This document shows positions 1 to 64,000 of a stretch of 64,000 bases of DNA, one piece after another. Under the pieces are notes generated by a model, which saw nothing but the letters and a program-made list of their open reading frames with translations, was not told the origin of the DNA and ran no database searches. The stretch covers positions 558,001-622,000 of the forward strand of contig NZ_JAGKSQ010000001.1 in NCBI RefSeq assembly GCF_017939705.1, read 5' to 3'. The position numbers and the translations under genes were made by a program. Each line of letters opens with the position of its first letter. The stretch's first letter is position 1. Source of the DNA: Halalkalibacter suaedae (GTDB lineage Bacteria; Bacillota; Bacilli; Bacillales; Bacillaceae_D).

Positions 1-1057
1 GTAGCTCACCAGCTGTTTCGAAGTACGTTAAGCTGCTTTCAGCGTTTGTAACAAATAGTGCTAAATCTGTTGCCCAGAATTTCTCATCACTATATTCTGA
101 AACTAACCAACCTTTTACACCTGAGAATGAATTTAATGGCTCACCATTCATTGTCGGTAATGTCGCAACTGCTAGCTTATCACCAAGAGCTGCTTGATAA
201 TCTGGAATACTCCAAGGACCTGTTACAACTGCTCCAACTTTTCCATCTTGGAACAATCCGTTCATAACGTCACCAGTAATTCCGTTTGGTACATATCCTT
301 CAGTGAACCATGATTGAATTAATTCTGCCCCTTTAACCGTTTCCTCCGTAGCCAAACCGATATCATCGGATTGAAGAGCACCATCAGCGTCTGTACCAAA
401 CACATAACCACCTTCAGCAGTTAGGAAAGGATAAGTGAAGTAGAAATTTGTTGCTTCCATTAAGAAGCCATACTCATCTTGACCAGCATTTGTTAAGTTA
501 GCTGCGATTTCCATTAACTCTTCCATTGTTTCTGGAGCTTCTGGAACTAAATCAGTATTATAGAAAAGACCGTAAGTTTCAATAACTGCCGGAACACCAT
601 ATAATCCACCTTCATACGAGAACGCATCAAGTGTACCTTCTGGATATCCTTGTAGCTGTTCTTCTGTTAGCTCAAGCTCTGCAGCTAACCCTTGTAAGTA
701 CACATCACCTAAACGATCATGTGGTTGGAAGAAAATATCCGGACCACTACCAGATGGACCATCTAATGATAATGCTTCTGTTTGATCTAACATTGAGAAA
801 GGAACTAGCTCAACTTCAATTCCAGTTTCTTCTGTGTATTTTGCAGTAATAGCCTCATACGCATCAATCTGAGACTCTTCATCATTTACCCACATTGTTA
901 ATTGTTCTGGCTTCGCAGGCTCTTCGCCTTCAGCAACCGGTTCTGCTGCATTTTCTTCTGGTGCTACTTCCTCATCACGCTGCGGTCCACATGCAGCAAG
1001 CATCAAAGCAAGTGTGATGAATAAAACTAAAGTTAATAACGCTTTCTTTTTAAACAT
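1..1057 (-). CDS. malE: Maltose/maltodextrin ABC transporter substrate-binding lipoprotein (3' end outside window)
   Basis: Reading leftwards from an ATG at 1057 preceded by GGGGGCGT, the frame stays open to base 1, so at least 352 residues are present and the C-terminus is missing. The N-terminus has a lysine-rich start, a hydrophobic stretch and a lipobox ending LAAC at about Cys23, followed by an acidic linker, as in Gram-positive lipoproteins held on the outer membrane face. The body reads like family-1 solute-binding proteins of the MalE group (GPDIFFQPHDRLGD, FNTDLVPEAP-like and GPWSIPDY segments). It should deliver maltodextrins to a MalFG-type permease, presumably encoded further left. 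It diverges from a neopullulanase, which supports maltodextrin as the substrate. The exact sugar is inferred. Confidence 0.88.
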   Translation of the reverse strand, partial: MFKKKALLTLVLFITLALMLAACGPQRDEEVAPEENAAEPVAEGEEPAKPEQLTMWVNDEESQIDAYEAITAKYTEETGIEVELVPFSMLDQTEALSLDGPSGSGPDIFFQPHDRLGDVYLQGLAAELELTEEQLQGYPEGTLDAFSYEGGLYGVPAVIETYGLFYNTDLVPEAPETMEELMEIAANLTNAGQDEYGFLMEATNFYFTYPFLTAEGGYVFGTDADGALQSDDIGLATEETVKGAELIQSWFTEGYVPNGITGDVMNGLFQDGKVGAVVTGPWSIPDYQAALGDKLAVATLPTMNGEPLNSFSGVKGWLVSEYSDEKFWATDLALFVTNAESSLTYFETAGEL

Positions 1058-1173
1058 TCTGTACGCCCCCTAAAATTTATAATTTTTTACTAATTACTGG
1101 TGATTAAGCTTAGGTTTTCCCTTTTTTTCACCTCCATACCACATTTTAGAAATGAGCTATTTAGCGAAAAGTG

Positions 1174-1363
1174 GGCAACCGTTTGCATGAATCGTTTTAA
1201 AAAAATGCCCCGCTCGCTCATTTGCTGTGAAAACGGTTGCACTTGATTAATTTCATTATACTTGCCCATATCTCTGTTGACAATACCTTTTTTAAAAAAA
1301 GTTTGTTTTTTTATTTCATTTCCTTTTTAACTAGTATTTCGTCAATTTGTGCAAACGCTTGAC
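1174..1363. promoter_or_regulatory. Three LacI/CcpA-type operator sites between malE and the neopullulanase gene
   Basis: Three related palindromic 14-mers occur: GGCAACCGTTTGCA (1174-1187), TGAAAACGGTTGCA (1228-1241) and TGCAAACGCTTGAC (1350-1363). The second fits the cre consensus TGWAANCGNTNWCA at all but one position; the first and third look more like MalR/LacI-family operators with the central CG. The first two centres are 54 bp apart, close to five helical turns, which would suit cooperative binding. Control of divergent maltodextrin genes by such repressors is typical. Which protein binds is inferred. Confidence 0.6.
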
Positions 1364-1430
1364 ACTGTGTTTCATGGTTTAGTATCTTTGTCTTAATGTA
1401 ACTACTAATGCTTTAAAATCCAAATTAAAT

Positions 1431-1567
1431 AGAGGCTAGGACAGTGTTTGAAATAAATGAAAACCCCAACAACTTTGGTTAGCGTAAGGAGGCCGCTCCT
1501 GAAATATACTTCGCTAATTAATTGTTCTCTGCGGAATTTCAGTCAGGCACTTTATGTCCTCGCCTCT
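1431..1567. repeat. Nested inverted-repeat (fold-back) element upstream of the neopullulanase gene
   Basis: Outer arms AGAGGCTAGGACA (1431-1443) and TGTCCTCGCCTCT (1555-1567) pair at 12 of 13 positions. Inside are further paired arms: CTGAAAT (from 1499) with ATTTCAG (to 1542), TTAGCG (1479-1484) with CGCTAA (1512-1517), and GGAG/CTCC around 1488-1499. The 137-bp unit contains no convincing gene and ends 24 bp before the ribosome binding site of the downstream gene. It could be a miniature fold-back element or a structured mRNA leader; the sequence alone does not decide. Confidence 0.55.
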
Positions 1568-1605
1568 TTATTTGTAGCATACTATTCTCAAAGGAGTGTT
1601 GCACA

Positions 1606-3366
1606 ATGTTAAAAGAAGCCATGTATCACAGGCCTAAAAATGAATTTGCGTATGCAATTGATGAACAGACTCTACATATTAGAGTAAAGACGAAAAGGAA
1701 TGATGTTGAACAAGCCCATTTGATTTATGGGGATCCTTATGATTACAACCTTGAGGAAAAGTGCTGGATTTCTCAAAAAAAAGAAATGACCTTTAATGGA
1801 AGTGACGGCCTACATGATTACTGGCTTGTGGCGGTCACGCCTGAGCATCGCCGGCTTCGTTATGGCTTTCAATTGATAAGTGGAAATGAAACACTCTTCT
1901 ACACAGAAAAGGGCTTTTATGAAAAAGAACCGAATGACGCTGGCTTCTTTTTCTGCTTTCCATACTTAAATAAGAAAGATGTTTTCACACCACCACAGTG
2001 GGTGAATGAAACGGTCTGGTATCAAATCTTCCCTGAACGATTTGCAAATGGGGATTCCTCAATCGATCCAGAAGGAACGCTAGCATGGGGAAGTACCGAA
2101 CCAACACCAAAGAATTTCTTTGGCGGTGACTTTCAAGGAGTAATCGATCATTTAGACTACTTAGAAAAGCTTGGCATTACAGGCTTGTATTTCACCCCTA
2201 TCTTCAAAGCATATTCAAATCATAAATACGATACGATCGATTACATGGAGATCGATCCACAATTCGGTGACAAAGAAACATTTAAAGAACTCGTCAACAA
2301 ATGCCATGAACGAGGGATTCGCGTCATGCTTGATGCTGTCTTTAATCATAGTGGATTCTATTTTCCACAATTCCAAGATGTGATCGAAAAAGGCGAGCAA
2401 TCACAATATAAGGAATGGTTCCATATTCACAGCTTCCCGCTGAAAACAGAAGAACCAGCGAATTACGATACATTCGCCTACGTACCAGCAATGCCAAAGC
2501 TTAACACCGAGCACCCTGACGTGAAGACCTATCTCCTAGATGTCGCACGTTACTGGATCGAGGAATTCGATATTGACGGCTGGCGCCTAGATGTCGCCAA
2601 CGAAGTCGATCATGCTTTCTGGAGAGACTTCCGTGCCACCGTCAAAAAAGCAAAACCAGACGCCTACATCCTAGGTGAAATCTGGCACGACTCAATGCCA
2701 TGGCTCCAAGGCGACCAATTCGACGCTGTTATGAACTACCCATTAACAACAGCGATTACCGAATACTTTGCAAAAGACAATATCAGTGCAACCGAATTTG
2801 TCCAAGCCGTCACGTCTGTCACAAATATGTACCCAGAAACCGTGAACAATGTTCAGTTTAATTTGCTAGGAAGTCACGACACCCCACGAATACTTACATT
2901 AAGTGGTGAGAATAAAGAAAAGGTCAAGCTGCAAATGCTTGTTCAGTTCACAATGGCAGGAACACCTTGTATCTATTACGGTGATGAAATCGCGATGACA
3001 GGTGGACAGGATCCTGGTTGTCGTAAGTGCATGGAATGGGACGAAGAGAAGCAAGATCAGGATATGTTTGCGTTTGTACAGAAGCTGATTTCGTTGCGTA
3101 AGGAGTATAAAGGATTGCGGATGAACGATGGTTTTGGGTTTATTGAAGGCTTTGAGAATGAGGAGGTAATTGGATATAGGAAAAAGGATGAGGCAAACGA
3201 GTACTTGGTTTTGATAAATAGTAGTGAGGACAAGAAGACTGTTGATTTGCCGACGGCGTTTGTTAACAGGAAAGTGGTTGATTTGTGGATAAGTGAGGAA
3301 CGAACTTTAGCTGAAACGATTGATGTTGAGGCTGGTGGGTTTTATTTATTAGCTTTGAATGATTAA
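1606..3366 (+). CDS. Neopullulanase / cyclomaltodextrinase / maltogenic amylase (GH13_20), cytoplasmic
   Basis: The 586-residue protein has the usual length and layout of GH13 subfamily 20: an N-terminal domain (about 1-120), the TIM barrel, and a C-terminal beta domain. Conserved regions are visible as DAVFNHSG, GWRLDVAN, ILGEIWH and LLGSHDT, giving the nucleophile Asp329, acid/base Glu358 and Asp425, within one residue of the classical Geobacillus neopullulanase numbering. MPKLNT is the region-V signature of the neopullulanase group. There is no signal peptide, so it should hydrolyse imported cyclodextrins, pullulan fragments or maltodextrins in the cytoplasm. The ATG at 1606 follows AAAGGAGTG at good spacing; an in-frame extension to 1522 runs into the palindromic element and is unlikely. 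It ends at a bidirectional terminator. Confidence 0.93.
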   Translation: MLKEAMYHRPKNEFAYAIDEQTLHIRVKTKRNDVEQAHLIYGDPYDYNLEEKCWISQKKEMTFNGSDGLHDYWLVAVTPEHRRLRYGFQLISGNETLFYTEKGFYEKEPNDAGFFFCFPYLNKKDVFTPPQWVNETVWYQIFPERFANGDSSIDPEGTLAWGSTEPTPKNFFGGDFQGVIDHLDYLEKLGITGLYFTPIFKAYSNHKYDTIDYMEIDPQFGDKETFKELVNKCHERGIRVMLDAVFNHSGFYFPQFQDVIEKGEQSQYKEWFHIHSFPLKTEEPANYDTFAYVPAMPKLNTEHPDVKTYLLDVARYWIEEFDIDGWRLDVANEVDHAFWRDFRATVKKAKPDAYILGEIWHDSMPWLQGDQFDAVMNYPLTTAITEYFAKDNISATEFVQAVTSVTNMYPETVNNVQFNLLGSHDTPRILTLSGENKEKVKLQMLVQFTMAGTPCIYYGDEIAMTGGQDPGCRKCMEWDEEKQDQDMFAFVQKLISLRKEYKGLRMNDGFGFIEGFENEEVIGYRKKDEANEYLVLINSSEDKKTVDLPTAFVNRKVVDLWISEERTLAETIDVEAGGFYLLALND

Positions 3367-3427
3367 CTTGAGGTAACCAATATATAATTGGACTCTATAT
3401 GGAGCAATAAGTTACGCTCAATACTAT

Positions 3428-3466
3428 AAAGGCCAGTGAAGAAGGAATTCCTTTTCACTGGCCTTT
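3428..3466. terminator. Bidirectional intrinsic terminator between converging genes
   Basis: A perfect 13-bp stem (3428-3440 with 3454-3466, core GGCCAGTGAA) is flanked by A and T runs. The stop codon of the minus-strand Uma2 gene lies inside the right arm. Confidence 0.85.
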
Positions 3467-4039
3467 ATCTATAAATAAACTCCCTACTTCAAATTCAAAA
3501 CCAGGAAGAGTATGAACAGAAATCGTTCCTCCCTTATCAAAATACGTCGGTTTTCCAAAACCATCATCTTCAAGCAAGAAAACCGTAATCAGTTGATCGC
3601 TCGGGTGTACAAGCCAGTATTCTTTCACACCATATTTCTCATATATCTTATGTTTACGGATATAGTCATTGGATGCGGTGGAAGGTGAGACAACTTCAAT
3701 AATAAGATCAGGAGCACCCTTGCAGCCACGATCATCTAACTTGGTTTGGTCGCAGATGATGCTAAGGTCGGGTTGGACAACGGTATAGGTCTCGTCGTCC
3801 CTGTTCGGGTTATGACCAAGTCTAACATCAAATGGAGCAACATAGACATCACATGGGTGATTTTTTAAATAGGAATGGAAAGTAGAGACCAACTCAACAA
3901 CAATTCTCTGGTGCTCTCTAGATGGTGCAGGTGTCATAGCAATAGGAACACCGTCCATGAGCTCGATTGACTCTTCTTCGGGCCAGGTTAAGTAATCCTC
4001 GTATGTATACTTCACAACGTCTTCTTGTCGCTTAGCCAT
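3455..4039 (-). CDS. Uma2-family (DUF820) putative endonuclease
   Basis: This 194-residue protein fits the Uma2 family, which has a PD-(D/E)XK-like restriction-endonuclease fold. The segments YLTWPEEESIELMDGVPI, VQPDLSIICD, GAPDLIIEVVSPST and YEKYGVKEYWLVHPSDQ are characteristic; the Asp of QPDL and the Glu of IIEV with later Lys residues would form the nuclease site. The ATG at 4039 is preceded by AGGAGGCG; a longer frame to 4111 adds a poorly plausible N-terminus. The family is abundant in cyanobacteria and scattered in Bacillales, and its cellular role is not settled. It stands alone, separated from the flagellar operon by a terminator, so no function is suggested by the neighbours. Confidence 0.85.
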   Translation of the reverse strand: MAKRQEDVVKYTYEDYLTWPEEESIELMDGVPIAMTPAPSREHQRIVVELVSTFHSYLKNHPCDVYVAPFDVRLGHNPNRDDETYTVVQPDLSIICDQTKLDDRGCKGAPDLIIEVVSPSTASNDYIRKHKIYEKYGVKEYWLVHPSDQLITVFLLEDDGFGKPTYFDKGGTISVHTLPGFEFEVGSLFIDKGQ

Positions 4040-4090
4040 TTGAACGCCTCCTATTTTCTTGTAGTATAGCATAGGAGGTAACCTAGAATA

Positions 4091-4124
4091 AAAAAAGAAA
4101 AACCAAGTCACTTAAATGACTTGG
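4091..4124 (-). terminator. Terminator of the flaG-fliD-fliS-fliT operon
   Basis: Stem CCAAGTCA/TGACTTGG (4103-4110 with 4117-4124), loop of six, followed on the minus strand by a long T-rich tail down to 4091. Confidence 0.85.
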
Positions 4125-4125
4125 C

Positions 4126-4491
4126 TCATGTACTACGTTTATCAATAAATGCCCCTTCATTCGTTCCTACATCATAAGGGTTATCATATTTACGATTAAT
4201 CTTTTTCTTGTGCTTCATCCGATCAATATCTAATTTCAACTGATTAGTTAGACGAGCTAGACCTTGCTCAATATCACGATTGAGCTTTAGTAAGTGGTTT
4301 CCTACTTGTTTCTCTTCTTCTGTTACAGCCGGGGATTGAATCAATGTGATAAACTGTTCTCTTTCTGCTAGAAGACTTTCAATAGTAGTAAAAGCCACTT
4401 CCCTCTCATCTCCATCCACCTTAGGAAAGCGATTAAGTTGATCTAGCAAACGTTCAGAAACATCAACTAACTGAAGCCAATTACGATCCAT
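4126..4491 (-). CDS. fliT: FliT-like flagellar export chaperone
   Basis: The 121-residue product is small, helical and charged, and has the position and size of FliT, the chaperone of the cap protein FliD in Bacillus. The likely start is the ATG at 4491, inside the end of fliS (overlap 11 bp), which implies translational coupling; a frame reaching back to 4536 would overlap fliS more and has no better ribosome site. A coiled-coil-like central region (EREQFITLIQ to QLKLDIDRMKHKKK) ends in a basic tail. Sequence conservation in this family is low, so the call rests mainly on context. Confidence 0.75.
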   Translation of the reverse strand: MDRNWLQLVDVSERLLDQLNRFPKVDGDEREVAFTTIESLLAEREQFITLIQSPAVTEEEKQVGNHLLKLNRDIEQGLARLTNQLKLDIDRMKHKKKINRKYDNPYDVGTNEGAFIDKRST

Positions 4492-4870
4492 GACGCTTCT
4501 TACGATCGATCTGCAAGGCTTCCTTCCATGTATCACGGAAGTCTTTAACGAGGCCTTCAGCTTCTTTTAGTTTTACTAGGCTATTTTCTGTATTGGCTTC
4601 TGTTAATCTCGTTAAAATGAAATCGTAAAGTGCCATCATGTTTTTTCCTAGGTCTGTATCTGTTTTAAGAGTCACCATTAATTCTCTTATTATATTTTGG
4701 GCTTTGATAAGATTTTCATGTTTCAACTGAACATTATTGTCCTCAATTGCCTTAGATGATAGTGTAATAAATTTTAAACATCCGTTATAAAGCATTAGAG
4801 TTAATTCTCCTGGTGATGAAGTAACGGCTTTATTTTGTTGGTATGCTTGTTGTGGATTACTGATTGCCAT
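4481..4870 (-). CDS. fliS: Flagellin export chaperone FliS
   Basis: The 129-residue protein carries the FliS hallmarks: QAYQQNKAVTSSPGELTLMLYNGCLKFI near the N-terminus, then a four-helix bundle. FliS binds the disordered C-terminus of flagellin in the cytoplasm, prevents its polymerisation and delivers it to the export gate. In Bacillus it also counteracts FliW binding to flagellin, which connects it to the fliW-csrA pair further right in this window. It sits between fliD and fliT in the usual order. Confidence 0.95.
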   Translation of the reverse strand: MAISNPQQAYQQNKAVTSSPGELTLMLYNGCLKFITLSSKAIEDNNVQLKHENLIKAQNIIRELMVTLKTDTDLGKNMMALYDFILTRLTEANTENSLVKLKEAEGLVKDFRDTWKEALQIDRKKRHGS

Positions 4871-4894
4871 AATAGTTGTTCATCTCCTTATTCA

Positions 4895-6484
4895 TTATTG
4901 GCTCATGCCCATACCTAGTTGATTCATTAGTGCACTGCTCTGAGCATTTGCTTGGTTCATAGCCGTTTCCATTCGTGTAAATTGAGCCCAGTATCGGTCT
5001 TCAATTTGAGAGAGTCTTCTTTGAAAATCTGTAATTTGTTTATCTACGTTTGTTAATTCTTTACCTATTGTAAATTGTTGGCTTGTTCGATACTCATTTC
5101 CAGCCTTATCAACAACTTTGTCCATAACCCCTTTTAGTGAGGTTCGAAGCCTTCCGATTATTCCAGTCTCACTCTCAGTTAATGCCTTATTTGTTAGATC
5201 TGTACTTGGTAGATTATTAAATAACTGATGAACAGAATCAGGATCTTCAGCTAAAGCGGCTTTAAGCTTTGTTTCATCTATTTCTAAACGTCCTCCGGCG
5301 CGAAAATTATTGGTCGTTGTAATTCCTATTTGAGTAATTTGATTAAACTGCCCAGTTGTCTGCACAGGAGTATAAATATTATTTCTCATAGTTGTTAAGG
5401 CACTACTTAATGTTTGATCCCTTCGCAGTAAACCACTTTTAGCCTTTTCATCCCAAAGTTCAGCTTCACGTTCAGAAATTTCTTGACGTTGCTCATCTGT
5501 TAAAGGTGGAAAATCACGATAGGTTGGTTCATTTACTTTCGCTTGAATTTCAGCTATAGTTTCATTGTACTTCTCTACAAACGCCTTTATTTTATTGAAG
5601 GCATCATCAGTATTCGAGGTCACTGTTACTTGCTCAAATACCCCATTTGTTGTAGCTTTCACACTAAATGCAATGCCCCCAATAGTAATACTGTTTGATC
5701 TAGATTCCTTTTGTATAGTATCGGTTGGAAAAAGAGGATTTTGAAACTCGACATCCGCATTTTTTCCGCCTACTTCATTTCCTTGATGGATATGTAGGAC
5801 GTTATTTAAAAAACTAGTATCCCCACCAAAAACTACTTGATTCGTATTTGTACCATCCTGCTTATTAAAAGTTCCGGTTTCTTTCCTTTCAATAACTAGC
5901 TTATCAAAAGCAGAGTCATAATATGCACGTACCCCTATGTCCGAGTCATTAATTTGTTTAAGCATATCATTCAAGGATTTAGACGTATCAACAGTAATTT
6001 CTGCTTTTTTTTCTACTCCATTAGCATCATATGTCGAGATAGAAAAAACACTGTTATGATAAGCACTAACATTACCAATCGATGCTCCTTGTGTATCAAG
6101 AGTGGTCGAAGCACTAAACTGCGTTGGAGGAGGATCACCTGCCACTGTAATTTTATTTTGACTAATATTCGTTGTCTTTGTGGCAATACTGTTTACTCTG
6201 AAATTATAAGTACCATTTTCTACACTTGAATTAGCTGTAGCTGTAAACATACTTGTATTTGATGAAGTTGCTTCACGAGTATTTAAATTTGAACGCAATC
6301 GAATACTCGCAGCCGACTCTTCAAGAGCACGCAATTTTAAATTCATCTCTCTATATGAATCTCTTTGCCATTCTAACGTTTGCTTTTTTTGTGAAAAACG
6401 ATCCAAGGGCTGACGTTCAACTTGCATTAATTGCTTAATAATTGATTCAGTATCAATTCCGGATGCAATTCCACCTATTCTCAT
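4895..6484 (-). CDS. fliD: Flagellar filament cap protein FliD (HAP2)
   Basis: The 529-residue protein opens with MRIGGIASGIDTESIIKQLM, the standard FliD N-terminal signature, and ends with a heptad-rich segment (QITDFQRRLSQIEDRYWAQFTRMETAMNQ) matching the C-terminal coiled coil. The middle (about 70-320) is the variable exposed domain. FliD forms the pentameric cap under which flagellin monomers fold. The start at 6484 has a purine-rich AGGAGAGAGAG ribosome site. It is co-transcribed with flaG, fliS and fliT from a sigma-D promoter upstream of flaG. Confidence 0.96.
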   Translation of the reverse strand: MRIGGIASGIDTESIIKQLMQVERQPLDRFSQKKQTLEWQRDSYREMNLKLRALEESAASIRLRSNLNTREATSSNTSMFTATANSSVENGTYNFRVNSIATKTTNISQNKITVAGDPPPTQFSASTTLDTQGASIGNVSAYHNSVFSISTYDANGVEKKAEITVDTSKSLNDMLKQINDSDIGVRAYYDSAFDKLVIERKETGTFNKQDGTNTNQVVFGGDTSFLNNVLHIHQGNEVGGKNADVEFQNPLFPTDTIQKESRSNSITIGGIAFSVKATTNGVFEQVTVTSNTDDAFNKIKAFVEKYNETIAEIQAKVNEPTYRDFPPLTDEQRQEISEREAELWDEKAKSGLLRRDQTLSSALTTMRNNIYTPVQTTGQFNQITQIGITTTNNFRAGGRLEIDETKLKAALAEDPDSVHQLFNNLPSTDLTNKALTESETGIIGRLRTSLKGVMDKVVDKAGNEYRTSQQFTIGKELTNVDKQITDFQRRLSQIEDRYWAQFTRMETAMNQANAQSSALMNQLGMGMSQ

Positions 6485-6500
6485 AAACTCTCTCTCCTTT

Positions 6501-6842
6501 TTAGATCTTTTTATCTATGAATAAACCCAGTGTCTCTTTCATTGCCGCATACATATCCAATAATTTTTTTGGGGGTATCTCTTTAACGACTTCGTTTGTG
6601 TTCTGATCAACAATTGTGACATAATATTCATTTAATTCCTCATGTAGATTGAATTTCAAGTTTGTATTTGTCACTTTCAGAAATTGGTTGAAGGCATCTA
6701 CTTTTTTATCTAGTTCTATTTTAGAGTATGTTTGCGTTTCTTTAAATTGTCTCTCATTTACTATTCCCTCAATACCTTTCCTCTCTTTTTTTTCCAGTAA
6801 AACATCTGAAGATAATTTATAAGCACCTCTTAAAATCTCCAT
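6501..6842 (-). CDS. flaG: FlaG family flagellar protein
   Basis: The 113-residue protein ends with VTIVDQNTNEVVKEIPPKKLLDMYAAM, the core of the FlaG domain (also YvyC). FlaG proteins influence filament length; the mechanism is not settled. The ATG at 6842 has GGGGAG seven bases upstream and begins MEILRGAYK; an ATG further upstream at 6860 lacks a good ribosome site. It is the first gene of the cap operon, 17 bp before fliD. Confidence 0.88.
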   Translation of the reverse strand: MEILRGAYKLSSDVLLEKKERKGIEGIVNERQFKETQTYSKIELDKKVDAFNQFLKVTNTNLKFNLHEELNEYYVTIVDQNTNEVVKEIPPKKLLDMYAAMKETLGLFIDKKI

Positions 6843-6875
6843 GTTATTACTCCCCTTCAATTTTTATTATTAATT

Positions 6876-6902
6876 ATATCGGTTTTTTTAAAATATAATT
6901 TA
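6876..6902 (-). promoter_or_regulatory. Sigma-D promoter of flaG-fliD-fliS-fliT
   Basis: On the minus strand TAAA (6899-6902), exactly 15 bases, then ACCGATAT (6876-6883). This matches the Bacillus sigma-D consensus TAAA-N15-GCCGATAT at 11 of 12 positions. It lies 34 bp before the flaG start. Confidence 0.85.
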
Positions 6903-7095
6903 GTAATTCCATAAAAGTAAACGACAAGTCTTAAAATTCTTTGATTTAAGAGATAATTCTTAAACTAATATCCATCTAAAAGAGCGGAAAAGGTAAGACG
7001 GAAGAAGTGTATATAATAAGAGGATTTAAAGTTGATGAAAGATATTAGTTAATACTAATAAGGTAAAATTCTTTAAATAGATTAATTCGAGGAGA

Positions 7096-7191
7096 ATGGA
7101 GGAGGAAGACTTGAAGTTAAAAGATTTTAACAATAAAAGATCTCATTCGCTTATTATGTATAATTTGAAACCGAGTTTGTATGACTATTAA
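7096..7191 (+). CDS. Possible short peptide gene (31 codons)
   Basis: An ATG at 7096 or, more likely, the in-frame TTG at 7111 follows a very strong GGAGGAGG ribosome-binding sequence. The peptide would be MEEEDLKLKDFNNKRSHSLI then MYNLKPSLYDY, or the 26-residue version from the TTG. It is polar, with no membrane segment and no family I recognise. The only support is the ribosome site, so this may be chance in AT-rich DNA. Confidence 0.25.
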   Translation: MEEEDLKLKDFNNKRSHSLIMYNLKPSLYDY

Positions 7192-7214
7192 TACACACCT
7201 GTCATAGCCGACAA
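7188..7214 (+). promoter_or_regulatory. Weak sigma-D-like promoter pointing into the flaG-fliB gap
   Basis: TTAA (7188-7191), 15 bases, GCCGACAA (7207-7214): 10 of 12 matches to TAAA-N15-GCCGATAA with the same spacing as the confirmed-looking promoters in this window. A transcript from here would meet the hairpin at 7359-7400. Confidence 0.3.
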
Positions 7215-7358
7215 CGTCTCTATATTATATAATTTCACGATCAGAAAAATAACAAATTAAATTAGTTTATATGAATATTTTTTGCGTTTTTTTATTTATT
7301 CCTTAAAATGTTATTACTTTTTAATAATATTAACAAAACACCTTTTTTAAAGTTCTAT

Positions 7359-7400
7359 AAACTAATGGTACAAGAATTCAATGTACCATTAGTTTTATTT
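7359..7400 (+). terminator. Strong intrinsic terminator hairpin
   Basis: Perfect 14-bp stem AAACTAATGGTACA (7359-7372) with its complement at 7382-7395, loop of nine, then TTTTATTT on the plus strand. The T tail favours plus-strand transcripts, though it might also end fliB transcription from the right. Confidence 0.7.
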
Positions 7401-7482
7401 AATGTTCGTCTAGAAATTTATTCAATACACTATTCGAAAAAGGTAAACAAAGTACTTTTATTAGATCTATTAAGTTGTTTTT

Positions 7483-8712
7483 TTAATTGTTAACTAAAAT
7501 GGACAAATATGCCAATGTCATCATATCTTTTTCTTTCAACAAATTAATTATACTATCATAATATTTCGGGTCATGTTCAAAGGTTTTTGATAATGACTGT
7601 ACAAGCTTAATAACCATTTCTATAGTGATTTCGTTTCGATGACTCGCCATTCCCACTAAGTGTATCTTTATTAGAGCATAGTTTATTATCATAATTGAAT
7701 AACTATCAAATGGAGAATCACCATTTATCGGCATACAATCTTTAAATACATAATTTACAAGAAGGTTTTCTATTATATATTCATTCTCTTTCATGAAAGG
7801 CAAATAATATTTTTCATATGAATTTTCATATAGTTTCTGAGTATCTTCATCGGAACTAATATCTTCAATTTTCAAACCAGCAATCATGTCTTTTAAACAT
7901 TCTAGGTATCTTTTAGAAGTAACTGTTTGGTTTAAACCTAATATTACTAGCTCTTTACATAATCGAAGGTGTATATCTTTTCTTTTGGATATTTCCGTAA
8001 AAGCACCAAGAAATGTTTCATCCTCTACGCACTTCAAATATTCACCTAAAATATTAGGTATATCCTTCAGATTATTCTTATTTATACATTCCTGAAGCTC
8101 ATTATAAAATAAGCCTAGGATTAGGAGTCTCTCTTCAAGAGTATATCTCCTATCTTGGAGGATAGAGATAGTTATATATCTATACTCATTAAAATAGTCC
8201 TTCCAATCTTTAATCTCTCCCTTAAACTCGGGCAATAGACTTACAAGGCTTCTAATTTTCAATTCTTGAAAACCCTGCTCAAATTTAATCCCATCCTTGT
8301 TTAATAAAATTAATCTTGTAGCTTCAGGACATGATACAGTTAAACTTTGTTCGAATATTTGATTAACTATTCTATTTTTTCTTGGATATATAGCACATGT
8401 ATTGCTTAAGTAATCTTCACCTAAATTATTATAGATATCACACAATCCTTCCCTACTTAAAAAAGAACAGTTTCCTTGATTCATTTTCATTTTTGCAGCA
8501 TTAGTATTAGTAGGATTAGAGCGATTCTTAACGAGATTGTCCTTAAATCTAGACTTCATAGTAGGCTGTTTTACTTTTTTATATTTATTATACGTTTCTT
8601 TATCAATATTCACCGTCCAACCTGCACAGCATGTGTCTTCACATGCTGAACCAATACAGGAAAAAGATTTTATATATTCAGGAATTAGTGCTTCAACTAA
8701 TCTAGTAGTCAT
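7483..8712 (-). CDS. fliB: FliB-family flagellin lysine-N-methylase
   Basis: The 409-residue protein belongs to the FliB family, whose Salmonella member methylates flagellin lysines. It begins with a cysteine cluster (Cys19, Cys24, Cys28, Cys29 in SFSCIGSACEDTCCAGW) and has a second set in NCSFLSREGLCDIYNNLGED then SNTCAIYPRK and a later SCPE, as in YkgJ/FliB-type metal-binding proteins. It lies directly downstream of hag and upstream of flaG, so flagellin is the obvious substrate. The coding sequence is noticeably more AT-rich than the neighbouring flagellar genes, which hints at separate acquisition. B. subtilis lacks it at this position as far as I know. An inverted repeat lies just upstream. 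Confidence 0.85.
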   Translation of the reverse strand: MTTRLVEALIPEYIKSFSCIGSACEDTCCAGWTVNIDKETYNKYKKVKQPTMKSRFKDNLVKNRSNPTNTNAAKMKMNQGNCSFLSREGLCDIYNNLGEDYLSNTCAIYPRKNRIVNQIFEQSLTVSCPEATRLILLNKDGIKFEQGFQELKIRSLVSLLPEFKGEIKDWKDYFNEYRYITISILQDRRYTLEERLLILGLFYNELQECINKNNLKDIPNILGEYLKCVEDETFLGAFTEISKRKDIHLRLCKELVILGLNQTVTSKRYLECLKDMIAGLKIEDISSDEDTQKLYENSYEKYYLPFMKENEYIIENLLVNYVFKDCMPINGDSPFDSYSIMIINYALIKIHLVGMASHRNEITIEMVIKLVQSLSKTFEHDPKYYDSIINLLKEKDMMTLAYLSILVNN

Positions 8713-8746
8713 TTTTAATACTCCTTTTTGAATTAATACTTATAAA

Positions 8747-8775
8747 TAGGAAACTAAGTTCTAGTTAATTTCCTA
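8747..8775. promoter_or_regulatory. Inverted repeat upstream of fliB
   Basis: TAGGAAACTAA (8747-8757) and TTAATTTCCTA (8765-8775) pair at 10 of 11 positions around a 7-bp spacer, 35 bp before the fliB start. It could be an operator or an mRNA hairpin; no T run follows it on the minus strand. Confidence 0.4.
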
Positions 8776-8800
8776 TACATAAATATTAAGGATTTTTAAA

Positions 8801-8835
8801 AAAAGAAAAGGAATGAAAACCATTCCTTTTCTTTT
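8801..8835. terminator. Terminator of hag
   Basis: A perfect 15-bp stem (8801-8815 with 8821-8835, core AAAAGGAATG) with loop AAAAC, eight bases after the hag stop. The arms begin and end in A/T runs. Confidence 0.9.
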
Positions 8836-8842
8836 AAATATA

Positions 8843-9670
8843 TTAACGTAATAATTGTAATACAGATTGTGGTTGTTGGTTAGCTTGTGCAAGCATTGCT
8901 TGTGAAGCTTGATTAAGAATATTATTCTTAGTAAAGTTCATCATTTCTTTAGCCATGTCTACATCCCTGATACGAGACTCTGCAGCTTGGATATTTTCCG
9001 AAGCATTATCAAGATTCTTAATAGTATGCTCTAAACGATTTTGTAATGAACCAAGATACGAACGTCCTGCAGAAACTGTTTCTAGTGCAGTTTGAACTGT
9101 TGTAATTGCAGTGTCAGCTCCGGCTTGTGTTGAGATGTCTGCAGCAGCAACTAAACCTTGTTGTGTAGTTAAATTAACACCTTCCGTAGTAAAGTTAATA
9201 TCGATTGTTTGTCCAGCATCTGCACCAACATGGATCTTCCCTTTGCCATCTTCAGAACCATCTAATAATTTCTTTTGGTTGAACGTTGTATTATCTTTAA
9301 TACGTCCAATTTCCTCAGAAAGTTGATCAAATTCTGCTTTTAATTGTGTACGGTCTGCATCTAGATTAGTATCATTGGCAGATTGCACAGCAAGTTCACG
9401 TTGACGTTGAAGAATTGCATGAACTTCATTTAACGCACCCTCACCTGTTTGAATCATTGAGATACCATCTTGTGCGTTTTTAGAAGCCATATCTAATCCA
9501 CGAATCTGACCACGCATTTTTTCAGAGATTGCTAATCCTGCAGCATCATCGCCCGCACGGTTAATACGAAGACCAGAAGATAACTTCTCCATTGATTTAC
9601 CCGCATTGTTAAGGTTAATACCCATTTGACGTTGAGAGTTCATTGCATTCATGTTATTGTTGATAATCAT
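8843..9670 (-). CDS. hag: Flagellin
   Basis: The 275-residue protein starts MIINNNMNAMNSQRQMGINL and ends ANQQPQSVLQLLR, the conserved D0/D1 ends of Bacillus flagellins, with a short central part (about 140-200) in place of large D2/D3 domains. The start is the ATG at 9670 behind AAGGAGG; a longer open frame to 9772 covers the leader and is not coding. Expression should depend on the sigma-D promoter at 9792-9818 and on CsrA binding in the leader. Lysines in the central region are candidate targets for the adjacent FliB. Confidence 0.97.
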   Translation of the reverse strand: MIINNNMNAMNSQRQMGINLNNAGKSMEKLSSGLRINRAGDDAAGLAISEKMRGQIRGLDMASKNAQDGISMIQTGEGALNEVHAILQRQRELAVQSANDTNLDADRTQLKAEFDQLSEEIGRIKDNTTFNQKKLLDGSEDGKGKIHVGADAGQTIDINFTTEGVNLTTQQGLVAAADISTQAGADTAITTVQTALETVSAGRSYLGSLQNRLEHTIKNLDNASENIQAAESRIRDVDMAKEMMNFTKNNILNQASQAMLAQANQQPQSVLQLLR

Positions 9671-9676
9671 TATAAT

Positions 9677-9721
9677 TTCCTCCTTGAAATTGGATCCGCC
9701 CACATCCTTGTGGTTGGATGT
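9677..9721 (-). promoter_or_regulatory. hag leader with probable CsrA-binding sites
   Basis: On the mRNA a hairpin ACATCC/GGATGT (9702-9721) presents AAGGATG, and a second GGA motif, TCAAGGAGGA, is the Shine-Dalgarno itself (9677-9688). A hairpin GGA plus one over the ribosome site is the known arrangement by which CsrA represses hag in B. subtilis. csrA and fliW are the adjacent genes. Confidence 0.65.
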
Positions 9722-9791
9722 TCTATTAGATTTTGGAGCATTTAGCTTGATGATGTCGGCCGCCATCTTCATTGCTTCCTGCTTATTATAT

Positions 9792-9818
9792 ATATCGGTT
9801 GTCGTTTCTTGAAGTTTA
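9792..9818 (-). promoter_or_regulatory. Sigma-D promoter of hag
   Basis: Minus strand TAAA (9815-9818), N15, ACCGATAT (9792-9799), followed by a TATATA stretch. Leader length to the ATG is roughly 115 bases. Confidence 0.88.
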
Positions 9819-9870
9819 GTGTTTTATAATAGTTTTTTAGTTTTTTTTAAAACTATTTTCTTCCAATAAA

Positions 9871-9907
9871 AAAATAACTCTTAATATCATCTAATAAGAG
9901 TTATTTT
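9871..9907 (-). terminator. Terminator of fliW-csrA
   Basis: A 13-bp perfect stem AAAATAACTCTTA (9871-9883) with 9895-9907; the minus-strand transcript continues with a T-rich tail. Confidence 0.88.
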
Positions 9908-9939
9908 GTGCTGTTGATATTGCCTAATTATAGGTATCT

Positions 9940-10161
9940 CTAGGTCTTCTTATATCCCTTTAGGGCATCAAGGGATACTGTTTTTGCGGCTGCGTTATTC
10001 TCTTCCTGAATCGCTGCATATACTTCCATCCGATGTATGTCAATATTTCTCGGGGCCTCTATTCCAAGTTTTACTTGGTCACCGTCGACAGAAAGTATTT
10101 TAATTTCTATCTCGTCACCAATTTTAAGAGCCTCATTTAATTTTCGGGTTAGGACAAGCAT
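9940..10161 (-). CDS. csrA: Carbon storage regulator CsrA
   Basis: The 73-residue protein begins [20 protein letters not shown] and contains [22 protein letters not shown], which is the complete CsrA core with the RNA-contacting start and the Arg of IHR(M)EVY. CsrA dimers bind GGA motifs in hairpin loops; here the hag leader is the expected target. The stop is followed by a terminator, and fliW lies one base upstream, so antagonist and regulator are made together. Confidence 0.97.
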
Positions 10162-10162
10162 T

Positions 10163-10615
10163 TTACTTTTCCTCCTTCCCTATTGTAACTGCCTCTTTGA
10201 AAATAAGATGCTTTGTTTTGTATTCACTATCACTGAGAAGGATTTGTTTTGCTTTTTGGTTTGAAATATTAATGACAATTGGTCCTTGTAGATTCGCTGT
10301 TGTCTCAACAAACGGTTCCTTTACTGTCAACATGACATATGTTGCAACATCCTCTTGTTTGTTTATATCGAGTGCTTCAATAGTAGAATCAGATAGCTTC
10401 ACTTGATAGTTCACTACAAAGTCAAATGGGTTAACAAGAATGAAGGCAATCTCAACACTTGTCGTTGACTGTAAAACAAAGAAAGGCGTGTCCTGATCAA
10501 ATGGATGAAGAATAAACGACGTTTCTTCCTCAAAAGCCGGCAAGCCCTGTTCAAATGTAAGTACATCCTTTTCCTCTATATTAATTGTTCCAGCATACTT
10601 CGTCTCTATTTTCAT
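10163..10615 (-). CDS. fliW: Flagellar assembly factor FliW, CsrA antagonist
   Basis: The 150-residue protein has the FliW segments [42 protein letters not shown] and [17 protein letters not shown]. FliW binds either CsrA, freeing hag translation, or unassembled flagellin, so it couples flagellin synthesis to export. The ATG at 10615 follows AAAGGTG. It begins after the terminator of the flgM-yviE operon, so fliW-csrA probably has its own promoter in 10616-10670; a TTGAAA is present there but no clear -10 partner. Confidence 0.95.
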
Positions 10616-10670
10616 AATTTCACCTTTTCCTTCTTATCTTGTCTAAAATTATTTTGATTTTCAATACAAA

Positions 10671-10704
10671 AAAGTCCGTTATGAGTTCTATCATAACGGA
10701 CTTT
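10671..10704 (-). terminator. Terminator of the flgM-flgN-flgK-flgL-yviE operon
   Basis: Perfect 14-bp stem AAAGTCCGTTATGA (10671-10684) with 10691-10704, loop of six, then TTTTTT on the minus strand. Confidence 0.9.
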
Positions 10705-10774
10705 CATTGTTAGAAGCAAATAGGTCACTAAAAAAGCACGTTCTACTCTTTTTTTGTGAGTAAACTCTCTCTTA

Positions 10775-11356
10775 TTACAACCCCTTATTCACATTGACCC
10801 CTACAGCCTCAAACGAAATCTGATTTTTCTGTGCTACATACACATCTGCCTGCCATTTCGGAATATGAATATCAGGGCTTCTTGGAGTGACTTGAATATT
10901 AGGTTCACTTTTTTGAACATTAATATTTACTTCACTCGGCTGATAGTTGAACTTCACTCTCGACATGTTTTTTGGCATGTATTCTAGTGTTAGTTGTTTT
11001 TCAGGCTTTTGACTATTTTGTTTAGCGAGTTGCGGTATCGCTTCTCCGCCATTTTCAATTCTCATCAGCTGATTCGTTTGCTGGGCGGTTTTCGCGATGT
11101 ATTGATAGACGGTATTTTTGCTATCATTTAAAAACTCTTTACTTAACCGCAAAGGTGTTTTTAAATTCGCATCAGCAAATGCCTCTCTTTGATCAATCGT
11201 AAGCTTCGAGTCAGAGGTGCTAATCTTCATTAACCCAGTATGCTCTTGACTAATCTGCATATCCGCATGATGCTGATTAATCTGAATCGGTTGGCGATTA
11301 GATTGTAAGTTAATTTTAGCGTGTGTTTGCTGTATTTGAATTGATGGCAGTTGCAT
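10775..11356 (-). CDS. yviE: YviE-like protein (DUF6470 family)
   Basis: The 193-residue protein lies between flgL and fliW, where B. subtilis has yviE. It is rich in repeats of the type IQQTHAKINLQ, IQINQHHADMQI and VNINVQKSEPNIQVTP, i.e. short alternating beta-like units at both ends. No catalytic motif is visible and its role is unknown, though strict linkage to hook-associated genes suggests a flagellar function. The ATG at 11356 is preceded by AAAGGGTGA; one in-frame TTG lies just before it. Confidence 0.8.
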   Translation of the reverse strand: MQLPSIQIQQTHAKINLQSNRQPIQINQHHADMQISQEHTGLMKISTSDSKLTIDQREAFADANLKTPLRLSKEFLNDSKNTVYQYIAKTAQQTNQLMRIENGGEAIPQLAKQNSQKPEKQLTLEYMPKNMSRVKFNYQPSEVNINVQKSEPNIQVTPRSPDIHIPKWQADVYVAQKNQISFEAVGVNVNKGL

Positions 11357-11369
11357 CAATAATCACCCT

Positions 11370-12518
11370 TTAACGTAGGAAATCCATTAATGTTGGCTGA
11401 ATAATTCTTGCACCAGAAGCAAGTGCCGCACGGTGGACGCTTTCTTGTGTTGTTAGATCAATAATAACCTGTTCCATATCAGCGTCTTCATTATCAGACA
11501 TGATTCGTTTTGCTGTAACTTCTTGTCCCATTAGACGATTTTCCATCATTTCAATACGGTTGACTCTTGCTCCAAGTTCAGCACGTTCAGATACAAATTG
11601 GTTGATATGTCCAAACATATTATCAATATACCCTGTTAATTCAGGTCCCTTAACATTTCCATCTTCAAGTGCTTTTTCTAAGCGGATAATGTCACCGAAA
11701 AGAGCATTGCTGAACACATTCGCTGGATTAACGTTAACTGGAACCGTCACACCCTTCATCAACTCTATTTCAACGTTTTGAGTATTAATTGAAATTGAAT
11801 CACGATTTGCAACAACGACATCATTTGTACGAAGGGTTTCCTCTACTCTTGGAGCTGTAGGGTCTTCCATATTTGGTTTAGAGAACACAGCCTGTTGACC
11901 ATCAGCTGAGACGGTTAGTTGATTATCAGCATTTGAAATGTCCTCAAAAATCTGTACGCCTTCAGCCGTTGTTTCTGAATGTCTAAATGTCTTTCCATTA
12001 TAGACAAGATCAACTGAGTCAGGGTTTGCAATTGAACCGTTCGTTAAATCAGTAATTGAATAGTTCATTTTCTCCATATCAATGACTGGAGCTGTTGTTG
12101 TATTTGTACCATTAAAAATATATTTATTGCTATTTTTCGTATTAGCTAAAGATTGTAGATGTTCTCTAAGCTGCTTAACCTCTTTAGAGATATTAGCTCG
12201 TTCTGTTTCATTGTACGTATCATTTGATGCTTGTGTCGCAAGCTCACGGATTCGTTGGAGTACCTGTGTCCCTTGGTCAAGTGCCTCATCAGCTGTTTCT
12301 AACCAGTTATACACTTCACCTAAGTTTCTCTTGAATTGATCAACTTCTAGTACCTGCGTTCGGTAACGCATTCCCTTCATTGCAACAACAGGGTCCTGTG
12401 AAGCACGAGTGATTTTTTTACCTGTAGCTAGCTGATCTTGAGTCGTTGCTAATTTGCTATATCCATTACTAATATGGCTTAATGTGCTATTTGAAAGCAT
12501 TGCTTGTGTTACACGCAT
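11370..12518 (-). CDS. flgL: Flagellar hook-associated protein FlgL (HAP3)
   Basis: The 382-residue protein starts MRVTQAMLSNSTLSHISNGY and ends IDLTTQESVHRAALASGARI then IQPTLMDFLR, the flagellin-like terminal helices of FlgL. FlgL joins FlgK to the first flagellin subunits. It follows flgK by 17 bp and belongs to the flgM operon. Confidence 0.95.
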   Translation of the reverse strand: MRVTQAMLSNSTLSHISNGYSKLATTQDQLATGKKITRASQDPVVAMKGMRYRTQVLEVDQFKRNLGEVYNWLETADEALDQGTQVLQRIRELATQASNDTYNETERANISKEVKQLREHLQSLANTKNSNKYIFNGTNTTTAPVIDMEKMNYSITDLTNGSIANPDSVDLVYNGKTFRHSETTAEGVQIFEDISNADNQLTVSADGQQAVFSKPNMEDPTAPRVEETLRTNDVVVANRDSISINTQNVEIELMKGVTVPVNVNPANVFSNALFGDIIRLEKALEDGNVKGPELTGYIDNMFGHINQFVSERAELGARVNRIEMMENRLMGQEVTAKRIMSDNEDADMEQVIIDLTTQESVHRAALASGARIIQPTLMDFLR

Positions 12519-12535
12519 GATCTCACCTACTCCTT

Positions 12536-14308
12536 TTATCTACCGACAACACCCATGTTGTTTATAATACGATCGAGCATTTCATCAACCATTGTAATAT
12601 TTCTTGCTGCAGCGTTATACGCGTGTTGGTATTGAATCATCATCGTCATTTCTTCATCAACTGACACATTGCTGACTGATTGTCTTCGGAAATCAATGCT
12701 TTCCTTTAACGCTTCTGAACTATTCGTCATTCTTAATGCTTCCTGAGTATTAACCGCCATATCACCGATAACCCCTTGATAATAGCTACTAATTGTTCCA
12801 GTATCGTTATTAAATTGTAACGAAGTATCCTTGATATCTGCGAGTCTCTTGGCATTCGAGCCATCCCCAGAAAAGGCTGCCCAGTTGCCATTTATGAAAT
12901 TCACCTTATAGTCAGGATTAGCGGGATCTGACTCGTTAAGAAATGCTTGAATCTGAGCATAATCCCTTGGTGATGCTGCGAGTAAGTCTTTGTATTCTTG
13001 CTTTTTTTCTTCTGAAACAATTTGATCGATACTTACGCCAGCTGCAGCGATATTATCAAGACTTGCTCGAACTGTTGCATCAAGCTTGATTGCCTTTGCT
13101 GCTCCTACACCGGCCGTCACTGCTGATAAATCGAATAGGTCCCCACCGATTTTTACTTCACCGTTACTATTAGGTAATGTAAATCCGATATTATGGACAT
13201 TGTTCATTTCAGTTGCAAATACTTCAGCAATGCCATTTAACTCTTTTAAAATATCAGGGAATACACCTTTAACTTGATTACTAGCATCTAGATAGCCATG
13301 TGCCTCAACTAATGCCTTCATCTCACCTCTAGGCATTTTTTCAAGATCAATTGTATATTCATTAACTTGATTTGTCGTGTTCCCGTTTGCGTCAACAACA
13401 ACAGTTGGCTCTGAATCAACAAAAGCGAATTTATTAACAGCCGTTTGGTCATTAGCAAATTCCATCGAAAGTTCTTTATAAGCTGCAGCACCTGTACCAT
13501 CAACTAGCTTAAGTGGCTGACCAGTTAACTGGTTCATATATGGTTGTCCTGCATCATCAATTAGTGTCACAGTAACTGCACCCTCAGCAGATGGATTAGC
13601 ATTTCCACCACTTTTCTCGCGATCTGCTTTTATATTGATAATTCGAGAGAGTTGCCCAAGTATTGAGTCCTGTTGATCATACAAGTCATTCGTGACATAG
13701 CCATTTGGTTCAACTGCTCGTACTTGAGCATTAATGCTGTCTAATTGGCTTAATAATGAGTTAACCTCTGCATTTGTTACGTTAATCTCATTTTTATAAT
13801 CATTTTGAATCGTTGCTAGTGAGTCGTGCATATAGTTAAATGTTTCTGCAACAGCAACGGCCCGTTGACGGACAACCGAGCGTGCACCCGAGTCTTCAGG
13901 GTCAACTGTCAAATCTTGAAGTGATGTCCAGAAGAGATTGATTTGGTTATTCAAGCCTTCCTCTGATGGCTCATTCAAAATATCCTCCATTTTCTCAAGA
14001 GAGACGTGCCTTGAATCCCAGTAGGCCTGCTTATTATTTTCATTACGATACTGAATATCTAAAAACTGGTCACGAACACGTTGGATGGAGTCTGCCTTAA
14101 CACCTGTTCCAATTTGTCCTGGCATTTTCGGGGCATTTAAACCAACGCCTGGATATGGCTCTGTTGTTTTGAAGTTTACTCGTTGACGAGAGTAGCCTTC
14201 TGTATTCGCATTCGCGATATTATGTCCTGTTGTATGCAAAGCAGACTGCTGTGTCATCATCGCACGTCTTGCTGTCTCTAAACCATGGAACGTTGATTGC
14301 ATGTCCAT
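12536..14308 (-). CDS. flgK: Flagellar hook-associated protein FlgK (HAP1)
   Basis: The 590-residue protein shows STFHGLETARRAMMTQQSAL and HNIANANTEGYSRQRV, the rod/hook N-terminal motif, and ends EMTMMIQYQHAYNAAARNIT plus a typical FlgK terminus. FlgK is the first of the two hook-filament junction proteins. GGAGG precedes an ATG at 14308 by three bases and an in-frame ATG at 14302 by nine; the second may be the true start. Its length is slightly greater than in B. subtilis because of a larger central domain (about 230-450). Confidence 0.96.
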   Translation of the reverse strand: MDMQSTFHGLETARRAMMTQQSALHTTGHNIANANTEGYSRQRVNFKTTEPYPGVGLNAPKMPGQIGTGVKADSIQRVRDQFLDIQYRNENNKQAYWDSRHVSLEKMEDILNEPSEEGLNNQINLFWTSLQDLTVDPEDSGARSVVRQRAVAVAETFNYMHDSLATIQNDYKNEINVTNAEVNSLLSQLDSINAQVRAVEPNGYVTNDLYDQQDSILGQLSRIINIKADREKSGGNANPSAEGAVTVTLIDDAGQPYMNQLTGQPLKLVDGTGAAAYKELSMEFANDQTAVNKFAFVDSEPTVVVDANGNTTNQVNEYTIDLEKMPRGEMKALVEAHGYLDASNQVKGVFPDILKELNGIAEVFATEMNNVHNIGFTLPNSNGEVKIGGDLFDLSAVTAGVGAAKAIKLDATVRASLDNIAAAGVSIDQIVSEEKKQEYKDLLAASPRDYAQIQAFLNESDPANPDYKVNFINGNWAAFSGDGSNAKRLADIKDTSLQFNNDTGTISSYYQGVIGDMAVNTQEALRMTNSSEALKESIDFRRQSVSNVSVDEEMTMMIQYQHAYNAAARNITMVDEMLDRIINNMGVVGR

Positions 14309-14331
14309 TTTCCTCCGCTTCTACTAGTCCT

Positions 14332-14826
14332 TTAAGCTTTTGAATCAAATAAAGAGCGACCCCGTTCAAACGGCTTGTCATCTCGATGTCTAGGACTATA
14401 GCTAATGTCCTCTTTGTGTGGCACCATCAAATCAAGGGAAAGATTAACAAAACGCAGCGATTCTTCGATTAATGATTGATTTAAATCATTGACAGTCTTT
14501 AAATTAACCGCCTGTGCAATAATCGCTTCTTGTAGCTTGGATAGCTGCTGCTGTTCTGTCTCTGTTACATAGTTCTTAATATCGCTGATCGTTGCGTTTT
14601 CTGTTGCCTCGCCCTTTTCTTGCAGAAATGTCTGAACAACTCTTGAACGAAGAACCTCAGTTGTCTCAAGCTTACGAACAAGCTTCGTTTCCTCACGAAC
14701 AAGTGCTTCAATTGAGGGCATGTCGCCACTTTTTATTTTTTCTATTTTACTTTCAGCGATTGTCAGTAATTGGTGGTGAATCTCATCAATTCGTTCTAAT
14801 AATTGAACAATGGCTTGTAGCGACAT
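14332..14826 (-). CDS. flgN: FlgN-family chaperone for FlgK and FlgL
   Basis: The 164-residue, mostly helical protein contains EALVREETKLVRKLETTEVLRS and TVNDLNQSLIEESLRFVNLS, typical of FlgN (YvyG in B. subtilis). It keeps the hook-associated proteins export-ready in the cytoplasm. AAGGAGGG precedes the ATG at 14826. Position between flgM and flgK is the usual one. Confidence 0.92.
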   Translation of the reverse strand: MSLQAIVQLLERIDEIHHQLLTIAESKIEKIKSGDMPSIEALVREETKLVRKLETTEVLRSRVVQTFLQEKGEATENATISDIKNYVTETEQQQLSKLQEAIIAQAVNLKTVNDLNQSLIEESLRFVNLSLDLMVPHKEDISYSPRHRDDKPFERGRSLFDSKA

Positions 14827-14841
14827 GTCTATCCCTCCTTT

Positions 14842-15102
14842 TTACTCATTCCAATAATCATAAAACTTTGCTGCAACTGCTTGAGCGTCAACCTTATACT
14901 CGCCTGCTTCGATCTTTTGCTTTAGGGCATCGACCTTGGCTTGACGTGCAGGATCGACCTGCGTGACTTGCTGCATCTTCAACGCTTCTGTTGAGATTTC
15001 GAGCTTGTCACTTTTCGCTTTGATATCATATGCCTTCTCAGTCTTATCCACTTGCTTCTTGTACGGATTTTGTTGAACGGAAAGATATGGATTGATTTTC
15101 AT
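14842..15102 (-). CDS. flgM: Anti-sigma-D factor FlgM
   Basis: The 86-residue protein starts MKINPYLSVQQNPYKKQ and carries LEISTEALKMQQV and VDALKQKIEAGEYKVDAQAV, the sigma-binding C-terminal FlgM motif. FlgM holds sigma-D inactive until the hook is complete. The ATG at 15102 is preceded by AGAGGTG; a GTG nine bases earlier is less likely. A sigma-D-like promoter lies at 15181-15207, giving autoregulation. Confidence 0.95.
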   Translation of the reverse strand: MKINPYLSVQQNPYKKQVDKTEKAYDIKAKSDKLEISTEALKMQQVTQVDPARQAKVDALKQKIEAGEYKVDAQAVAAKFYDYWNE

Positions 15103-15157
15103 ATTGTGCACCTCTTTCTATACGTTTTCTATTAGTGTTATTTTCTCCATTAAAAAA

Positions 15158-15191
15158 CGCACCGATACTTAGTACTATTTATATCGGCACG
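15158..15191 (-). terminator. Terminator of comFA-comFC-yvyF
   Basis: On the minus strand CGTGCCGATA (15182-15191) pairs with TATCGGTGCG (15158-15167) through two G-U pairs, then six T residues. The wobble pairs exist only in the minus-strand RNA, so it should act in that direction alone. Confidence 0.75.
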
Positions 15192-15207
15192 CTTTTATAA
15201 AATGTTA
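15181..15207 (-). promoter_or_regulatory. Sigma-D promoter of flgM, inside the upstream terminator
   Basis: Minus strand TAAC (15204-15207), N15, GCCGATAT (15181-15188): 11 of 12 matches. The -10 element is also the left arm of the comF-operon terminator. Confidence 0.75.
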
Positions 15208-15208
15208 A

Positions 15209-15637
15209 CTACTTTTTATTGAGTCGATCATTTAAAGATGAATACGCTCTAGATTTATTTTCTTCCTTTTTCTTAAGTTCATTAAAATCGTTTTCTTTCT
15301 GGATCGCTTCAAGTCCACTCGTTATATTCCCTTTACACCCACCGCATAAACGTCCTTCTTTAATCGTGTTCCCACATGATTCACATGGGTAACCTAGATT
15401 AGGAAAGCTCGTTGCTAAAATGCGGCCTTCACGAATGAATTGGTGTAGGACATCAATTGGAACTTCGGTCTTCGCATGAACTTCTTGAATCGTTGCCATT
15501 CGATTCTGTTTTTTACGCATGAATTTAGACACCGTTTCATACTGCAGCTCCTGCTCTCTATAACAATTATTACACAGCGGACGTAATGCCTTGACAAAGA
15601 TCCCTCCACATTTAGGACAATTCGCTACTTCTTGCAT
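15209..15637 (-). CDS. yvyF: YvyF-type flagellar-operon zinc-ribbon protein
   Basis: The 142-residue protein has CPKCGGIFVKALRPLCNNCY at the N-terminus and CESCGNTIKEGRLCGGC later, i.e. two zinc-ribbon pairs, with a MerR/HTH-like middle (MATIQEVHAKTEVPIDVLHQF). It corresponds to the TIGR03826 family found between comF and flgM in Bacillales. A regulatory role is often assumed but I cannot support one from sequence. The ATG at 15637 is preceded by AAAGGGTG, which itself overlaps an upstream in-frame ATG. Confidence 0.85.
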   Translation of the reverse strand: MQEVANCPKCGGIFVKALRPLCNNCYREQELQYETVSKFMRKKQNRMATIQEVHAKTEVPIDVLHQFIREGRILATSFPNLGYPCESCGNTIKEGRLCGGCKGNITSGLEAIQKENDFNELKKKEENKSRAYSSLNDRLNKK

Positions 15638-15713
15638 ATATCTGCACCCTTTCATTTGTTGTTATATATCTTAGCAAGAGGCAATCTGTCATTGTTCTAA
15701 ACAGTAGATTGAT

Positions 15714-16430
15714 TTACCTTGCAACCGTTAATGAAGCCACTTTCTCTACCCCTGCTTCACGTAACGTTCTTGCCGCTTGCCTGATAGTTGTACCTGTAGT
15801 ATATATATCGTCAATTAATAAAATTTTTTCAGCTTTAATCAGATTTAACTTGTCAGCATTTAAAGTAAACGGATTGACATTGACCTGGCGAAGCCGTTCC
15901 TTTCTATTTTTCTTGCTTTGCTTTTCGCCTGATGTTCTAGAGAGTATTGGATGGTCTACGGCCCAGCCCTCCATCATTAAAGCGGATTGATTAAAGCCTC
16001 TTGTCAGCAGCCGTTCCTCACTTAGTGGAATCGCAACAGGTAAATACCCCATAAATTCCTGATTATAGACTGATGCCAGTTTTTCACTGAAAAAGATCGC
16101 TGCCGCGGCATCGCCTCGAAACTTAAAGGTTGTTAACCACTCTTTTAGAAACGAATTGTACTCATACAGAGACCGATTCCGCTCAAGTAAGCCATTTGTG
16201 TCAGCTCGCGACTCCCAGCGTAGACAATCTAGACATCGGTCCTCTTTCTTATAGTCCTCATGAACATCAATCAAAGAACGTGAACAAAGAACACAGCAAT
16301 CCGTTCTTATAAGTGGTGAAAGCTTAGCCTCACATTGACCACATATTCGTTCAGGATTTTTCAGCAAAAGGATTTTGCTCCAGCTAGGTGCTTCAAAAAA
16401 AGACTCATGACATACTAAACAGCGACTCAT
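15714..16430 (-). CDS. comFC: ComFC-type phosphoribosyltransferase-fold competence protein
   Basis: The 238-residue protein opens with zinc-binding pairs (CLVCHESF, CGQCEAKL, CCVLCSRS, CLDCLRW) and ends with the phosphoribosyl-pyrophosphate loop ILLIDDIYTTGTTIRQA. ComFC/ComF acts with ComFA in the uptake of single-stranded DNA during transformation; its biochemical activity is not established. It overlaps comFA by 4 bp. There is no comFB between them, unlike in B. subtilis. Confidence 0.93.
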   Translation of the reverse strand: MSRCLVCHESFFEAPSWSKILLLKNPERICGQCEAKLSPLIRTDCCVLCSRSLIDVHEDYKKEDRCLDCLRWESRADTNGLLERNRSLYEYNSFLKEWLTTFKFRGDAAAAIFFSEKLASVYNQEFMGYLPVAIPLSEERLLTRGFNQSALMMEGWAVDHPILSRTSGEKQSKKNRKERLRQVNVNPFTLNADKLNLIKAEKILLIDDIYTTGTTIRQAARTLREAGVEKVASLTVAR

Positions 16431-17776
16431 TTAAACCCAGCCTCTTTATTCATGTTTTCAATTTGCTGTTTCGCCTTCATCATCGCTTTCGTTTTTCCAT
16501 TATGAAAAAAGCATATATCTCCTTGAGGATAATCAGGGTGTCGGCCAACGCGACCGGAAATTTGAACAAGAGCCGCTTCTGTAAAGACATCATTTTCTGA
16601 TCCAAGTACAGCCACTTGAACATTCGTAAATGTGACCCCTCTTTCTAGAATGGTTGTTGTTAAGAGAAGAGGAATTTGTTGATTACGGAACTGTGTGATC
16701 TTCTCATGCCGCTCCGGATCCTCGGCATGGACGGTTTGATGGGAGAAGCTTTCGTTGTGTAAAAAGGCTGATGTTAGCTGAAGGGTATTAATTGATGGTA
16801 TGAATAGGAGGAGAGGTTTATTTTGTGCCAGGTTTTCGGCTAGCCATTTGTTTAAGCCATTTGGCCATTTGTTATTGGTTACTTTCTTGAACCAATTTCC
16901 AGTCCATTGGAACCTGGGAACAGGGAGTGGGTGATTGTGAAAGCGTCTGGGGATTTTAATTGTTTCAATGTCGGATGATTGAAGTAAGGTGTGATCTGGG
17001 GTTGCACTTAAGTAAATCAAAGCAGAAAGTTGTTTTTGGGCTTGTTCGACCGCATACTGCAAGCTTTGATCAAACGAAAAAGGAAAGGCATCAACCTCAT
17101 CGACGATCACGACATCAAATGCTCTGTAAAATCGCATCACCTGATGGGTTGTTGCAATGACAAGCTGGGCATCTGGAGCTCTGTCTTTGCTGCCACCGTA
17201 GAGTGCTGACATTTTAATCAAGGGAAAGCTTTTCTTGAGTCTTGGATAAAGCTCTTTGACAACATCTGTCCGCGGTGTTGCAAGAAGCACTCGATGGCCA
17301 TGAAGAAAAGCTTCAGCAAGTCCTTCAAATAGCACCTCTGTTTTTCCAGCTCCACAAACGGCCCACACTAGCATTGATTTCTGATTGATCACTGCCTGCC
17401 TCACTTGCTTTGAAGCATGTCGCTGGCCTGACGAAAGCTCACCTTCCCAAGTGAGTGCTGCTTCAACTTTCGGAAATGGGAGTTGGGGCCCTGTCCAGCG
17501 ATAGAGCATTTGACAACTGCTTATTTTTCCAAGAGTGAGACAATGTCGACAATACATACATTTGCTGCTTTGGCATTTTGCACAAGGATGAGACCCGAGT
17601 AAGGATTTATCTTTATTTCCACAACGGCGGCATAAGATCTTGCCGTTTTTGTTAATAAGACCTGTTTCTAGCATGAGCGTTTGATTTTCAATAAGTGGCT
17701 GTAGTTCATGCTTAGGAAAGGGAATTTCTGTACGAAGCAATCGTTTGCCAAGCATAAAAAGTTGAATTAACTCCAC
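16427..17776 (-). CDS. comFA: ComFA, DEAD-box-like ATPase for DNA uptake
   Basis: The 449-residue protein has an N-terminal four-cysteine zinc cluster (CRRCGN, CAKCQSSKCMYCRHC), a Walker A-type AVCGAGKTEVL, the Asp-Glu box DEVDAFPF and C-terminal helicase motifs (TTTILERGVTF, QISGRVGRHPDY). ComFA drives transforming DNA through the ComEC channel from the cytoplasmic face. The GTG at 17776 is favoured because AAAGGATG lies seven bases upstream; an in-frame extension to 17830 would enter the degV terminator. Confidence 0.94.
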   Translation of the reverse strand: MELIQLFMLGKRLLRTEIPFPKHELQPLIENQTLMLETGLINKNGKILCRRCGNKDKSLLGSHPCAKCQSSKCMYCRHCLTLGKISSCQMLYRWTGPQLPFPKVEAALTWEGELSSGQRHASKQVRQAVINQKSMLVWAVCGAGKTEVLFEGLAEAFLHGHRVLLATPRTDVVKELYPRLKKSFPLIKMSALYGGSKDRAPDAQLVIATTHQVMRFYRAFDVVIVDEVDAFPFSFDQSLQYAVEQAQKQLSALIYLSATPDHTLLQSSDIETIKIPRRFHNHPLPVPRFQWTGNWFKKVTNNKWPNGLNKWLAENLAQNKPLLLFIPSINTLQLTSAFLHNESFSHQTVHAEDPERHEKITQFRNQQIPLLLTTTILERGVTFTNVQVAVLGSENDVFTEAALVQISGRVGRHPDYPQGDICFFHNGKTKAMMKAKQQIENMNKEAGFK

Positions 17777-17804
17777 GTGAACACATCCTTTTTTCCATAA
17801 TAAA

Positions 17805-17835
17805 AGAGCATAACAGAAAAAGTCTGTCATGCTCT
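17805..17835 (-). terminator. Terminator of degV
   Basis: AGAGCATAACAG (17805-17816) pairs with CTGTCATGCTCT (17824-17835) with one mismatch; TTTTATT follows on the minus strand. Confidence 0.82.
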
Positions 17836-17846
17836 AGGATGATAGA

Positions 17847-18701
17847 TTATAATTGCTTGTTCCATGAAACACCAAGACTACCCGCACCTAAGTGGGTGCC
17901 AATAACTGGTCCGAAATAACTAATTGAAACGGTGACATTGCTAAATGAATCTCTGATAGATTTAGCAAGATCCTCTGCTCCATCAGGTCGATTAGCATGA
18001 ATGACCGTGACTGAGAGTGGTTCACCTTTGTTGACATCTTCCTCTAACAGTTGCTTAATTCGAGCAAGAGCTTTCTTCTCTGTCCTTACTTTTTCAAACG
18101 GAACAATTTGTCCTTCTTCAAAGTGAAGAATCGGTTTAATCTTTAATAAATTACCAACAATCAGTTGAGCAGCTGATAGACGTCCACCTCTGTGCAAATG
18201 ATTAAGATCATCAACCATAAAATAAGCACGCGACGTTTCCTGTAATGCTCGTAGCTCACTATAGATTTCTTCTGCACTCATTCCTTCATTCGCCATTTTA
18301 GCAGCAGCTAATACAAAGTAACCTTGAGGAGCACAGCTAATTTCAGAATCAAAACCAATTAGTTCAATCCCATCAACCATCTCTCCAGCGGCTAATGCCG
18401 ATTGAAACGTCCCACTAATTTTACTAGATAAATGAATGGCAATCACTTGCTTAATGCCATCCTTGACCAACTGTTCAAACAAAGCAACAAACTGCCCAAT
18501 CGCCGGTTGTGACGTAGTAGGCAAATCTTCAATCTCCAAAATCTTATCGTAAAATTCCTCGGTTGTTAAATCTGTCTCCTCTTGAAACGACTCATTCCCA
18601 AACACGACATTTAAAGGAACCATGTGAATGCCTAAATCCCGACGAACATCTTCACTCAAATAGGCTGTACTATCTGTTACAACAGCAACTGTTCTCTCCA
18701 T
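17847..18701 (-). CDS. degV: DegV-family fatty-acid-binding protein
   Basis: The 284-residue protein has the DegV signatures VVTDSTAYLSEDVRRDLGIH, TTSQPAIGQF, IAIHLSSKISGTFQSA, LHRGGRLS and the C-terminal YFGPVIGTHLGAGSLGVSW. The family binds a single fatty acid between two domains and can hand it to a kinase (FakB role). No fakA-like gene is in view. It lies between degU and comFA as in B. subtilis (yviA). GTGAGGAGC precedes the ATG. Confidence 0.93.
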   Translation of the reverse strand: MERTVAVVTDSTAYLSEDVRRDLGIHMVPLNVVFGNESFQEETDLTTEEFYDKILEIEDLPTTSQPAIGQFVALFEQLVKDGIKQVIAIHLSSKISGTFQSALAAGEMVDGIELIGFDSEISCAPQGYFVLAAAKMANEGMSAEEIYSELRALQETSRAYFMVDDLNHLHRGGRLSAAQLIVGNLLKIKPILHFEEGQIVPFEKVRTEKKALARIKQLLEEDVNKGEPLSVTVIHANRPDGAEDLAKSIRDSFSNVTVSISYFGPVIGTHLGAGSLGVSWNKQL

Positions 18702-18781
18702 AATAGCTCCTCACTTTTCTATTCCCAATACAAATTTTAACATACATTACTACTCTACAACTAAATACCCCTGCTTTCAAC

Positions 18782-18973
18782 TAGAACCTTTCAGCTCGAC
18801 ACGAGTTTTAAAACAGGAGAAGCGTACCTCCTACCACATCTCATCTCAACCGAAGAAAGTTGACCGAGGCGAGCCTAGAGGTTCTTGCCCCACCTCCATC
18901 ACACCACTCTCACCCTTTGTTAATGATTCAATCAAGAAAGACAAATGTCTTTCCCCCTCTCCTCAACAAAGGG
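18782..18973. repeat. Cluster of inverted repeats in the degV-degU gap
   Basis: Several paired arms occur together: AGAACCT (18783-18789) with AGGTTCT (18879-18885), an AGGAG/CTCCT pair around 18812-18829, CCCTTTGTT (18913-18921) with AACAAAGGG (18965-18973), and inside the last pair the 18-bp near-palindrome GAAAGACAAATGTCTTTC (18936-18953). Coding potential is poor in all frames. The region may be a decayed mobile or structured element; I cannot name it. Confidence 0.45.
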
Positions 18974-19070
18974 AGCCGAAACAGCAATGCACGGTTGAAG
19001 TATACATACAGAGAGGTGCACCAACTAAGGATCAAATTATTGGGGAAACCTATAGCAAGTGCAATTCATA

Positions 19071-19247
19071 CGGACATTGAGTCCCTTATTTGCCTAAAAT
19101 ACCTCATATCTTCATATTAACGGACATTTGATCCGTTATTTCATATAAAAGTATAAAATTTTGAAGCCTCGGCATTAAATAAAGGACTAAATGTCCGTTA
19201 CCACTTCATTTTTCACTTTTTCGATGAATTAGCGGAACAAATGTCCG
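19071..19247. repeat. Four-box interspersed repeat, copy 1
   Basis: Two direct boxes, CGGACATTGAGTCCC (19071) and CGGACATTTGATCCG (19121), and two inverted boxes, GGACTAAATGTCCG (19184) and CGGAACAAATGTCCG (19233). Box starts are 50, 63 and 49 bp apart. A second copy with the same order and spacing is at 22140-22317; sequence between boxes is partly conserved (for example TTATTTCATATAAA). Confidence 0.8.
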
Positions 19248-19341
19248 TAAAATAACCTTCACCTTGAAATTGGCAGAACGAGTCCAACCTTAATCTCTAG
19301 CATTAACTAACTTTCATTGTTATAGCTCCTTAGCAAAAAAA

Positions 19342-19365
19342 GATGACCTCCTCCCAGAGATCATC
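19342..19365 (-). terminator. Terminator of degS-degU
   Basis: GATGACCTC (19342-19350) and GAGATCATC (19357-19365) pair fully on the minus-strand RNA with one G-U pair; seven T residues follow. Confidence 0.85.
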
Positions 19366-19372
19366 CAATCAG

Positions 19373-20080
19373 CTATCTAACAATGACATAACCTTTTTTA
19401 ATCGCTTCAACAACCGCCTGCGTTCGGTCATTCACACTCATCTTTTGAAGAATATTACTAACGTGGTTTTTAACCGTTTTCTCACTGATATACAGCGATT
19501 CACCAATTGCACGGTTGCTTTGTCCGTCGGTCATTAGCTGCAAGACTTCACATTCACGACGAGTCAACATATGTAATGGCTTACGATATTCGACTTCTCT
19601 GTATCCGATTGAATCCTCGTGCTGCTCATCTTCTCCTGCAAGACGGCGGTAGTCATTTATTAAATTACGTGTTACCTTCGGATGAATGTAAGCTCCTCCA
19701 GCAGCAACGACTTTCACTGCTTCAATTAATGCAGCAGCATCCATCTCTTTAAGCAGATAGCCTAAAGCACCTGTTTTCAATACATGATTAACATAGGATT
19801 CATCATCATGAATGGATAGGATTAATACTTTTACATCTGGGAATCGCTCGATTAACTCTCTTGTCGCGTCAACGCCGTTCATGTGAGGCATATTAATATC
19901 CATCAAAATCACGTCAGGCTGATACGTCTCAACTAGATCCATAGCTTGTGATCCGTCATTGCCGTCAGCAACAATATCAAATTCTTCTTCCATTGCAAGA
20001 ATTCGTTTAACTCCTTCACGGAATAATTGATGGTCATCGATGATCACTATTTTTATTTTTTTCTTTTCGATTTGGATCAT
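19373..20080 (-). CDS. degU: Two-component response regulator DegU
   Basis: The 235-residue protein has a receiver domain ([19 protein letters not shown], phosphoacceptor Asp61 in [10 protein letters not shown], and [12 protein letters not shown]) and a LuxR-type helix-turn-helix ([20 protein letters not shown] then [17 protein letters not shown]). DegU controls degradative enzymes, competence and motility; secreted proteases such as those in this window are typical targets in B. subtilis. It follows degS by about 50 bp and shares its operon. Confidence 0.97.
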
Positions 20081-20129
20081 TAAGATCTCACCTCTCTGCT
20101 AAACAATAATAGTTTTATAGATTAATGCA

Positions 20130-21257
20130 TTACTTTTCATTTAATGGTATTCCAATGATGACCAATGTCCCTTGATTTGGTTTTGATTGGATATTCATTT
20201 CTCCTTTAATCATGTTGATTCGCTCACGCATACCAATTAAGCCAAATGATCCTGCCTTTTTGACCTTTGGATTGAAGCCTTTGCCATTGTCTTTAATTAT
20301 CATTATAACCTTAGTCGGTTTAATTTCAATTTTCACTTGGATTTCAGTAGGTTGGCCGTGCTTATAGGCATTTTGAACTGCTTCCTGGACAAGACGGAAT
20401 GAAGCAATCTCTAGTTGTTGAGGCAGCCTTTGGGCTCGTCCAACATGAGTAAACTCAACAATGACACCATTATGGTCTTCAAAGGTCTTCAAATATTTTG
20501 CGAGAGTTGGGATTAATCCAAGATCATCTAACGCCATTGGTCGTAAATCATATATGATCCTTCTTACTTCTGCAAGGGAGGATTTTACCATTTTTCGTAG
20601 GTCTCGAATTTCATTCAGCGCTTCTTCGATTCCCTTTTCGCGATAAATTCGTTCTATTAGATCAGACCGCAAAAGAACATTTGCCATCATTTGAGCAGGT
20701 CCATCATGTATTTCTCTAGATAACTTCTTTCTTTCAGCTTCTTGGGCCTCGATAATCTGTAATCCAAATGCCTGCTTTTCCTTGGCATCCTCAATCACAT
20801 CACCAATCACCTTCAAATCACTAGCTAAAAAATTATAGACAACTGACATTTGGCTTGCGAGCTGCTCAGCTCTCTCAACAGTATCCTTCAGATTCCCTAA
20901 ACGTCGTTCAATCTGATCACGACGTTCTCTGAGCTGCAGTTCTTCCTGTTCAAGAACAGCCAATTTCACTTGAAAGTCATTTGCCTGCTCATAGGCCGCT
21001 CGCACTTCATCATTCGAATATTTAGCAAAATCTCTACTTACCTCTAGTAAACGAGTACGTGCCATTCGGGAGTGGAGTCGCATACGGTCAGACTGATCGA
21101 TCACCGAACCAACCTTTATCCTGACTTCTATTAATTCTCTTTCAAGTGCAGATAGTTCCTGCCTAGATTGCTCGCCAATTTGAAATATTTGTTCACGACT
21201 TGCATCAACGGTTTCCAATGTTTTATCTAAAATCAAATCGAGGGACTTTTCATTCAT
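20130..21257 (-). CDS. degS: Cytoplasmic sensor histidine kinase DegS
   Basis: The 375-residue protein has no membrane segment. An N-terminal coiled-coil sensor region (about 25-165) leads to the HisKA_3 box REIHDGPAQMMANVL with His184, then HATPase motifs (RLVQEAVQNAYKHG, IIKDNGKGF, FGLIGMRERI). The ATG at 21257 gives MNEKSLDLILDKTLETVD, which aligns with the known DegS start; an upstream in-frame TTG at 21293 is less likely. DegS phosphorylates DegU. Confidence 0.96.
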   Translation of the reverse strand: MNEKSLDLILDKTLETVDASREQIFQIGEQSRQELSALERELIEVRIKVGSVIDQSDRMRLHSRMARTRLLEVSRDFAKYSNDEVRAAYEQANDFQVKLAVLEQEELQLRERRDQIERRLGNLKDTVERAEQLASQMSVVYNFLASDLKVIGDVIEDAKEKQAFGLQIIEAQEAERKKLSREIHDGPAQMMANVLLRSDLIERIYREKGIEEALNEIRDLRKMVKSSLAEVRRIIYDLRPMALDDLGLIPTLAKYLKTFEDHNGVIVEFTHVGRAQRLPQQLEIASFRLVQEAVQNAYKHGQPTEIQVKIEIKPTKVIMIIKDNGKGFNPKVKKAGSFGLIGMRERINMIKGEMNIQSKPNQGTLVIIGIPLNEK

Positions 21258-21467
21258 AAGCTCATCAACCTCTTTCTCAGGAGCAGCCTCCAAGGCATTG
21301 CCACATACTAAACATTTCGTTATCCTTATATTACATCATTTTCAGATGAATAGGCAGGATAATTCTATTATATCTAGTCCGATGAGCTTCATACATACTG
21401 TACCAGAATAACATTACATTTAGATGACGTATTTTTGTAAAAATCTCTAAAAGCGAGGGGAAATACT

Positions 21468-22100
21468 GTGTTAGCTTCATATCAAACCGTAAAAGAATCT
21501 GGCTCTCATGAAATTATTATTCAGAAATCACGATTTATCGCACACTTTAACCGAGTACAAACAGAAGAAGAGGCTCAAAGCTATATTGAAAGAATTAAAA
21601 AAGAACATTGGAATGCGAATCATAACTGTTCCGCCTACTTAATCGGCGAACGCGATGAAATCCAAAAAGCGAATGACGACGGGGAGCCAAGTGGAACGGC
21701 AGGTGTGCCGATGCTGGAGGTATTAAAGAAACGCCAGCTAAAGGATACTGTCGTTGTTGTAACAAGGTATTTCGGCGGAATTAAATTAGGTGCTGGTGGC
21801 TTGATTCGTGCATACGGTGGCTCGGTTAGCGAGGGGCTTAACGCCATTGGTGTTGTCGAACGTTCATTAATGAACATAGTCCACACCGAAATTGATTATC
21901 ATTGGCTCGGAAAAGTTGAACACGCTCTACGTGAATCGAGCTATCGTATGAAAGGAACCGACTATGTTGAAAAAGTTGATGTCCAAACCTATGTCCCAGT
22001 TGGAGAAGTCGACACCTTTATTGAATGGATGACTAATTTAACGAATGGCCAGGCAGAGGTAAGAATTGGTGATGAGGCTTATTTAGAAACAGATATTTAA
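21468..22100 (+). CDS. yvyE: YigZ/IMPACT-family protein (YvyE)
   Basis: The 210-residue protein carries SHEIIIQKSRFIAHF, AYLIGERDEIQKANDDGEPS, GTAGVPMLEVL and TRYFGGIKLGAGGLIRAYGG, the IMPACT N-terminal domain, plus a DUF1949-type C-terminus. The family is related to elongation-factor folds and a role in translation stress is proposed; B. subtilis has yvyE in the same divergent position next to degS. It starts with GTG behind GCGAGGGG. Confidence 0.92.
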   Translation: MLASYQTVKESGSHEIIIQKSRFIAHFNRVQTEEEAQSYIERIKKEHWNANHNCSAYLIGERDEIQKANDDGEPSGTAGVPMLEVLKKRQLKDTVVVVTRYFGGIKLGAGGLIRAYGGSVSEGLNAIGVVERSLMNIVHTEIDYHWLGKVEHALRESSYRMKGTDYVEKVDVQTYVPVGEVDTFIEWMTNLTNGQAEVRIGDEAYLETDI

Positions 22101-22139
22101 AAAGCGTTGTTTTTCCTGATACGGTTTAAGAACTCTTTA

Positions 22140-22317
22140 CGGACATTAGATCCCTTAAATCTCATTAAATCTCCTTTTTAAAAGGATTAGGGACATATGA
22201 TCCGTTATTTCATATAAATCTTAAAAAAATGACAGCTAGGACACTAAATAAAGGATTAAATGTCCGTTACTACACGATTTATCGCTTTTTCCCACTATTT
22301 AGCGGAACAAATGTCCG
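22140..22317. repeat. Four-box interspersed repeat, copy 2
   Basis: Boxes CGGACATTAGATCCC (22140), GGGACATATGATCCG (22190), GGATTAAATGTCCG (22253) and CGGAACAAATGTCCG (22303) repeat the order, orientation and spacing (50, 63, 50 bp) of the copy at 19071-19247. Together the two copies flank degU-degS and yvyE. Confidence 0.8.
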
Positions 22318-22396
22318 CAACTAACCTTTAGGATCGTAAACTTGACCATTTACCTATAAAAAAACTGAATCATCATAGAATCTCTACCAACTAACA

Positions 22397-22438
22397 AAAA
22401 AAGAAGCATCACCTCTAAATGAGGGATGCTTCTTTTTT
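22397..22438. terminator. Bidirectional terminator between yvyE and oppA
   Basis: AAAAAAGAAGCATC (22397-22410) and its exact complement (22425-22438), with an inner CCTC/GAGG extension. A and T runs flank both sides. Confidence 0.9.
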
Positions 22439-22446
22439 ATATTCGA

Positions 22447-24273
22447 TTACTCAGCAATTGGAGTTTCTTGCGTTACAGCAATCTCATATAGGTACATATT
22501 AGTACCATCACCGATTGAGTAGTTGTGTACACGATTGTTTACAGGAACTACTGCTGCACGGTAAAGTGTTGGGAATGCAGGAATTTCATCAACCATAAGT
22601 TGTTGCCATTGGTTGTAAATGTCTTTACGGTAGTCAACGTCAAATGCTTCTTCAGAAACACCTTCAGCTAACAAGCGATCGTTTTCTTCACTAGCATAAC
22701 GAGTGTAGTTATAAGGAGCTGTACGTCCGTATAATCCAGTCGGATCAACATCGATACCTACACCCCATGCACCTTGATAAATATCAATTGCAGGATCATC
22801 TGCTTCAACACGATCATAGAACGTATTGAATTCTTGTAAACGACCATCTAATAATTGTACATTCAAGCCGACTTCTTTCCAAGCTTGGATGTAATATTGT
22901 GATAATGGCTCAGCAATATCGTCACCACTCATTGAAGCGAAGTTAATTACAAGTGGATTTCCGTCTTTATCTTCACGGATTCCATCGCCATCAACATCTT
23001 CATATCCAGCTTCATCAAGAAGTGCATTTGCAGCTTCTGGATCATATGCTACACCAGCGTTTGATGCATCATGGAATTCTGGATGAGATGGTGGAATTAA
23101 TGTTGTTGCGTTCCAACGTAGGCCATGGTAGAACTGCTCACCAACTGTTTGGTTATCAACTGCATGCCACATTGCTTTACGTAGGTTCACATCAGCCATT
23201 TTTGCTTCTGGATCAGGAATTACTTCACCAGCTTCAGCATCCCACTTACCAAGTTTGAAACCAATGTAAGTGTACGCACGATCAGTCATACCTAGGAATT
23301 CAACGTTTGACATGTCAGCATTATCAGGGAATTGGTTTACTGGGAATGAATCAACAGTATCAACATCACCTGATTTAAGTGCTTGAACAACAACGTTCGG
23401 GTTAATAACTTTTAAGACAACTTCATCTAGGTTTGGCTCACCGCGCCAGTAGTCTTCGTTCTTCGTGTAAACAACAGACTCACCAGGAACAATGCTATCT
23501 ACTTTAAACGGACCAAAACCGATTGGGTTCTGTCTTACTGCATCAGATGCAGACATTTCAGCAACTTCCATTTCACCAAAAATATGCTTAGCTAGCGGGT
23601 ATGTCCAAATTGAACCCGTAACTAGTGATGGTGATGAATTAATATAAGTAATTTCTAGTGTTTTTTCGTCAATTACTTTAATACCAGAAATAGAATCAGC
23701 TTCACCAGCGTGGTATGCTTCCATACCTTCGATGTTAGTGAAATCAGCACCATAACGAGGACCGTCATAGTCAGGGTGTCCAATCACTAAGTGAGCAAAC
23801 TCCCAATCTTCAGCCGTTACAGGCTGACCATCATGCCAATTTACATTATCTTTGATTGTAAATGTGAATGTACGGCCATCTTCAGCAACTTCATATGTTG
23901 CAGCACCATCTTGAGTGTACACATAGTTAGCATCCCAAGTTAGAAGTGCTTCATCAAACCAAGCAAGTACTTCTGCATCTGGACCACCAGAATAGAAGTT
24001 CCAGTTTAATGTCCCTTCAAAAGCCGTATCAGAAACTAGTCCATAAGTAAATGAACCACCTTCCATTGCTTCACCTTCATTTGTCTTGATTTGGCTAAAG
24101 TCGTCAATTGAATAAAGACCCTCTTTAGACGTATCTTCAGTTGTTTCATCAGTTGAATCCGCATCGTTGTTCTGTGCAGATTCTTCGTCTCCACCGCCAC
24201 AAGCAGCAAGTGTAAGCAATAGTACAAGCATAAGAGCAAGTAATGCTTTAGTAAACTTAGACTTTCCCATCAT
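22447..24273 (-). CDS. oppA: Oligopeptide ABC transporter substrate-binding lipoprotein (first Opp system)
   Basis: The roughly 608-residue family-5 solute-binding protein has a lipobox LAAC (Cys25) and an acidic linker, then motifs such as TFTIKDNVNWHDGQPVTAED and IGFGPFKV. It captures peptides outside the membrane for the permease encoded just upstream. It is the last gene of an oppD-oppF-oppB-oppC-oppA operon and is followed by a terminator. Start: ATG at 24273 (or the next codon, also ATG) after GGGAGGTC; a longer frame to 24342 lies within oppC. Peptide length preference cannot be read from sequence. Confidence 0.93.
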   Translation of the reverse strand: MMGKSKFTKALLALMLVLLLTLAACGGGDEESAQNNDADSTDETTEDTSKEGLYSIDDFSQIKTNEGEAMEGGSFTYGLVSDTAFEGTLNWNFYSGGPDAEVLAWFDEALLTWDANYVYTQDGAATYEVAEDGRTFTFTIKDNVNWHDGQPVTAEDWEFAHLVIGHPDYDGPRYGADFTNIEGMEAYHAGEADSISGIKVIDEKTLEITYINSSPSLVTGSIWTYPLAKHIFGEMEVAEMSASDAVRQNPIGFGPFKVDSIVPGESVVYTKNEDYWRGEPNLDEVVLKVINPNVVVQALKSGDVDTVDSFPVNQFPDNADMSNVEFLGMTDRAYTYIGFKLGKWDAEAGEVIPDPEAKMADVNLRKAMWHAVDNQTVGEQFYHGLRWNATTLIPPSHPEFHDASNAGVAYDPEAANALLDEAGYEDVDGDGIREDKDGNPLVINFASMSGDDIAEPLSQYYIQAWKEVGLNVQLLDGRLQEFNTFYDRVEADDPAIDIYQGAWGVGIDVDPTGLYGRTAPYNYTRYASEENDRLLAEGVSEEAFDVDYRKDIYNQWQQLMVDEIPAFPTLYRAAVVPVNNRVHNYSIGDGTNMYLYEIAVTQETPIAE

Positions 24274-24289
24274 GTTGACCTCCCTATTT

Positions 24290-25204
24290 TTATCCTCTTC
24301 TTTGTCTTGCGTCTGTCGCACGCTTAAGCGCTTGACCGACATTATTTATACTTAACATCAACACTAAAATTAGAATTGATGCAGGTACCCAAATCCACCA
24401 TCTGAACTCCAATGTTTGCGGATTAGTTGCATAACTAACTAATGTCCCCAAACTTGGTGTACTTTCAGGAAATCCAAACCCTAAAAAGGAAAGGCCGGAC
24501 TCTAAACCAATATTAGCTGCCAAATTTAACGTCATTGTTACAATAATGATCGAGCTTAAATTTGGCAGGACTTGCGTGAAAATAATCTTCGCATGTGAAG
24601 AACCAAGTGTGCGAGATGCATGCACATATTCAAGTTCCTTCTCCTGTAAGGCCTTCGATCGAATAAGCCTTGCGATTCCCATCCAGAGAAAGGCTGTCAT
24701 AATCATCGCAAATGAGAAAATTCCATATTTCGGTACGATTGCAACGAATACGATAACGATCATTAAGAATGGTAAGATCATGAAAAAGTCTACAATTCTC
24801 ATAAAGATATTATCAATAGTCCCACCAAAGTATCCTGAAATTACCCCAATTCCAATTCCAATAATCCCACTAAATAGTGTAACTAAAATACCAATACTTA
24901 ATGAGTTACGAGTACCAATAATTAGTTGTCCAAAAATATCACGACCACCATAATCAGTCCCAAGCCAAAATTCACTGGATGGTGCTTCATGGATTGAAAA
25001 TAGGTCAACCGAGACAATCTCAGCTTGATCTAGTAGGATCGAGACTCCATATACAAAAAGAACAATTAACGTTAAGAAGATTAATGATACAAAAGCTACC
25101 TTATCTCTAACAATTTCACGCATGACTATTTTCCAGCCAGATGGACTTTTTTGAAGATCTTCTGACTTTGATACTGTTGCCGTATTTGTGTTGTTTGTAC
25201 TCAT
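24290..25204 (-). CDS. oppC: Oligopeptide ABC permease, OppC-type
   Basis: The 304-residue integral membrane protein has an N-terminal segment before TM1, the extracytoplasmic LGTDYGGRDIFGQLI motif typical of OppC/DppC, and the cytoplasmic coupling loop around ASRTLGSSHAKIIFTQVLPN. About six membrane helices are evident. It pairs with the OppB-type permease 20 bp upstream and precedes oppA by 16 bp. Confidence 0.93.
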   Translation of the reverse strand: MSTNNTNTATVSKSEDLQKSPSGWKIVMREIVRDKVAFVSLIFLTLIVLFVYGVSILLDQAEIVSVDLFSIHEAPSSEFWLGTDYGGRDIFGQLIIGTRNSLSIGILVTLFSGIIGIGIGVISGYFGGTIDNIFMRIVDFFMILPFLMIVIVFVAIVPKYGIFSFAMIMTAFLWMGIARLIRSKALQEKELEYVHASRTLGSSHAKIIFTQVLPNLSSIIIVTMTLNLAANIGLESGLSFLGFGFPESTPSLGTLVSYATNPQTLEFRWWIWVPASILILVLMLSINNVGQALKRATDARQRRG

Positions 25205-25223
25205 CTCATCACCACCTCAATGT

Positions 25224-26186
25224 CTATTTAATCCGAATCCGTGGATCAACAAGACTCAAAATTATATCTGATAATAATGCACCTAAAATTGAGGCAATAC
25301 CGAATAATAGTGCCAATGCAGTTACGACACTAAAGTCACGTAGTGTAATCGATGATAAGAAAAGCTGCCCCATACCTGGATAACCGAAAATATTTTCAAT
25401 GAAAATCGCTCCACCAATTAAACCAGTAATTTCATAACCGAAAAACGCGGCAATTGGTAATAGTGAGTTTCTGAAAATATGCTTGTTGTAGACACGTGAT
25501 TCAGGTGCCCCTTTTGCTCTAGCAGTTAAAATAAATTCTTTTTGCTTCGTATCAATAATTTCACTTCTTAAATATTGAACCGTCGATACCGTCGTAATCA
25601 ATGCCATCGACAATGCCGGCAATAATAAGTGATTTAATTTACTCATAAAGTACTCAAACGTTCCTGGTGTTAACCCAGGGGTCACACTACCTCCAGTTGG
25701 GAACCAGCCCAACTTGAAACCAAATATCCAAAGCATAACTAATGCAAAGATAAATAACGGTGCCGCAAACCCTACATACGTATAACCAGTAATTAAACGG
25801 TCTCCCCATGTATCGTTAAAGCGACCACTTGTGATCCCTAATGGAATCGCAATAAGGTACGTTAGTATTAATGTTACTAGTGATAACCAGAATGTGTTGA
25901 TCAGTCTTTCCCAGACTAATTCAGACACGTCCATCTTGTAGCGGAACGATTGACCAAAATCAAATTGAACCGCTCCTTTGACCCAATCCCAGTATTGAAC
26001 ATGCCATGGATCATTTAAACCGAGTGCTTCACGTCTCTCTTCCATAATTGCTGGATCAATACTTGGATCAATAAGTCCAGTTAATGCATCCCCTGGCATC
26101 ATTTTCGCCATGATGAAAATCAACACGCTTAGTAAAATGACTTGAGGAATTAATATTAAAATTCTTCGTAAAGTAAATTTCCACAT
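25224..26186 (-). CDS. oppB: Oligopeptide ABC permease, OppB-type
   Basis: The 320-residue protein begins MWKFTLRRILILIPQVILLS and has the OppB features AKMMPGDALTGL, RREALGLNDPWHVQYWDWVK and the EAA loop TARAKGAPESRVYNKHIFRN, with six predicted membrane helices. It starts two bases after the oppF stop, so translation is coupled. Confidence 0.94.
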   Translation of the reverse strand: MWKFTLRRILILIPQVILLSVLIFIMAKMMPGDALTGLIDPSIDPAIMEERREALGLNDPWHVQYWDWVKGAVQFDFGQSFRYKMDVSELVWERLINTFWLSLVTLILTYLIAIPLGITSGRFNDTWGDRLITGYTYVGFAAPLFIFALVMLWIFGFKLGWFPTGGSVTPGLTPGTFEYFMSKLNHLLLPALSMALITTVSTVQYLRSEIIDTKQKEFILTARAKGAPESRVYNKHIFRNSLLPIAAFFGYEITGLIGGAIFIENIFGYPGMGQLFLSSITLRDFSVVTALALLFGIASILGALLSDIILSLVDPRIRIK

Positions 26187-26188
26187 AA

Positions 26189-27127
26189 TTATTCACCCTT
26201 CCCAGGCAAAGCTACTTGGTGTGTCTTGGAAACGGGTTGCAGGGGATAAGCTAAACCTTCTTCATCAAAATATCTATCGTAGGCTTCCTTATACTCCGCC
26301 TTCACCTGTTCACGGAATGCAAATTGCTCACTCCGTTTATTTGGATCAATATCGGGTATAGCTGAAATAAGACGTTTTGTGTAAATATGCTGTGGATCAT
26401 TAAAAATATCGTCGGTTGTCCCTTGTTCAACATAACGGCCTTTATACATAATCCCAATATGATCACACATGTGCTTGATAATTCCTAAATCATGACTGAT
26501 GAATAAATAGGTAAGATTTAATTCCTTTTGAATATCCTGCATGAAGTTCAAGACTTGAGCCTGAACAGATACATCGAGTGCAGAAACCGGCTCATCGGCA
26601 ATAATTAATTTCGGCTTCAACGCAATCGCACGGGCAATCCCAATCCGTTGTCTTTGCCCACCTGAAAATTCATGTGGATATTTGAGAATGCTCTCAGGAC
26701 TTAAGCCTACCTTTTCCATTAACTCTTGTACTTTTCTTCGTTCCTCATCACGTCCAAGGTTCTCAAAATTACGTAACGGTTCAGCAACAATATCTGCGAC
26801 ACGTTTTTTTGGATTAAGTGAAGAATACGGATCTTGGAAAATCATTTGAATGTCACGGCGGTAGTCAATTCCGTTTGACTTCTTCATTCCGGTAATATCT
26901 TGACCTTCAAACAAAACTTGACCAGAAGTAATTTTATTTAAACCAATAACCGCTCGACCTGTCGTCGTTTTTCCTGAACCTGATTCACCAACAAGACCGT
27001 ACGTTTGTCCTTGTTCAATTGAGAAGCTTACACCATCAACTGCTTTAATATGGCCAACAACTCGCGGAATCAGCCCTCCCTTAATCGGGAAATGGACTTT
27101 TAAATCTTTTACGTCAAGAAATGACAT
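26189..27127 (-). CDS. oppF: Oligopeptide ABC transporter ATPase, OppF-type
   Basis: The 312-residue ATPase has Walker A GESGSGKTTTG, signature [10 protein letters not shown] and Walker [13 protein letters not shown]. It lacks the C-terminal cysteine cluster common in OppF; the tail (EAYDRYFDEEGLAYPLQPVS then KTHQVALPGK) resembles OppF proteins of lactic acid bacteria. It overlaps oppD by one base (TAATG). Confidence 0.93.
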   Translation of the reverse strand: MSFLDVKDLKVHFPIKGGLIPRVVGHIKAVDGVSFSIEQGQTYGLVGESGSGKTTTGRAVIGLNKITSGQVLFEGQDITGMKKSNGIDYRRDIQMIFQDPYSSLNPKKRVADIVAEPLRNFENLGRDEERRKVQELMEKVGLSPESILKYPHEFSGGQRQRIGIARAIALKPKLIIADEPVSALDVSVQAQVLNFMQDIQKELNLTYLFISHDLGIIKHMCDHIGIMYKGRYVEQGTTDDIFNDPQHIYTKRLISAIPDIDPNKRSEQFAFREQVKAEYKEAYDRYFDEEGLAYPLQPVSKTHQVALPGKGE

Positions 27128-28140
27128 TATACATTCCCTCCTTGATGCTCAGGGAAATGAAAGTCCTTGTAACAAGTACAACGAACAAAATGCCCTGGTT
27201 CTACTTCAAGTAATTCTGGATGATCGGCATGTGCCGCTTCACTAATCCATGGAATACGAGCTTTAAATCGGCAGCCCGTTCTCGGAAGATTTTGTAGTGA
27301 TGGAACAATCCCTTCAATCACGTGGAGCTTTCCACCTTTTTGATCTGCAGAAGGAACCGAATTAAGCAATGATCTAGTGTAAGGATGCTTTGGAGCCTTA
27401 AATAAACTATTAACGTCTGTAACCTCGACAATTTGTCCAGCATACATAACTGCCACACGATCTGCCATTTCAGCTACAACACCTAAATCATGGGTGATCA
27501 AAATAATACCTGTGTTCATTTTTTCCTTAAGTTCTCTTAATAAATCAAGAATTTGCGATTGGATCGTTACATCTAATGCAGTCGTCGGCTCGTCTGCTAT
27601 TAAGAAGGTAGGTTCATTGGCAATTGCGATCGCAATAACGACACGTTGACGCATACCACCAGACAATTCATGAGGGTACTGACCAGCTGTATAATCTGGA
27701 CGTGGAATTCCTACTAGATTGAGTAATTCAATGACACGCTTTTTCCGCTCGTCTGCTGTTTTCTTTGTGTGTAGGAGCAAGGTTTCAGAGATTTGTTCGC
27801 CAACCGTCATTAACGGATTAAGGGCTGTCAAAGGGTCCTGAAAAATCATTCCAAGCTCATCACCACGTAACTTATTCAGTTGCTTCGGTGGTAGATTCGC
27901 TATATTTTCACCTTTATAATTTATTTGTCCTTCAATCTTCGTACGCTCTTTGTTATGCAAACCCATAATTGAGAACGCTAACGCACTTTTCCCTGATCCT
28001 GATTCACCAACGATTGCGAGAATTTCATTTGGATTAACAGAAAGAGTTACATCATCAACTGCAGCATAGTAATCGTCTTTTATCCTAAATGATGTTTTAA
28101 GATTCTCAATATTTAATAATGGATTGTTCAAAGTTATCAC
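27127..28140 (-). CDS. oppD: Oligopeptide ABC transporter ATPase, OppD-type
   Basis: The 337-residue ATPase has Walker [12 protein letters not shown], signature LSGGMRQRVV and Walker B LIADEPTTALD. In the C-terminal oligopeptide domain the usual GCRFxxRCP is GCRFKARIPW, so the conserved cysteine cluster is incomplete; this form is familiar from streptococcal and lactococcal OppD. It is the first gene of the operon. The leader from the likely promoter (28486-28514) is about 340 bases long. Confidence 0.93.
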   Translation of the reverse strand: MITLNNPLLNIENLKTSFRIKDDYYAAVDDVTLSVNPNEILAIVGESGSGKSALAFSIMGLHNKERTKIEGQINYKGENIANLPPKQLNKLRGDELGMIFQDPLTALNPLMTVGEQISETLLLHTKKTADERKKRVIELLNLVGIPRPDYTAGQYPHELSGGMRQRVVIAIAIANEPTFLIADEPTTALDVTIQSQILDLLRELKEKMNTGIILITHDLGVVAEMADRVAVMYAGQIVEVTDVNSLFKAPKHPYTRSLLNSVPSADQKGGKLHVIEGIVPSLQNLPRTGCRFKARIPWISEAAHADHPELLEVEPGHFVRCTCYKDFHFPEHQGGNV

Positions 28141-28450
28141 CCTGACTATAAATATTAATTTTATATAACTATTAGCTTCCCTTAAATTTAGATCTACGAA
28201 GGACTCACCGCACTATAGTTTACCATCAAATAGTCTGACCAAATGAAAGGGTTTTATCAATTTTTCTCACCAAATAGTTCAGATGTTTCTTGCCGACAAA
28301 CGAACCCTAGTTTAAAACATGTGATTATTCAGTCTATTTACCATGAACTAGTTTCATAGAAGCTCCTTCGACCCAATCCGACACTTACAAAGTAAGCTGT
28401 TTCGACTTAATAATACATAATAATCTTATAAAATGTTAAAATATCATTTA

Positions 28451-28476
28451 AATATTCTAAAAATTTTATAAAATTT
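28451..28476 (-). promoter_or_regulatory. Candidate CodY boxes at the opp promoter
   Basis: AATATTCTAAAAATT (28451-28465) matches the CodY consensus AATTTTCWGAAAATT at 13 of 15 positions; an overlapping AATTTTATAAAATTT (28462-28476) matches at 12. They lie immediately downstream of the -10 box, a repressing position. AT-rich context makes chance matches more likely. Confidence 0.45.
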
Positions 28477-28485
28477 CACTATATT

Positions 28486-28514
28486 ATTATATGATTTTCT
28501 ATAATTGATTGCAA
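28486..28514 (-). promoter_or_regulatory. Sigma-A promoter of oppDFBCA
   Basis: Minus strand TTGCAA (28509-28514), 17-base spacer, TATAAT (28486-28491). Confidence 0.65.
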
Positions 28515-28543
28515 TACGTATTCAAAATAAATAAGCTAATAGT

Positions 28544-28562
28544 TTGTGAGAATTTATAACAT
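28544..28562 (-). promoter_or_regulatory. 19-mer upstream element shared with the second peptide operon
   Basis: Minus strand ATGTTATAAATTCTCACAA ends 29 bases before the -35 box. The same sequence with one change occurs at 35910-35928, also 29 bases before a -35 box. The rest of 28141-28757 is AT-rich and holds the opp leader and the pcp terminator; I see no gene in it. Confidence 0.6.
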
Positions 28563-28711
28563 CGTAAGAATTAATAGGAATTTAACGTTTTATTTGCAAC
28601 GATCTTTATTAAAATCGTAGTATTTATCTTCAAACTCTTATTTTACAATTTTTTCAAAACTTTTCAAGAATAGTATATACAGAAAACATTATCAGTTTTT
28701 TCGGAAAAATC

Positions 28712-28750
28712 AAAAAAGAAACCCTTGACTAAGCAAAGGGTTTCTTTTTT
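28712..28750. terminator. Terminator after pcp
   Basis: AAAAAAGAAACCCTT (28712-28726) pairs exactly with 28736-28750; the arms themselves supply T runs on both strands. Confidence 0.9.
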
Positions 28751-28757
28751 CGACATT

Positions 28758-29357
28758 TCACTTAAGACATTTTATAATCACTTTTATCGCTCGAATCAGT
28801 TCACTATGTGACATACTTGGCAATTTCGGATTCGTAACAGCAAGCTCATGGCTCGCCGGAATGTGGACAAAGCCGACAGGACAAACCTTTCCTCTTTCCG
28901 CTAAGTAATCTAGCAACGTATACATGACTTGATTACATAAATACGTTCCTGCTGTATTTGATATTTGAGCAGGAATACTTGCTTGATTAAGCTCATTTAC
29001 CATTTTTCTAATTGGAAGTGTGGAAAAATAAGCTGCAGGGCCTCCTTCTCTAATAGGAGCGTCTTCTAGAGTGACCCCTTCATTATCAACATCACCATCA
29101 CTACAGTTAATTGCAACTCGCTCTGGTGTGATTCGATTTCTCCCCGCTGCCAACCCGAGCATAATGACCGCATCTGGTTTGACCTCTTCATATAATTCGA
29201 TTAATCGTACGCTGGATTTCGAAAAAGCAACTGGCATTGTTGCACCAATCACTTCTATCCCGTCAACAAACTCTCCATTTAATTCATTTACAATTCGTTC
29301 TGTTGGGTTAATCGAATGACCCAAGAACGGTTCAAAACCGGTTACTAATATACGCAT
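28758..29357 (-). CDS. pcp: Pyroglutamyl-peptidase I (pyrrolidone-carboxylate peptidase)
   Basis: The 199-residue cysteine peptidase removes N-terminal pyroglutamate from peptides in the cytoplasm. The catalytic triad is visible as Glu79 (ITPERVAIN), Cys141 (AGTYLCNQVMY) and His165 (GFVHIPAS), close to the positions in the B. amyloliquefaciens enzyme. The ATG at 29357 follows GGGAGG; a longer frame to 29390 would begin inside the hairpin. It lies downstream of a peptide importer, consistent with processing of imported peptides, but a terminator-like hairpin separates it from the transporter genes. Confidence 0.94.
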   Translation of the reverse strand: MRILVTGFEPFLGHSINPTERIVNELNGEFVDGIEVIGATMPVAFSKSSVRLIELYEEVKPDAVIMLGLAAGRNRITPERVAINCSDGDVDNEGVTLEDAPIREGGPAAYFSTLPIRKMVNELNQASIPAQISNTAGTYLCNQVMYTLLDYLAERGKVCPVGFVHIPASHELAVTNPKLPSMSHSELIRAIKVIIKCLK

Positions 29358-29388
29358 ATCTAATTTTTCCTCCCATATATAGAAAAAC

Positions 29389-29417
29389 AAGAGGTAGAAC
29401 TGTAGATTCTACCTCTT
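29389..29417 (-). terminator. Terminator between the second peptide operon and pcp
   Basis: AAGAGGTAGAA (29389-29399) pairs with 29407-29417; TTGTTTTTC follows on the minus strand. Partial read-through would let pcp be expressed from the operon. Confidence 0.8.
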
Positions 29418-29426
29418 ACTCTTATT

Positions 29427-30314
29427 TTATTTCTTCGTATCAAAGGCATCTCGCAACCCATCACCGATAAAGTTAATCGCCAGTACCGTGAACAAAATAG
29501 CTAGGCCTGGTGGTAACCACGCTTCAGGGAATTGCGTTAACACTCGTAAGCTCCGTGCTTCTGTAATCATGTTTCCCCAGGTTGGAGTTGGTTGCGGAAC
29601 TCCGAATCCAATAAAGCTTAAACCTGATTCAACAATAATCATCGTTGCCATCATTAAGGTCGCATTAACAATAATGGGTCCAACCGCATTCGGCAAAAAG
29701 TGTTTTGTAATAATACGGAAGTCAGAACAGCCGATCGATCGAGCACCTAGTATATACTCTTTTTCACGTAAGGACAAGAAAGTCCCTCGTAAAATCCGAG
29801 TAATATTCGGCCAGGTCGTTAAGGCAATAATGGTCACAAACAATGGAACCGTTACTTTTTCCGCAATCGCCATAATTGTCAAAACAATTAACAGGAACGG
29901 GAAGATTAACATTAAATCGGCCGCACGCATGATCAAACTATCAACTTTCCCTCCATAATATCCCGATACAGATCCTAAGAATACTCCAATAACTAATGTA
30001 AATAGCATCGCAGATACACCAATTGTTAATGAGATTCTAGATCCGTAAACGAGACGAGAGAAATTATCTCGACCAGAGCTATCTGTTCCTAAATAATTCT
30101 CAGCACTTGGTTTTGCCATTGTATTTAATAGATCTGACTTAACTGGATCATGCGTTGCAATAACTGGCGCAAAAGCAGCGATTAGGACGAAAATAACTAA
30201 AATTATAATTCCTAAAATCGCTAGTTTATTACGAAAGAAGCGCCGCATAGCTAGCTGAAATGGACTGACACTTTTCACAACTTTTCCTGGTTGTTGTACT
30301 GCTGTTTCACTCAT
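29427..30314 (-). CDS. appC: Peptide ABC permease, OppC/AppC-type (second system)
   Basis: The 295-residue protein has LGTDSSGRDNFSRLVYGSRI, the OppC/DppC extracytoplasmic motif, and the coupling loop GARSIGCSDFRIITKHFLPN, with six predicted membrane helices. It is the last transporter gene of the operon. Symbol chosen from the App-like gene order D-F-A-B-C, not from a search. Confidence 0.9.
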   Translation of the reverse strand: MSETAVQQPGKVVKSVSPFQLAMRRFFRNKLAILGIIILVIFVLIAAFAPVIATHDPVKSDLLNTMAKPSAENYLGTDSSGRDNFSRLVYGSRISLTIGVSAMLFTLVIGVFLGSVSGYYGGKVDSLIMRAADLMLIFPFLLIVLTIMAIAEKVTVPLFVTIIALTTWPNITRILRGTFLSLREKEYILGARSIGCSDFRIITKHFLPNAVGPIIVNATLMMATMIIVESGLSFIGFGVPQPTPTWGNMITEARSLRVLTQFPEAWLPPGLAILFTVLAINFIGDGLRDAFDTKK

Positions 30315-30325
30315 CGCGCTTCACC

Positions 30326-31291
30326 TCAATCGTAACGTATTCTAGGATCGACTATCGCATATCCAATATCAGCAAGTAAATTCCCGATAAGAATTGACAC
30401 TGCTAAAATTAGATTAATTGCCATAATCACTGGGTAATCTCTGTTCGAAATTGAATCTAGGAACAATGTACCAAGACCTGGATAATTAAATACTGCTTCT
30501 GTAATAACTGCACCACTTAAAAGAGTACCAAATTCAAATCCTAGTAATGTAATAATCGGAATTAATGCATTACGTAATGTATGCTTGTATAATACCGGAC
30601 GCGGGCCAAGACCCTTTGCACGTGCTGTACGAATAAAATCGCTTCCCATAATTTCTAACATTTCCGTTCTCATATAACGCATATAAACGGCCGTACTTGA
30701 TAGTCCGAGGGTCAGACCAGGAAGAATCAAGTGACGAATTTTATCAACGAAATACTCAAAACCTGTTAGCCCAACAGTTGAAACTGTCCCTTGGGAAGGA
30801 AACCATCCAAGCTGAAAGGAGAACACGTAAATTCCAATTAACGCCGCAAAGAAGTTTGGAGTTGCAAGACCGAGAAAAGCAAAAGTAGTTGCACTATAGT
30901 CAAGTACAGAATATGGTTTTCTTGCAGAATAGATTCCAATTGGGATAGCAACAAGAATCGTAACAGCCAGTGAAAAGATGGCTAAATGTAGTGTGTTCAT
31001 AATACGTGTGCTAATCAGTTCAGTAACTGAACGGCCCGTAAATTGCATGGATTGACCAAAGTCACCTACTGCAACAGAAGATAGCCAATTCCAATATTGA
31101 ACATAAATCGGGTCATTTAATCCCAATGCTTCTCTTCGCTCTTCCAACACCTCATGTGGAATATTTGGATCAAGCATTTCACCAGATAATGGGTCTCCAG
31201 GTGCTGCGTACGCTAGTAAAAATATAACAACCGTTACGACAAAAAGCATAGGAATGAATTGTAAGACCCTTCGTGTGATGTACTTATACAT
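30326..31291 (-). CDS. appB: Peptide ABC permease, OppB/AppB-type (second system)
   Basis: The 321-residue protein begins MYKYITRRVLQFIPMLFVVT and has YAAPGDPLSGEM, RREALGLNDPIYVQYWNWL and the EAA loop TARAKGLGPRPVLYKHTLRN. Six membrane helices are predicted. It is separated from the binding-protein gene by a gap that contains a stable hairpin. Confidence 0.91.
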   Translation of the reverse strand: MYKYITRRVLQFIPMLFVVTVVIFLLAYAAPGDPLSGEMLDPNIPHEVLEERREALGLNDPIYVQYWNWLSSVAVGDFGQSMQFTGRSVTELISTRIMNTLHLAIFSLAVTILVAIPIGIYSARKPYSVLDYSATTFAFLGLATPNFFAALIGIYVFSFQLGWFPSQGTVSTVGLTGFEYFVDKIRHLILPGLTLGLSSTAVYMRYMRTEMLEIMGSDFIRTARAKGLGPRPVLYKHTLRNALIPIITLLGFEFGTLLSGAVITEAVFNYPGLGTLFLDSISNRDYPVIMAINLILAVSILIGNLLADIGYAIVDPRIRYD

Positions 31292-31318
31292 GATTGTCCT
31301 CCCCTACTCAGTAAAAGG

Positions 31319-31348
31319 GGGTGCATAGCAGGTCTAGACCATGCACCC
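31319..31348 (-). other. Stem-loop between the binding-protein and permease genes
   Basis: GGGTGCAT (31319-31326) pairs with ATGCACCC (31341-31348) and the loop can pair further (GGTCTAGACC). No T run follows on the minus strand, so it is more likely an mRNA-stabilising or partial-attenuation structure that raises the amount of binding protein relative to permease. Confidence 0.5.
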
Positions 31349-31369
31349 ATGACTTCTACTTTTTATTAA

Positions 31370-33151
31370 TTATTGTTCAACCCACCATAAGTGAGCATCG
31401 TCATTTACCATACGTGGCTTAACTGTCCAACCGTGGAACTTCGTGTTAAATGCAACGTTAACGTTAGCACTGTATAACGGAAGCTCTGGAAGTTGCTCAG
31501 AGAAATAGTTAGCCCACTCATTATAAATCTCTTGACGGTATTCTAACTCAAACGCTTCTGGAGTTTTAAGAGCTGCATCTAACAACTCATCACTCTTCGC
31601 ATCATCCCAACGTAAGTAGTTGTATGGTGCAGTCGAACGGTGGATACCAGATGGATCTGGATCACCAGTTGAAAGTCCCCAACCAGCTAAATACATATCC
31701 CAGTCAGTGTTATTTTTCTCAACTAACTCAAAGTGAGCTGCAGCTTCACGCGGGCTACGCATGTTCACTTCAATACCAACTTCAGCTAAGTTTTCAACAA
31801 TGATTGGTGCAGTACGTTCACGTGTTTGGTTACCAGATGGATAGTCTAAGTTAAGAACCCATTTGTTCCCACTTGGATCTTCACGGAAGCCATCTCCGTC
31901 AGTATCTTTGTATCCAGCACCATCAAGTAATTCGATTGCTTTTTCTGGGCTGTAATCATATTGGTTGACTGCCTCTGGATCAAATGCCCAAGAAGCTTCT
32001 GGGAATGGTGCATTAATTACCATACCTTGACCGTCCATAAGACCATCAACAAATCCTTGACGATTGACAGCATAAGCAATCGCTTGACGAACTTCTACAT
32101 CTTTAAGCTTTTCATTTACTACCCAACCAGATTTGTCAGTCCAATCTTCTTGCTCACCTTCAGAGTGGTGAAGCTTAAATCCAATATATTGGTAACCGAA
32201 ATCTTGGTCTTGAACTAATTCAACATTTTCTAATGCATCGACATCAGCAGCATCTGTAGATGGAACCCCACCAGGAAGACCAACCATGTCGATTTCTTCA
32301 TTTTGAAGTAAACCAGTCATAATCGCGTTATCAACAACACGCCATACTACGCTATCAAGGTACGGAGCACCCTTCCAGTAATCAGCATGTGCAGAAAGAA
32401 CATATTGCTCGCCTTCTTGCATATCAGTTAATTGGAATGGACCTGTACCGATGACTGAACCAGCGTCACGAGATGCAGCATGTGCAGGCATATCAGCTAC
32501 TGGAACATCAGCAAAAACGTGCTGAGGAATAATTGGGAAACTAGTGTATTGTAATGCAGTAATACTTGGCTCTTTGAAATAGAATGTTACAGAATAGTCA
32601 CCATCAGCTTTAACACCTTCAAATGTGTCAGCTTCACCAGCAACATACTCTTCATAACCAACTAATTGGTTAACATAATCTACACGCACACCACCAGCAG
32701 CTGTATAAGCTGGATCAGCAATTGCAGTATAAGTGAATACTACGTCTTCAGCAGTAAATTCTTCACCATCATGCCATTTAACGCCTTCTTCTAATGTATA
32801 AGTTAACTCAGTGAAATCATCATTAAATTTCCAATCTGAAGCAAGTTCAGGAATGAATTCAAGGTTCTCATCAAGCCCAACTAACGCTTCATGTGTGAAA
32901 TCTAAAATATTTGCTTCATATGAATCCGCATAGAAGATCGGATTGAATTGATGCCCAGGTGCTGAGAACATCGCAGCTGTAACTGTTCCACCCTTTTGCG
33001 GTTCACCAGTTGCTGCTTCCCCGCCTTCTTCACCTTCTGTTTCTGTCTCTGTTTCTGCTGGATCTTCTGTTTCGCCACCACAAGCAGCTAATAATAAACC
33101 AAATGACAATAGTGCAATTAACATGAATAAAAGACTCTTCTTTTTCATCAT
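31370..33151 (-). CDS. appA: Peptide ABC transporter substrate-binding lipoprotein (second system)
   Basis: The 593-residue family-5 solute-binding protein has a lipobox LAAC (Cys24), a Glu/Thr-rich linker and motifs such as YTLEEGVKWHDGEEFTAEDV, IGTGPFQL and YWKGAPYLDSV. AAGGGGG lies two bases before a first ATG and five before a second, so the true start may be 33148. Unlike in the first system it is encoded between the ATPases and the permeases, as in the B. subtilis app operon. Ligand preference is not predictable. Confidence 0.9.
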   Translation of the reverse strand: MMKKKSLLFMLIALLSFGLLLAACGGETEDPAETETETEGEEGGEAATGEPQKGGTVTAAMFSAPGHQFNPIFYADSYEANILDFTHEALVGLDENLEFIPELASDWKFNDDFTELTYTLEEGVKWHDGEEFTAEDVVFTYTAIADPAYTAAGGVRVDYVNQLVGYEEYVAGEADTFEGVKADGDYSVTFYFKEPSITALQYTSFPIIPQHVFADVPVADMPAHAASRDAGSVIGTGPFQLTDMQEGEQYVLSAHADYWKGAPYLDSVVWRVVDNAIMTGLLQNEEIDMVGLPGGVPSTDAADVDALENVELVQDQDFGYQYIGFKLHHSEGEQEDWTDKSGWVVNEKLKDVEVRQAIAYAVNRQGFVDGLMDGQGMVINAPFPEASWAFDPEAVNQYDYSPEKAIELLDGAGYKDTDGDGFREDPSGNKWVLNLDYPSGNQTRERTAPIIVENLAEVGIEVNMRSPREAAAHFELVEKNNTDWDMYLAGWGLSTGDPDPSGIHRSTAPYNYLRWDDAKSDELLDAALKTPEAFELEYRQEIYNEWANYFSEQLPELPLYSANVNVAFNTKFHGWTVKPRMVNDDAHLWWVEQ

Positions 33152-33240
33152 ATCCCCCTTAACTTTTTGAACATAGATTTTTTACCATACACCATTCGTG
33201 CAACCTACTTGAGTGCCTACTTACTGAAGAACCACCTCCT

Positions 33241-34251
33241 TTAATGAATGATTTCTTTTTTCGTTCCATCTTCATTTGTATATAAATGACATGCAACAAA
33301 ATGCTCATTACCCATATCTGTTAGTTCAGGACGCTCAATTGCACATCTTTCATGTGCTTTCGGACAGCGCGTTCGGAAAGAACAGCCAGACGGAGGATTA
33401 GAAGGACTTGGTAAGTCACCCTCTAATCTTATTTTTTCGCGCTTCTTCGTTACATCTGTTGATGGAATCGCAGAAATTAATGCTTGTGTATACGGATGAA
33501 GCGGTTCACTATAGAGTGCATCCTTAGGAGCAATTTCAGCAATTCTACCTAAGTACATAACAGCGACCCGGTCACTAATATGCTTCACAACACTTAAATC
33601 ATGAGCGATGAACAAATATGTTAACTTGTATTCATCTTGTAAATCAGCCATCAAGTTTAGAACTTGTGATTGAACCGACACATCCAAAGCAGATACAGGC
33701 TCATCACCGATGATAAAGTCAGGTCTTGTCGACAGAGCTCTTGCAATACCGATCCGCTGACGTTGACCACCGGAAAACTCATGCGGGTATTTCATGCGTG
33801 CTTGTTCATTCAAGCCAACCTTCCCTAAAAGCTCAATCACTTTCGCTTTTCGCTCAGCAGATTTCATTGTATTTTGAACAATCATTGGTTCTTCAATTAG
33901 TTCACCAACAGTCATTCTTGGATTCAATGACGCATATGGATCCTGGAACACCATTTGCATCTGCTTGCGAAGCGGTCTCAACTTACGATTCGGCAACTTC
34001 GTAATATTCTGACCATTAAACGTGATTTGTCCCTCTGTTGGATCAAGTAAACGGATCAGCAGGCGACCCATTGTCGATTTCCCTGAACCAGATTCACCAA
34101 CAATTCCAAGTGTTTCACCTTTATAAATATCAAAGCTGATATCATCCACTGCCTTGACATGCCCAACTGTACGTTGGATTAACCCACCTTTAACAGGGAA
34201 GTATTTCTTCAAATTCCTAACTTCAACTAATGTTTCTCTTGTGTTTGTCAT
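33241..34251 (-). CDS. appF: Peptide ABC transporter ATPase, OppF/AppF-type (second system)
   Basis: The 336-residue ATPase has Walker [12 protein letters not shown], signature [10 protein letters not shown], Walker [13 protein letters not shown] and a complete C-terminal cysteine motif ([15 protein letters not shown] then VACHLY). Its ATG at 34251 overlaps the appD stop (ATGA); a longer frame to 34290 would run inside appD. Confidence 0.93.
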
Positions 34252-35249
34252 CTCGCTACTTTCTCCCCTTCCTCCGCAAACAGAACACATCGAACTTGAT
34301 GTCCTTCATCTACGTTGAAAAGCTCTGGAACATCCTTCGTACAGATGTCCATTGCATGCTTACATCTTGGTGCAAAGCGACAGCCTTGCGGAAAGTCATG
34401 GGCAGGAGGAACCATCCCCGGGATTGAACCTAATCGTTCACCAGTACTTTCTAGATTCGGCATACTTTCGAGTAGCCCAACCGTATACGGATGCTTCGGT
34501 TCAGTGAACAAATTATAGACACTCGCCTCTTCAACAATCTGACCACCATACATAACAACGACGCGATCAGCGACTTCAGCGACAACACCAAGGTCATGTG
34601 TAATTAATAGAATAGAAGAACCATACTTCTTCTTAACATCTATCATTAAATCTAGAATCTGCTGCTGGATCGTCACATCTAATGCTGTCGTAGGTTCATC
34701 AGCAATTAACAATTTAGGATTACAGGACATCGCCATCGCGATCATGACACGTTGTCTCATCCCACCTGAGAGCTGATGCGGATATTCATTAACAATTTGT
34801 TCAGCTCGCGGAAAACCTACTAATTTCAATAGATTAATAGCTTCCTTTAGTGCTTCTTTCTTTTTCATCTTTTTATGCTTCATTAATGGTTCGGCGATTT
34901 GGTTCCCGATTGTAAAAACGGGATTAAGTGATGTCATTGGCTCTTGGAAGATCATCCCCATCTCATTACCACGAACATGAACCATCTCTTTCTCTGAAAG
35001 ATCTAGTAAATTCTTTCCTGATAAAGAGATGCTACCATCAATAATTTCGCCTGGTGGTGAAGGAATTAGCTGCATGATTGATAATGAAGTGATACTCTTC
35101 CCACTACCAGATTCACCAACAAGAGCCAACGTTTCACCCTCATCGATATGAAAGCTAACCCCGTCGACAGCTTTTGCCACTTTATCATCACCAAGGTTAA
35201 AATAAGTTTTTAAATTTTCTACTTTTAACACGGGCTGTTTCGTTTCCAT
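34248..35249 (-). CDS. appD: Peptide ABC transporter ATPase, OppD/AppD-type (second system)
   Basis: The 333-residue ATPase has Walker [12 protein letters not shown], signature LSGGMRQRVM, Walker B LIADEPTTALD and the canonical C-terminal GCRFAPRCKHAMDIC with a later VRC. The ATG at 35249 follows GAGGTGTG. It lies 35 bp after the Lrp-type regulator gene and is probably co-transcribed with it. Confidence 0.93.
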   Translation of the reverse strand: METKQPVLKVENLKTYFNLGDDKVAKAVDGVSFHIDEGETLALVGESGSGKSITSLSIMQLIPSPPGEIIDGSISLSGKNLLDLSEKEMVHVRGNEMGMIFQEPMTSLNPVFTIGNQIAEPLMKHKKMKKKEALKEAINLLKLVGFPRAEQIVNEYPHQLSGGMRQRVMIAMAMSCNPKLLIADEPTTALDVTIQQQILDLMIDVKKKYGSSILLITHDLGVVAEVADRVVVMYGGQIVEEASVYNLFTEPKHPYTVGLLESMPNLESTGERLGSIPGMVPPAHDFPQGCRFAPRCKHAMDICTKDVPELFNVDEGHQVRCVLFAEEGEKVAR

Positions 35250-35284
35250 GTTTACACACCTCATCTATAAAGACTTACAAGCTG

Positions 35285-35743
35285 CTAGTCTTTTTTTACT
35301 ATATAAGAGAAAGAATCTTTATACTGCTTTAATTCAATATTCACATCAACTGATAGAATTCCATCCATTGTTGCAAGTTCTTTATTTACAAAGTGGACAA
35401 GATCATCATTGTTTTTAAAATAAGCTTGGATAAGCAAATCATATCGACCTGAGAAAGCACCGACAAATCGTACTTCCTGGAAAGTATTTAACCAATTTGC
35501 GATCGTTTCTTGCTGTCCTAGTTTAGTAGATATCCCAATGATCACTTGAACATTTAATCCGATCATATTTGGATCCATATGAATAATGAATTCAAATACT
35601 CCATCCTTTAACATCTTGTTAATACGTGTTCTAACAGTTCCCTCACTTACATTAAGCATTTTGGCTATTTCTGTATAAGATCGTTTCCCGTTCTCTTGCA
35701 AGTAACCTAGAATAGCTACATCTACTTCATCTAACTTCCCCAT
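35285..35743 (-). CDS. Lrp/AsnC-family transcriptional regulator
   Basis: The 152-residue protein has an N-terminal helix-turn-helix (LDEVDVAILGYLQENGKRSY, TEIAKMLNVSEGTVRTRINK) and a C-terminal RAM-type ligand domain (QVIIGISTKL, VRFVGAFSGRYDLLIQAYFK). It heads the second peptide operon, so it probably senses an amino acid and controls peptide import and itself. The likely start is ATG 35743; an in-frame GTG at 35761 is possible. An inverted repeat and a sigma-A promoter lie just upstream. Confidence 0.9.
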   Translation of the reverse strand: MGKLDEVDVAILGYLQENGKRSYTEIAKMLNVSEGTVRTRINKMLKDGVFEFIIHMDPNMIGLNVQVIIGISTKLGQQETIANWLNTFQEVRFVGAFSGRYDLLIQAYFKNNDDLVHFVNKELATMDGILSVDVNIELKQYKDSFSYIVKKD

Positions 35744-35792
35744 AAATCTCACTCTTTTCACTTACGCATTTCAAAGAACAAATGCTTAGATA

Positions 35793-35837
35793 TTACGAAA
35801 ATGAAATTATCGTTAATTTTTTTTGCGGATTTCGTAA
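35793..35837. promoter_or_regulatory. Candidate Lrp-type operator
   Basis: TTACGAAA (35793-35800) and TTTCGTAA (35830-35837) are perfect inverted halves 29 bp apart, between the -10 box and the regulator gene. Related TTACGAA, TTTCGTA and ATCGTTA words recur up to 36230. Confidence 0.45.
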
Positions 35838-35851
35838 ATTGGACTAACGTT

Positions 35852-35880
35852 ATTATAAGTCATTATTTTTTTTTATGCAA
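35852..35880 (-). promoter_or_regulatory. Sigma-A promoter of the lrp-app operon
   Basis: Minus strand TTGCAT (35875-35880), 17-base spacer, TATAAT (35852-35857). Confidence 0.7.
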
Positions 35881-35909
35881 TATTCAATATTATTAAAATA
35901 ATAAATATC

Positions 35910-35928
35910 TTGTGAGAAATTATAACAT
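35910..35928 (-). promoter_or_regulatory. 19-mer upstream element shared with the first opp operon
   Basis: Minus strand ATGTTATAATTTCTCACAA, 18 of 19 identical to 28544-28562 and at the same 29-base distance from the -35 box. The remaining gap to 36420 is AT-rich, with a short inverted repeat at 36375-36402 (GATTCCGTA and a near-complement) but no gene I can support. Confidence 0.6.
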
Positions 35929-36420
35929 AACTCATATTTTTTTGATTATCGTTAGAAAATCAACTTATACACGCTATTTTTTTCGAAATTATCAGATATA
36001 ATTACGATAAGTTACGAATACAATACTACGTTGATCTATCAAATATTTTCGTACATTTTTTAAATATAATTTATACAATAAAAATCACTTGTGACTCTAT
36101 ACATTCTATTCATATTTCCTTAATTTTCAAAGTATAGGACTTGTAGGGTATATGACGTAAGATTAAAACAACAAACCCATTCAATGTATGAACATTCACT
36201 AATATGTATAATTTTATTTCGACTTTCGTAATAAGTCAGAAAATTCATTGTGTTATAATTTTACAACTGAATTTTCTTCTTTACTATTTACTTAGAAGTT
36301 CTGACTTTTATGAACACGAATTACAGTATGACTTTCCCATCTCAGCTCGGGTAATTTTTTGGCTATAAATGAATGATTCCGTATTGGATCGTTACGGGAA
36401 TCACTTATTAATAACAAAAA

Positions 36421-36449
36421 AAATGTTTGAGGCATCACCTCAAACATTT
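36421..36449 (-). terminator. Terminator of tagO
   Basis: AAATGTTTGAGG (36421-36432) pairs with 36438-36449; a run of T residues follows on the minus strand. Confidence 0.9.
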
Positions 36450-36453
36450 CATA

Positions 36454-37542
36454 TTAATTACTATGCTTTCTAACTGGTCGCTTCAGCACAAACCGTCTAA
36501 ACATATTTATTAGTGGCTTTCTTCGGTTCCCAATGAGTCCAATCAATTCTGCTGACAACTCGATAAGAAGAAGTAAGACGGCGATAATGATAACTGATCC
36601 CCAAAGTGCAGCGTTGGAGAAAACGATAGCAGATACTCCAAAGAATATATTGACAACATATATTATTAAAACCGTCTTGCGGTGACTGAATCCCATCTCT
36701 AATAAGCAGTGATGTAAGTGTGACTTATCTGGTTCAGAGATCTTTTTCTTATTCAAGATTCTTCTTACAATCGCAAAGATTGTATCGAAAATCGGAATTG
36801 CCAGGATTATAATTGGTATAACTAAGCTAAATACAGTAACACTTTTGAATAATCCCATAACAGATATAACGGCAATTGCGTATCCTAAAAAGAGAGCTCC
36901 TGTATCGCCCATAAAGATCTTTGCAGGATTGAAGTTAAACGGTAGAAATCCAAGAATACTTCCAATTAAAATAATGGCAATTGGAACAACTAGGTATTGC
37001 CCATCAAGTATAGCCATCGCTAGGATTGAAGCTAGAGCAATTGTTGATACACCAGCTGCTAACCCGTCCAATCCATCAATTAAATTAATGGCATTAGTTA
37101 TGGCAACAATCCATAGTACAGTTAAAATTGCACTTAGCACAAATCCTAATTGAATCTGGACATCAAAAGGTAAATTGATTAATTCTATTCTAAGACCAGA
37201 CATGACAACAATACCCGCTGCCAATAACTGGCCGATTAGCTTATATTTTGCAGAAAGTGTATACAAATCATCCAATAAACCAACAATAACAATAATTCCT
37301 GCTCCTACAATAATAGAAGTAATATATGGTGATTCAACTGGGACAATTAGGAATCCAGCGATTGTCCCTATAATAATAGCAATCCCACCCATTCTAGGCA
37401 TTACTTGCTTATGAACTTTCCGATAATCAGGTTGATCAACTGCGCCTATTGCTTTTGCAAACTTAATCACAAGTGGTGTCGAAAGAAGCGATACTGTAAA
37501 AGCAACAAAAAAGGCAAGAATATATAACTCCAACTGACTCAA
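36454..37542 (-). CDS. tagO: TagO/WecA-type undecaprenyl-phosphate GlcNAc-1-phosphate transferase
   Basis: The roughly 362-residue polytopic membrane enzyme loads GlcNAc-1-phosphate on the C55 lipid carrier, the first step of wall teichoic acid or teichuronic acid synthesis. Family motifs are VDQPDYRKVHKQVMPRMGG, LLDDLYTLSAKYKL, NAINLIDGLDGLAAG, FMGDTGALFLGY and SHLHHCLLEMGFSHRKT. About ten membrane helices are evident. A TTG at 37542 with GTAGGTG upstream is my preferred start; an in-frame GTG at 37578 is the alternative. It begins the surface-polymer region; in B. subtilis tagO also lies close to degSU. Confidence 0.92.
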   Translation of the reverse strand: MSQLELYILAFFVAFTVSLLSTPLVIKFAKAIGAVDQPDYRKVHKQVMPRMGGIAIIIGTIAGFLIVPVESPYITSIIVGAGIIVIVGLLDDLYTLSAKYKLIGQLLAAGIVVMSGLRIELINLPFDVQIQLGFVLSAILTVLWIVAITNAINLIDGLDGLAAGVSTIALASILAMAILDGQYLVVPIAIILIGSILGFLPFNFNPAKIFMGDTGALFLGYAIAVISVMGLFKSVTVFSLVIPIIILAIPIFDTIFAIVRRILNKKKISEPDKSHLHHCLLEMGFSHRKTVLIIYVVNIFFGVSAIVFSNAALWGSVIIIAVLLLLIELSAELIGLIGNRRKPLINMFRRFVLKRPVRKHSN

Positions 37543-37752
37543 ACTTACACCTACTTTCAATTTAAAAACGTAAACCACTTAATACATAGTAATCTTATCT
37601 TTCAGGGATTTCAACAGAAATTTTGTCCGGGCTGAATAATTACAAACTTTTTCATTAAGTTACAAATGATATTAGTTGTATGGGACTATATTTTTAATGT
37701 CCCAAATAAAGAACTAATCATTCCACATTCACCAAAATCCCAATTAAAGGTA

Positions 37753-38517
37753 CTAAATATGCTTACGTGCTGAGCTCATTGCATAGGAGAGAAAACATCG
37801 TACTGTCTTAATTAACGAAAGTTTCTCGATTTTTCTGTATACGTACCAATTTTGCTTAGCTGCCTTCAACTTATTAGAAGAAATGGAGTTGGCACCTTTT
37901 CGATAAAGCGCTAAATTTTCTTGAAGGCCATATGCTTTGTAGCCACGTTTCAAAATTGACAACCATAATACGAAGTCTTGTCTTGTCCGCATATTAACCA
38001 TCTTAATGTCTTTGACCTTTTCCCTATTAATCATTACTGTTAAACATCCAATAATTGTATTCCTTAACAATCCTTCATAGTCAATAACCTCAGGGATATG
38101 AATTACTTTTCCTGTCCTTACACCGTCTACAGTCATATTTTCGTATTCCGTAAAAGAGAAATCGATATGATTTGTTTCCATAAAATGAATCTGCTTAGTT
38201 AATTTAGCTGGAAGCCATTGATCATCACTATCCAAAAAAGCAATGTATTTTCCATTTGAATTTTCTATCGCTGTGTTTCGAGCAATAGCAGCACCCGAAT
38301 TTTCATTTAAACTGATTAATCTGATTCGATTATCCTCTGCAGCATACTTTTTGATGATTTGACTTGAACGATCTGGAGATTTGTCATCAACCATAATGAG
38401 TTCCCAATTCTCATACGTTTGAGCTTGAACAGATTCAATCATTCCCTCAATATATAATTCAGCCTTGTACACAGGGGTAATAATGGAAACTAGAGGATTC
38501 TCGTTAGTTTTGTCCAT
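37753..38517 (-). CDS. Family 2 glycosyltransferase
   Basis: The 254-residue protein is a GT-A fold enzyme: PLVSIITPVYKAELYIEGMI, WELIMVDDKSPDRS and the DxD-type IAFLDSDDQW, all near the N-terminus. It lacks membrane helices and probably adds a sugar to a lipid-linked glycan on the cytoplasmic side. The ATG at 38517 follows AAGGAGGAG and overlaps the upstream gene by 14 bp. The gap to tagO (37543-37752) holds a small TGGGAC/GTCCCA hairpin without a T tail. Sugar donor and acceptor are unknown. Confidence 0.88.
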   Translation of the reverse strand: MDKTNENPLVSIITPVYKAELYIEGMIESVQAQTYENWELIMVDDKSPDRSSQIIKKYAAEDNRIRLISLNENSGAAIARNTAIENSNGKYIAFLDSDDQWLPAKLTKQIHFMETNHIDFSFTEYENMTVDGVRTGKVIHIPEVIDYEGLLRNTIIGCLTVMINREKVKDIKMVNMRTRQDFVLWLSILKRGYKAYGLQENLALYRKGANSISSNKLKAAKQNWYVYRKIEKLSLIKTVRCFLSYAMSSARKHI

Positions 38518-39037
38518 CTTGATACTCCTCCTTAAACTCAATACTCGAGATCTTCCACTGGGATGCCTCTCTAATTACGATCACATTTACTCGTAGCTTG
38601 TTATCTCTGTCGTACCATGAAACCATTGCTTCTGTATCTTGTTCAAGCAGTGTATATATAGGACGATTTAAATCTGAAGATAGTGACACGTATCGGTTAA
38701 TAAATTGATCGTATTCTTCATCTCCTTCTGTTTGTTCAAGAATTTTATGGTTTACAAACTCACTTAAAAAAGGGTCACTGAAATAGCGACTTAAATATTC
38801 TTCATAGTCTTCTCTTGTCTTAAGAGATGACTCTTCATTCTCTTCTTTTTCAAGCTTATATAATTTGAACTTAGCGACTTCCATATAAGTCATAATTTCT
38901 TGTTTTTGGTTTGGACTTAATTCGGGTATATCGTGCTCATCTTGATATTTAATACTTTCAGTTTGGTCCATAAAAAAGAAACCTGTTAAAAAAAAGACTA
39001 GTAATACCATCCAAAATATCCTTTTTACAATTTTCAT
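38504..39037 (-). CDS. Hypothetical membrane-anchored or secreted protein
   Basis: The 177-residue protein has one N-terminal hydrophobic segment (about 6-22) without a clear lipobox, then an acidic, helical extracytoplasmic part. I do not recognise a family. Its C-terminal part (MVSWYDRDNKLRVNVIVIRE then ASQWKISSIEF) resembles the NTF2-like or secretion-linked beta region of small lipoproteins, but this is weak. GAGAGAGGG precedes the ATG at 39037. It is translationally coupled to the following glycosyltransferase and so probably acts in the same polymer pathway. Confidence 0.6.
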   Translation of the reverse strand: MKIVKRIFWMVLLVFFLTGFFFMDQTESIKYQDEHDIPELSPNQKQEIMTYMEVAKFKLYKLEKEENEESSLKTREDYEEYLSRYFSDPFLSEFVNHKILEQTEGDEEYDQFINRYVSLSSDLNRPIYTLLEQDTEAMVSWYDRDNKLRVNVIVIREASQWKISSIEFKEEYQDGQN

Positions 39038-39074
39038 ATTAAACCCTCTCTCCTCTAAACCCAATCATAAACAT

Positions 39075-39114
39075 GAGGATGTGCAAAGGAACTAAATTCC
39101 AAAAACACATCCTC
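39075..39114. other. Stem-loop between galU and the hypothetical gene
   Basis: GAGGATGTG (39075-39083) pairs with CACATCCTC (39106-39114), with an inner GGAAC-like pairing. No T run follows on the minus strand, so function is unclear. Confidence 0.4.
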
Positions 39115-39192
39115 TTACTTCTAGAAATATTGTTCACTTATCCGTTCATTGTTGCCTTTGAGTAATGACATATACTCAATCAACCTTGTTTA

Positions 39193-40065
39193 TTATTGAA
39201 GTTCCTTCATTTTTTCTATCAAATACTCTTTAACAGAATCCTTTAGATCGTCACGCATAAGAGCAAAGTCAACTGTTGCTTGGACAAAGCCAAGCTTATT
39301 TCCGATGTCATATCGCTTTCCTTTAAATGCATATGCATACATATCCTGAGAAAAGGTTAGCTGTTGCAGGGCATCCGTTAGTTGGATCTCGTTCCCTGCA
39401 CCTGGCGTTTGATTACTAAGGATATCAAAGATTGCCGGGGTTAACACATATCTACCCATAATGGCCAAATTAGATGGAGCCTCGTCCATTGGCGGCTTTT
39501 CAACAAGACCATTAACAGTATAAATATCTCCATCCTTAGTCCCATAGTTAATCACACCATAGTTCGATAATAAACTTCTTTCGACTTCTTGTACTCCAAT
39601 TACTGTAGATTGCTTTTCTTCAAATAAATTGATTAACTGCTTCAAACATGGTTCCTCAGAAACAACAATGTCATCTCCAAGCATAACAGCGAACGGATCG
39701 TCTCCGACAAATTTACGTGCACACCAGATGGCATGTCCTAGTCCCTTAGGTTCTTTTTGACGAATATAATGGATATCTGCCATGTCGGAAATGGCCTTCA
39801 CTTCCGCAAGCTGCTCAATCTTGCCCTTTGCCAGTAATGTTTCCTCGAGCTCAAGTGAACGGTCAAAGTGGTCTTCAATTGCCCTCTTTCCACGTCCAGA
39901 TACGATCAGGATATCTTCAATGCCAGAAGCGACTGCTTCTTCAATAATATATTGGATTGTTGGTCTATCTACAATTGGCAACATTTCTTTAGGCTGTGCC
40001 TTCGTTGCAGGTAAAAATCTTGTTCCTAAACCGGCTGCTGGAATGATAGCTTTTTTCACCTTCAT
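39193..40065 (-). CDS. galU: UTP-glucose-1-phosphate uridylyltransferase
   Basis: The 290-residue enzyme makes UDP-glucose. It starts [20 protein letters not shown] (residues 2-21), the nucleotide-binding loop, and has [40 protein letters not shown] and VEKPP. AAGGAGTG precedes the ATG at 40065. B. subtilis GtaB, its likely orthologue, supplies UDP-glucose for teichoic acid glucosylation and glycolipids. It follows the polymerase gene by about 12 bp. Confidence 0.95.
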
Positions 40066-40077
40066 AACAAACACTCC

Positions 40078-41448
40078 TTATTTAATTGATGTCTTTACTG
40101 AACGACGTTTGGCTAGTTCCATTATGATAAACATAATGATTATGACTGCCCAGAAACGTGGCGACGCAAAATCAGACCGATATAATGATGTAACCGCTAA
40201 GTGAAACCATAAAATAATTGCATAAAGGTAGTAATTGTTCTCGTTCCGTTTTAGAAATAGTTTTACACCTATTGTGACAAACATTGTTGTAAAAACAATA
40301 AATCCAAATATCCCATGTTCAAACAAGATATCGATAAATACATTATTTGATGTCACTGCAACCGAACCACGATGATGAAGGAATTTAGTTAGGTTTAAGA
40401 ACTCATATCCACCTGGTCCAAAGCCAAAGATGCTATTGATAATCGAATAATCAAACAGCCAGAAGAAAGGCATTACAAGCATATAAAGTCTGCTATGATG
40501 CTGAATATCAAAAATAGTTTCCACTCTTCCCAAGATTGGACTTAGGAATTGCATAACTAATCCTGTATTAAATAATCCAATAATAATAAGTGGGATTAAA
40601 CCATAGCAACTGTAAATGAACACTTTCTTTTTGTTCGGCATTCTTGCAGTAATTAAAATAAGAACAATAAAGGCTATAACCATTGCAAGATTAGCATAAC
40701 CACTTACTGCAAAGGAGAAGATAAGAACAAACATCCCTGGCAAGAAGAATTGAATAAAATAACGCAGCTTACTCTTAAAAAAGAAAAATGCAATTAATAA
40801 TCCATCAATAAGAAATGGAACAAGATAACTTGGTTCATCCGTTAAAGACGTCAAACGGAAATTAAAGAGAACATCGCTGTTAACACTATGTACAAACGAA
40901 CGTGTGTCTAGAGTAAACATTGGATATCCAATCAGGAAATGTAGGAATTGCCAAATCCCAAACAAAATAATTACAAAAATTCCATACACATAGGCTTTAG
41001 CAATCGATTCAAGCGTTTGATTTGAAAGCAAAGAGATGAATTTTAGAAAACACACAAATAATATTAGAAACAACAACATGTTAATAACTCTTGTTGGCAG
41101 TGAAGCCGTAAAATACTCAACATATTCACTAGAAAGAACCACAGTTAAATTATATGCTCCTGCTAGTATAGCGATAAGACCTGGAATATACAACGCAAGT
41201 ACAAAAGCTCTTTGTTCTTTGTCTAGTGGGTTTAGTAGGGACGATTGCTTACTAACGTATTTAAAGTAGACAATCAAAAATAACAAACCAAATCCAGATA
41301 AAAAGGTAACAAGAACAGAAGTAGGAGCTGGTAACAATGTTTGATAGATCCTTGAAACAGAGAACGGTGCCAAAAACATAAAAATGGCCATTAAAACTAG
41401 TATTATTTTTTCAAGATTGCTTTGAAGAAAGTCAGTTAATTTTGCCAA
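40078..41448 (-). CDS. O-antigen ligase / Wzy-like polymerase membrane protein
   Basis: The 456-residue protein has about twelve membrane helices and, near the C-terminus, a large loop with GFGPGGYEFLNLTKFLHHRG followed by SNNVFIDILFEHGIFGFIVF, the Wzy_C signature with the conserved histidine region. Such proteins polymerise or ligate lipid-linked repeat units on the outer face of the membrane. It starts with TTG after GAGGTATC. With the flippase and glycosyltransferases nearby it implies a Wzx/Wzy-type surface polysaccharide. Confidence 0.85.
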   Translation of the reverse strand: MAKLTDFLQSNLEKIILVLMAIFMFLAPFSVSRIYQTLLPAPTSVLVTFLSGFGLLFLIVYFKYVSKQSSLLNPLDKEQRAFVLALYIPGLIAILAGAYNLTVVLSSEYVEYFTASLPTRVINMLLFLILFVCFLKFISLLSNQTLESIAKAYVYGIFVIILFGIWQFLHFLIGYPMFTLDTRSFVHSVNSDVLFNFRLTSLTDEPSYLVPFLIDGLLIAFFFFKSKLRYFIQFFLPGMFVLIFSFAVSGYANLAMVIAFIVLILITARMPNKKKVFIYSCYGLIPLIIIGLFNTGLVMQFLSPILGRVETIFDIQHHSRLYMLVMPFFWLFDYSIINSIFGFGPGGYEFLNLTKFLHHRGSVAVTSNNVFIDILFEHGIFGFIVFTTMFVTIGVKLFLKRNENNYYLYAIILWFHLAVTSLYRSDFASPRFWAVIIIMFIIMELAKRRSVKTSIK

Positions 41449-41604
41449 TTTAGATACCTCATCTTTTCATCTCTATTATGCTCAATAATCATATCACAAT
41501 CATTCTATCTGGAAAACACTTGTCACGATCTCGTAAAGAAAACTTATTTCATTTTTTCAAATTAAATACTATAATTGAGTTACTAATACATTTTGGGGGA
41601 TTTT

Positions 41605-41970
41605 ATGAAGGTTCGCATTTTCTTACCTATATTGATTATAATTTGTTTTATCTTAACAGGTTGCGGGGATCAAACATTAGTTGTTCGAACTCCACTAGAA
41701 GGAGACAGTTACATACGCAATAATATACAGGAACTTAACTGGCCTATGTTCTCTACTTTAATATCAAAGAACAGCAACATTCAAGAAGATGATTTTCTCA
41801 ATTTACAGCAAACATTAACCGAATTTCCTCATACTCGATACATTCTTGTAAAGGATGAATTATTTCGGTTTAATCCTAGGGGACAGATGCTCTATTATAC
41901 TGATTGGATTGAAGAGGATGGCTATTATAAACTAGATTTGCTTGAGTTTCCCCGTTATGGTTCTAATTAA
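41605..41970 (+). CDS. Small hypothetical lipoprotein
   Basis: The 121-residue protein has a basic start, a hydrophobic segment and a lipobox LTGC at about Cys20, so it should be anchored outside the membrane. No family is recognised. TTGGGGGA precedes the ATG at 41605. It is one of few plus-strand genes here, lies divergent to the polymerase gene and ends at a terminator shared with the converging glycosyltransferase gene. Confidence 0.65.
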   Translation: MKVRIFLPILIIICFILTGCGDQTLVVRTPLEGDSYIRNNIQELNWPMFSTLISKNSNIQEDDFLNLQQTLTEFPHTRYILVKDELFRFNPRGQMLYYTDWIEEDGYYKLDLLEFPRYGSN

Positions 41971-42023
41971 AAAAAAGATCTCCTTCCTTCTACAACTTAG
42001 TAGTAAGAATGGAGATCTTTTTT
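41971..42023. terminator. Bidirectional terminator
   Basis: AAAAAAGATCTCC (41971-41983) pairs with GGAGATCTTTTTT (42011-42023), with additional inner pairing CTAC/GTAG. Confidence 0.88.
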
Positions 42024-42813
42024 ATTTATATGCGAAAAGTTCTTTAATCGTATCTAGATAATATTTAACAGGCTTTTCAAGATGATTTATTTTTTTTATG
42101 AAAAGCATTGTTAGAAGGACGAATCCTATAGGAAGATTAAACATTCTTCTAAACAACGGCCCTTTACTCAAAAAGGTCCTGTAATTCAACCTTGACTCGG
42201 TAGTTGGTTTTAAGTGATAGACAACAATATCCGGTTGATAGCTTATTGTGAATCCAGCCCGCCTCATGTCATTAAGAAAAATATTTTCTTCTCCACTGGG
42301 GTACTTCGCTCCTAAACCAAAATCCTCATCAAAAGCAATCTTGCCTTTATCAACAACGTTCAAATTCACGAATATTTCAATAGAAGAGATTCGAAACAAA
42401 TGCCTTAATTTAACATTTAACTCACTTTTTGCTGAATAATTCTTATAATACAGATTTTGTTCAGGGTCAAAAATCTGATAACATACAAGCCCCGAGGTAT
42501 TAGTGTTAAAAAAGGCGATTACTTTTTCAAAGGCATTCCTATCATACCAACAATCATCATCAGAAAAAGTCACAATAGTACCGGAGACTTCAGCCAACCC
42601 AATGTTTCTTGCGTAGGACAATCCTTTGCGGTTTAACTCAATATGCTTATATGAAAACTTATAATGTGCAAGTAACTCTGATACAGTGTCATGGTTTCCT
42701 TGTGATACAACGATAACTTCAAATTCCTGTGATGTTTGATCGGCAAGACTCGTAAACAGCCGATTAAGCTCATCTTTTCTTAAACCTAAAGTAGGTATGA
42801 TAATACTAATCAT
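42022..42813 (-). CDS. Family 2 glycosyltransferase
   Basis: The 263-residue enzyme has ISIIIPTLGLRKDELNRL, FEVIVVSQGNHDTV, GLSYARNIGL and the metal-binding VTFSDDDCWYD. A hydrophobic stretch near residues 225-240 may give peripheral membrane attachment. It is the last gene of a three-gene set with a flippase and another glycosyltransferase. Substrates are unknown. Confidence 0.87.
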   Translation of the reverse strand: MISIIIPTLGLRKDELNRLFTSLADQTSQEFEVIVVSQGNHDTVSELLAHYKFSYKHIELNRKGLSYARNIGLAEVSGTIVTFSDDDCWYDRNAFEKVIAFFNTNTSGLVCYQIFDPEQNLYYKNYSAKSELNVKLRHLFRISSIEIFVNLNVVDKGKIAFDEDFGLGAKYPSGEENIFLNDMRRAGFTISYQPDIVVYHLKPTTESRLNYRTFLSKGPLFRRMFNLPIGFVLLTMLFIKKINHLEKPVKYYLDTIKELFAYK

Positions 42814-42898
42814 TAATAATCAACCTCACCTGTACATCTCGATTCATTCTATAGCACCTTACCTTCTATAATACCCTAGCATTGAGTTTGAAGAAAGT

Positions 42899-44326
42899 CT
42901 AAAATCTTTCTTTTAACCTTCTTAACACTTGATCTCTTACCGAAAGTATATTTAGTAATAGACACGCTATAACGTAGACTCCTAATCCAACAACCACTTG
43001 TATAATTAGCATTTGCCAACCTGAATAACCTCGAAGTAGTGATAGAACAAAACACATGAAACCTGTAGCAATAGCTATTTTGGTTAATTCCATATAAGCA
43101 ATTGGAATAGAGTGTATTTGAAAGTGAACAATGAGCCAACCTGATATTACTGCTACGAGATAGGCTGTGACTGTCGCAAACGCTGCTCCTTCAATCCCAT
43201 ACTGAGGAATTAACATGAAGTTTAAAACAATATTAACAATTGCAGCGATCACAACTGGTATAATTTGAAGCTTTGTTTTTCTTTGAATATGAAACATTAT
43301 ATCCACACAATACAGTTTAAAGCCTTTTAATAACGCACCCACTACGATGAATGGAACTAATAAAAGCCCTTGGTTTTGGAACCCTTCTCCTAATAAAACA
43401 GAAATAATATTAGGTCCTAATACAATAAAAGCCCCTGCAGCGGGCAAAGCAATAAAAAATAGTAGACTGATGTTCTTTTTAACTTGATCATAAGCCGCCT
43501 TCTCACCCTTCTCTTCCATCATTTTCATAGCAATAGGAAAAGCAGCCAAGTTAATGATCATCATTAATGTAAAAATCGATTGCTCTGTTAAATCATACGT
43601 ACTTGCGTAAATACCCGTTTCTGCTTTTGAGAGCAAATGATCGATGATTAAACGATCCGAGTTATGAATGATTACTCCAAGCAACAACGTTAGTGTTAAT
43701 GGCGTTCCATAGCTTGCGAATTCTTTTAACAAGGATTTGTCAAAAGCTTTTACGTTTAGTGAAAGCCCCCAAGTTTTAATTGTTGGTAAGATTAGAGCAA
43801 GCCAAAAACCAATGATTAAGCCGGCAAGTAGCCCTTGTTCACCAAAGCCTAAATAGATAAGAATCGTCCCGAATAGAAAGCCAAGTGTAGCTCGACTAAA
43901 GGCAATTACTCCATATTTCTTAGGTGCTAGCTCTGCACGTGCAAGCGATAAATTCATATTTGCCCATGATTGCGACCAAGAAAGTAATAGGATAAATCCT
44001 ATACTTACAGCTGAAAATTGCTCACCATAAAAAGCAAAAATAAGTAATGAAAAAATAGCCGTTACAACCATGATAGCCATAAAAGAAAGCTTCACTGTTT
44101 CAATCACTTGAGGGGAATGCCCATATTTCGGATAAAAGCGTAATAGGCTCAATCTTAACCATTCAAACATAACTGAATTCACTACAGCGGCCATTGCAAA
44201 CACTATTGCATATACCCCGTACTGCTCAGGTGTAAGCAAATTTGTATAAACAACAATACTTATAAAACCAATAATTGAAGGAATTCCGTGTGAGAAAAGA
44301 TAAGCAATTGCGTGTCTTGATAACAT
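42899..44326 (-). CDS. Polysaccharide biosynthesis flippase (MOP/Wzx-like)
   Basis: The 475-residue protein has about fourteen membrane helices and the MATE/MOP layout: LFSHGIPSIIGFISIVVYTN at the start, LLTPEQYGVYAIVFAMAAVV, and FMLIPQYGIEGAAFATVTAY near the end. It should flip lipid-linked repeat units across the membrane for the Wzy-like polymerase encoded nearby. The ATG at 44326 follows GAGGAGAAC; a longer frame to 44437 overlaps the upstream gene. Confidence 0.9.
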   Translation of the reverse strand: MLSRHAIAYLFSHGIPSIIGFISIVVYTNLLTPEQYGVYAIVFAMAAVVNSVMFEWLRLSLLRFYPKYGHSPQVIETVKLSFMAIMVVTAIFSLLIFAFYGEQFSAVSIGFILLLSWSQSWANMNLSLARAELAPKKYGVIAFSRATLGFLFGTILIYLGFGEQGLLAGLIIGFWLALILPTIKTWGLSLNVKAFDKSLLKEFASYGTPLTLTLLLGVIIHNSDRLIIDHLLSKAETGIYASTYDLTEQSIFTLMMIINLAAFPIAMKMMEEKGEKAAYDQVKKNISLLFFIALPAAGAFIVLGPNIISVLLGEGFQNQGLLLVPFIVVGALLKGFKLYCVDIMFHIQRKTKLQIIPVVIAAIVNIVLNFMLIPQYGIEGAAFATVTAYLVAVISGWLIVHFQIHSIPIAYMELTKIAIATGFMCFVLSLLRGYSGWQMLIIQVVVGLGVYVIACLLLNILSVRDQVLRRLKERF

Positions 44327-44352
44327 TAATTGTTCTCCTCTACCAATAAGTT

Positions 44353-45237
44353 CTATTTCTTTAATAAGCGTTGCACTAGTGTTCTGGAGACAATCAGTAT
44401 ATTCTTTGGATCCAATACAATTCCTGCGAGCGTCCATGGTATAGATTTATAGGCAAGGCTCCAGTTCTTTGCACCAAGGGCATTTAAGAACAACTGTGAT
44501 TTTACACGGTGAAGGTTTTTTTTATTTTTATGGATATCTTCTTTATACTTAGTATAAAAATTCAAGTTACCATTAAGTTTTTTTTCAAAGCTTTTGGAAA
44601 TGTTATCTGTATTGTCTACTCTATATAAGGTTAATGATTGGTTAATAAAAGCCACTTTTGCCTTTTCGGATACACGAACATACAGTTCTAAATCCTGGTA
44701 AGAAGAAAAGGATTCATCAAGTCCGTCAAGCTCCTTTAGTAGCTTTGATTCAATCGCCACAGCACTATATGTCCCGATCCAATTCGTATAAAGTAAGGAA
44801 TCTCGAATCCAACCCTCTTTTCCATGTGAATAGAGTTTCAATTCTTTCCTCTGTTTGAAATCGTAATATGTAAACGCCGAATAGACGAGTCCTGTTTCAG
44901 CATCTGCTTGAGCTATTCTTTCATAAAACTTCTCTAGCTTCTCTTCAAGCCAAACATCATCGTCATCTAAAAAGGCAATCCAAGAACCTTTAGCTGAAAA
45001 AATACCTTCATTTCGTGCACCACCTCCACCTTTTTGACGTGTGTTTTTCTTATATATAATTCTTTCGTCGTTTAGGTCTGTTATAACCTTTTCTGTGTCG
45101 TCGGTAGAATGATCATCAATCACAATAATTTCAAAATCAGAAAATGTTTGCTTCAAAACACTTTCTATCGCTTCTTTCATAATTGCCGAGCGGTTATACG
45201 TTGGCATGATAACCGTGAAAAAGGGATTGGTACTCAT
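44353..45237 (-). CDS. Family 2 glycosyltransferase
   Basis: The 294-residue enzyme has PFFTVIMPTYNRSAIMKEAI, FEIIVIDDHSTDDTE, GGGGARNEGI and WIAFLDDDDVWLEEKL, a textbook GT2 active site. AAAGGAGTAACG precedes the ATG. It is the first gene of the flippase set. Substrate unknown. Confidence 0.9.
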   Translation of the reverse strand: MSTNPFFTVIMPTYNRSAIMKEAIESVLKQTFSDFEIIVIDDHSTDDTEKVITDLNDERIIYKKNTRQKGGGGARNEGIFSAKGSWIAFLDDDDVWLEEKLEKFYERIAQADAETGLVYSAFTYYDFKQRKELKLYSHGKEGWIRDSLLYTNWIGTYSAVAIESKLLKELDGLDESFSSYQDLELYVRVSEKAKVAFINQSLTLYRVDNTDNISKSFEKKLNGNLNFYTKYKEDIHKNKKNLHRVKSQLFLNALGAKNWSLAYKSIPWTLAGIVLDPKNILIVSRTLVQRLLKK

Positions 45238-45318
45238 TTGCGTTACTCCTTTAATTTGTCATAACAATCATTATACTATAATTGTTGCTTGATTCCACGT
45301 TAGTTTCCTCAAAAAAAG

Positions 45319-45361
45319 AAGGTGTTCTAAAAGGGAGCTTTCTCACCTTCCAAAACACCTT
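45319..45361 (-). terminator. Terminator of the SpoIID/CWB2 gene
   Basis: AAGGTGTT (45319-45326) pairs with 45354-45361, extended by inner pairing AAGG/CCTT; seven T residues follow on the minus strand. Confidence 0.85.
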
Positions 45362-45375
45362 TCTATCACTATTAG

Positions 45376-47619
45376 CTATTTTCCTAAACTTGTCTTAGGA
45401 TAATAGAATTCAAGAATTTGATTATATTGATGTCCAGCTTTAGCTCGTTCATTAGCACCGTATTGACTCATTCCAACGGCGTGTCCAAAGCCTCTACCAT
45501 TAACTGTAAATCGGCCACTTTGGTCAGTAACACTATCAATATGATAGCTTTTGAAAATCGAACCACCAATCAATGAGCGTAAAGTGCTGATGTTAACATT
45601 ATCAAGCTTTAGAGTATACTTCTTAATATCTCCTAAAAGAGATGCATGTATCTGATTTTTAGCAGCTGTACTTATTGCTTGTTCTCCACCTAGGTAATAC
45701 ATATGTGGACGAGATTCCAATTGTTTAAGCCATGCCTGTGATGCAGATGGAAATGCATCCTTTTGAGTTAAGATTACTGGAGCTCCTTTTTGAGCAGCTA
45801 ATACTGCACCAGGAAGAGCATCAATAAAGACATCCCCTCTAGCAAGGAACACATTACTCTTATCAAAACTAAATTCATCCGCGATAGCCAAGCTTGTCCG
45901 GTATCGATCCGAGCCCGAAATACGCTTAATTGAGGATATTCCCAATGCTTTTAGCTCTGCTATAACATTATCAGAAACTGCTGCTGTTCCACCAATTACA
46001 TAAATAGTAGAAGCACCGCTGTTCTTAACATATTCCTTTACTTCACTGCTCAACCTTTTTGCTTCTGTTAACAAAATAGGGATTTGTTGACTTGCCGCAT
46101 AAGATGCAATGGATAAAGCATCAGGAGAAGTTGCTGAACCACTTGTGATGATTAATTCCGAAGAAGCATTCACCTTCTCTGCAATGGTAACCGATGTCCC
46201 GTAACGAGTAGATCCAGAAATACGCTCCACAGTTAAACCATTTGTCTCTAACGTCTTCTGCACACTTGGATCAATTGCTGCTGTCCCACCAAGTAAGTAA
46301 ACAGTTGAAGCTTTTAATTCCTTGATTTGAGTTAATACACTAGATGAAATCTTAGCAGAGTCCGTTAATAAAAGTGGTGCATTTAATTTATCTGCTAACA
46401 CACTACCTGCTAAAGCATCAACAGGTAGATCCCCACGTCCAATAATGACGTTTGAGCTCGTATTCCATCCTTCCTTGGCTACAGCTACACTTGTTTCATA
46501 TCTTGTTGCCCCAGATAAGGTCGTTGTATCCTCACTAGAGAGGGTTGCTCCATTCTCTCTTCGATACGAACCATCCGAATTTCGGACAAAGTAGTCTACC
46601 TGGATAGATCCCTTTGTACTCTTCCCACTTGTGTTTTTGTTAGTAATTGATAGTGTAGGAATCCCAACAATCTTCAAATTAGTATTTCGGAAATCACTCA
46701 TTGAATTAATATAAGATTTAATATTATTTAGTTCATTTCTGTTGTCTCGGTTCTCAGAGACCGAATTCCACCAAGAATCAGGATTCGCTAAATCAAGTCC
46801 AGTTGTATCAATTTGTTGCTTGTCCAAGCTAAAGGCCCATTTGTTCACTGGATCAAATGAATCCGGTTTAGCATCTAGATACGGAACTTGTGTAGAGCCC
46901 CAATAATTAGAGTTGGACTCTGTATGCCCACCATTACTTGATGAGTAGACAGCAGAAATTAGTTTTCCATTATACCGTAATACTTGATCGGCAGTTTGCT
47001 CGACGGCGGTGTTAGAGTTTCTATATAATGTACTCCCCCAAAAATAACCACCATATACTTGATACCTAATCGTATCATCAATGATTGTCGAGCCATGACC
47101 TAATGCATAGGTTCTGGCTGCAACTGCTTGTGCCTTCAACGCCTCGACGTTCCAGCTAGCTGGCATTTCGTGTGGAACAACACCCTTTAGATAATCTTCT
47201 AACGGGAGTTTGTTGACAGGTCTAACATACCCATCTTCTTTTGTAAATGTGATGGATCCTAAATAAGGACGTTCGTTAATCTCAATCACATTACTCGTAC
47301 CATATACAGATGGAGTAACAGTAAGAGAACTAGAAGAGCTAGCAATTCTAGAACTATCTCTATATAGGTTCAATTGGTTGTTTTCGAGCCTTACTGTATA
47401 AGATTGATTTGACGTTAGCGTTACCTTGTTATCTTCTGTTAAGACATATGTTCCTTTAATACTAACCTTAACATCCTTTTGATTTCCGAGATGGTTTTTA
47501 AGTTTAACAGATACTTCTCTTACAGGAGTAGCAGCTTCTGTGTAGGGAATATGAATTGTAATCGCAATAAGACAGATACTTAAAAGGGCTAGTACAGATA
47601 CAAAAAGTTTTTTCCGCAA
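45376..47619 (-). CDS. LytB-like secreted protein: SpoIID domain interrupted by three CWB2 repeats
   Basis: The 747-residue protein has a signal peptide (about 1-30), an N-terminal beta domain (31-130), the SpoIID/LytB core (PLEDYLKGVVPHEMPASWNV near 139-158, with the conserved Glu of HEMP at 151; SSSNGGHTESNSNYW near 226-240), then three CWB2 repeats (about 367-660, each with ISGS(T/D)RY-type and GGTAA(I/V) motifs), and finally VNGRGFGHAVGMSQYGANER (706-725), which is the usual end of the SpoIID catalytic region. SpoIID members are lytic transglycosylases acting on denuded glycan; LytB of B. subtilis enhances amidase LytC. CWB2 repeats hold the protein on the wall. Starts with TTG behind AGGAGGAG. 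Monocistronic. Confidence 0.9.
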   Translation of the reverse strand: MRKKLFVSVLALLSICLIAITIHIPYTEAATPVREVSVKLKNHLGNQKDVKVSIKGTYVLTEDNKVTLTSNQSYTVRLENNQLNLYRDSSRIASSSSSLTVTPSVYGTSNVIEINERPYLGSITFTKEDGYVRPVNKLPLEDYLKGVVPHEMPASWNVEALKAQAVAARTYALGHGSTIIDDTIRYQVYGGYFWGSTLYRNSNTAVEQTADQVLRYNGKLISAVYSSSNGGHTESNSNYWGSTQVPYLDAKPDSFDPVNKWAFSLDKQQIDTTGLDLANPDSWWNSVSENRDNRNELNNIKSYINSMSDFRNTNLKIVGIPTLSITNKNTSGKSTKGSIQVDYFVRNSDGSYRRENGATLSSEDTTTLSGATRYETSVAVAKEGWNTSSNVIIGRGDLPVDALAGSVLADKLNAPLLLTDSAKISSSVLTQIKELKASTVYLLGGTAAIDPSVQKTLETNGLTVERISGSTRYGTSVTIAEKVNASSELIITSGSATSPDALSIASYAASQQIPILLTEAKRLSSEVKEYVKNSGASTIYVIGGTAAVSDNVIAELKALGISSIKRISGSDRYRTSLAIADEFSFDKSNVFLARGDVFIDALPGAVLAAQKGAPVILTQKDAFPSASQAWLKQLESRPHMYYLGGEQAISTAAKNQIHASLLGDIKKYTLKLDNVNISTLRSLIGGSIFKSYHIDSVTDQSGRFTVNGRGFGHAVGMSQYGANERAKAGHQYNQILEFYYPKTSLGK

Positions 47620-47774
47620 TACGTTTCTCCTCCTATTAAAAGCTTTTCTAGATGTAACTCTACATTTCTACAGCATTTTACATCTTCTTTACGTATTCTA
47701 TCACTAGTTTATTAGATTCGACTAGCTTAATTGATTAAATACGAGTAAAGTCCTAGTGACAAAAATGGCTTATT

Positions 47775-48851
47775 TTAGACTTTTACATACTTTTTGTTCA
47801 AATGCATGATAATAGCAACAACTGACCAAAAAAGGACAAATAGAAAAGCATAACCTACCTTTGAAGGGACAAACCGATGTAGCACATCAGCTATTGTTGA
47901 ATCCATGCCAATAACATTCAATGTGATTTTACTAACAAAAGTTAGTAAAATTAATTTACCAAAATAAATAAGTAAACTATTCTTTCCAAATGCGGTCAAA
48001 TATACGACCACAGGATTTTGTTTTGTTAAAAAGTTCTTCTTATCTATTAACCAATACAAGCAACCTAAAAGAAACAATGTCATCCCGGTCGTTACTAAAC
48101 TAAAAGACGGAGACCAAATCCGTTTGTTAAAATCAATCCATTGAGAGAAGACACAGCCGATTAGGATAAAGAGACCACCAATCAAGAGGAGAGTCATTGT
48201 CTTTTTGTTAATATCTTTTCTTATTAAAATTAATCCGATCGCATATCCGGCTAATACATTTGTTAAAGCAGAAATCATATTAACGAAGCCTTCAGGATCA
48301 AAGCCACTACTACCGGCTCGGTATAGATGAACGTCAGTAAATAGAAATCGATCAATTTTAAAACTAGCTAGGCAGTCTGCCTGTGGAATGAGTCCCCCAC
48401 ATGTCTGACTTGTTCCGATTAGGAAAAATAGATATAGTGTGCTTATACTAATAGAAAGTAACAAGATATACGGTATCCTTGTCACAAGACGTGTGAGTAG
48501 AATGGTAAATAGACCAGCAATGGCAAAGAGTTGCAGAACACCTGTAAAGCGCAAATTATGTATGTCTATGCTCCATGAAACAATCATATTAAATAGCAGC
48601 CCGAAAAGGAGTAGCAAAAACGTTCTTCTCATTAATTTCTTCCAATTAACACCTTTGAAATTAGCAATCGCAAGACCAACTCCAAAAAGGGTTAAGAAAG
48701 CTGGAAATATAAAGTCAGTGATCGTTAATCCATACCATTCTGCATGTCTAAATAGGGGATAACCTCCATAAGGGAGTGCACTTACAAAAACTGATAATAC
48801 AACAACAAAACCCCGAAGGACATCTATTGATTCAATGCGCTTTTGTATCAT
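47775..48851 (-). CDS. HGSNAT-like (DUF5009/DUF1624) membrane acyltransferase
   Basis: The 358-residue protein has about ten membrane helices and begins KRIESIDVLRGFVVVLSVFV, the start shared by heparan-alpha-glucosaminide N-acetyltransferase relatives; TITDFIFPAFLTLFGVGLAI and FGKNSLLIYFGKLIL also fit. Such proteins move an acyl group from a cytoplasmic donor to an amino sugar outside. It diverges from a PIG-L-type deacetylase lipoprotein across about 70 bp. Acceptor not known; a wall or surface polymer is likely. Confidence 0.78.
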   Translation of the reverse strand: MIQKRIESIDVLRGFVVVLSVFVSALPYGGYPLFRHAEWYGLTITDFIFPAFLTLFGVGLAIANFKGVNWKKLMRRTFLLLLFGLLFNMIVSWSIDIHNLRFTGVLQLFAIAGLFTILLTRLVTRIPYILLLSISISTLYLFFLIGTSQTCGGLIPQADCLASFKIDRFLFTDVHLYRAGSSGFDPEGFVNMISALTNVLAGYAIGLILIRKDINKKTMTLLLIGGLFILIGCVFSQWIDFNKRIWSPSFSLVTTGMTLFLLGCLYWLIDKKNFLTKQNPVVVYLTAFGKNSLLIYFGKLILLTFVSKITLNVIGMDSTIADVLHRFVPSKVGYAFLFVLFWSVVAIIMHLNKKYVKV

Positions 48852-48920
48852 ATAGTATTTCCTTTCTATTAAAAATATCTTGGAGCCACTCTAGCTATTA
48901 TTAAACAAGGAGACTTGAAA

Positions 48921-49646
48921 ATGAAACAGAAATTTTACTTTTTTCTACTGTTATTATTTATTTTAACTGGTTGTACGAATCAACACGAGCATTCAATCTA
49001 TTACATCCCACACCCAGATGATGATATTTTAAGCTTCGGACCCGCTATTCTAGATGACCTCAAATCTAATCGAGAGGTTTCAATTGTCCTTCTAACCCAA
49101 GGCAGGGCAAGTAACGCTATTACATTAGTAAACAAGCAATTAGAACAAGAAGGTTCTCCGCCTATATCTGTTGATCAATTCGGAGAGGCACGGGTGAACG
49201 AATTTAGGAAATCGATGCATGTATTAGGACTTACTGACGAACAGTTACATATTCTTGATTTGCCTGACGGTGGATTAGAAGTCGATGCTGTTGTTGACGT
49301 GATCAAACAGTTCAATAAGGATTCAATCGTTCAACTGCACCATGCATTTACAGAACTTGACCCTCATCCTGATCATGCTGCTACAGGTCTTGCCCTAAAA
49401 CAGTTTCAACATTCTACAAAGGATACACTAGCTCGTTTCTATATCCCGATACAGGAACAGGGGAATATTGACTCTAGCAAATCGAATAGCATTAAAGACA
49501 ACGAGACAAAGGGTATCTACCAAAAAGCGCTGGATGCTTATGGCGTGTGGGAACCTGAAAATAATCTTTATAGTATTGGCCACCTATCCGTACCTACTTA
49601 TTTTCAGCAAGCTAGCGAACGGATGACCTCTACTTGGAATGAATAA
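48921..49646 (+). CDS. PIG-L-family deacetylase lipoprotein
   Basis: The 241-residue protein has a lipobox LTGC (Cys18) and the PIG-L/LmbE zinc motif IPHPDDDILSFGP (near residues 30-42) with a second motif ELDPHPDHAATG. PIG-L enzymes remove acetyl groups from GlcNAc-containing substrates. Lipoprotein anchoring outside the membrane suggests action on a surface polymer or scavenged glycan. The ATG at 48921 has AAGGAG nine bases upstream; a TTG at 48915 is too close to it. A terminator follows. Confidence 0.88.
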   Translation: MKQKFYFFLLLLFILTGCTNQHEHSIYYIPHPDDDILSFGPAILDDLKSNREVSIVLLTQGRASNAITLVNKQLEQEGSPPISVDQFGEARVNEFRKSMHVLGLTDEQLHILDLPDGGLEVDAVVDVIKQFNKDSIVQLHHAFTELDPHPDHAATGLALKQFQHSTKDTLARFYIPIQEQGNIDSSKSNSIKDNETKGIYQKALDAYGVWEPENNLYSIGHLSVPTYFQQASERMTSTWNE

Positions 49647-49651
49647 ACGGA

Positions 49652-49681
49652 AAAAGCCTCTCCTTAATCGGGAGGCTTTTT
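49652..49681 (+). terminator. Terminator of the PIG-L deacetylase gene
   Basis: AAAAGCCTC pairs with GAGGCTTTT across a short loop, followed by T residues on the plus strand. Confidence 0.85.
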
Positions 49682-49693
49682 TTACTGAATAGT

Positions 49694-49805
49694 TTCGAGC
49701 CTATAGTAATGATGATGACTTTTAATACCCGAAATAAACCTAAATAGATTTCACAAAACAAAAGTAAAAAAGGGTACTGTTTTTAAAGACCTCTATAGGC
49801 TCGAA
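49694..49805. repeat. 13-bp inverted repeat spanning the protease 3' end
   Basis: TTCGAGCCTATAG (49694-49706) and its exact complement (49793-49805) are separated by 86 bp. The right copy covers the last codons and stop of the subtilase gene. No gene lies in the spacer. Confidence 0.6.
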
Positions 49806-51925
49806 TCCTTATCTGTAGCTTGACTTGTGTTAAAATCATAAAAATCTTGATAGATAATTTGGTCAACTTGCCACTTCACATCCGTTGAAATTGCGTCTCT
49901 ACCTCCTATAGCAAGAAACGTAAGCTTGGTAGAACTATTTTCCACTTCAGTCTTTAAATATGATTTTACTTTACTTGGAAGACGGTTAGGTTCTACTAGA
50001 AGAATCGGCATTGATTCTTTTGCGGAAACCATCCCACCGGCTAACGCATCTGGAAATTTACGTCCAGTTGTAAGTAAATATCCTTTCTTTTCACCTAACT
50101 CATTCTTAAAATAATTATGAACCTTTATATTCGTTTCGTATCGATCAGTTCCCGAAATACGAATTGGATTAGGTAATTGTTTCATAGTCGAATCAGAAAT
50201 AGCTGCAGTCCCCCCTATTACATAAGCACGGTTAAATTGGTATTTTTGTAAAAATGCCTTCGTATCATGCGGAATGCGATCTTTCTCAACAAATACGATT
50301 GGGATTCCTAACTTAGCCGCATACGCAGAGATGGACAGTGCATCTGGATAATTCTGTCCTGATGCAATAATAACCTCACCATTTTGCCTTGCGACATAAT
50401 TGTTAATCATTGTTGCTGTTTCATATCGATTTGAACCACTTATACGATGTACACCAAAGCCCGAATCACGCAAGCTAGTTTCGACTTCTTCTGTTATCGC
50501 CGCTTTTCCTCCAACAATAATTATATCCGTTACTTGATATTCAGAGAGAGCCTCTATTAACTCTGCATCAATTGAATTAGAACGGGTTAAGGCAATAGGA
50601 GAGTCTAGCTTTGCTGCTAATCCACTCGCTGCCAAGCTATCTGGAAACGACTGATTACTAGCCAAAACAATGTATCTTCCTTGTTTTAAAGATAACGTTG
50701 GATTCAATTTTGGATCATTAGCTATTAGCTCGGTTTCGCCTATAGTCTGCCACCCGTATTTCGCCAGAGCAAGTGCTGTTTCAGATGAAGTCTTTCCAGA
50801 TATGCGACTTTCTGTATGCAGACGGTCATTTGCTAATTGGGCATTAATAATATCTGATTGTGCGCTCGCTTCCAAAAGGTACCGATTTTGTTTGTTAGAT
50901 AGCGACGGGGCTTGATTCTTAAGCATCGCAGCAACTGAAGCCACAAGAGGGCTAGCCATACTTGTTCCTGAGGAGTATAGGTATGGGTTTGAACTCTGAC
51001 ATTCCGTAAAAGGTTCCATCGTCCCCTTCACACAAGTACTGTATAGATTCACTCCCGGTGCCTTAATATTCACCCAGTCTCCAAAGTTTGAAAAAGGAGC
51101 CAACTGCTTATTTGAACTATTAACCGCTCCAACTGAAAGAACTTCCGGGTACGCAGCAGGATACATCTTATTCTGTACACCGTCATTTCCAGCAGAGGCG
51201 ATAATTAATATCCCTTGCTCTGTTGCAGCCTTTACCGCATCATGTATTGCTTTTGAGTAATCATAGCCACCTAAGCTGAGATTGATGATCGTCGCACCGT
51301 TTTGGGCAGCGTACTGAATCCCTTTTACGATGTTCGCATTACTAGCCCCTCGTTTATCTCCAACTTTGACAGGCATTATGAGAACGTCCTTTGCAATTGC
51401 AGCAATTCCTATTCCATTATTAGTTTGTGCACCAACTAGACCTGCTACATGTGTACCATGCCCAACAAAATCAGTTACTATATTCGTACTGTCATAGACA
51501 TTAAATGGCTTATAGATTTTCTCTTTTAAATCTGGATGGTTAATATTAACGCCCGAGTCTAGAACAGCAACAATCGATTGATGTGCTGGACGATAGAGTG
51601 ACCATGCCTCTGTAACATTCAGTAATGAAAAATCTTTGAGCTGATAATCAAAATAAGTATCATTAACATTTGTATACTCATAGAAAATCTCTTCTTCAAC
51701 ATACTCAACTTCGGGATCATTCTCCCATTTATCGAGCTGGTCCTGGTAGTCAGCTTCGTCTACCGAGATGAATTCAAACATGTCATAATCTTCATTTACT
51801 TCTGTTGACTGATAGGAACTAACCGTTTTCTTTTTTATTACGATCTCTTCTTCTGTAGCCAGTCCAACATTAGAAACGATAAAAACTGAAAGAAATATAA
51901 TAAGGATTATACCTATTTTTTTCAA
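49793..51925 (-). CDS. Subtilisin-family serine protease with three CWB2 repeats
   Basis: The 710-residue protein has a signal peptide (1-23), an I9-like propeptide (about 25-90), an S8 catalytic domain (about 95-360) with Asp123 (VLDSGVN), His156 (GHGTHVAG), oxyanion Asn247 (SAGNDG) and Ser322 (GTSMASP), and three CWB2 repeats (about 405-700). It should be a wall-retained extracellular protease. The first CWB2 repeat lacks a clear ISGxxRY start (it shows SGKTSSETALALAKYGWQT), so it is somewhat degenerate. TTG start behind GGAGGGC. Monocistronic. Confidence 0.92.
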   Translation of the reverse strand: MKKIGIILIIFLSVFIVSNVGLATEEEIVIKKKTVSSYQSTEVNEDYDMFEFISVDEADYQDQLDKWENDPEVEYVEEEIFYEYTNVNDTYFDYQLKDFSLLNVTEAWSLYRPAHQSIVAVLDSGVNINHPDLKEKIYKPFNVYDSTNIVTDFVGHGTHVAGLVGAQTNNGIGIAAIAKDVLIMPVKVGDKRGASNANIVKGIQYAAQNGATIINLSLGGYDYSKAIHDAVKAATEQGILIIASAGNDGVQNKMYPAAYPEVLSVGAVNSSNKQLAPFSNFGDWVNIKAPGVNLYSTCVKGTMEPFTECQSSNPYLYSSGTSMASPLVASVAAMLKNQAPSLSNKQNRYLLEASAQSDIINAQLANDRLHTESRISGKTSSETALALAKYGWQTIGETELIANDPKLNPTLSLKQGRYIVLASNQSFPDSLAASGLAAKLDSPIALTRSNSIDAELIEALSEYQVTDIIIVGGKAAITEEVETSLRDSGFGVHRISGSNRYETATMINNYVARQNGEVIIASGQNYPDALSISAYAAKLGIPIVFVEKDRIPHDTKAFLQKYQFNRAYVIGGTAAISDSTMKQLPNPIRISGTDRYETNIKVHNYFKNELGEKKGYLLTTGRKFPDALAGGMVSAKESMPILLVEPNRLPSKVKSYLKTEVENSSTKLTFLAIGGRDAISTDVKWQVDQIIYQDFYDFNTSQATDKDSSL

Positions 51926-52047
51926 AGATAAAGCCCTCCATTCTATCGTTTCTCAATCATATCACACTTACATTAGTTTACTATCAATATAGAATTCTAT
52001 CAAAGAGAATTTTAACGGTTGGACTGGAAGAACTGCCCAACTTAAAA

Positions 52048-52078
52048 AGAAGCTGTCTCTGAAAAAGAGACAGCTTCT
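52048..52078 (-). terminator. Terminator of the NlpC/P60-CWB2 gene
   Basis: AGAAGCTGTCTCT (52048-52060) pairs exactly with 52066-52078, loop GAAAA; T residues follow on the minus strand. Confidence 0.9.
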
Positions 52079-52084
52079 TCTATA

Positions 52085-53548
52085 TTAATTAGCTAAACGT
52101 AGAAATGAGTTAATTGCTTTATTAGATACGACTCCACCAATAATATATAAATTGTTAGGATTTGAGCTAGTAATATATTGGTCTAAACTGTTATCAACCG
52201 AATCACCAATTAAAAGCAATGTTCCATCAGTCGCATTAACAAGTGAAGCTGCTGATAATGCATCAGGGAAGTTTTTACCCGTTGCCATGTATATCTTATC
52301 CATGTTTGTTTCGAATTCATTTAGCACCGCTGATAAGGTTTCATAGCGATTCTTTCCAGACAGACGATTAATAGTTGCTGCTTCGACTTCTAACTGATTA
52401 TATACTTGATTAGAAATAGCCGCCTCACCACCAAGGACACTAATCTTCTTTCCTTCTAGTGCCTCAATCGTTTCTGAGTTAATATTGTTTTTGTTTGTTA
52501 GAACGATCGCCCAATTATTTTGTGCAGCAATCGGAGCTGCTGACAATGCGTCTGCTGGCTCTTGTCCTGAGACAACAAAATACCCTTCTACTTCTCCAAC
52601 TTGATTGTTGATCTTTTCATTCGTCTCATAGCGAGTGCTACCAGATATTCTTGAAACATTTCCTTTTCCAACAATCTGTTCAGCTTCTTGAAGGGCCTGT
52701 GTTGATACAGCTTGTTCTCCTCCTAACACTATAACCTTTTCAGCCTTTAGACGTCTGATCTCAGTAGCAACATTACTATTTAATTTATTTGCTTCCGTTA
52801 ACAGTATAGGAGCATTATCATATTTAGCCGCTAGTGGAGCTGCTGATAATGCATCTGCAAATTCATACGCTGTAGCAACAATTACTGTTTTATATTGATG
52901 TTTAGGATCGAACCCATTTGGGTATATTTCTTTAGAGATCTCAACAGCAGTTGTTTCTCTTGTAGAACCCTTTAAGGTAGTTAATTCAATTTGAGTATCA
53001 ATAATTTGTTCTTCAGCACTTTGAGGTTTTGTAGTAACAGGCTGAGTTTCTGCTGGTTTCGTTTCTACCGGTTTTGCTACTGGCTTAACCGCAACTGGTT
53101 TAATGTATCTTTTTGCACCGTGATATTTAGGACTCCAATATGGATTATTTAATGATGTTTTAACGACACCTGAGCTTGACGCATGAATAAAGTGGTTATC
53201 TCCTACGTAAATTCCAGCATGTGATATACCTTGACGGTAAGTGTTCTTGAAGAATACAGCATCGCCTGGTTGTAGATCAGTTTTACTAACAAAAGTCCCT
53301 GCTTTATACTGGTCAATTGTTGTTCGAGGAAGAGATACTCCTGCTTTGTTAAATACATAACTCATAAATCCAGAGCAATCAAATCCTGAAGGCGATGTTC
53401 CGCCCCAACGATACGGAGTGCCTATTAAACTATTAGCCGTTGACATAACTGTATTTACTTGCGTATTTGCAAAACTATGTATAGGAAAAGCTAATGTAGT
53501 TAGAATCAATGTAAACGCTATAATTAGTGATAGTAATTTTTTTGACAC
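52085..53548 (-). CDS. NlpC/P60 peptidoglycan endopeptidase with three CWB2 repeats
   Basis: The 487-residue secreted protein has a signal peptide (1-28), an NlpC/P60 domain (about 30-148) with catalytic Cys58 (GFDCSGF), His110 (ISHAGIY) and His122 (HFIHAS), a Pro/Lys-rich linker (about 150-177) and three CWB2 repeats (about 188-487). It should cut stem-peptide bonds (gamma-D-glutamyl-meso-diaminopimelate type) in the wall. GTG start behind GGAGTG. A perfect WalR-type box lies 60-76 bp upstream. Monocistronic. Confidence 0.93.
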   Translation of the reverse strand: MSKKLLSLIIAFTLILTTLAFPIHSFANTQVNTVMSTANSLIGTPYRWGGTSPSGFDCSGFMSYVFNKAGVSLPRTTIDQYKAGTFVSKTDLQPGDAVFFKNTYRQGISHAGIYVGDNHFIHASSSGVVKTSLNNPYWSPKYHGAKRYIKPVAVKPVAKPVETKPAETQPVTTKPQSAEEQIIDTQIELTTLKGSTRETTAVEISKEIYPNGFDPKHQYKTVIVATAYEFADALSAAPLAAKYDNAPILLTEANKLNSNVATEIRRLKAEKVIVLGGEQAVSTQALQEAEQIVGKGNVSRISGSTRYETNEKINNQVGEVEGYFVVSGQEPADALSAAPIAAQNNWAIVLTNKNNINSETIEALEGKKISVLGGEAAISNQVYNQLEVEAATINRLSGKNRYETLSAVLNEFETNMDKIYMATGKNFPDALSAASLVNATDGTLLLIGDSVDNSLDQYITSSNPNNLYIIGGVVSNKAINSFLRLAN

Positions 53549-53607
53549 AAACGAACACTCCCTACTAATTTACTATGTTCATTCTATCAAACCTATTACT
53601 CTGGTAG

Positions 53608-53624
53608 GTTACATTTACATTACA
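53608..53624 (-). promoter_or_regulatory. WalR-type box upstream of the NlpC/P60 gene
   Basis: On the coding strand TGTAAT-GTAAA-TGTAAC, i.e. TGTWAH-N5-TGTWAH with no mismatch. WalR (YycF) uses this direct repeat to control wall hydrolases in Bacillus and Staphylococcus. Confidence 0.6.
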
Positions 53625-53658
53625 ATTTAGACACATTGTGTCATACTCATCCAAAAAA

Positions 53659-53694
53659 AGATGCTAGAAAGGGCTCAAACCCTTTCTAACATCT
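53659..53694 (-). terminator. Terminator of the amidase-CWB2 gene
   Basis: AGATGCTAGAAAGGG (53659-53673) pairs with 53680-53694 with one mismatch; a T run follows on the minus strand. Confidence 0.88.
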
Positions 53695-53700
53695 AATAAA

Positions 53701-55443
53701 TTACCTTTTTCTGTAATATTCAACAATACCTTCATAAATGGCATTTGCCGCTTTTTCTCGATATTTAGTCGTTTTAAGCTTATCTGAATCACTTTTGTTA
53801 GAGAGAAAACCTAATTCTACAAGAACCGCTGGCATTTTCGTGTTTCTCAAAACAGAGTAATCGTTCGACTTAACCCCTCTATTAGTCGTACCTAGCTCTT
53901 GGTATAATAGATTTTGAATTAGTGTTGCAAGTTCCTTAGAATTATTATCCTTAGACCAATACGTCTCCGTTCCATTGGCTGATTCTAAACGAAAACCATT
54001 TGCGTGGATACTAATAAACGAACTTGCATTCGCTTCATTAGCAATTTTCGCTCGATTCACTAGTTCAATAAATGTATCGTCTCTACGCGTCATTACAACA
54101 CGTGCACCTTGAGCCTCAAGTTTCTTTTCTACTCTTAAAGCAACATCAAGTACTAGTTCTTTCTCGACAATTCCGTCGTAAGCTGCCCCACCATCCTTAC
54201 CGCCATGACCAGCATCAATCGCAATAATTTCACCAGCTACTGGAGAAGAAGAAGATGGTTGCGAAATTGTAACATAGGTCAGACTAATATAGCCCCAGCC
54301 TGAACCATATTTAATCTTAGCCCAACCTCCAATTACTTCGTGAATCTCTACTTTAGTTCCATTCGATAGTGCACCTATACGATCACCAGAAACAGGTGCA
54401 TTTCTTACATTTAAAGTACTACTTACCTTTACAGTACCATATTGAACCGTTTGAGGTTGGTTTGCATTCTGTATCCGATCAACTATTGAGGCACTAACTG
54501 CTGCAGTTCCTCCTAAAATAGTTGTTCGTTGATTAGAGTTTGATAAATAGTCAATCACCTTTGATGATGGATTAGTCGGATGCGTTAGAATAATAGGAGC
54601 TTGTAATCGCTTTGCGAGACCTGATGCTGCAACAGCGTCAGGGTAATCCTCTCCACTATTTTTCACTGACGTTCCTCGAACAAGAATATTAGCATCACCC
54701 GAGAGTCCTGCCCATTGAGCCACTTTAATGCTTGTCTCATATCGATCAGAACCTGAAATACGAGTAATCTTTAAGCCCCGAGATACTAAACTATTTTCAA
54801 ATGACTGACTGATAGCTGCCGTCCCGCCAAATATTAGGACATTCCTAACAGATTGAGGTAGATCAACCGGTAGTCGGTTTTGATCAGCCAAATAAATAGG
54901 GAAGCCTTTATTCGCTGCAACACTTGAAGCAGAAAGTGCATCTGCAACGGTTTTCCCATTCACAATAATCGCCGTGTCATTTGATAATAGTCCAGCCTCT
55001 TTGTTTATTTCATAAGCTGTTGTGAAGCGTTCTTTTCCTGATATCCTCTTCACATTGAACTCATTCTTTAGTTTCTCTTCAACAGTACTACTTATCGCCA
55101 TTGTTCCGCCAAGTAGATAAACCTGTGTAGCTTTTAGACGTCTAATTTCATTAATAATTCGACTATCTAACTGATCACTATCTGTTAGCAGAATCGGTGC
55201 ATTCTTAGTAGCGACTAATCCTGCTGCAGCCAAAGCATCAGCTGGGTGATCTGACCGGGCCAGGATAACTGTAGGACTAGTTGTCCAACCTTTTTTTGAG
55301 ATTTCAATCGCTGTTCCTAATCGATCACTACTAGAAATTCGTTCAATTGTCTGATTTGCCGAGACTTGTCCTACCCCAAATAGTAGTCCCAATGTAACTA
55401 CTATAAGTAAAAAGGGAAGGTGTTTTTTCAGTCTAACTTGCAT
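53701..55443 (-). CDS. LytC-like N-acetylmuramoyl-L-alanine amidase: CWB2 x3, SH3b, amidase_3
   Basis: The 580-residue protein has a signal peptide (1-29), three CWB2 repeats (about 32-325), a bacterial SH3 domain (about 335-393, SSTLNVRNAPVSGDRIGALS) and a zinc amidase_3 domain (405-580) with ligands His413 (AGHGG), Glu427 and His480 (SIHANG) and catalytic Glu543 (LVELGFLS). It cuts the bond between MurNAc and L-alanine. CWB2 repeats before the amidase is the order of B. subtilis LytC, which however lacks an SH3 domain as far as I know. It should act in cell separation or turnover. Monocistronic. Confidence 0.94.
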   Translation of the reverse strand: MQVRLKKHLPFLLIVVTLGLLFGVGQVSANQTIERISSSDRLGTAIEISKKGWTTSPTVILARSDHPADALAAAGLVATKNAPILLTDSDQLDSRIINEIRRLKATQVYLLGGTMAISSTVEEKLKNEFNVKRISGKERFTTAYEINKEAGLLSNDTAIIVNGKTVADALSASSVAANKGFPIYLADQNRLPVDLPQSVRNVLIFGGTAAISQSFENSLVSRGLKITRISGSDRYETSIKVAQWAGLSGDANILVRGTSVKNSGEDYPDAVAASGLAKRLQAPIILTHPTNPSSKVIDYLSNSNQRTTILGGTAAVSASIVDRIQNANQPQTVQYGTVKVSSTLNVRNAPVSGDRIGALSNGTKVEIHEVIGGWAKIKYGSGWGYISLTYVTISQPSSSSPVAGEIIAIDAGHGGKDGGAAYDGIVEKELVLDVALRVEKKLEAQGARVVMTRRDDTFIELVNRAKIANEANASSFISIHANGFRLESANGTETYWSKDNNSKELATLIQNLLYQELGTTNRGVKSNDYSVLRNTKMPAVLVELGFLSNKSDSDKLKTTKYREKAANAIYEGIVEYYRKR

Positions 55444-55550
55444 AATCCCCCTCCTTGTAATGATAAAATTCTACAAATTTCATTCGTGATTTTATTATAT
55501 CTATTAAAAGCTTTGATGAATAGTAGGTAAATATGTTTATTTTTAGCGAA

Positions 55551-55585
55551 AAAAGAGGTCAATTCATAAAGAATTGACCTCTTTT
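55551..55585. terminator. Terminator of the family 4 glycosyltransferase gene
   Basis: Perfect 15-bp stem AAAAGAGGTCAATTC (55551-55565) with 55571-55585; the right arm lies within the last codons of the gene. Confidence 0.88.
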
Positions 55586-56673
55586 CTATTAACTAAACTT
55601 TTATATAAATTCTCCATCTCAATAATGTTGTCTGTCCAATTGTATTTCCTTTTGACAAGCTCTCTACCTTTCTTGCCCATCGCTTCTCGCAAGGACTGAT
55701 CCATTACATATTCATATAACCGAGCAGCTACCATAGAGCTATTCTTACTTTCAACAACAAATCCTGTTTCTCCATCTAGCACTACTTCTGGCAGTCCACC
55801 TACATTTGAAACTATAACAGGTATCTCACAAGAAGAGGCCTCAATTACAGCCACGCCAAAGCTTTCTTGTAAACTCAGTGCACAAAAAACATCAATCTTA
55901 TTTAAGTATTTAGGCACCTCTTCATGAGGCACAGCTCCAGTAAACGTTGTAATTGAACTAATATTATTAGACACGGCTAGGGTTTGCAAATCTTCATATT
56001 GACTCCCCTCTCCTACAATGAGAAGCCTAATTCGCTTTGCAGTTTGTGTATGTCCCTCTTTATTGAGCCTATCTACCAATTTCCCAACCGCTTCTATCAG
56101 ATAATTGACACCATAAATCTCTTCTAAAGTCTTTATCGTTCCAATAACAATATCTTCGTTGTTTTTAAACGTATCCACTCGTTTAAATCGCTCAATATCT
56201 ACACCAAAAGGAGTTAAAGCAATTGGTTTGCTATGATTGACAAGAGACTCCGTTTTCTCCTTCATCACTTCACTTGTCGAAGCGATAAGAGTAGCAGCTA
56301 ACAGGTTCTTTTTAAGGATCCGTTGTTTTAACTTACTCTTTGTAGGAAACGAAAAAACATCACTCCCCCATACAGAAAGCAGTGTTGGCTTAAAATTAGT
56401 TAGTCTTGATAAAGTTCCGTAACCACTAGCAAAGTGAGCATTAACAATATCTGGATTAACTTCCTCCAAAATCCTTCTAACTTTTCTTGAGGCAATATAG
56501 TATCCAATCGGTAACGAGAATTTCAAATGTATCACTTTAACATCTTTATGGAACTTGTTCATTGAAGGAGCGTGAAGAGATATTAGAGTTACTTCATGAC
56601 CTCTTTCTGCCATCGCATTAACCCATCTAACTGTATGTATGACAGAGGCTCCCGAAAGAAAACATATTTTCAT
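55564..56673 (-). CDS. Family 4 glycosyltransferase
   Basis: The 369-residue GT-B enzyme begins MKICFLSGASVIHTVRWVNA and has the C-terminal donor-site motif ESFGVAVIEASSCEIPVIVS then GGLPEVV. It probably transfers a nucleotide-activated sugar to a lipid-linked glycan. It stands between two CWB2 protein genes, away from the other polymer genes, and has its own promoter and terminator. Sugar and acceptor unknown. Confidence 0.9.
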   Translation of the reverse strand: MKICFLSGASVIHTVRWVNAMAERGHEVTLISLHAPSMNKFHKDVKVIHLKFSLPIGYYIASRKVRRILEEVNPDIVNAHFASGYGTLSRLTNFKPTLLSVWGSDVFSFPTKSKLKQRILKKNLLAATLIASTSEVMKEKTESLVNHSKPIALTPFGVDIERFKRVDTFKNNEDIVIGTIKTLEEIYGVNYLIEAVGKLVDRLNKEGHTQTAKRIRLLIVGEGSQYEDLQTLAVSNNISSITTFTGAVPHEEVPKYLNKIDVFCALSLQESFGVAVIEASSCEIPVIVSNVGGLPEVVLDGETGFVVESKNSSMVAARLYEYVMDQSLREAMGKKGRELVKRKYNWTDNIIEMENLYKSLVNRKEVNSL

Positions 56674-56734
56674 TATTTATCACACTCACTTAAATACCAC
56701 TATTAATTAAGATGAATAACTAATCTACTATTAC

Positions 56735-56763
56735 ATTATCTCCTTTTGAGATTCGTTTGGCAA
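56735..56763 (-). promoter_or_regulatory. Sigma-A promoter of the family 4 glycosyltransferase gene
   Basis: Minus strand TTGCCA (56758-56763), 17-base spacer, GATAAT (56735-56740), about 60 bp before the ATG. The gap from here to 57048 is AT-rich and shows no other gene. Confidence 0.65.
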
Positions 56764-57048
56764 GGTCGGATACTAATAATAAAAATTTTATTTAAAGTAT
56801 TTTTCAACTACGTTTACATCATTTCTTAGATAAACTTAATAAGAATAGCCATCGCTAATTATTAAGCAGAAAGCACATCATCATTATTTCTATATTGTTC
56901 TAGATTCATCTGTGTTGACCATTACAGAAGTTAGACAATAGAGTGTAGTATTTAGTTAATGGAGTGATTCAAATAGTTGTCCTCCCTCCAGTTCAGCCAA
57001 GTGAGTGATTATCCTAACAACGTACCAACCGGAGTAAGCATTGCCTCC

Positions 57049-57159
57049 TTAATGTAGTTTACTAAATACCTTGATCCAGCCAAACAATGATACCCACAAA
57101 GGGATACTTAATAAACTACCCCATAATAAGCCTTTAAAAAGGTTTCCTTCTTCATTCAT
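57049..57159 (-). CDS. Small single-span membrane peptide (36 residues)
   Basis: An ATG at 57159 follows AGGAGG with eight-base spacing. The peptide reads MNEEGNLFKGLLWGSLLSIP then LWVSLFGWIKVFSKLH: an acidic N-terminus, one hydrophobic helix (about 11-29) and a basic end, so it should span the membrane once. It is too short for standard gene calling. It lies between the glycosyltransferase and the large wall protease. No function can be assigned; it resembles the short hypothetical membrane peptides common in Bacillaceae. Confidence 0.7.
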   Translation of the reverse strand: MNEEGNLFKGLLWGSLLSIPLWVSLFGWIKVFSKLH

Positions 57160-57261
57160 CACCTTTTCCTCCTTTTCTAAGGATTCTTGGCAAATAACAG
57201 AGCACTTATACTAAGAATATGTAGATGACATCTTCTTGCTATAGGTAGAGAAAAAGAAAAT

Positions 57262-57295
57262 AAAAAACAGCTCACCCGTAGGTAAGCTGTTTTTT
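57262..57295 (-). terminator. Terminator of the large protease gene
   Basis: AAAAAACAGCT and AGCTGTTTTTT arms enclose a short ACC/GGT inner stem; T residues follow on the minus strand. Confidence 0.88.
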
Positions 57296-57305
57296 GAAAA
57301 TAGTA

Positions 57306-60300
57306 TTAGTTAAGACCACTATATAATGTTTTAAGATCTTCTAACACTTTTGCACTTATGGCACCTTCACCACCGAAAACTGTTACATTACGGAATGAGT
57401 TACCAGTAATATAATCAGCTACTTCAGCAGATAAATCATTACCAACAAGGACGATTCCTGTGTTGTGTTTAGCAGCTAAAGCAGAACCTGTTAAAGCATC
57501 TGCAAAGTTCTTGCCAGTTGCAACAAAGGTTTGATCTGCATCAGAAGCAAATTTCTCGATTACTGCCAGGTTTGTTTCATAACGAGTTGACCCCGAAATT
57601 CGAACAGCTCCAGGAACCATTTCCGTTACTTCATTACCAACAACAGCTGTACCACCGATCACAAACGTCTCATCTACACCAAGACGATCAAGCGTACGAA
57701 CAGTTGAATATTGAATTTCATTTTTGTTAGCTAATAAAATTGGCATACCAGCTTTTGCAGCGTACGGTGCAATGGAAAGAGCATCTGGGAAGTCAAATCC
57801 ATTTACTACAACTGCTTTGTCTGTACCATTTGGTGCAACCTGCTTAGCGATTTGCTCAGCTGTTTCGTAACGATTTGCACCTGAAATACGTTCTACTTCA
57901 AGATTAAGTGCCTCTAATTCAGATACAACATCTTCACTAACTACTGCTGTACCACCGAGAACAATAACTTTCTCTGCACCAAGTCTAGTAATCTCAGCAG
58001 AAGTTGCTGCATTTAATGAACCAGTACTTGTTAACAATACCGGAGCATCATTTTTGTAAGCAAGCGGTAAACCTGCTAACGCATCTGCATAGCTATTAGA
58101 ATTAACAAGTACAACTGTACTCGCAGTTTCCCAGCCAGCTTTACTAGTTTCAACTGCAGTTTCAAAACGAGTAGCTCCAGAAAGACGACTAACCACTTCA
58201 TCGACACCGGATACTTTATTAATTGTTACGTTCTTAACTGTTTCGTTACCTGCAACGTCTGTTAAAACTAATTCAAATGTATTTTCACCAGATTCTAGAG
58301 AAACCGTTTGTTCAACAGCACGTTCGATTGAGCGCATCTCGTATGGTGATTTGAACTCTTCATACAATACTTCAGAACCATCGATTGAGAAACGAAGCTC
58401 ATCGAAATTATCCTTCAGTGTAATACTTAGTGTTGCTTCTTCTTCAGTTGTGTTAGTTGGTGCAGAAACTTCAATAACAGGTTCTTGTGAATCCACTATA
58501 ATCTGTCTGTTAAGATGTGCTTCGTTACCAGCAACGTCCACTGTTTCAATCTTAATATCATATACCCCGTCTGCTTCAACGTTTACAGTCCCACTGAAAT
58601 TGTAACGATTAGTATCCGCATCGTACGTTACAGGAAATTCTTCACCTGCGACAGTAACTACCTTAATTTCAGAGGCATTTGTTACATAACCCTGTACAGG
58701 TACTTCTTGCGTATTATAGTAACCTAAAGTCGATGGATGTGTGATAAATAGAAGCGGCATAGAATTATCACCAATTCCTTTAACTTCACCAACTCCATCA
58801 TTACGAGCAAAATCTGTCGCTTTGACAGTAATAGTTGCACCTGTTGGTACATCTGTTAAATCTACTTGATAATTATTTGTTTCATTTGAAGGGATAACCT
58901 CATCTTTACCTAAAATACTTGTCCCATTAACTAGGATATCAAAGTGAGAAACTCCACTTTGTGCATCCTCTGCACTCCATGTTAACACTTCGCTTTCTGC
59001 ATCGTAGTCAACTTCGACAACAGGAGCTACTGTATCCACATGAATTGGAAACTGAAGTTTTTGCCACTCAGCATCCGAAAAATCAACTTTTGCTTTAATT
59101 TCATAAATATAGATGCCGTCTTCAACTACCTTATTTTTCACTTTTCCATCCCAAGCCGCAGCACCAACAAGATTGGTTGATCTAGTTTGGTCGAAGTTCT
59201 TACTAACATCTTTTTGAGTCGTGATCGTTCGTAAGTGTTTACCATCCTTATCCAAAACATTATACTGTACTTCTTTCGCATTTCTTAAGAAAGAAAGGTA
59301 AGGCATAATGCTGTTTAACGAAGGTGAGAATGCAAGACGCTCTTCTGCACCAGCGTAGTTGTTTGTTCCCTCAGGCCCCGGCTTAAAGCCTAAGCGCAAG
59401 TCCGTGTTAGTAATCATTCCAGTAGTACCATAAAACGTGTTTTCATCGTAGTGCGGGGCGTCAACAACAGGAGCTTGATCCCAATCACCATTGAAACCAA
59501 CAAATGGTACGCTTAATGAAGGATTTGTATCAGTTGGATCAACAAAAGTAACAAAACCTTCGACAAAATACCCATTTTCAAAGTTTTCCTTAAGCGATTC
59601 TTCTGTTCCCTCTAAAATGTTTTGCATTTTCGCTGCAGATAAATCAATTTCAAAATCTACAGTAACTGTGCTACCAGGTGTTACTGTTACATATTGAACA
59701 ACTTGACCACCCACGGTGTGTTTCACTTCTGCATCAACAATTGGAGCTGCTTCAAGCTCACTTGGATTAAAACCGAGCTCTCCAGAGACAGCTAGATCTG
59801 TTTGCAATGTCTTTTCAACATCGTATTGGACTGTTTCATCACTGAAGTTTGTAACATCTAACTTAAATGTCACATGATCTGTTACTTCTTTAAGTGCAAC
59901 CTTCGCCACACCATCTTCCGGATTTACGACATATGCAGGTGTTGTGCTTGCTGCATGTAAATCCATTTGTCCAGCCCCTTGACGACGTGGAGAATAGTAG
60001 TTATTCCATCCAAGCACATCATTTACGTAACTAAGATCCTTTAATGGTGTTGCTGTATTCATTAAAATATTCTTCGCAAGTAGTGCACGTTCTGTACCAT
60101 TTACACCAAATTCAGCATCGATACGTTCAAGGATTAATGCAGAACCACCAGCTACGTGCGGTGCAGCCATTGAAGTACCACTCATCAAACCATAAGAGTT
60201 ATCTTCAAGTGTAGAAAGAATATTACCACCTGGAGCTGTAATCTCAGGCTTAAAGTCTAAGTTCGGAGTTACACCCCATGAAGTAAATGAAGACATCGAA

Positions 60301-61940
60301 CCAGCTTCTGGGTTGAGTGTAGTCGTTGCAGCACCTTCTTCAAACTTCATTGTTACTGTTTCGCCATTAGTAAGACGCTCAACTAACGCATCCCCTTCTG
60401 ATTTACCGATAGAGACGTGCGGAATTGTAATTTCGTTACTTGATGCCATTGAGATGAAACCAGCAACGTTATTGTAAATAATAGAACCGACAGCACCAGC
60501 AGCTTGTGCAGCCAATGACTTATCAACAAATGCATATGATCCACGCTGGATAAGAGCAATCTTACCTTGAACATCTTTACCTTCAAAGTCAGCCGGAGCA
60601 CCTAAGCCTGCATCTACAATTTCATACTCACCAGTCAGTTCAGTTGGATGAACATTTCCAGCTGAAAGATATGGAATCAATCCTTTATCTCCATTACTTG
60701 CAGTAAATTCCAACGCTTCCATTTCGATGTAGCTATTTTCACTTGAAGCTACAGAGACAGATTCATTAGATAAAGAAGGAGAACCAGTTAACCCGATATC
60801 CGGATTTGAAGCATATGGATTTGCAGCAGCATATCCATTAGAGAAATGTGCAGAGTTACCTGCAGAAATTGAAGCAACCACTCCACTTTCCTGTGCAATA
60901 CGGATCGCTTTTTGTTCAGGGTCCTCTGCATTAACAAATGCCGCAGTTGCACCTAAACTTAAATTTAATACGTCAACCCCTAATTTGATAGCATCGTCGA
61001 TTGCCTTAACATAAATATCACCATATGTCGTTTGAATCATCGGATCGTTACCAAATACCTTTAGGGCAAGCAGCTGCGCTTCTGGAGCTACCCCTTTAAT
61101 ACCGCCATTTTCTTCATCACCATTCGCAGCAGATGTACCACCTACATGCATACCGTGAGAAGCTGAAGACACTTGATCTAAGATATCAAAGCTCTTATCA
61201 ATATAGTTGTAGCCATAAGGAACTTTCTCAGTAAACCATTTACCAGGAGCGTCACTTGCTTCTACGTCCTCTTCAGTGATTTTATAGTCTGTTCCTTCAC
61301 TTAGGATCATGTCACGGTGACTTGGATCAATACCAGTATCGATAATACCGATAACCATCCCTTCACCTTTATAGCCAAACTCATCCCAAGTTTTTTGAGC
61401 GTTGACCATACCCTTACTATATTTCATTTCAGTCGATACTTCTGGACGCTCATATTCATTTACAATATGAACTGCCTTAACTCCGCTCAATCCTTCAATT
61501 ACTTTAAGATCAGCGAACTGAACCGTACCACTGAAACCGTTATATGCTGCAGTGAAGTTATGAATATAATCCATATCAACATTATTGCTTTCGATTGAGG
61601 ACTTCACTTGCTCTTGAACAGCCAAAGCATCTGTTTCAATTTCCTCTTGTTTTGCAGCTGATAATTCGTCATATTTCACCCCGGCGTTCACTGCATATGT
61701 AAGACCCGGGTTCTCTTCTAATTCAACAACAATACGAACTTCGTCTGTGCTTTTATACGTATTGGCAAGTAGGTCGTTATCAATCTCAACCTTCTCACCA
61801 ACTGTCGACATCGCAGCACGAGCAGGAAGATCAAGCGACATTCCTTGTGCTTGTCCACTAGTAGCTAGGAAACTGAAATTTGATAGCAAAATAACAGCTA
61901 CTAAGAAAACTTTAAATACTGGTTTTAATTTTTTTGGCAC
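57306..61940 (-). CDS. Large Vpr-like subtilase with PA domain, beta modules and three CWB2 repeats
   Basis: The 1544-residue secreted protease has a signal peptide (about 1-32), an I9-like propeptide (about 65-165), an S8 domain split by a PA domain (about 430-540): Asp201 (IIDTGID), His262 (SHGMHVGG), Asn362 (SAGNSA) and Ser590 (SGTSMAAPHVAG). Then come an Fn3-like region (about 660-850), further beta modules resembling those of lactocepin/C5a-peptidase relatives (up to about 1240), and three CWB2 repeats (about 1250-1544). The His motif is HGMHVGG rather than HGTHVAG. CWB2 repeats replace the LPXTG anchor of streptococcal relatives. GTG start with AGAGGGG upstream. It may release peptides for the Opp systems. 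Confidence 0.93.
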   Translation of the reverse strand: MPKKLKPVFKVFLVAVILLSNFSFLATSGQAQGMSLDLPARAAMSTVGEKVEIDNDLLANTYKSTDEVRIVVELEENPGLTYAVNAGVKYDELSAAKQEEIETDALAVQEQVKSSIESNNVDMDYIHNFTAAYNGFSGTVQFADLKVIEGLSGVKAVHIVNEYERPEVSTEMKYSKGMVNAQKTWDEFGYKGEGMVIGIIDTGIDPSHRDMILSEGTDYKITEEDVEASDAPGKWFTEKVPYGYNYIDKSFDILDQVSSASHGMHVGGTSAANGDEENGGIKGVAPEAQLLALKVFGNDPMIQTTYGDIYVKAIDDAIKLGVDVLNLSLGATAAFVNAEDPEQKAIRIAQESGVVASISAGNSAHFSNGYAAANPYASNPDIGLTGSPSLSNESVSVASSENSYIEMEALEFTASNGDKGLIPYLSAGNVHPTELTGEYEIVDAGLGAPADFEGKDVQGKIALIQRGSYAFVDKSLAAQAAGAVGSIIYNNVAGFISMASSNEITIPHVSIGKSEGDALVERLTNGETVTMKFEEGAATTTLNPEAGSMSSFTSWGVTPNLDFKPEITAPGGNILSTLEDNSYGLMSGTSMAAPHVAGGSALILERIDAEFGVNGTERALLAKNILMNTATPLKDLSYVNDVLGWNNYYSPRRQGAGQMDLHAASTTPAYVVNPEDGVAKVALKEVTDHVTFKLDVTNFSDETVQYDVEKTLQTDLAVSGELGFNPSELEAAPIVDAEVKHTVGGQVVQYVTVTPGSTVTVDFEIDLSAAKMQNILEGTEESLKENFENGYFVEGFVTFVDPTDTNPSLSVPFVGFNGDWDQAPVVDAPHYDENTFYGTTGMITNTDLRLGFKPGPEGTNNYAGAEERLAFSPSLNSIMPYLSFLRNAKEVQYNVLDKDGKHLRTITTQKDVSKNFDQTRSTNLVGAAAWDGKVKNKVVEDGIYIYEIKAKVDFSDAEWQKLQFPIHVDTVAPVVEVDYDAESEVLTWSAEDAQSGVSHFDILVNGTSILGKDEVIPSNETNNYQVDLTDVPTGATITVKATDFARNDGVGEVKGIGDNSMPLLFITHPSTLGYYNTQEVPVQGYVTNASEIKVVTVAGEEFPVTYDADTNRYNFSGTVNVEADGVYDIKIETVDVAGNEAHLNRQIIVDSQEPVIEVSAPTNTTEEEATLSITLKDNFDELRFSIDGSEVLYEEFKSPYEMRSIERAVEQTVSLESGENTFELVLTDVAGNETVKNVTINKVSGVDEVVSRLSGATRFETAVETSKAGWETASTVVLVNSNSYADALAGLPLAYKNDAPVLLTSTGSLNAATSAEITRLGAEKVIVLGGTAVVSEDVVSELEALNLEVERISGANRYETAEQIAKQVAPNGTDKAVVVNGFDFPDALSIAPYAAKAGMPILLANKNEIQYSTVRTLDRLGVDETFVIGGTAVVGNEVTEMVPGAVRISGSTRYETNLAVIEKFASDADQTFVATGKNFADALTGSALAAKHNTGIVLVGNDLSAEVADYITGNSFRNVTVFGGEGAISAKVLEDLKTLYSGLN

Positions 61941-62002
61941 GATACGTTTCCCCTCTCTTTTTTTAACTCCAAAAAGCTATAGTTAACATTCACCTCCCCT
62001 AG

Positions 62003-62052
62003 TTAATCTAGATTAATAGTTTCTTCGCTTTTTTTAATTTTAGAAAAGCGAA
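62003..62052. promoter_or_regulatory. Palindrome and hairpin upstream of the large protease gene
   Basis: A perfect 14-bp palindrome TTAATCTAGATTAA (62003-62016) lies 63 bp before the start codon, possibly an operator. Next to it TTCGCTTTT (62024-62032) pairs with AAAAGCGAA (62044-62052). The remaining DNA to 62275 is AT-rich and shows no gene. Confidence 0.45.
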
Positions 62053-62275
62053 ATAATTTGAAATATACTTATAATAATAATTTAGTAGCTTGTAAAAAAC
62101 TAGTAATATTTCAATTTTTCTTGTTAAATTACCTGACAATCACAAAAACACCATTTATATTAGCATTTCATTCAGATTGAGCGAGGCATCCAAGCCCATC
62201 AACTTCTACGCTCCATGCTCAGTAAATGTTACGCCATAAGTTTGCGAACTCCTTTAGCTTTTTTTGACGAAAAAA

Positions 62276-62305
62276 AAAGAAAGTATCTTTTTCGATACTT
62301 TCTTT
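62276..62305 (-). terminator. Terminator of the 74-residue hypothetical gene
   Basis: AAAGAAAGTATC (62276-62287) pairs exactly with 62294-62305; a T run follows on the minus strand. Confidence 0.9.
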
Positions 62306-62317
62306 AACGTTATTTAA

Positions 62318-62542
62318 TTACTTTGGCATTAATTCCTCACATATCTCTATCATCTCTCCTAAATAATCCTTTTGGCCGAGTAACGTCCACGGAATTTCTA
62401 CTCCTTTTCCTGGAGCAAGTGCCTTCCCTAAGTATTCTTGATTTTCATTTGCTACGATATAAATATCCCAGCTCCATCTTTCGGAGCAGTTTTTATAATC
62501 AATTTCAGCTAGATAATGTTTTTTTGAATGATTTCTTTCCAT
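62318..62542 (-). CDS. Hypothetical small cytoplasmic protein
   Basis: The 74-residue protein has no signal or membrane segment and is rich in Trp and Tyr (SERWSWDIYIVANENQEYLG). I do not recognise a family. AAAGGGTG precedes the ATG at 62542 with six-base spacing, and a strong terminator follows, which supports a real gene. Confidence 0.65.
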   Translation of the reverse strand: MERNHSKKHYLAEIDYKNCSERWSWDIYIVANENQEYLGKALAPGKGVEIPWTLLGQKDYLGEMIEICEELMPK

Positions 62543-62791
62543 TAGATACACCCTTTCCTTTTCGTTATATAGCCTATTATCAGTTTCGCGAAACTATACA
62601 TAGTAAAAATGCCTTTTGTAATTAATAGAATAATACGAAAATTTTAATAGTTGACAAAGTTTGTAAGGATATTTACCGAATAAAATTTCATATCCCCAAG
62701 ATCATTTAAAATAATAGTCTATCCACTTTGTTTAAAAGCTATACACACGGGTATTGATAAATAGACGCACTCAAGAAAGGATGATGATCAA

Positions 62792-63067
62792 ATGGCAACT
62801 GTTACTGCCGGAATTCAAGTGTTACCGAACGGAAAAGATATGAACACCGATGGAATGATTCCTGAAATCGTCGATCTTGTAAAAGAGTCTGGTCTAAAGT
62901 ATCATATTGGACCAATGGAAACTGTTGTTGAAGGAAGATTACCTGAAGTTTTTGAGTTAATAGAGCATGCTCAGCAAGTAAGTATTCAAACAGGAGCAAC
63001 AGAAGTAATGTCTAATATTAAAATTCATTACAGACCAGATGGTGTAGAGATTAACGATAAATTATAA
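62792..63067 (+). CDS. MTH1187-family (UPF0045) thiamine-binding-like protein
   Basis: The 91-residue protein matches the Thiamine_BP/UPF0045 family: VTAGIQVLPNGKDMNTDGMI and GLKYHIGPMETVVEGRLPEV are characteristic. Members form ferredoxin-like tetramers and bind thiamine or related ligands; physiological role is unclear. AAGAAAGGATG precedes the ATG. It stands alone and is followed by a strong terminator. Confidence 0.87.
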   Translation: MATVTAGIQVLPNGKDMNTDGMIPEIVDLVKESGLKYHIGPMETVVEGRLPEVFELIEHAQQVSIQTGATEVMSNIKIHYRPDGVEINDKL

Positions 63068-63086
63068 TCTTTGAAAAAATTATCCG

Positions 63087-63123
63087 ATAGCCTGCTAAGA
63101 GAAAAACTCTCCTAGCAGGCTAT
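63087..63123 (+). terminator. Terminator of the UPF0045 gene
   Basis: ATAGCCTGCTAAGAG pairs with CTCTCCTAGCAGGCTAT with a small bulge; TTTTTA follows on the plus strand. Confidence 0.88.
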
Positions 63124-63241
63124 TTTTATGGTCGATCATTATTTGAAATACATCGACTTTTCTAAAAATCGACAAATATATGGTTTGCTCGCAGTGAGCA
63201 TGGTACAATAACGCTTATCTATTATAGAAGGAGGGCTTTTA

Positions 63242-63895
63242 ATGGGTCATGTCCCCTTTATTGCAATTGAGGGTCCGATCGGTGTTGGCAAGACGTCGCT
63301 TGCAAAGGCAGTTGCAGCACAATACCAGTTTCATCTATTAAAGGAAATCGTTGATGAAAATCCCTTTTTAACAAAATTCTATGAAAACATCGAAGAGTGG
63401 AGCTTTCAAACAGAAATGTTCTTTCTTTGTAATCGATATAAGCAGCTAGAAGATATTAAAAAGAACTATATCGATAATGAAATACCTGTCGTGGCTGACT
63501 ACCATATTTATAAAAATATTATTTTCGCTAAGCGCACTCTTTCTGCTTCACAATATGGGAAATATAAGAGTATTTATGATATTTTAACGGTTGATATGCC
63601 TAAGCCAAATATGATTATCTATTTAAATGCTAGCTTACCTACTCTACTTGATCGTATTAAGCTACGCGGACGTGAGATGGAACAGAAAATGGATCCTAAT
63701 TATTTAAAACAGCTATCAATGGACTACGAAACGGCGATGTTCGAATGGAGTCAACTGTACCCAGAAACACCGATTATTAAAATTGACGGTGATGTTTATG
63801 ACTTTGTCCAGCGTCCTCAGGATCTAGAAGAAATTATTACGATTATAAACAACGAACTGGCGAAAGGAGCGAGTTCATTTGAACCTACGCGATAA
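63242..63895 (+). CDS. dgk: Deoxyguanosine kinase
   Basis: The 217-residue kinase has the P-loop EGPIGVGKTSLA (10-21), a DRx-type lid in LLDRIKLRGREMEQKM and the deoxynucleoside-kinase helix region with EWSFQTEMFFLCNRY. It phosphorylates purine deoxynucleosides for salvage. In B. subtilis dgk and dck are adjacent, and here the second kinase overlaps its 3' end by 17 bp. GGAGGGC precedes the ATG. The split between dGK and dCK/dAK is made from order and similarity, not from a substrate motif alone. Confidence 0.9.
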   Translation: MGHVPFIAIEGPIGVGKTSLAKAVAAQYQFHLLKEIVDENPFLTKFYENIEEWSFQTEMFFLCNRYKQLEDIKKNYIDNEIPVVADYHIYKNIIFAKRTLSASQYGKYKSIYDILTVDMPKPNMIIYLNASLPTLLDRIKLRGREMEQKMDPNYLKQLSMDYETAMFEWSQLYPETPIIKIDGDVYDFVQRPQDLEEIITIINNELAKGASSFEPTR

Positions 63896-64000
63896 ATACA
63901 ACATTCCAGAAAATGCAGTGATTACGATTGCTGGTACGGTGGGTGTTGGAAAATCAACGATGACGACATCACTGGCAAAAGCCCTTGGTTTTCAGACATC
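63879..64000 (+). CDS. dck: Deoxyadenosine/deoxycytidine kinase (3' end outside window)
   Basis: A TTG at 63879, preceded by AAAGGAGCGAG, opens a frame running off the window. The 40 visible residues include IPENAVITIAGTVGVGKSTM, whose GTVGVGKS loop is that of B. subtilis Dck. It is translationally coupled to dgk by the overlap. Confidence 0.85.
   Translation, partial: MNLRDKYNIPENAVITIAGTVGVGKSTMTTSLAKALGFQT

Follow-up and report, generated by a model that had tools for sequence, protein, structure and literature searches.

The Bacillus subtilis proteins LytC and LytB carry CWB2. Their genes lie in a cassette that comprises tagV, tagO, tua genes, lytCBA, tagU, mnaA, gtaB and tag/tar genes and is bounded by yvyE, according to the portion of PMC8753576 available to us. 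In C. difficile, S-layer/Cwp genes with CWB2 triplets adjoin the PSII (AP) wall-polymer locus with its glycosyltransferases and flippase, CWB2 binds this specific polymer, and an Ile-Leu-Leu motif is required for anchoring (PMC4973711, also available in part). A title cited within the latter source points to a third system, that of B. anthracis, where tagO and csaB are required for SLH binding. Within this partly accessible literature, C. difficile is the one organism for which CWB2 binding is shown, and we did not meet evidence of it for bacilli.

The tagO locus and its CWB2 enzymes

An earlier note on the window (the whole stretch of 64,000 nucleotides analysed here, from Halalkalibacter suaedae) had described tagO, galU, four glycosyltransferase genes, a flippase, a PIG-L deacetylase and a membrane acyltransferase interleaved with five genes, each joining three CWB2 repeats to a distinct catalytic module. 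All of these are present, and the five CWB2 genes were recovered with the same architecture and coordinates. The features are as follows.

16427..22100, strand unspecified: left boundary; Pfam identifies DegS and a DEAD-box helicase, beside genes that we take to be ComFA, DegV-like, DegU-like and YvyE-like
36454..37578, minus: tagO, polyprenyl-phosphate sugar-1-phosphate transferase (PF00953, 149 bits)
37753..38541, minus: GT2 glycosyltransferase, TuaG-like (NCBIfam TuaG 360.8 bits, under the cut-off of 400)
38504..39064, minus: small protein with hydrophobic N-terminus, no Pfam or NCBIfam match
39193..40074, minus: galU, UTP-glucose-1-phosphate uridylyltransferase (TIGR01099 393.9 bits, exceeding the cut-off)
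40078..41448, minus: putative Wzy-type membrane polymerase, weakly assigned (Wzy_C 18.6 bits, under the cut-off of 31.7)
41593..41970, plus: small lipoprotein adjoining the polymerase gene (lipobox read from sequence)
42022..42813, minus: GT2 glycosyltransferase (PF00535, 84.7 bits)
42899..44437, minus: MOP-family flippase, Wzx (PF13440 69.6 bits; HfsF 203 bits, under the cut-off)
44353..45237, minus: GT2 glycosyltransferase (PF00535, 126.1 bits)
45376..47619, minus: SpoIID/LytB-type enzyme with three CWB2 repeats (PF08486 88.9, PF04122 194.6 bits; predicted terminator)
47775..48851, minus: membrane acyltransferase of HGSNAT/NagX type (PF07786 45.4 bits; NagX 100.1 bits, under the cut-off)
48915..49646, plus: PIG-L deacetylase with lipoprotein-like signal (PF02585 71.7 bits; lipobox read from sequence)
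49793..51925, minus: subtilase with three CWB2 repeats (PF00082 190.1, PF04122 184.8 bits; shared predicted terminator)
52085..53548, minus: NlpC/P60 enzyme with three CWB2 repeats (PF00877 120.5, PF04122 179.6 bits; predicted terminator, z -5.2)
53701..55443, minus: amidase_3 (LytC type) with three CWB2 repeats and SH3b (PF01520 197.3, PF04122 182.4 bits; predicted terminator, z -5.7)
55564..56673, minus: GT4/GT1 glycosyltransferase (PF00534 129.9 bits; weak TuaC match, 115.4 bits vs 550)
57306..61940, minus: Vpr/C5a-peptidase-like subtilase with three CWB2 repeats (PF00082, PA, fn3_5; PF04122 196.7 bits; predicted terminator, z -9.1)

Three PF04122 stretches are present in every one of the five CWB2 proteins, whose whole-protein scores are 179.6-196.7 bits (cut-off 24.9). 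The proposal that their genes are separately terminated agrees with the prediction of a hairpin and U-run 3' of all five, directly in four; the predicted terminator of the subtilase gene lies ~110 nt downstream, as one hairpin common to the convergent PIG-L gene. A recent local expansion of the CWB2 genes was considered and rejected, since across genomes CWB2 triplets mostly sort by enzyme. As to the Wzy-like polymerase, the gene claimed by the note exists but its assignment is weak by the score listed above; Wzy_C matches at E <= 0.01 were obtained for all five aligned orthologues (best 1.7e-5). It is spaced 3 bp from galU, and the adjoining lipoprotein gene is kept beside the polymerase in four CWB2-free loci (L021-L024; 96-107 bits). 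The GT2 at 42022..42813 scores 248-342 bits in seven retrieved loci, CWB2-positive and CWB2-free alike, and weak matches (22 and 27 bits) to the small protein at 38504..39064 occur in two CWB2-free loci. The single second tagO-type match in the genome, at 33% identity, is presumably MraY.

Judged by its genes, the locus looks like the same kind of cassette as the published tagO, tua, lytCBA cassette of B. subtilis. Shared elements are a yvyE boundary, tagO, a TuaG-like transferase, a flippase, a putative Wzy-type polymerase, galU/gtaB, and, among the CWB2 enzymes, an amidase (as LytC) and a SpoIID protein (as LytB). Unlike B. subtilis, the window has five CWB2 enzymes rather than two, includes PIG-L and NagX-like genes, and lacks tuaD in the locus and an LCP gene at tagO, while its genome has no TagA or TagB/F match; moreover, 14 kb with oligopeptide-transporter genes separate the DegS/YvyE-like genes from tagO. 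Genes similar to degSU/yvyE adjoin tagO in 17 of the 37 retrieved tagO stretches; they were not seen in the stretches from G001, G009, G010 and G035, nor beside the CWB2-near tagO of G028. These relatives and the published cassette place the locus in a known cassette kind, so that Bacillaceae were already known to have this arrangement, and the earlier statement that a Bacillaceae version had not been described proved too strong (PMC8753576, within the portion available). The companion statement that B. subtilis has only LytB and LytC near tagO is right about lytC and lytB and overlooks the tua genes, as the same portion of that source indicates.

The locus resembles the C. difficile arrangement in that CWB2-triplet genes have as neighbours the glycosyltransferase and flippase genes of a wall-polymer locus. 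Unlike the C. difficile polymer, that of the window would begin with TagO; mannose genes (pgm2, manC) were not found at the locus, where GalU is the sole nucleotidyltransferase, and no SlpA- or SecA2-like gene was noticed there. The likeness to the B. anthracis type of SLH and pyruvylated polymer would lie in non-covalent anchoring of proteins to a tagO-dependent polymer, and congeners of the window genome have SLH repeats near tagO; the anchor domain, however, is a different one, and SLH gave no match at E <= 1e-5 in the window genome.

CWB2, polymer genes and other anchors across genomes

The window genome holds 33 CWB2 repeats in 11 proteins, and the six proteins outside the window likewise have three tandem PF04122 repeats each. 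Four of the 11 genes lie <20 kb from tagO (binomial P 2.3e-6, neighbouring genes not being independent). Clustering at tagO recurs in several genera and families: CWB2 genes lie <20 kb from tagO in seven of nine CWB2-positive genomes, and 20 of their 45 CWB2 proteins fall within this distance (one single-repeat fragment of G039 left out) vs an expectation of 0.8-2.1% in genomes that have tagO. In six of the seven genomes the same region also encodes a flippase and a Wzy-type polymerase; the remaining one (G039) has a Wzy_C gene adjoining other CWB2 genes on a different contig. For Wzy and flippase genes in CWB2-free genomes no statistic was made, the queries coming mostly from CWB2-positive loci.

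Co-occurrence in related genomes, which the earlier note had suggested as a check, fails for the window's own polymerase. Among 40 family relatives it is present in 18 (G020 being scored positive from a partial match at 36%) and CWB2 in 5 (4 without G051, with its one weak repeat of 23.3 bits), with no overlap (chance 0.04). The flippase gives a mixed picture: 2 of 8 CWB2-positive and 4 of 31 CWB2-free relatives have an orthologue. The congener G009 has same-order CWB2 enzymes beside a non-orthologous polymer cluster of ManNAc type (MnaA, ManNAc-dehydrogenase-like, TagA, MurJ, Wzy_C); the CWB2 parts of its enzymes are 50-64% similar to those of the window and the remainder 44-61%, i.e. the CWB2 parts diverged no faster than the remainder and give no sign of retuning. 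A genome scan with the SpoIID-CWB2 protein yielded one relative from 59 candidate stretches, MAG L057 at 31% identity, which was left out of the comparisons.

In eight CWB2-free relatives, hydrolases near tagO carry SLH, SbsC_C, SH3b or PG_binding_1 domains; this comparison covers 10 proteins chosen by similarity to the window hydrolases and gives no frequency, and one of them (G013) matches SH3-type and spurious domains only. Several of these hydrolases bear domains with a known or supposed role in wall anchoring. In the own genus, CWB2 occurs in 4 of 13 genomes, always with CWB2 genes near tagO, and at least 25 SLH repeats occur in 5 of 13, at least four of which have SLH <20 kb from tagO. 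Genomes with at least three SLH repeats (12 of 41) and CWB2 genomes (5 of 41, the weak G051 excluded) do not overlap (chance probability 0.16); G001, which is CWB2-positive, contains one SLH repeat. The link between CWB2 and polymer genes is one of place, not of one particular polymer, with tagO-side hydrolases carrying CWB2 or other domains depending on the genome, and we read the position beside tagO as a slot for wall-anchored hydrolases with interchangeable anchors.

What may hold the CWB2 enzymes

The window genome (98.73% complete) gave 0 matches to TagB/F (PF04464) and 0 to TagA/WecG (PF03808). Canonical wall teichoic acid was rejected as the CWB2 target here for lack of TagB/F, and a TagA-made linkage unit as a universal target for lack of TagA, each absence being likely, not certain, at this completeness. 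With no TagA, TagB/F or SLH match, few known CWB2 targets are left, and the local tagO/Wzy polymer would, from gene content, be the likeliest known type of target for these proteins. We favour, as reasonably probable, the reading that the locus is a tagO wall-glycopolymer cassette whose CWB2 enzymes are held by a tagO-dependent polymer, most probably the local one. TagO would put a sugar phosphate onto the lipid carrier, the four glycosyltransferases would assemble the repeat unit, the flippase would carry it outward, and the Wzy-type polymerase would link the units, presumably with teichuronic-acid-like chemistry; attachment of the chains to peptidoglycan would fall to one of the five LCP ligases, all encoded away from tagO. 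Once secreted, the window's CWB2 enzymes would be held non-covalently by a tagO-dependent polymer, most probably this one, an anchoring that would keep proteases and lytic enzymes in the wall. Besides gene content, this reading draws on the clustering at tagO, the degSU/yvyE-like boundary and PSII binding by CWB2 in C. difficile. A further point for it is that another CWB2 gene of this genome, 72 kb from tagO, is adjoined by galE and by a UDP-glucose-dehydrogenase-like gene (665.7 bits with the E. coli-type model, cut-off 757).

Several observations count against this reading, beginning with the 18 family relatives that have the polymerase and lack CWB2. Over the nine genomes 25 of the 45 CWB2 genes fall outside 20 kb of tagO, and in the window genome 6 of 11 lie at least 70 kb away or on another contig. 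G021 has a CWB2 protein while a TagO orthologue was not found in it, and in G030 tagO and CWB2 are on separate contigs. Profile searches of the locus revealed no TuaD UDP-glucose dehydrogenase. The exact Ile-Leu-Leu motif is present in only 12 of 33 repeats genome-wide and 5 of 15 window repeats, one per window protein, with hydrophobic variants in the others.

The earlier note had gone further, claiming that the locus makes the polymer bound by its own hydrolases; the clustering at tagO and the few alternative targets speak for this, whereas the relatives do not support a fixed pairing. That the CWB2 proteins of the window became adapted to one specific polymer made by this locus seems unlikely: the interleaving of the two gene sets and the scarcity of known other targets would suit it, but the polymerase and CWB2 are never found together in the 40 relatives, and G009 has unretuned CWB2 parts beside its ManNAc-type cluster. 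Were CWB2 in bacilli to recognise a common wall feature, such as peptidoglycan or some unit that tagO polymers have in common, local polymer genes would be irrelevant; the different polymer genes adjoining CWB2 enzymes and the sorting of triplets mostly by enzyme rather than by genome would suit this. We nevertheless consider it doubtful, given the clustering at tagO, the improbability of a TagA-made unit in this genome and the specific polymer PSII bound in C. difficile (PMC4973711, in its available part). It is also rather doubtful that the tagO region is just an old hotspot for wall and envelope genes, CWB2 having no functional tie to the polymer; the hydrolases with other domains near tagO in CWB2-free relatives and the remote location of six CWB2 genes would fit, but clustering extends over several families, several tagO-near hydrolases bear known or supposed wall anchors, and SLH binding in B. 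anthracis depends on tagO and csaB (per the title cited in the same source).

A tentative possibility, to which we give limited credence, is that the tagO region of bacilli serves as an exchangeable cassette: hydrolases would be swapped along with the polymer genes, keeping the anchor (CWB2, SLH, SbsC_C, SH3b) matched to the current wall polymer; the window may be one state of it. The gene patterns in the accessible part of PMC8753576 can be read as lytCBA clusters differing between ribitol and glycerol cassettes, with flanking tua and tagU-mnaA unchanged, which would mean that CWB2 alleles track polymer type. Should anchors and polymers be exchanged jointly, the tagO neighbourhood would help to predict the polymer bound by a surface protein, a prediction useful for the choice of phage lysins and for protein display on bacilli. 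The window genome, with CWB2 enzymes and without detected teichoic acid backbone genes or SLH, offers a clean system for the question of the CWB2 target.

Gene content and chromosomal setting of the locus

The locus (36454-61940) combines wall-polymer genes with five genes for enzymes carrying the CWB2 wall-anchor repeat (PF04122).

Genes of the locus, in order
(-): tagO, TuaG-like transferase, small unknown protein, galU, Wzy-type polymerase (weak Wzy_C assignment)
41593-41970 (+): small lipoprotein, after the polymerase gene
(-): GT2 enzyme, flippase, GT2 enzyme, the flippase lying between the two GT2 enzymes
45376-47619 (-): SpoIID-CWB2, three CWB2 repeats
47775-48851 (-): NagX/HGSNAT-like membrane N-acetyltransferase
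48915-49646 (+): PIG-L deacetylase with a lipoprotein-like signal
(-): subtilase-CWB2, NlpC-CWB2, amidase_3-CWB2, GT1 enzyme, Vpr-like subtilase-CWB2

All five CWB2 proteins contain three repeats, and each of their genes is followed on the 3' side by a predicted hairpin and U-run, that of the subtilase-CWB2 gene lying ~110 nt downstream and being common to the convergent PIG-L gene. The NagX-like and PIG-L genes are divergent (63 bp between them), and their products could together toggle N-acetylation of a wall sugar. PIG-L genes are also found near CWB2 genes in the congener G009 and in the related genomes G028 and G039. No counterpart of the NagX-like enzyme turned up in the loci that were fetched. 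The small lipoprotein (no Pfam match) adjoins the polymerase gene on the opposite strand and is conserved at that position in four loci that lack CWB2 (fetched stretches L021-L024; 96-107 bits).

Left of the locus Pfam identifies DegS and a DEAD-box helicase, and other genes there are presumably ComFA-, DegV-, DegU- and YvyE-like. DegS- and YvyE-like genes stand beside tagO in 17 of the 37 fetched tagO-holding stretches, with an LCP gene usually between yvyE and tagO in those of relatives. In the window this interval spans 14 kb and holds oligopeptide-transporter genes and an AsnC-type regulator (22447-35761), and the nearest of the genome's five LCP genes is ~57 kb from tagO. The DegS-/YvyE-like pair is absent from the stretches fetched from CWB2-positive G001, G009, G010 and G035 and is not beside the CWB2-near tagO of G028, some of the fetched flanks being short. 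The wall teichoic acid cassette of B. subtilis, in the available part of its description (PMC8753576), has a yvyE boundary and contains tagV, tagO, the tua genes, lytC, lytB, lytA, tagU, mnaA and gtaB. This shared neighbourhood and boundary lead us to take the window as holding the same chromosomal cassette; the locus is a real member of this known kind, larger than that of B. subtilis. Among the literature matches listed (titles and abstract starts), a comparable locus in bacilli is described only for the B. subtilis cassette.

In the same available part, the region after tagO-tuaH begins with gene clusters 4724-4730, 5418-5421 and 4734-4735 in ribitol cassettes (clade I) and with 4724-4736 in glycerol cassettes (clade VI). 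The gene table places lytC, lytB and lytA in clusters 5419-5421 (ribitol) versus 4731-4733 (glycerol), and the flanking tua genes and tagU-mnaA belong to the same clusters in both types. From these gene patterns, rather than from sequences, we infer that in B. subtilis the lytCBA alleles follow the type of teichoic acid, a conclusion of our own that the authors do not draw in the part available (PMC8753576).

Predicted type of the polymer

The gene set fits a polysaccharide that is primed by TagO and depends on a flippase and Wzy, as teichuronic acid does, rather than a TagF-type teichoic acid, the genome holding the window having no match to PF04464 (TagB/F) or PF03808 (TagA); the chemistry is predicted from gene content. 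In 16 of 18 polymerase-positive relatives, the coordinates put a PF03721 dehydrogenase no more than ~60 bp from the match to the polymerase; the best NCBIfam match of the G013 protein is TuaD (610.9 bits vs 700). In the window galU takes the dehydrogenase's place, 3 bp from the polymerase. The best PF03721 match of this genome is an E. coli-type UDP-glucose-dehydrogenase-like protein (665.7 bits vs 757), and its gene and galE adjoin an SLT-CWB2 gene ~46 kb right of the locus (fetched stretch L039:8689-13130), the group being 70-75 kb and the dehydrogenase-galE pair 72 kb from tagO. UDP-glucuronate may thus still be available, and these two genes are possible sugar suppliers for the polymer.

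Association of CWB2 enzymes with tagO and with the polymerase

Nine of 40 genomes sampled, the present one included, were CWB2-positive, and in 7/9 at least one CWB2 gene lay within 20 kb of tagO. Proteins within this distance made up 20/45 of the CWB2 total, against 0.8-2.1% expected, with single-genome P values from 2.4e-12 (G009) to 0.065 (G039). Two genomes depart from this: G021, where a TagO orthologue is missing and the CWB2 gene lies ~3 kb from a TagF-like match, and G030, where CWB2 and tagO are on different contigs. A Wzy-type polymerase and a flippase share the region in six of the seven; in the seventh, G039, a different contig has a Wzy_C gene next to further CWB2 genes. On balance, the window's CWB2 proteins seem rather likely to bind a polymer that depends on tagO, the one made by this locus being the most probable.

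CWB2 is not tied to this particular polymer. Among 41 genomes of the family, including the present one, the polymerase occurs in 19 and CWB2 in 6, both together only here. With this genome left out, the counts are 18/40 (including a partial match in G020) and 5/40 (including a weak single repeat in G051) with no overlap; as the chance probability is 0.04 and the genomes are related, we claim absence of association, not avoidance. Flippase orthologues (at least 46%) occur in CWB2-positive (G001, G010) and CWB2-free (G013, G015, G018, G019) genomes. The earlier note had proposed that the locus makes the polymer bound by its own CWB2 enzymes. This is reasonable for the genome itself, since other known targets were not found, and does not hold as a rule, some relatives having CWB2 but no polymerase and others the polymerase but no CWB2.

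We grouped the genome's 33 CWB2 repeats into 11 proteins. Of the six encoded outside the window, five carry SLT, amidase_3, CAP, S8 and GH18 domains, respectively, and one has no Pfam match besides CWB2. An Ile-Leu-Leu motif is essential in C. difficile CWB2, according to the available part of PMC4973711; its exact form in 5/15 window repeats (one per protein) and 12/33 genome-wide calls for caution in reading the proteins as anchored.

Anchor divergence and other hydrolase domains at tagO

The sharpest case on whether CWB2 is tied to the window's polymer is G009, where the CWB2 genes for amidase, NlpC, subtilase and SpoIID enzymes keep the window's order beside polymer genes for MnaA, a ManNAc-dehydrogenase-like enzyme, TagA, MurJ, a GNAT protein, PIG-L, Wzy_C and GT1. 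Identities between window and G009 for the CWB2 part and the compared rest are 49.5 and 44.2% (SpoIID), 51.3 and 57.4% (S8), 59.8 and 61.1% (NlpC) and 63.6 and 60.6% (amidase). A maximum-likelihood tree of 39 triplets pairs the two genomes by enzyme for amidase (100/85), S8 (100/99) and NlpC (100/97). For SpoIID, the tree places the window's triplet nearest to the G039 one (100/96), the G009 triplet joining at lower support (93/63), and the repeats of the G009 protein are at another position; this leaves three clear orthologous pairs and a less certain fourth. Judged from these sequences, nothing indicates that the anchors were retuned to fit another polymer encoded next to them.

Other domains are carried by nine hydrolases within ~10 kb of tagO in eight CWB2-free relatives; they were picked by similarity and give no frequency.

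Domains of hydrolases near tagO in CWB2-free relatives
SbsC_C: G017 NlpC and amidase, G004 NlpC
SLH: G006 SpoIID, G026 amidase
SH3b repeats: G032, G031 and G038 amidases, two with Cu_amine_oxidN1
PG_binding_1: G012 amidase

In the window's genus, CWB2 (4/13 genomes, the present one included) and at least 25 SLH repeats (5/13) do not overlap, and SLH repeats lie within 20 kb of tagO in at least four of the five SLH-rich genomes; the family-wide test of CWB2-SLH overlap was not significant (0.16). G001 has CWB2 with a single SLH repeat.

The CWB2 part of the window's SpoIID enzyme (45376-47619) is 57.1% identical to that of G039, a member of another family (L016:8255), versus 49.5% with the congener; this may reflect horizontal movement of genes of the cassette, or a comparison between different paralogues. 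In G001 (stretches L001-L002) the subtilase-CWB2, TuaG and flippase genes are each split into more than one frame, which suggests decay or assembly errors.
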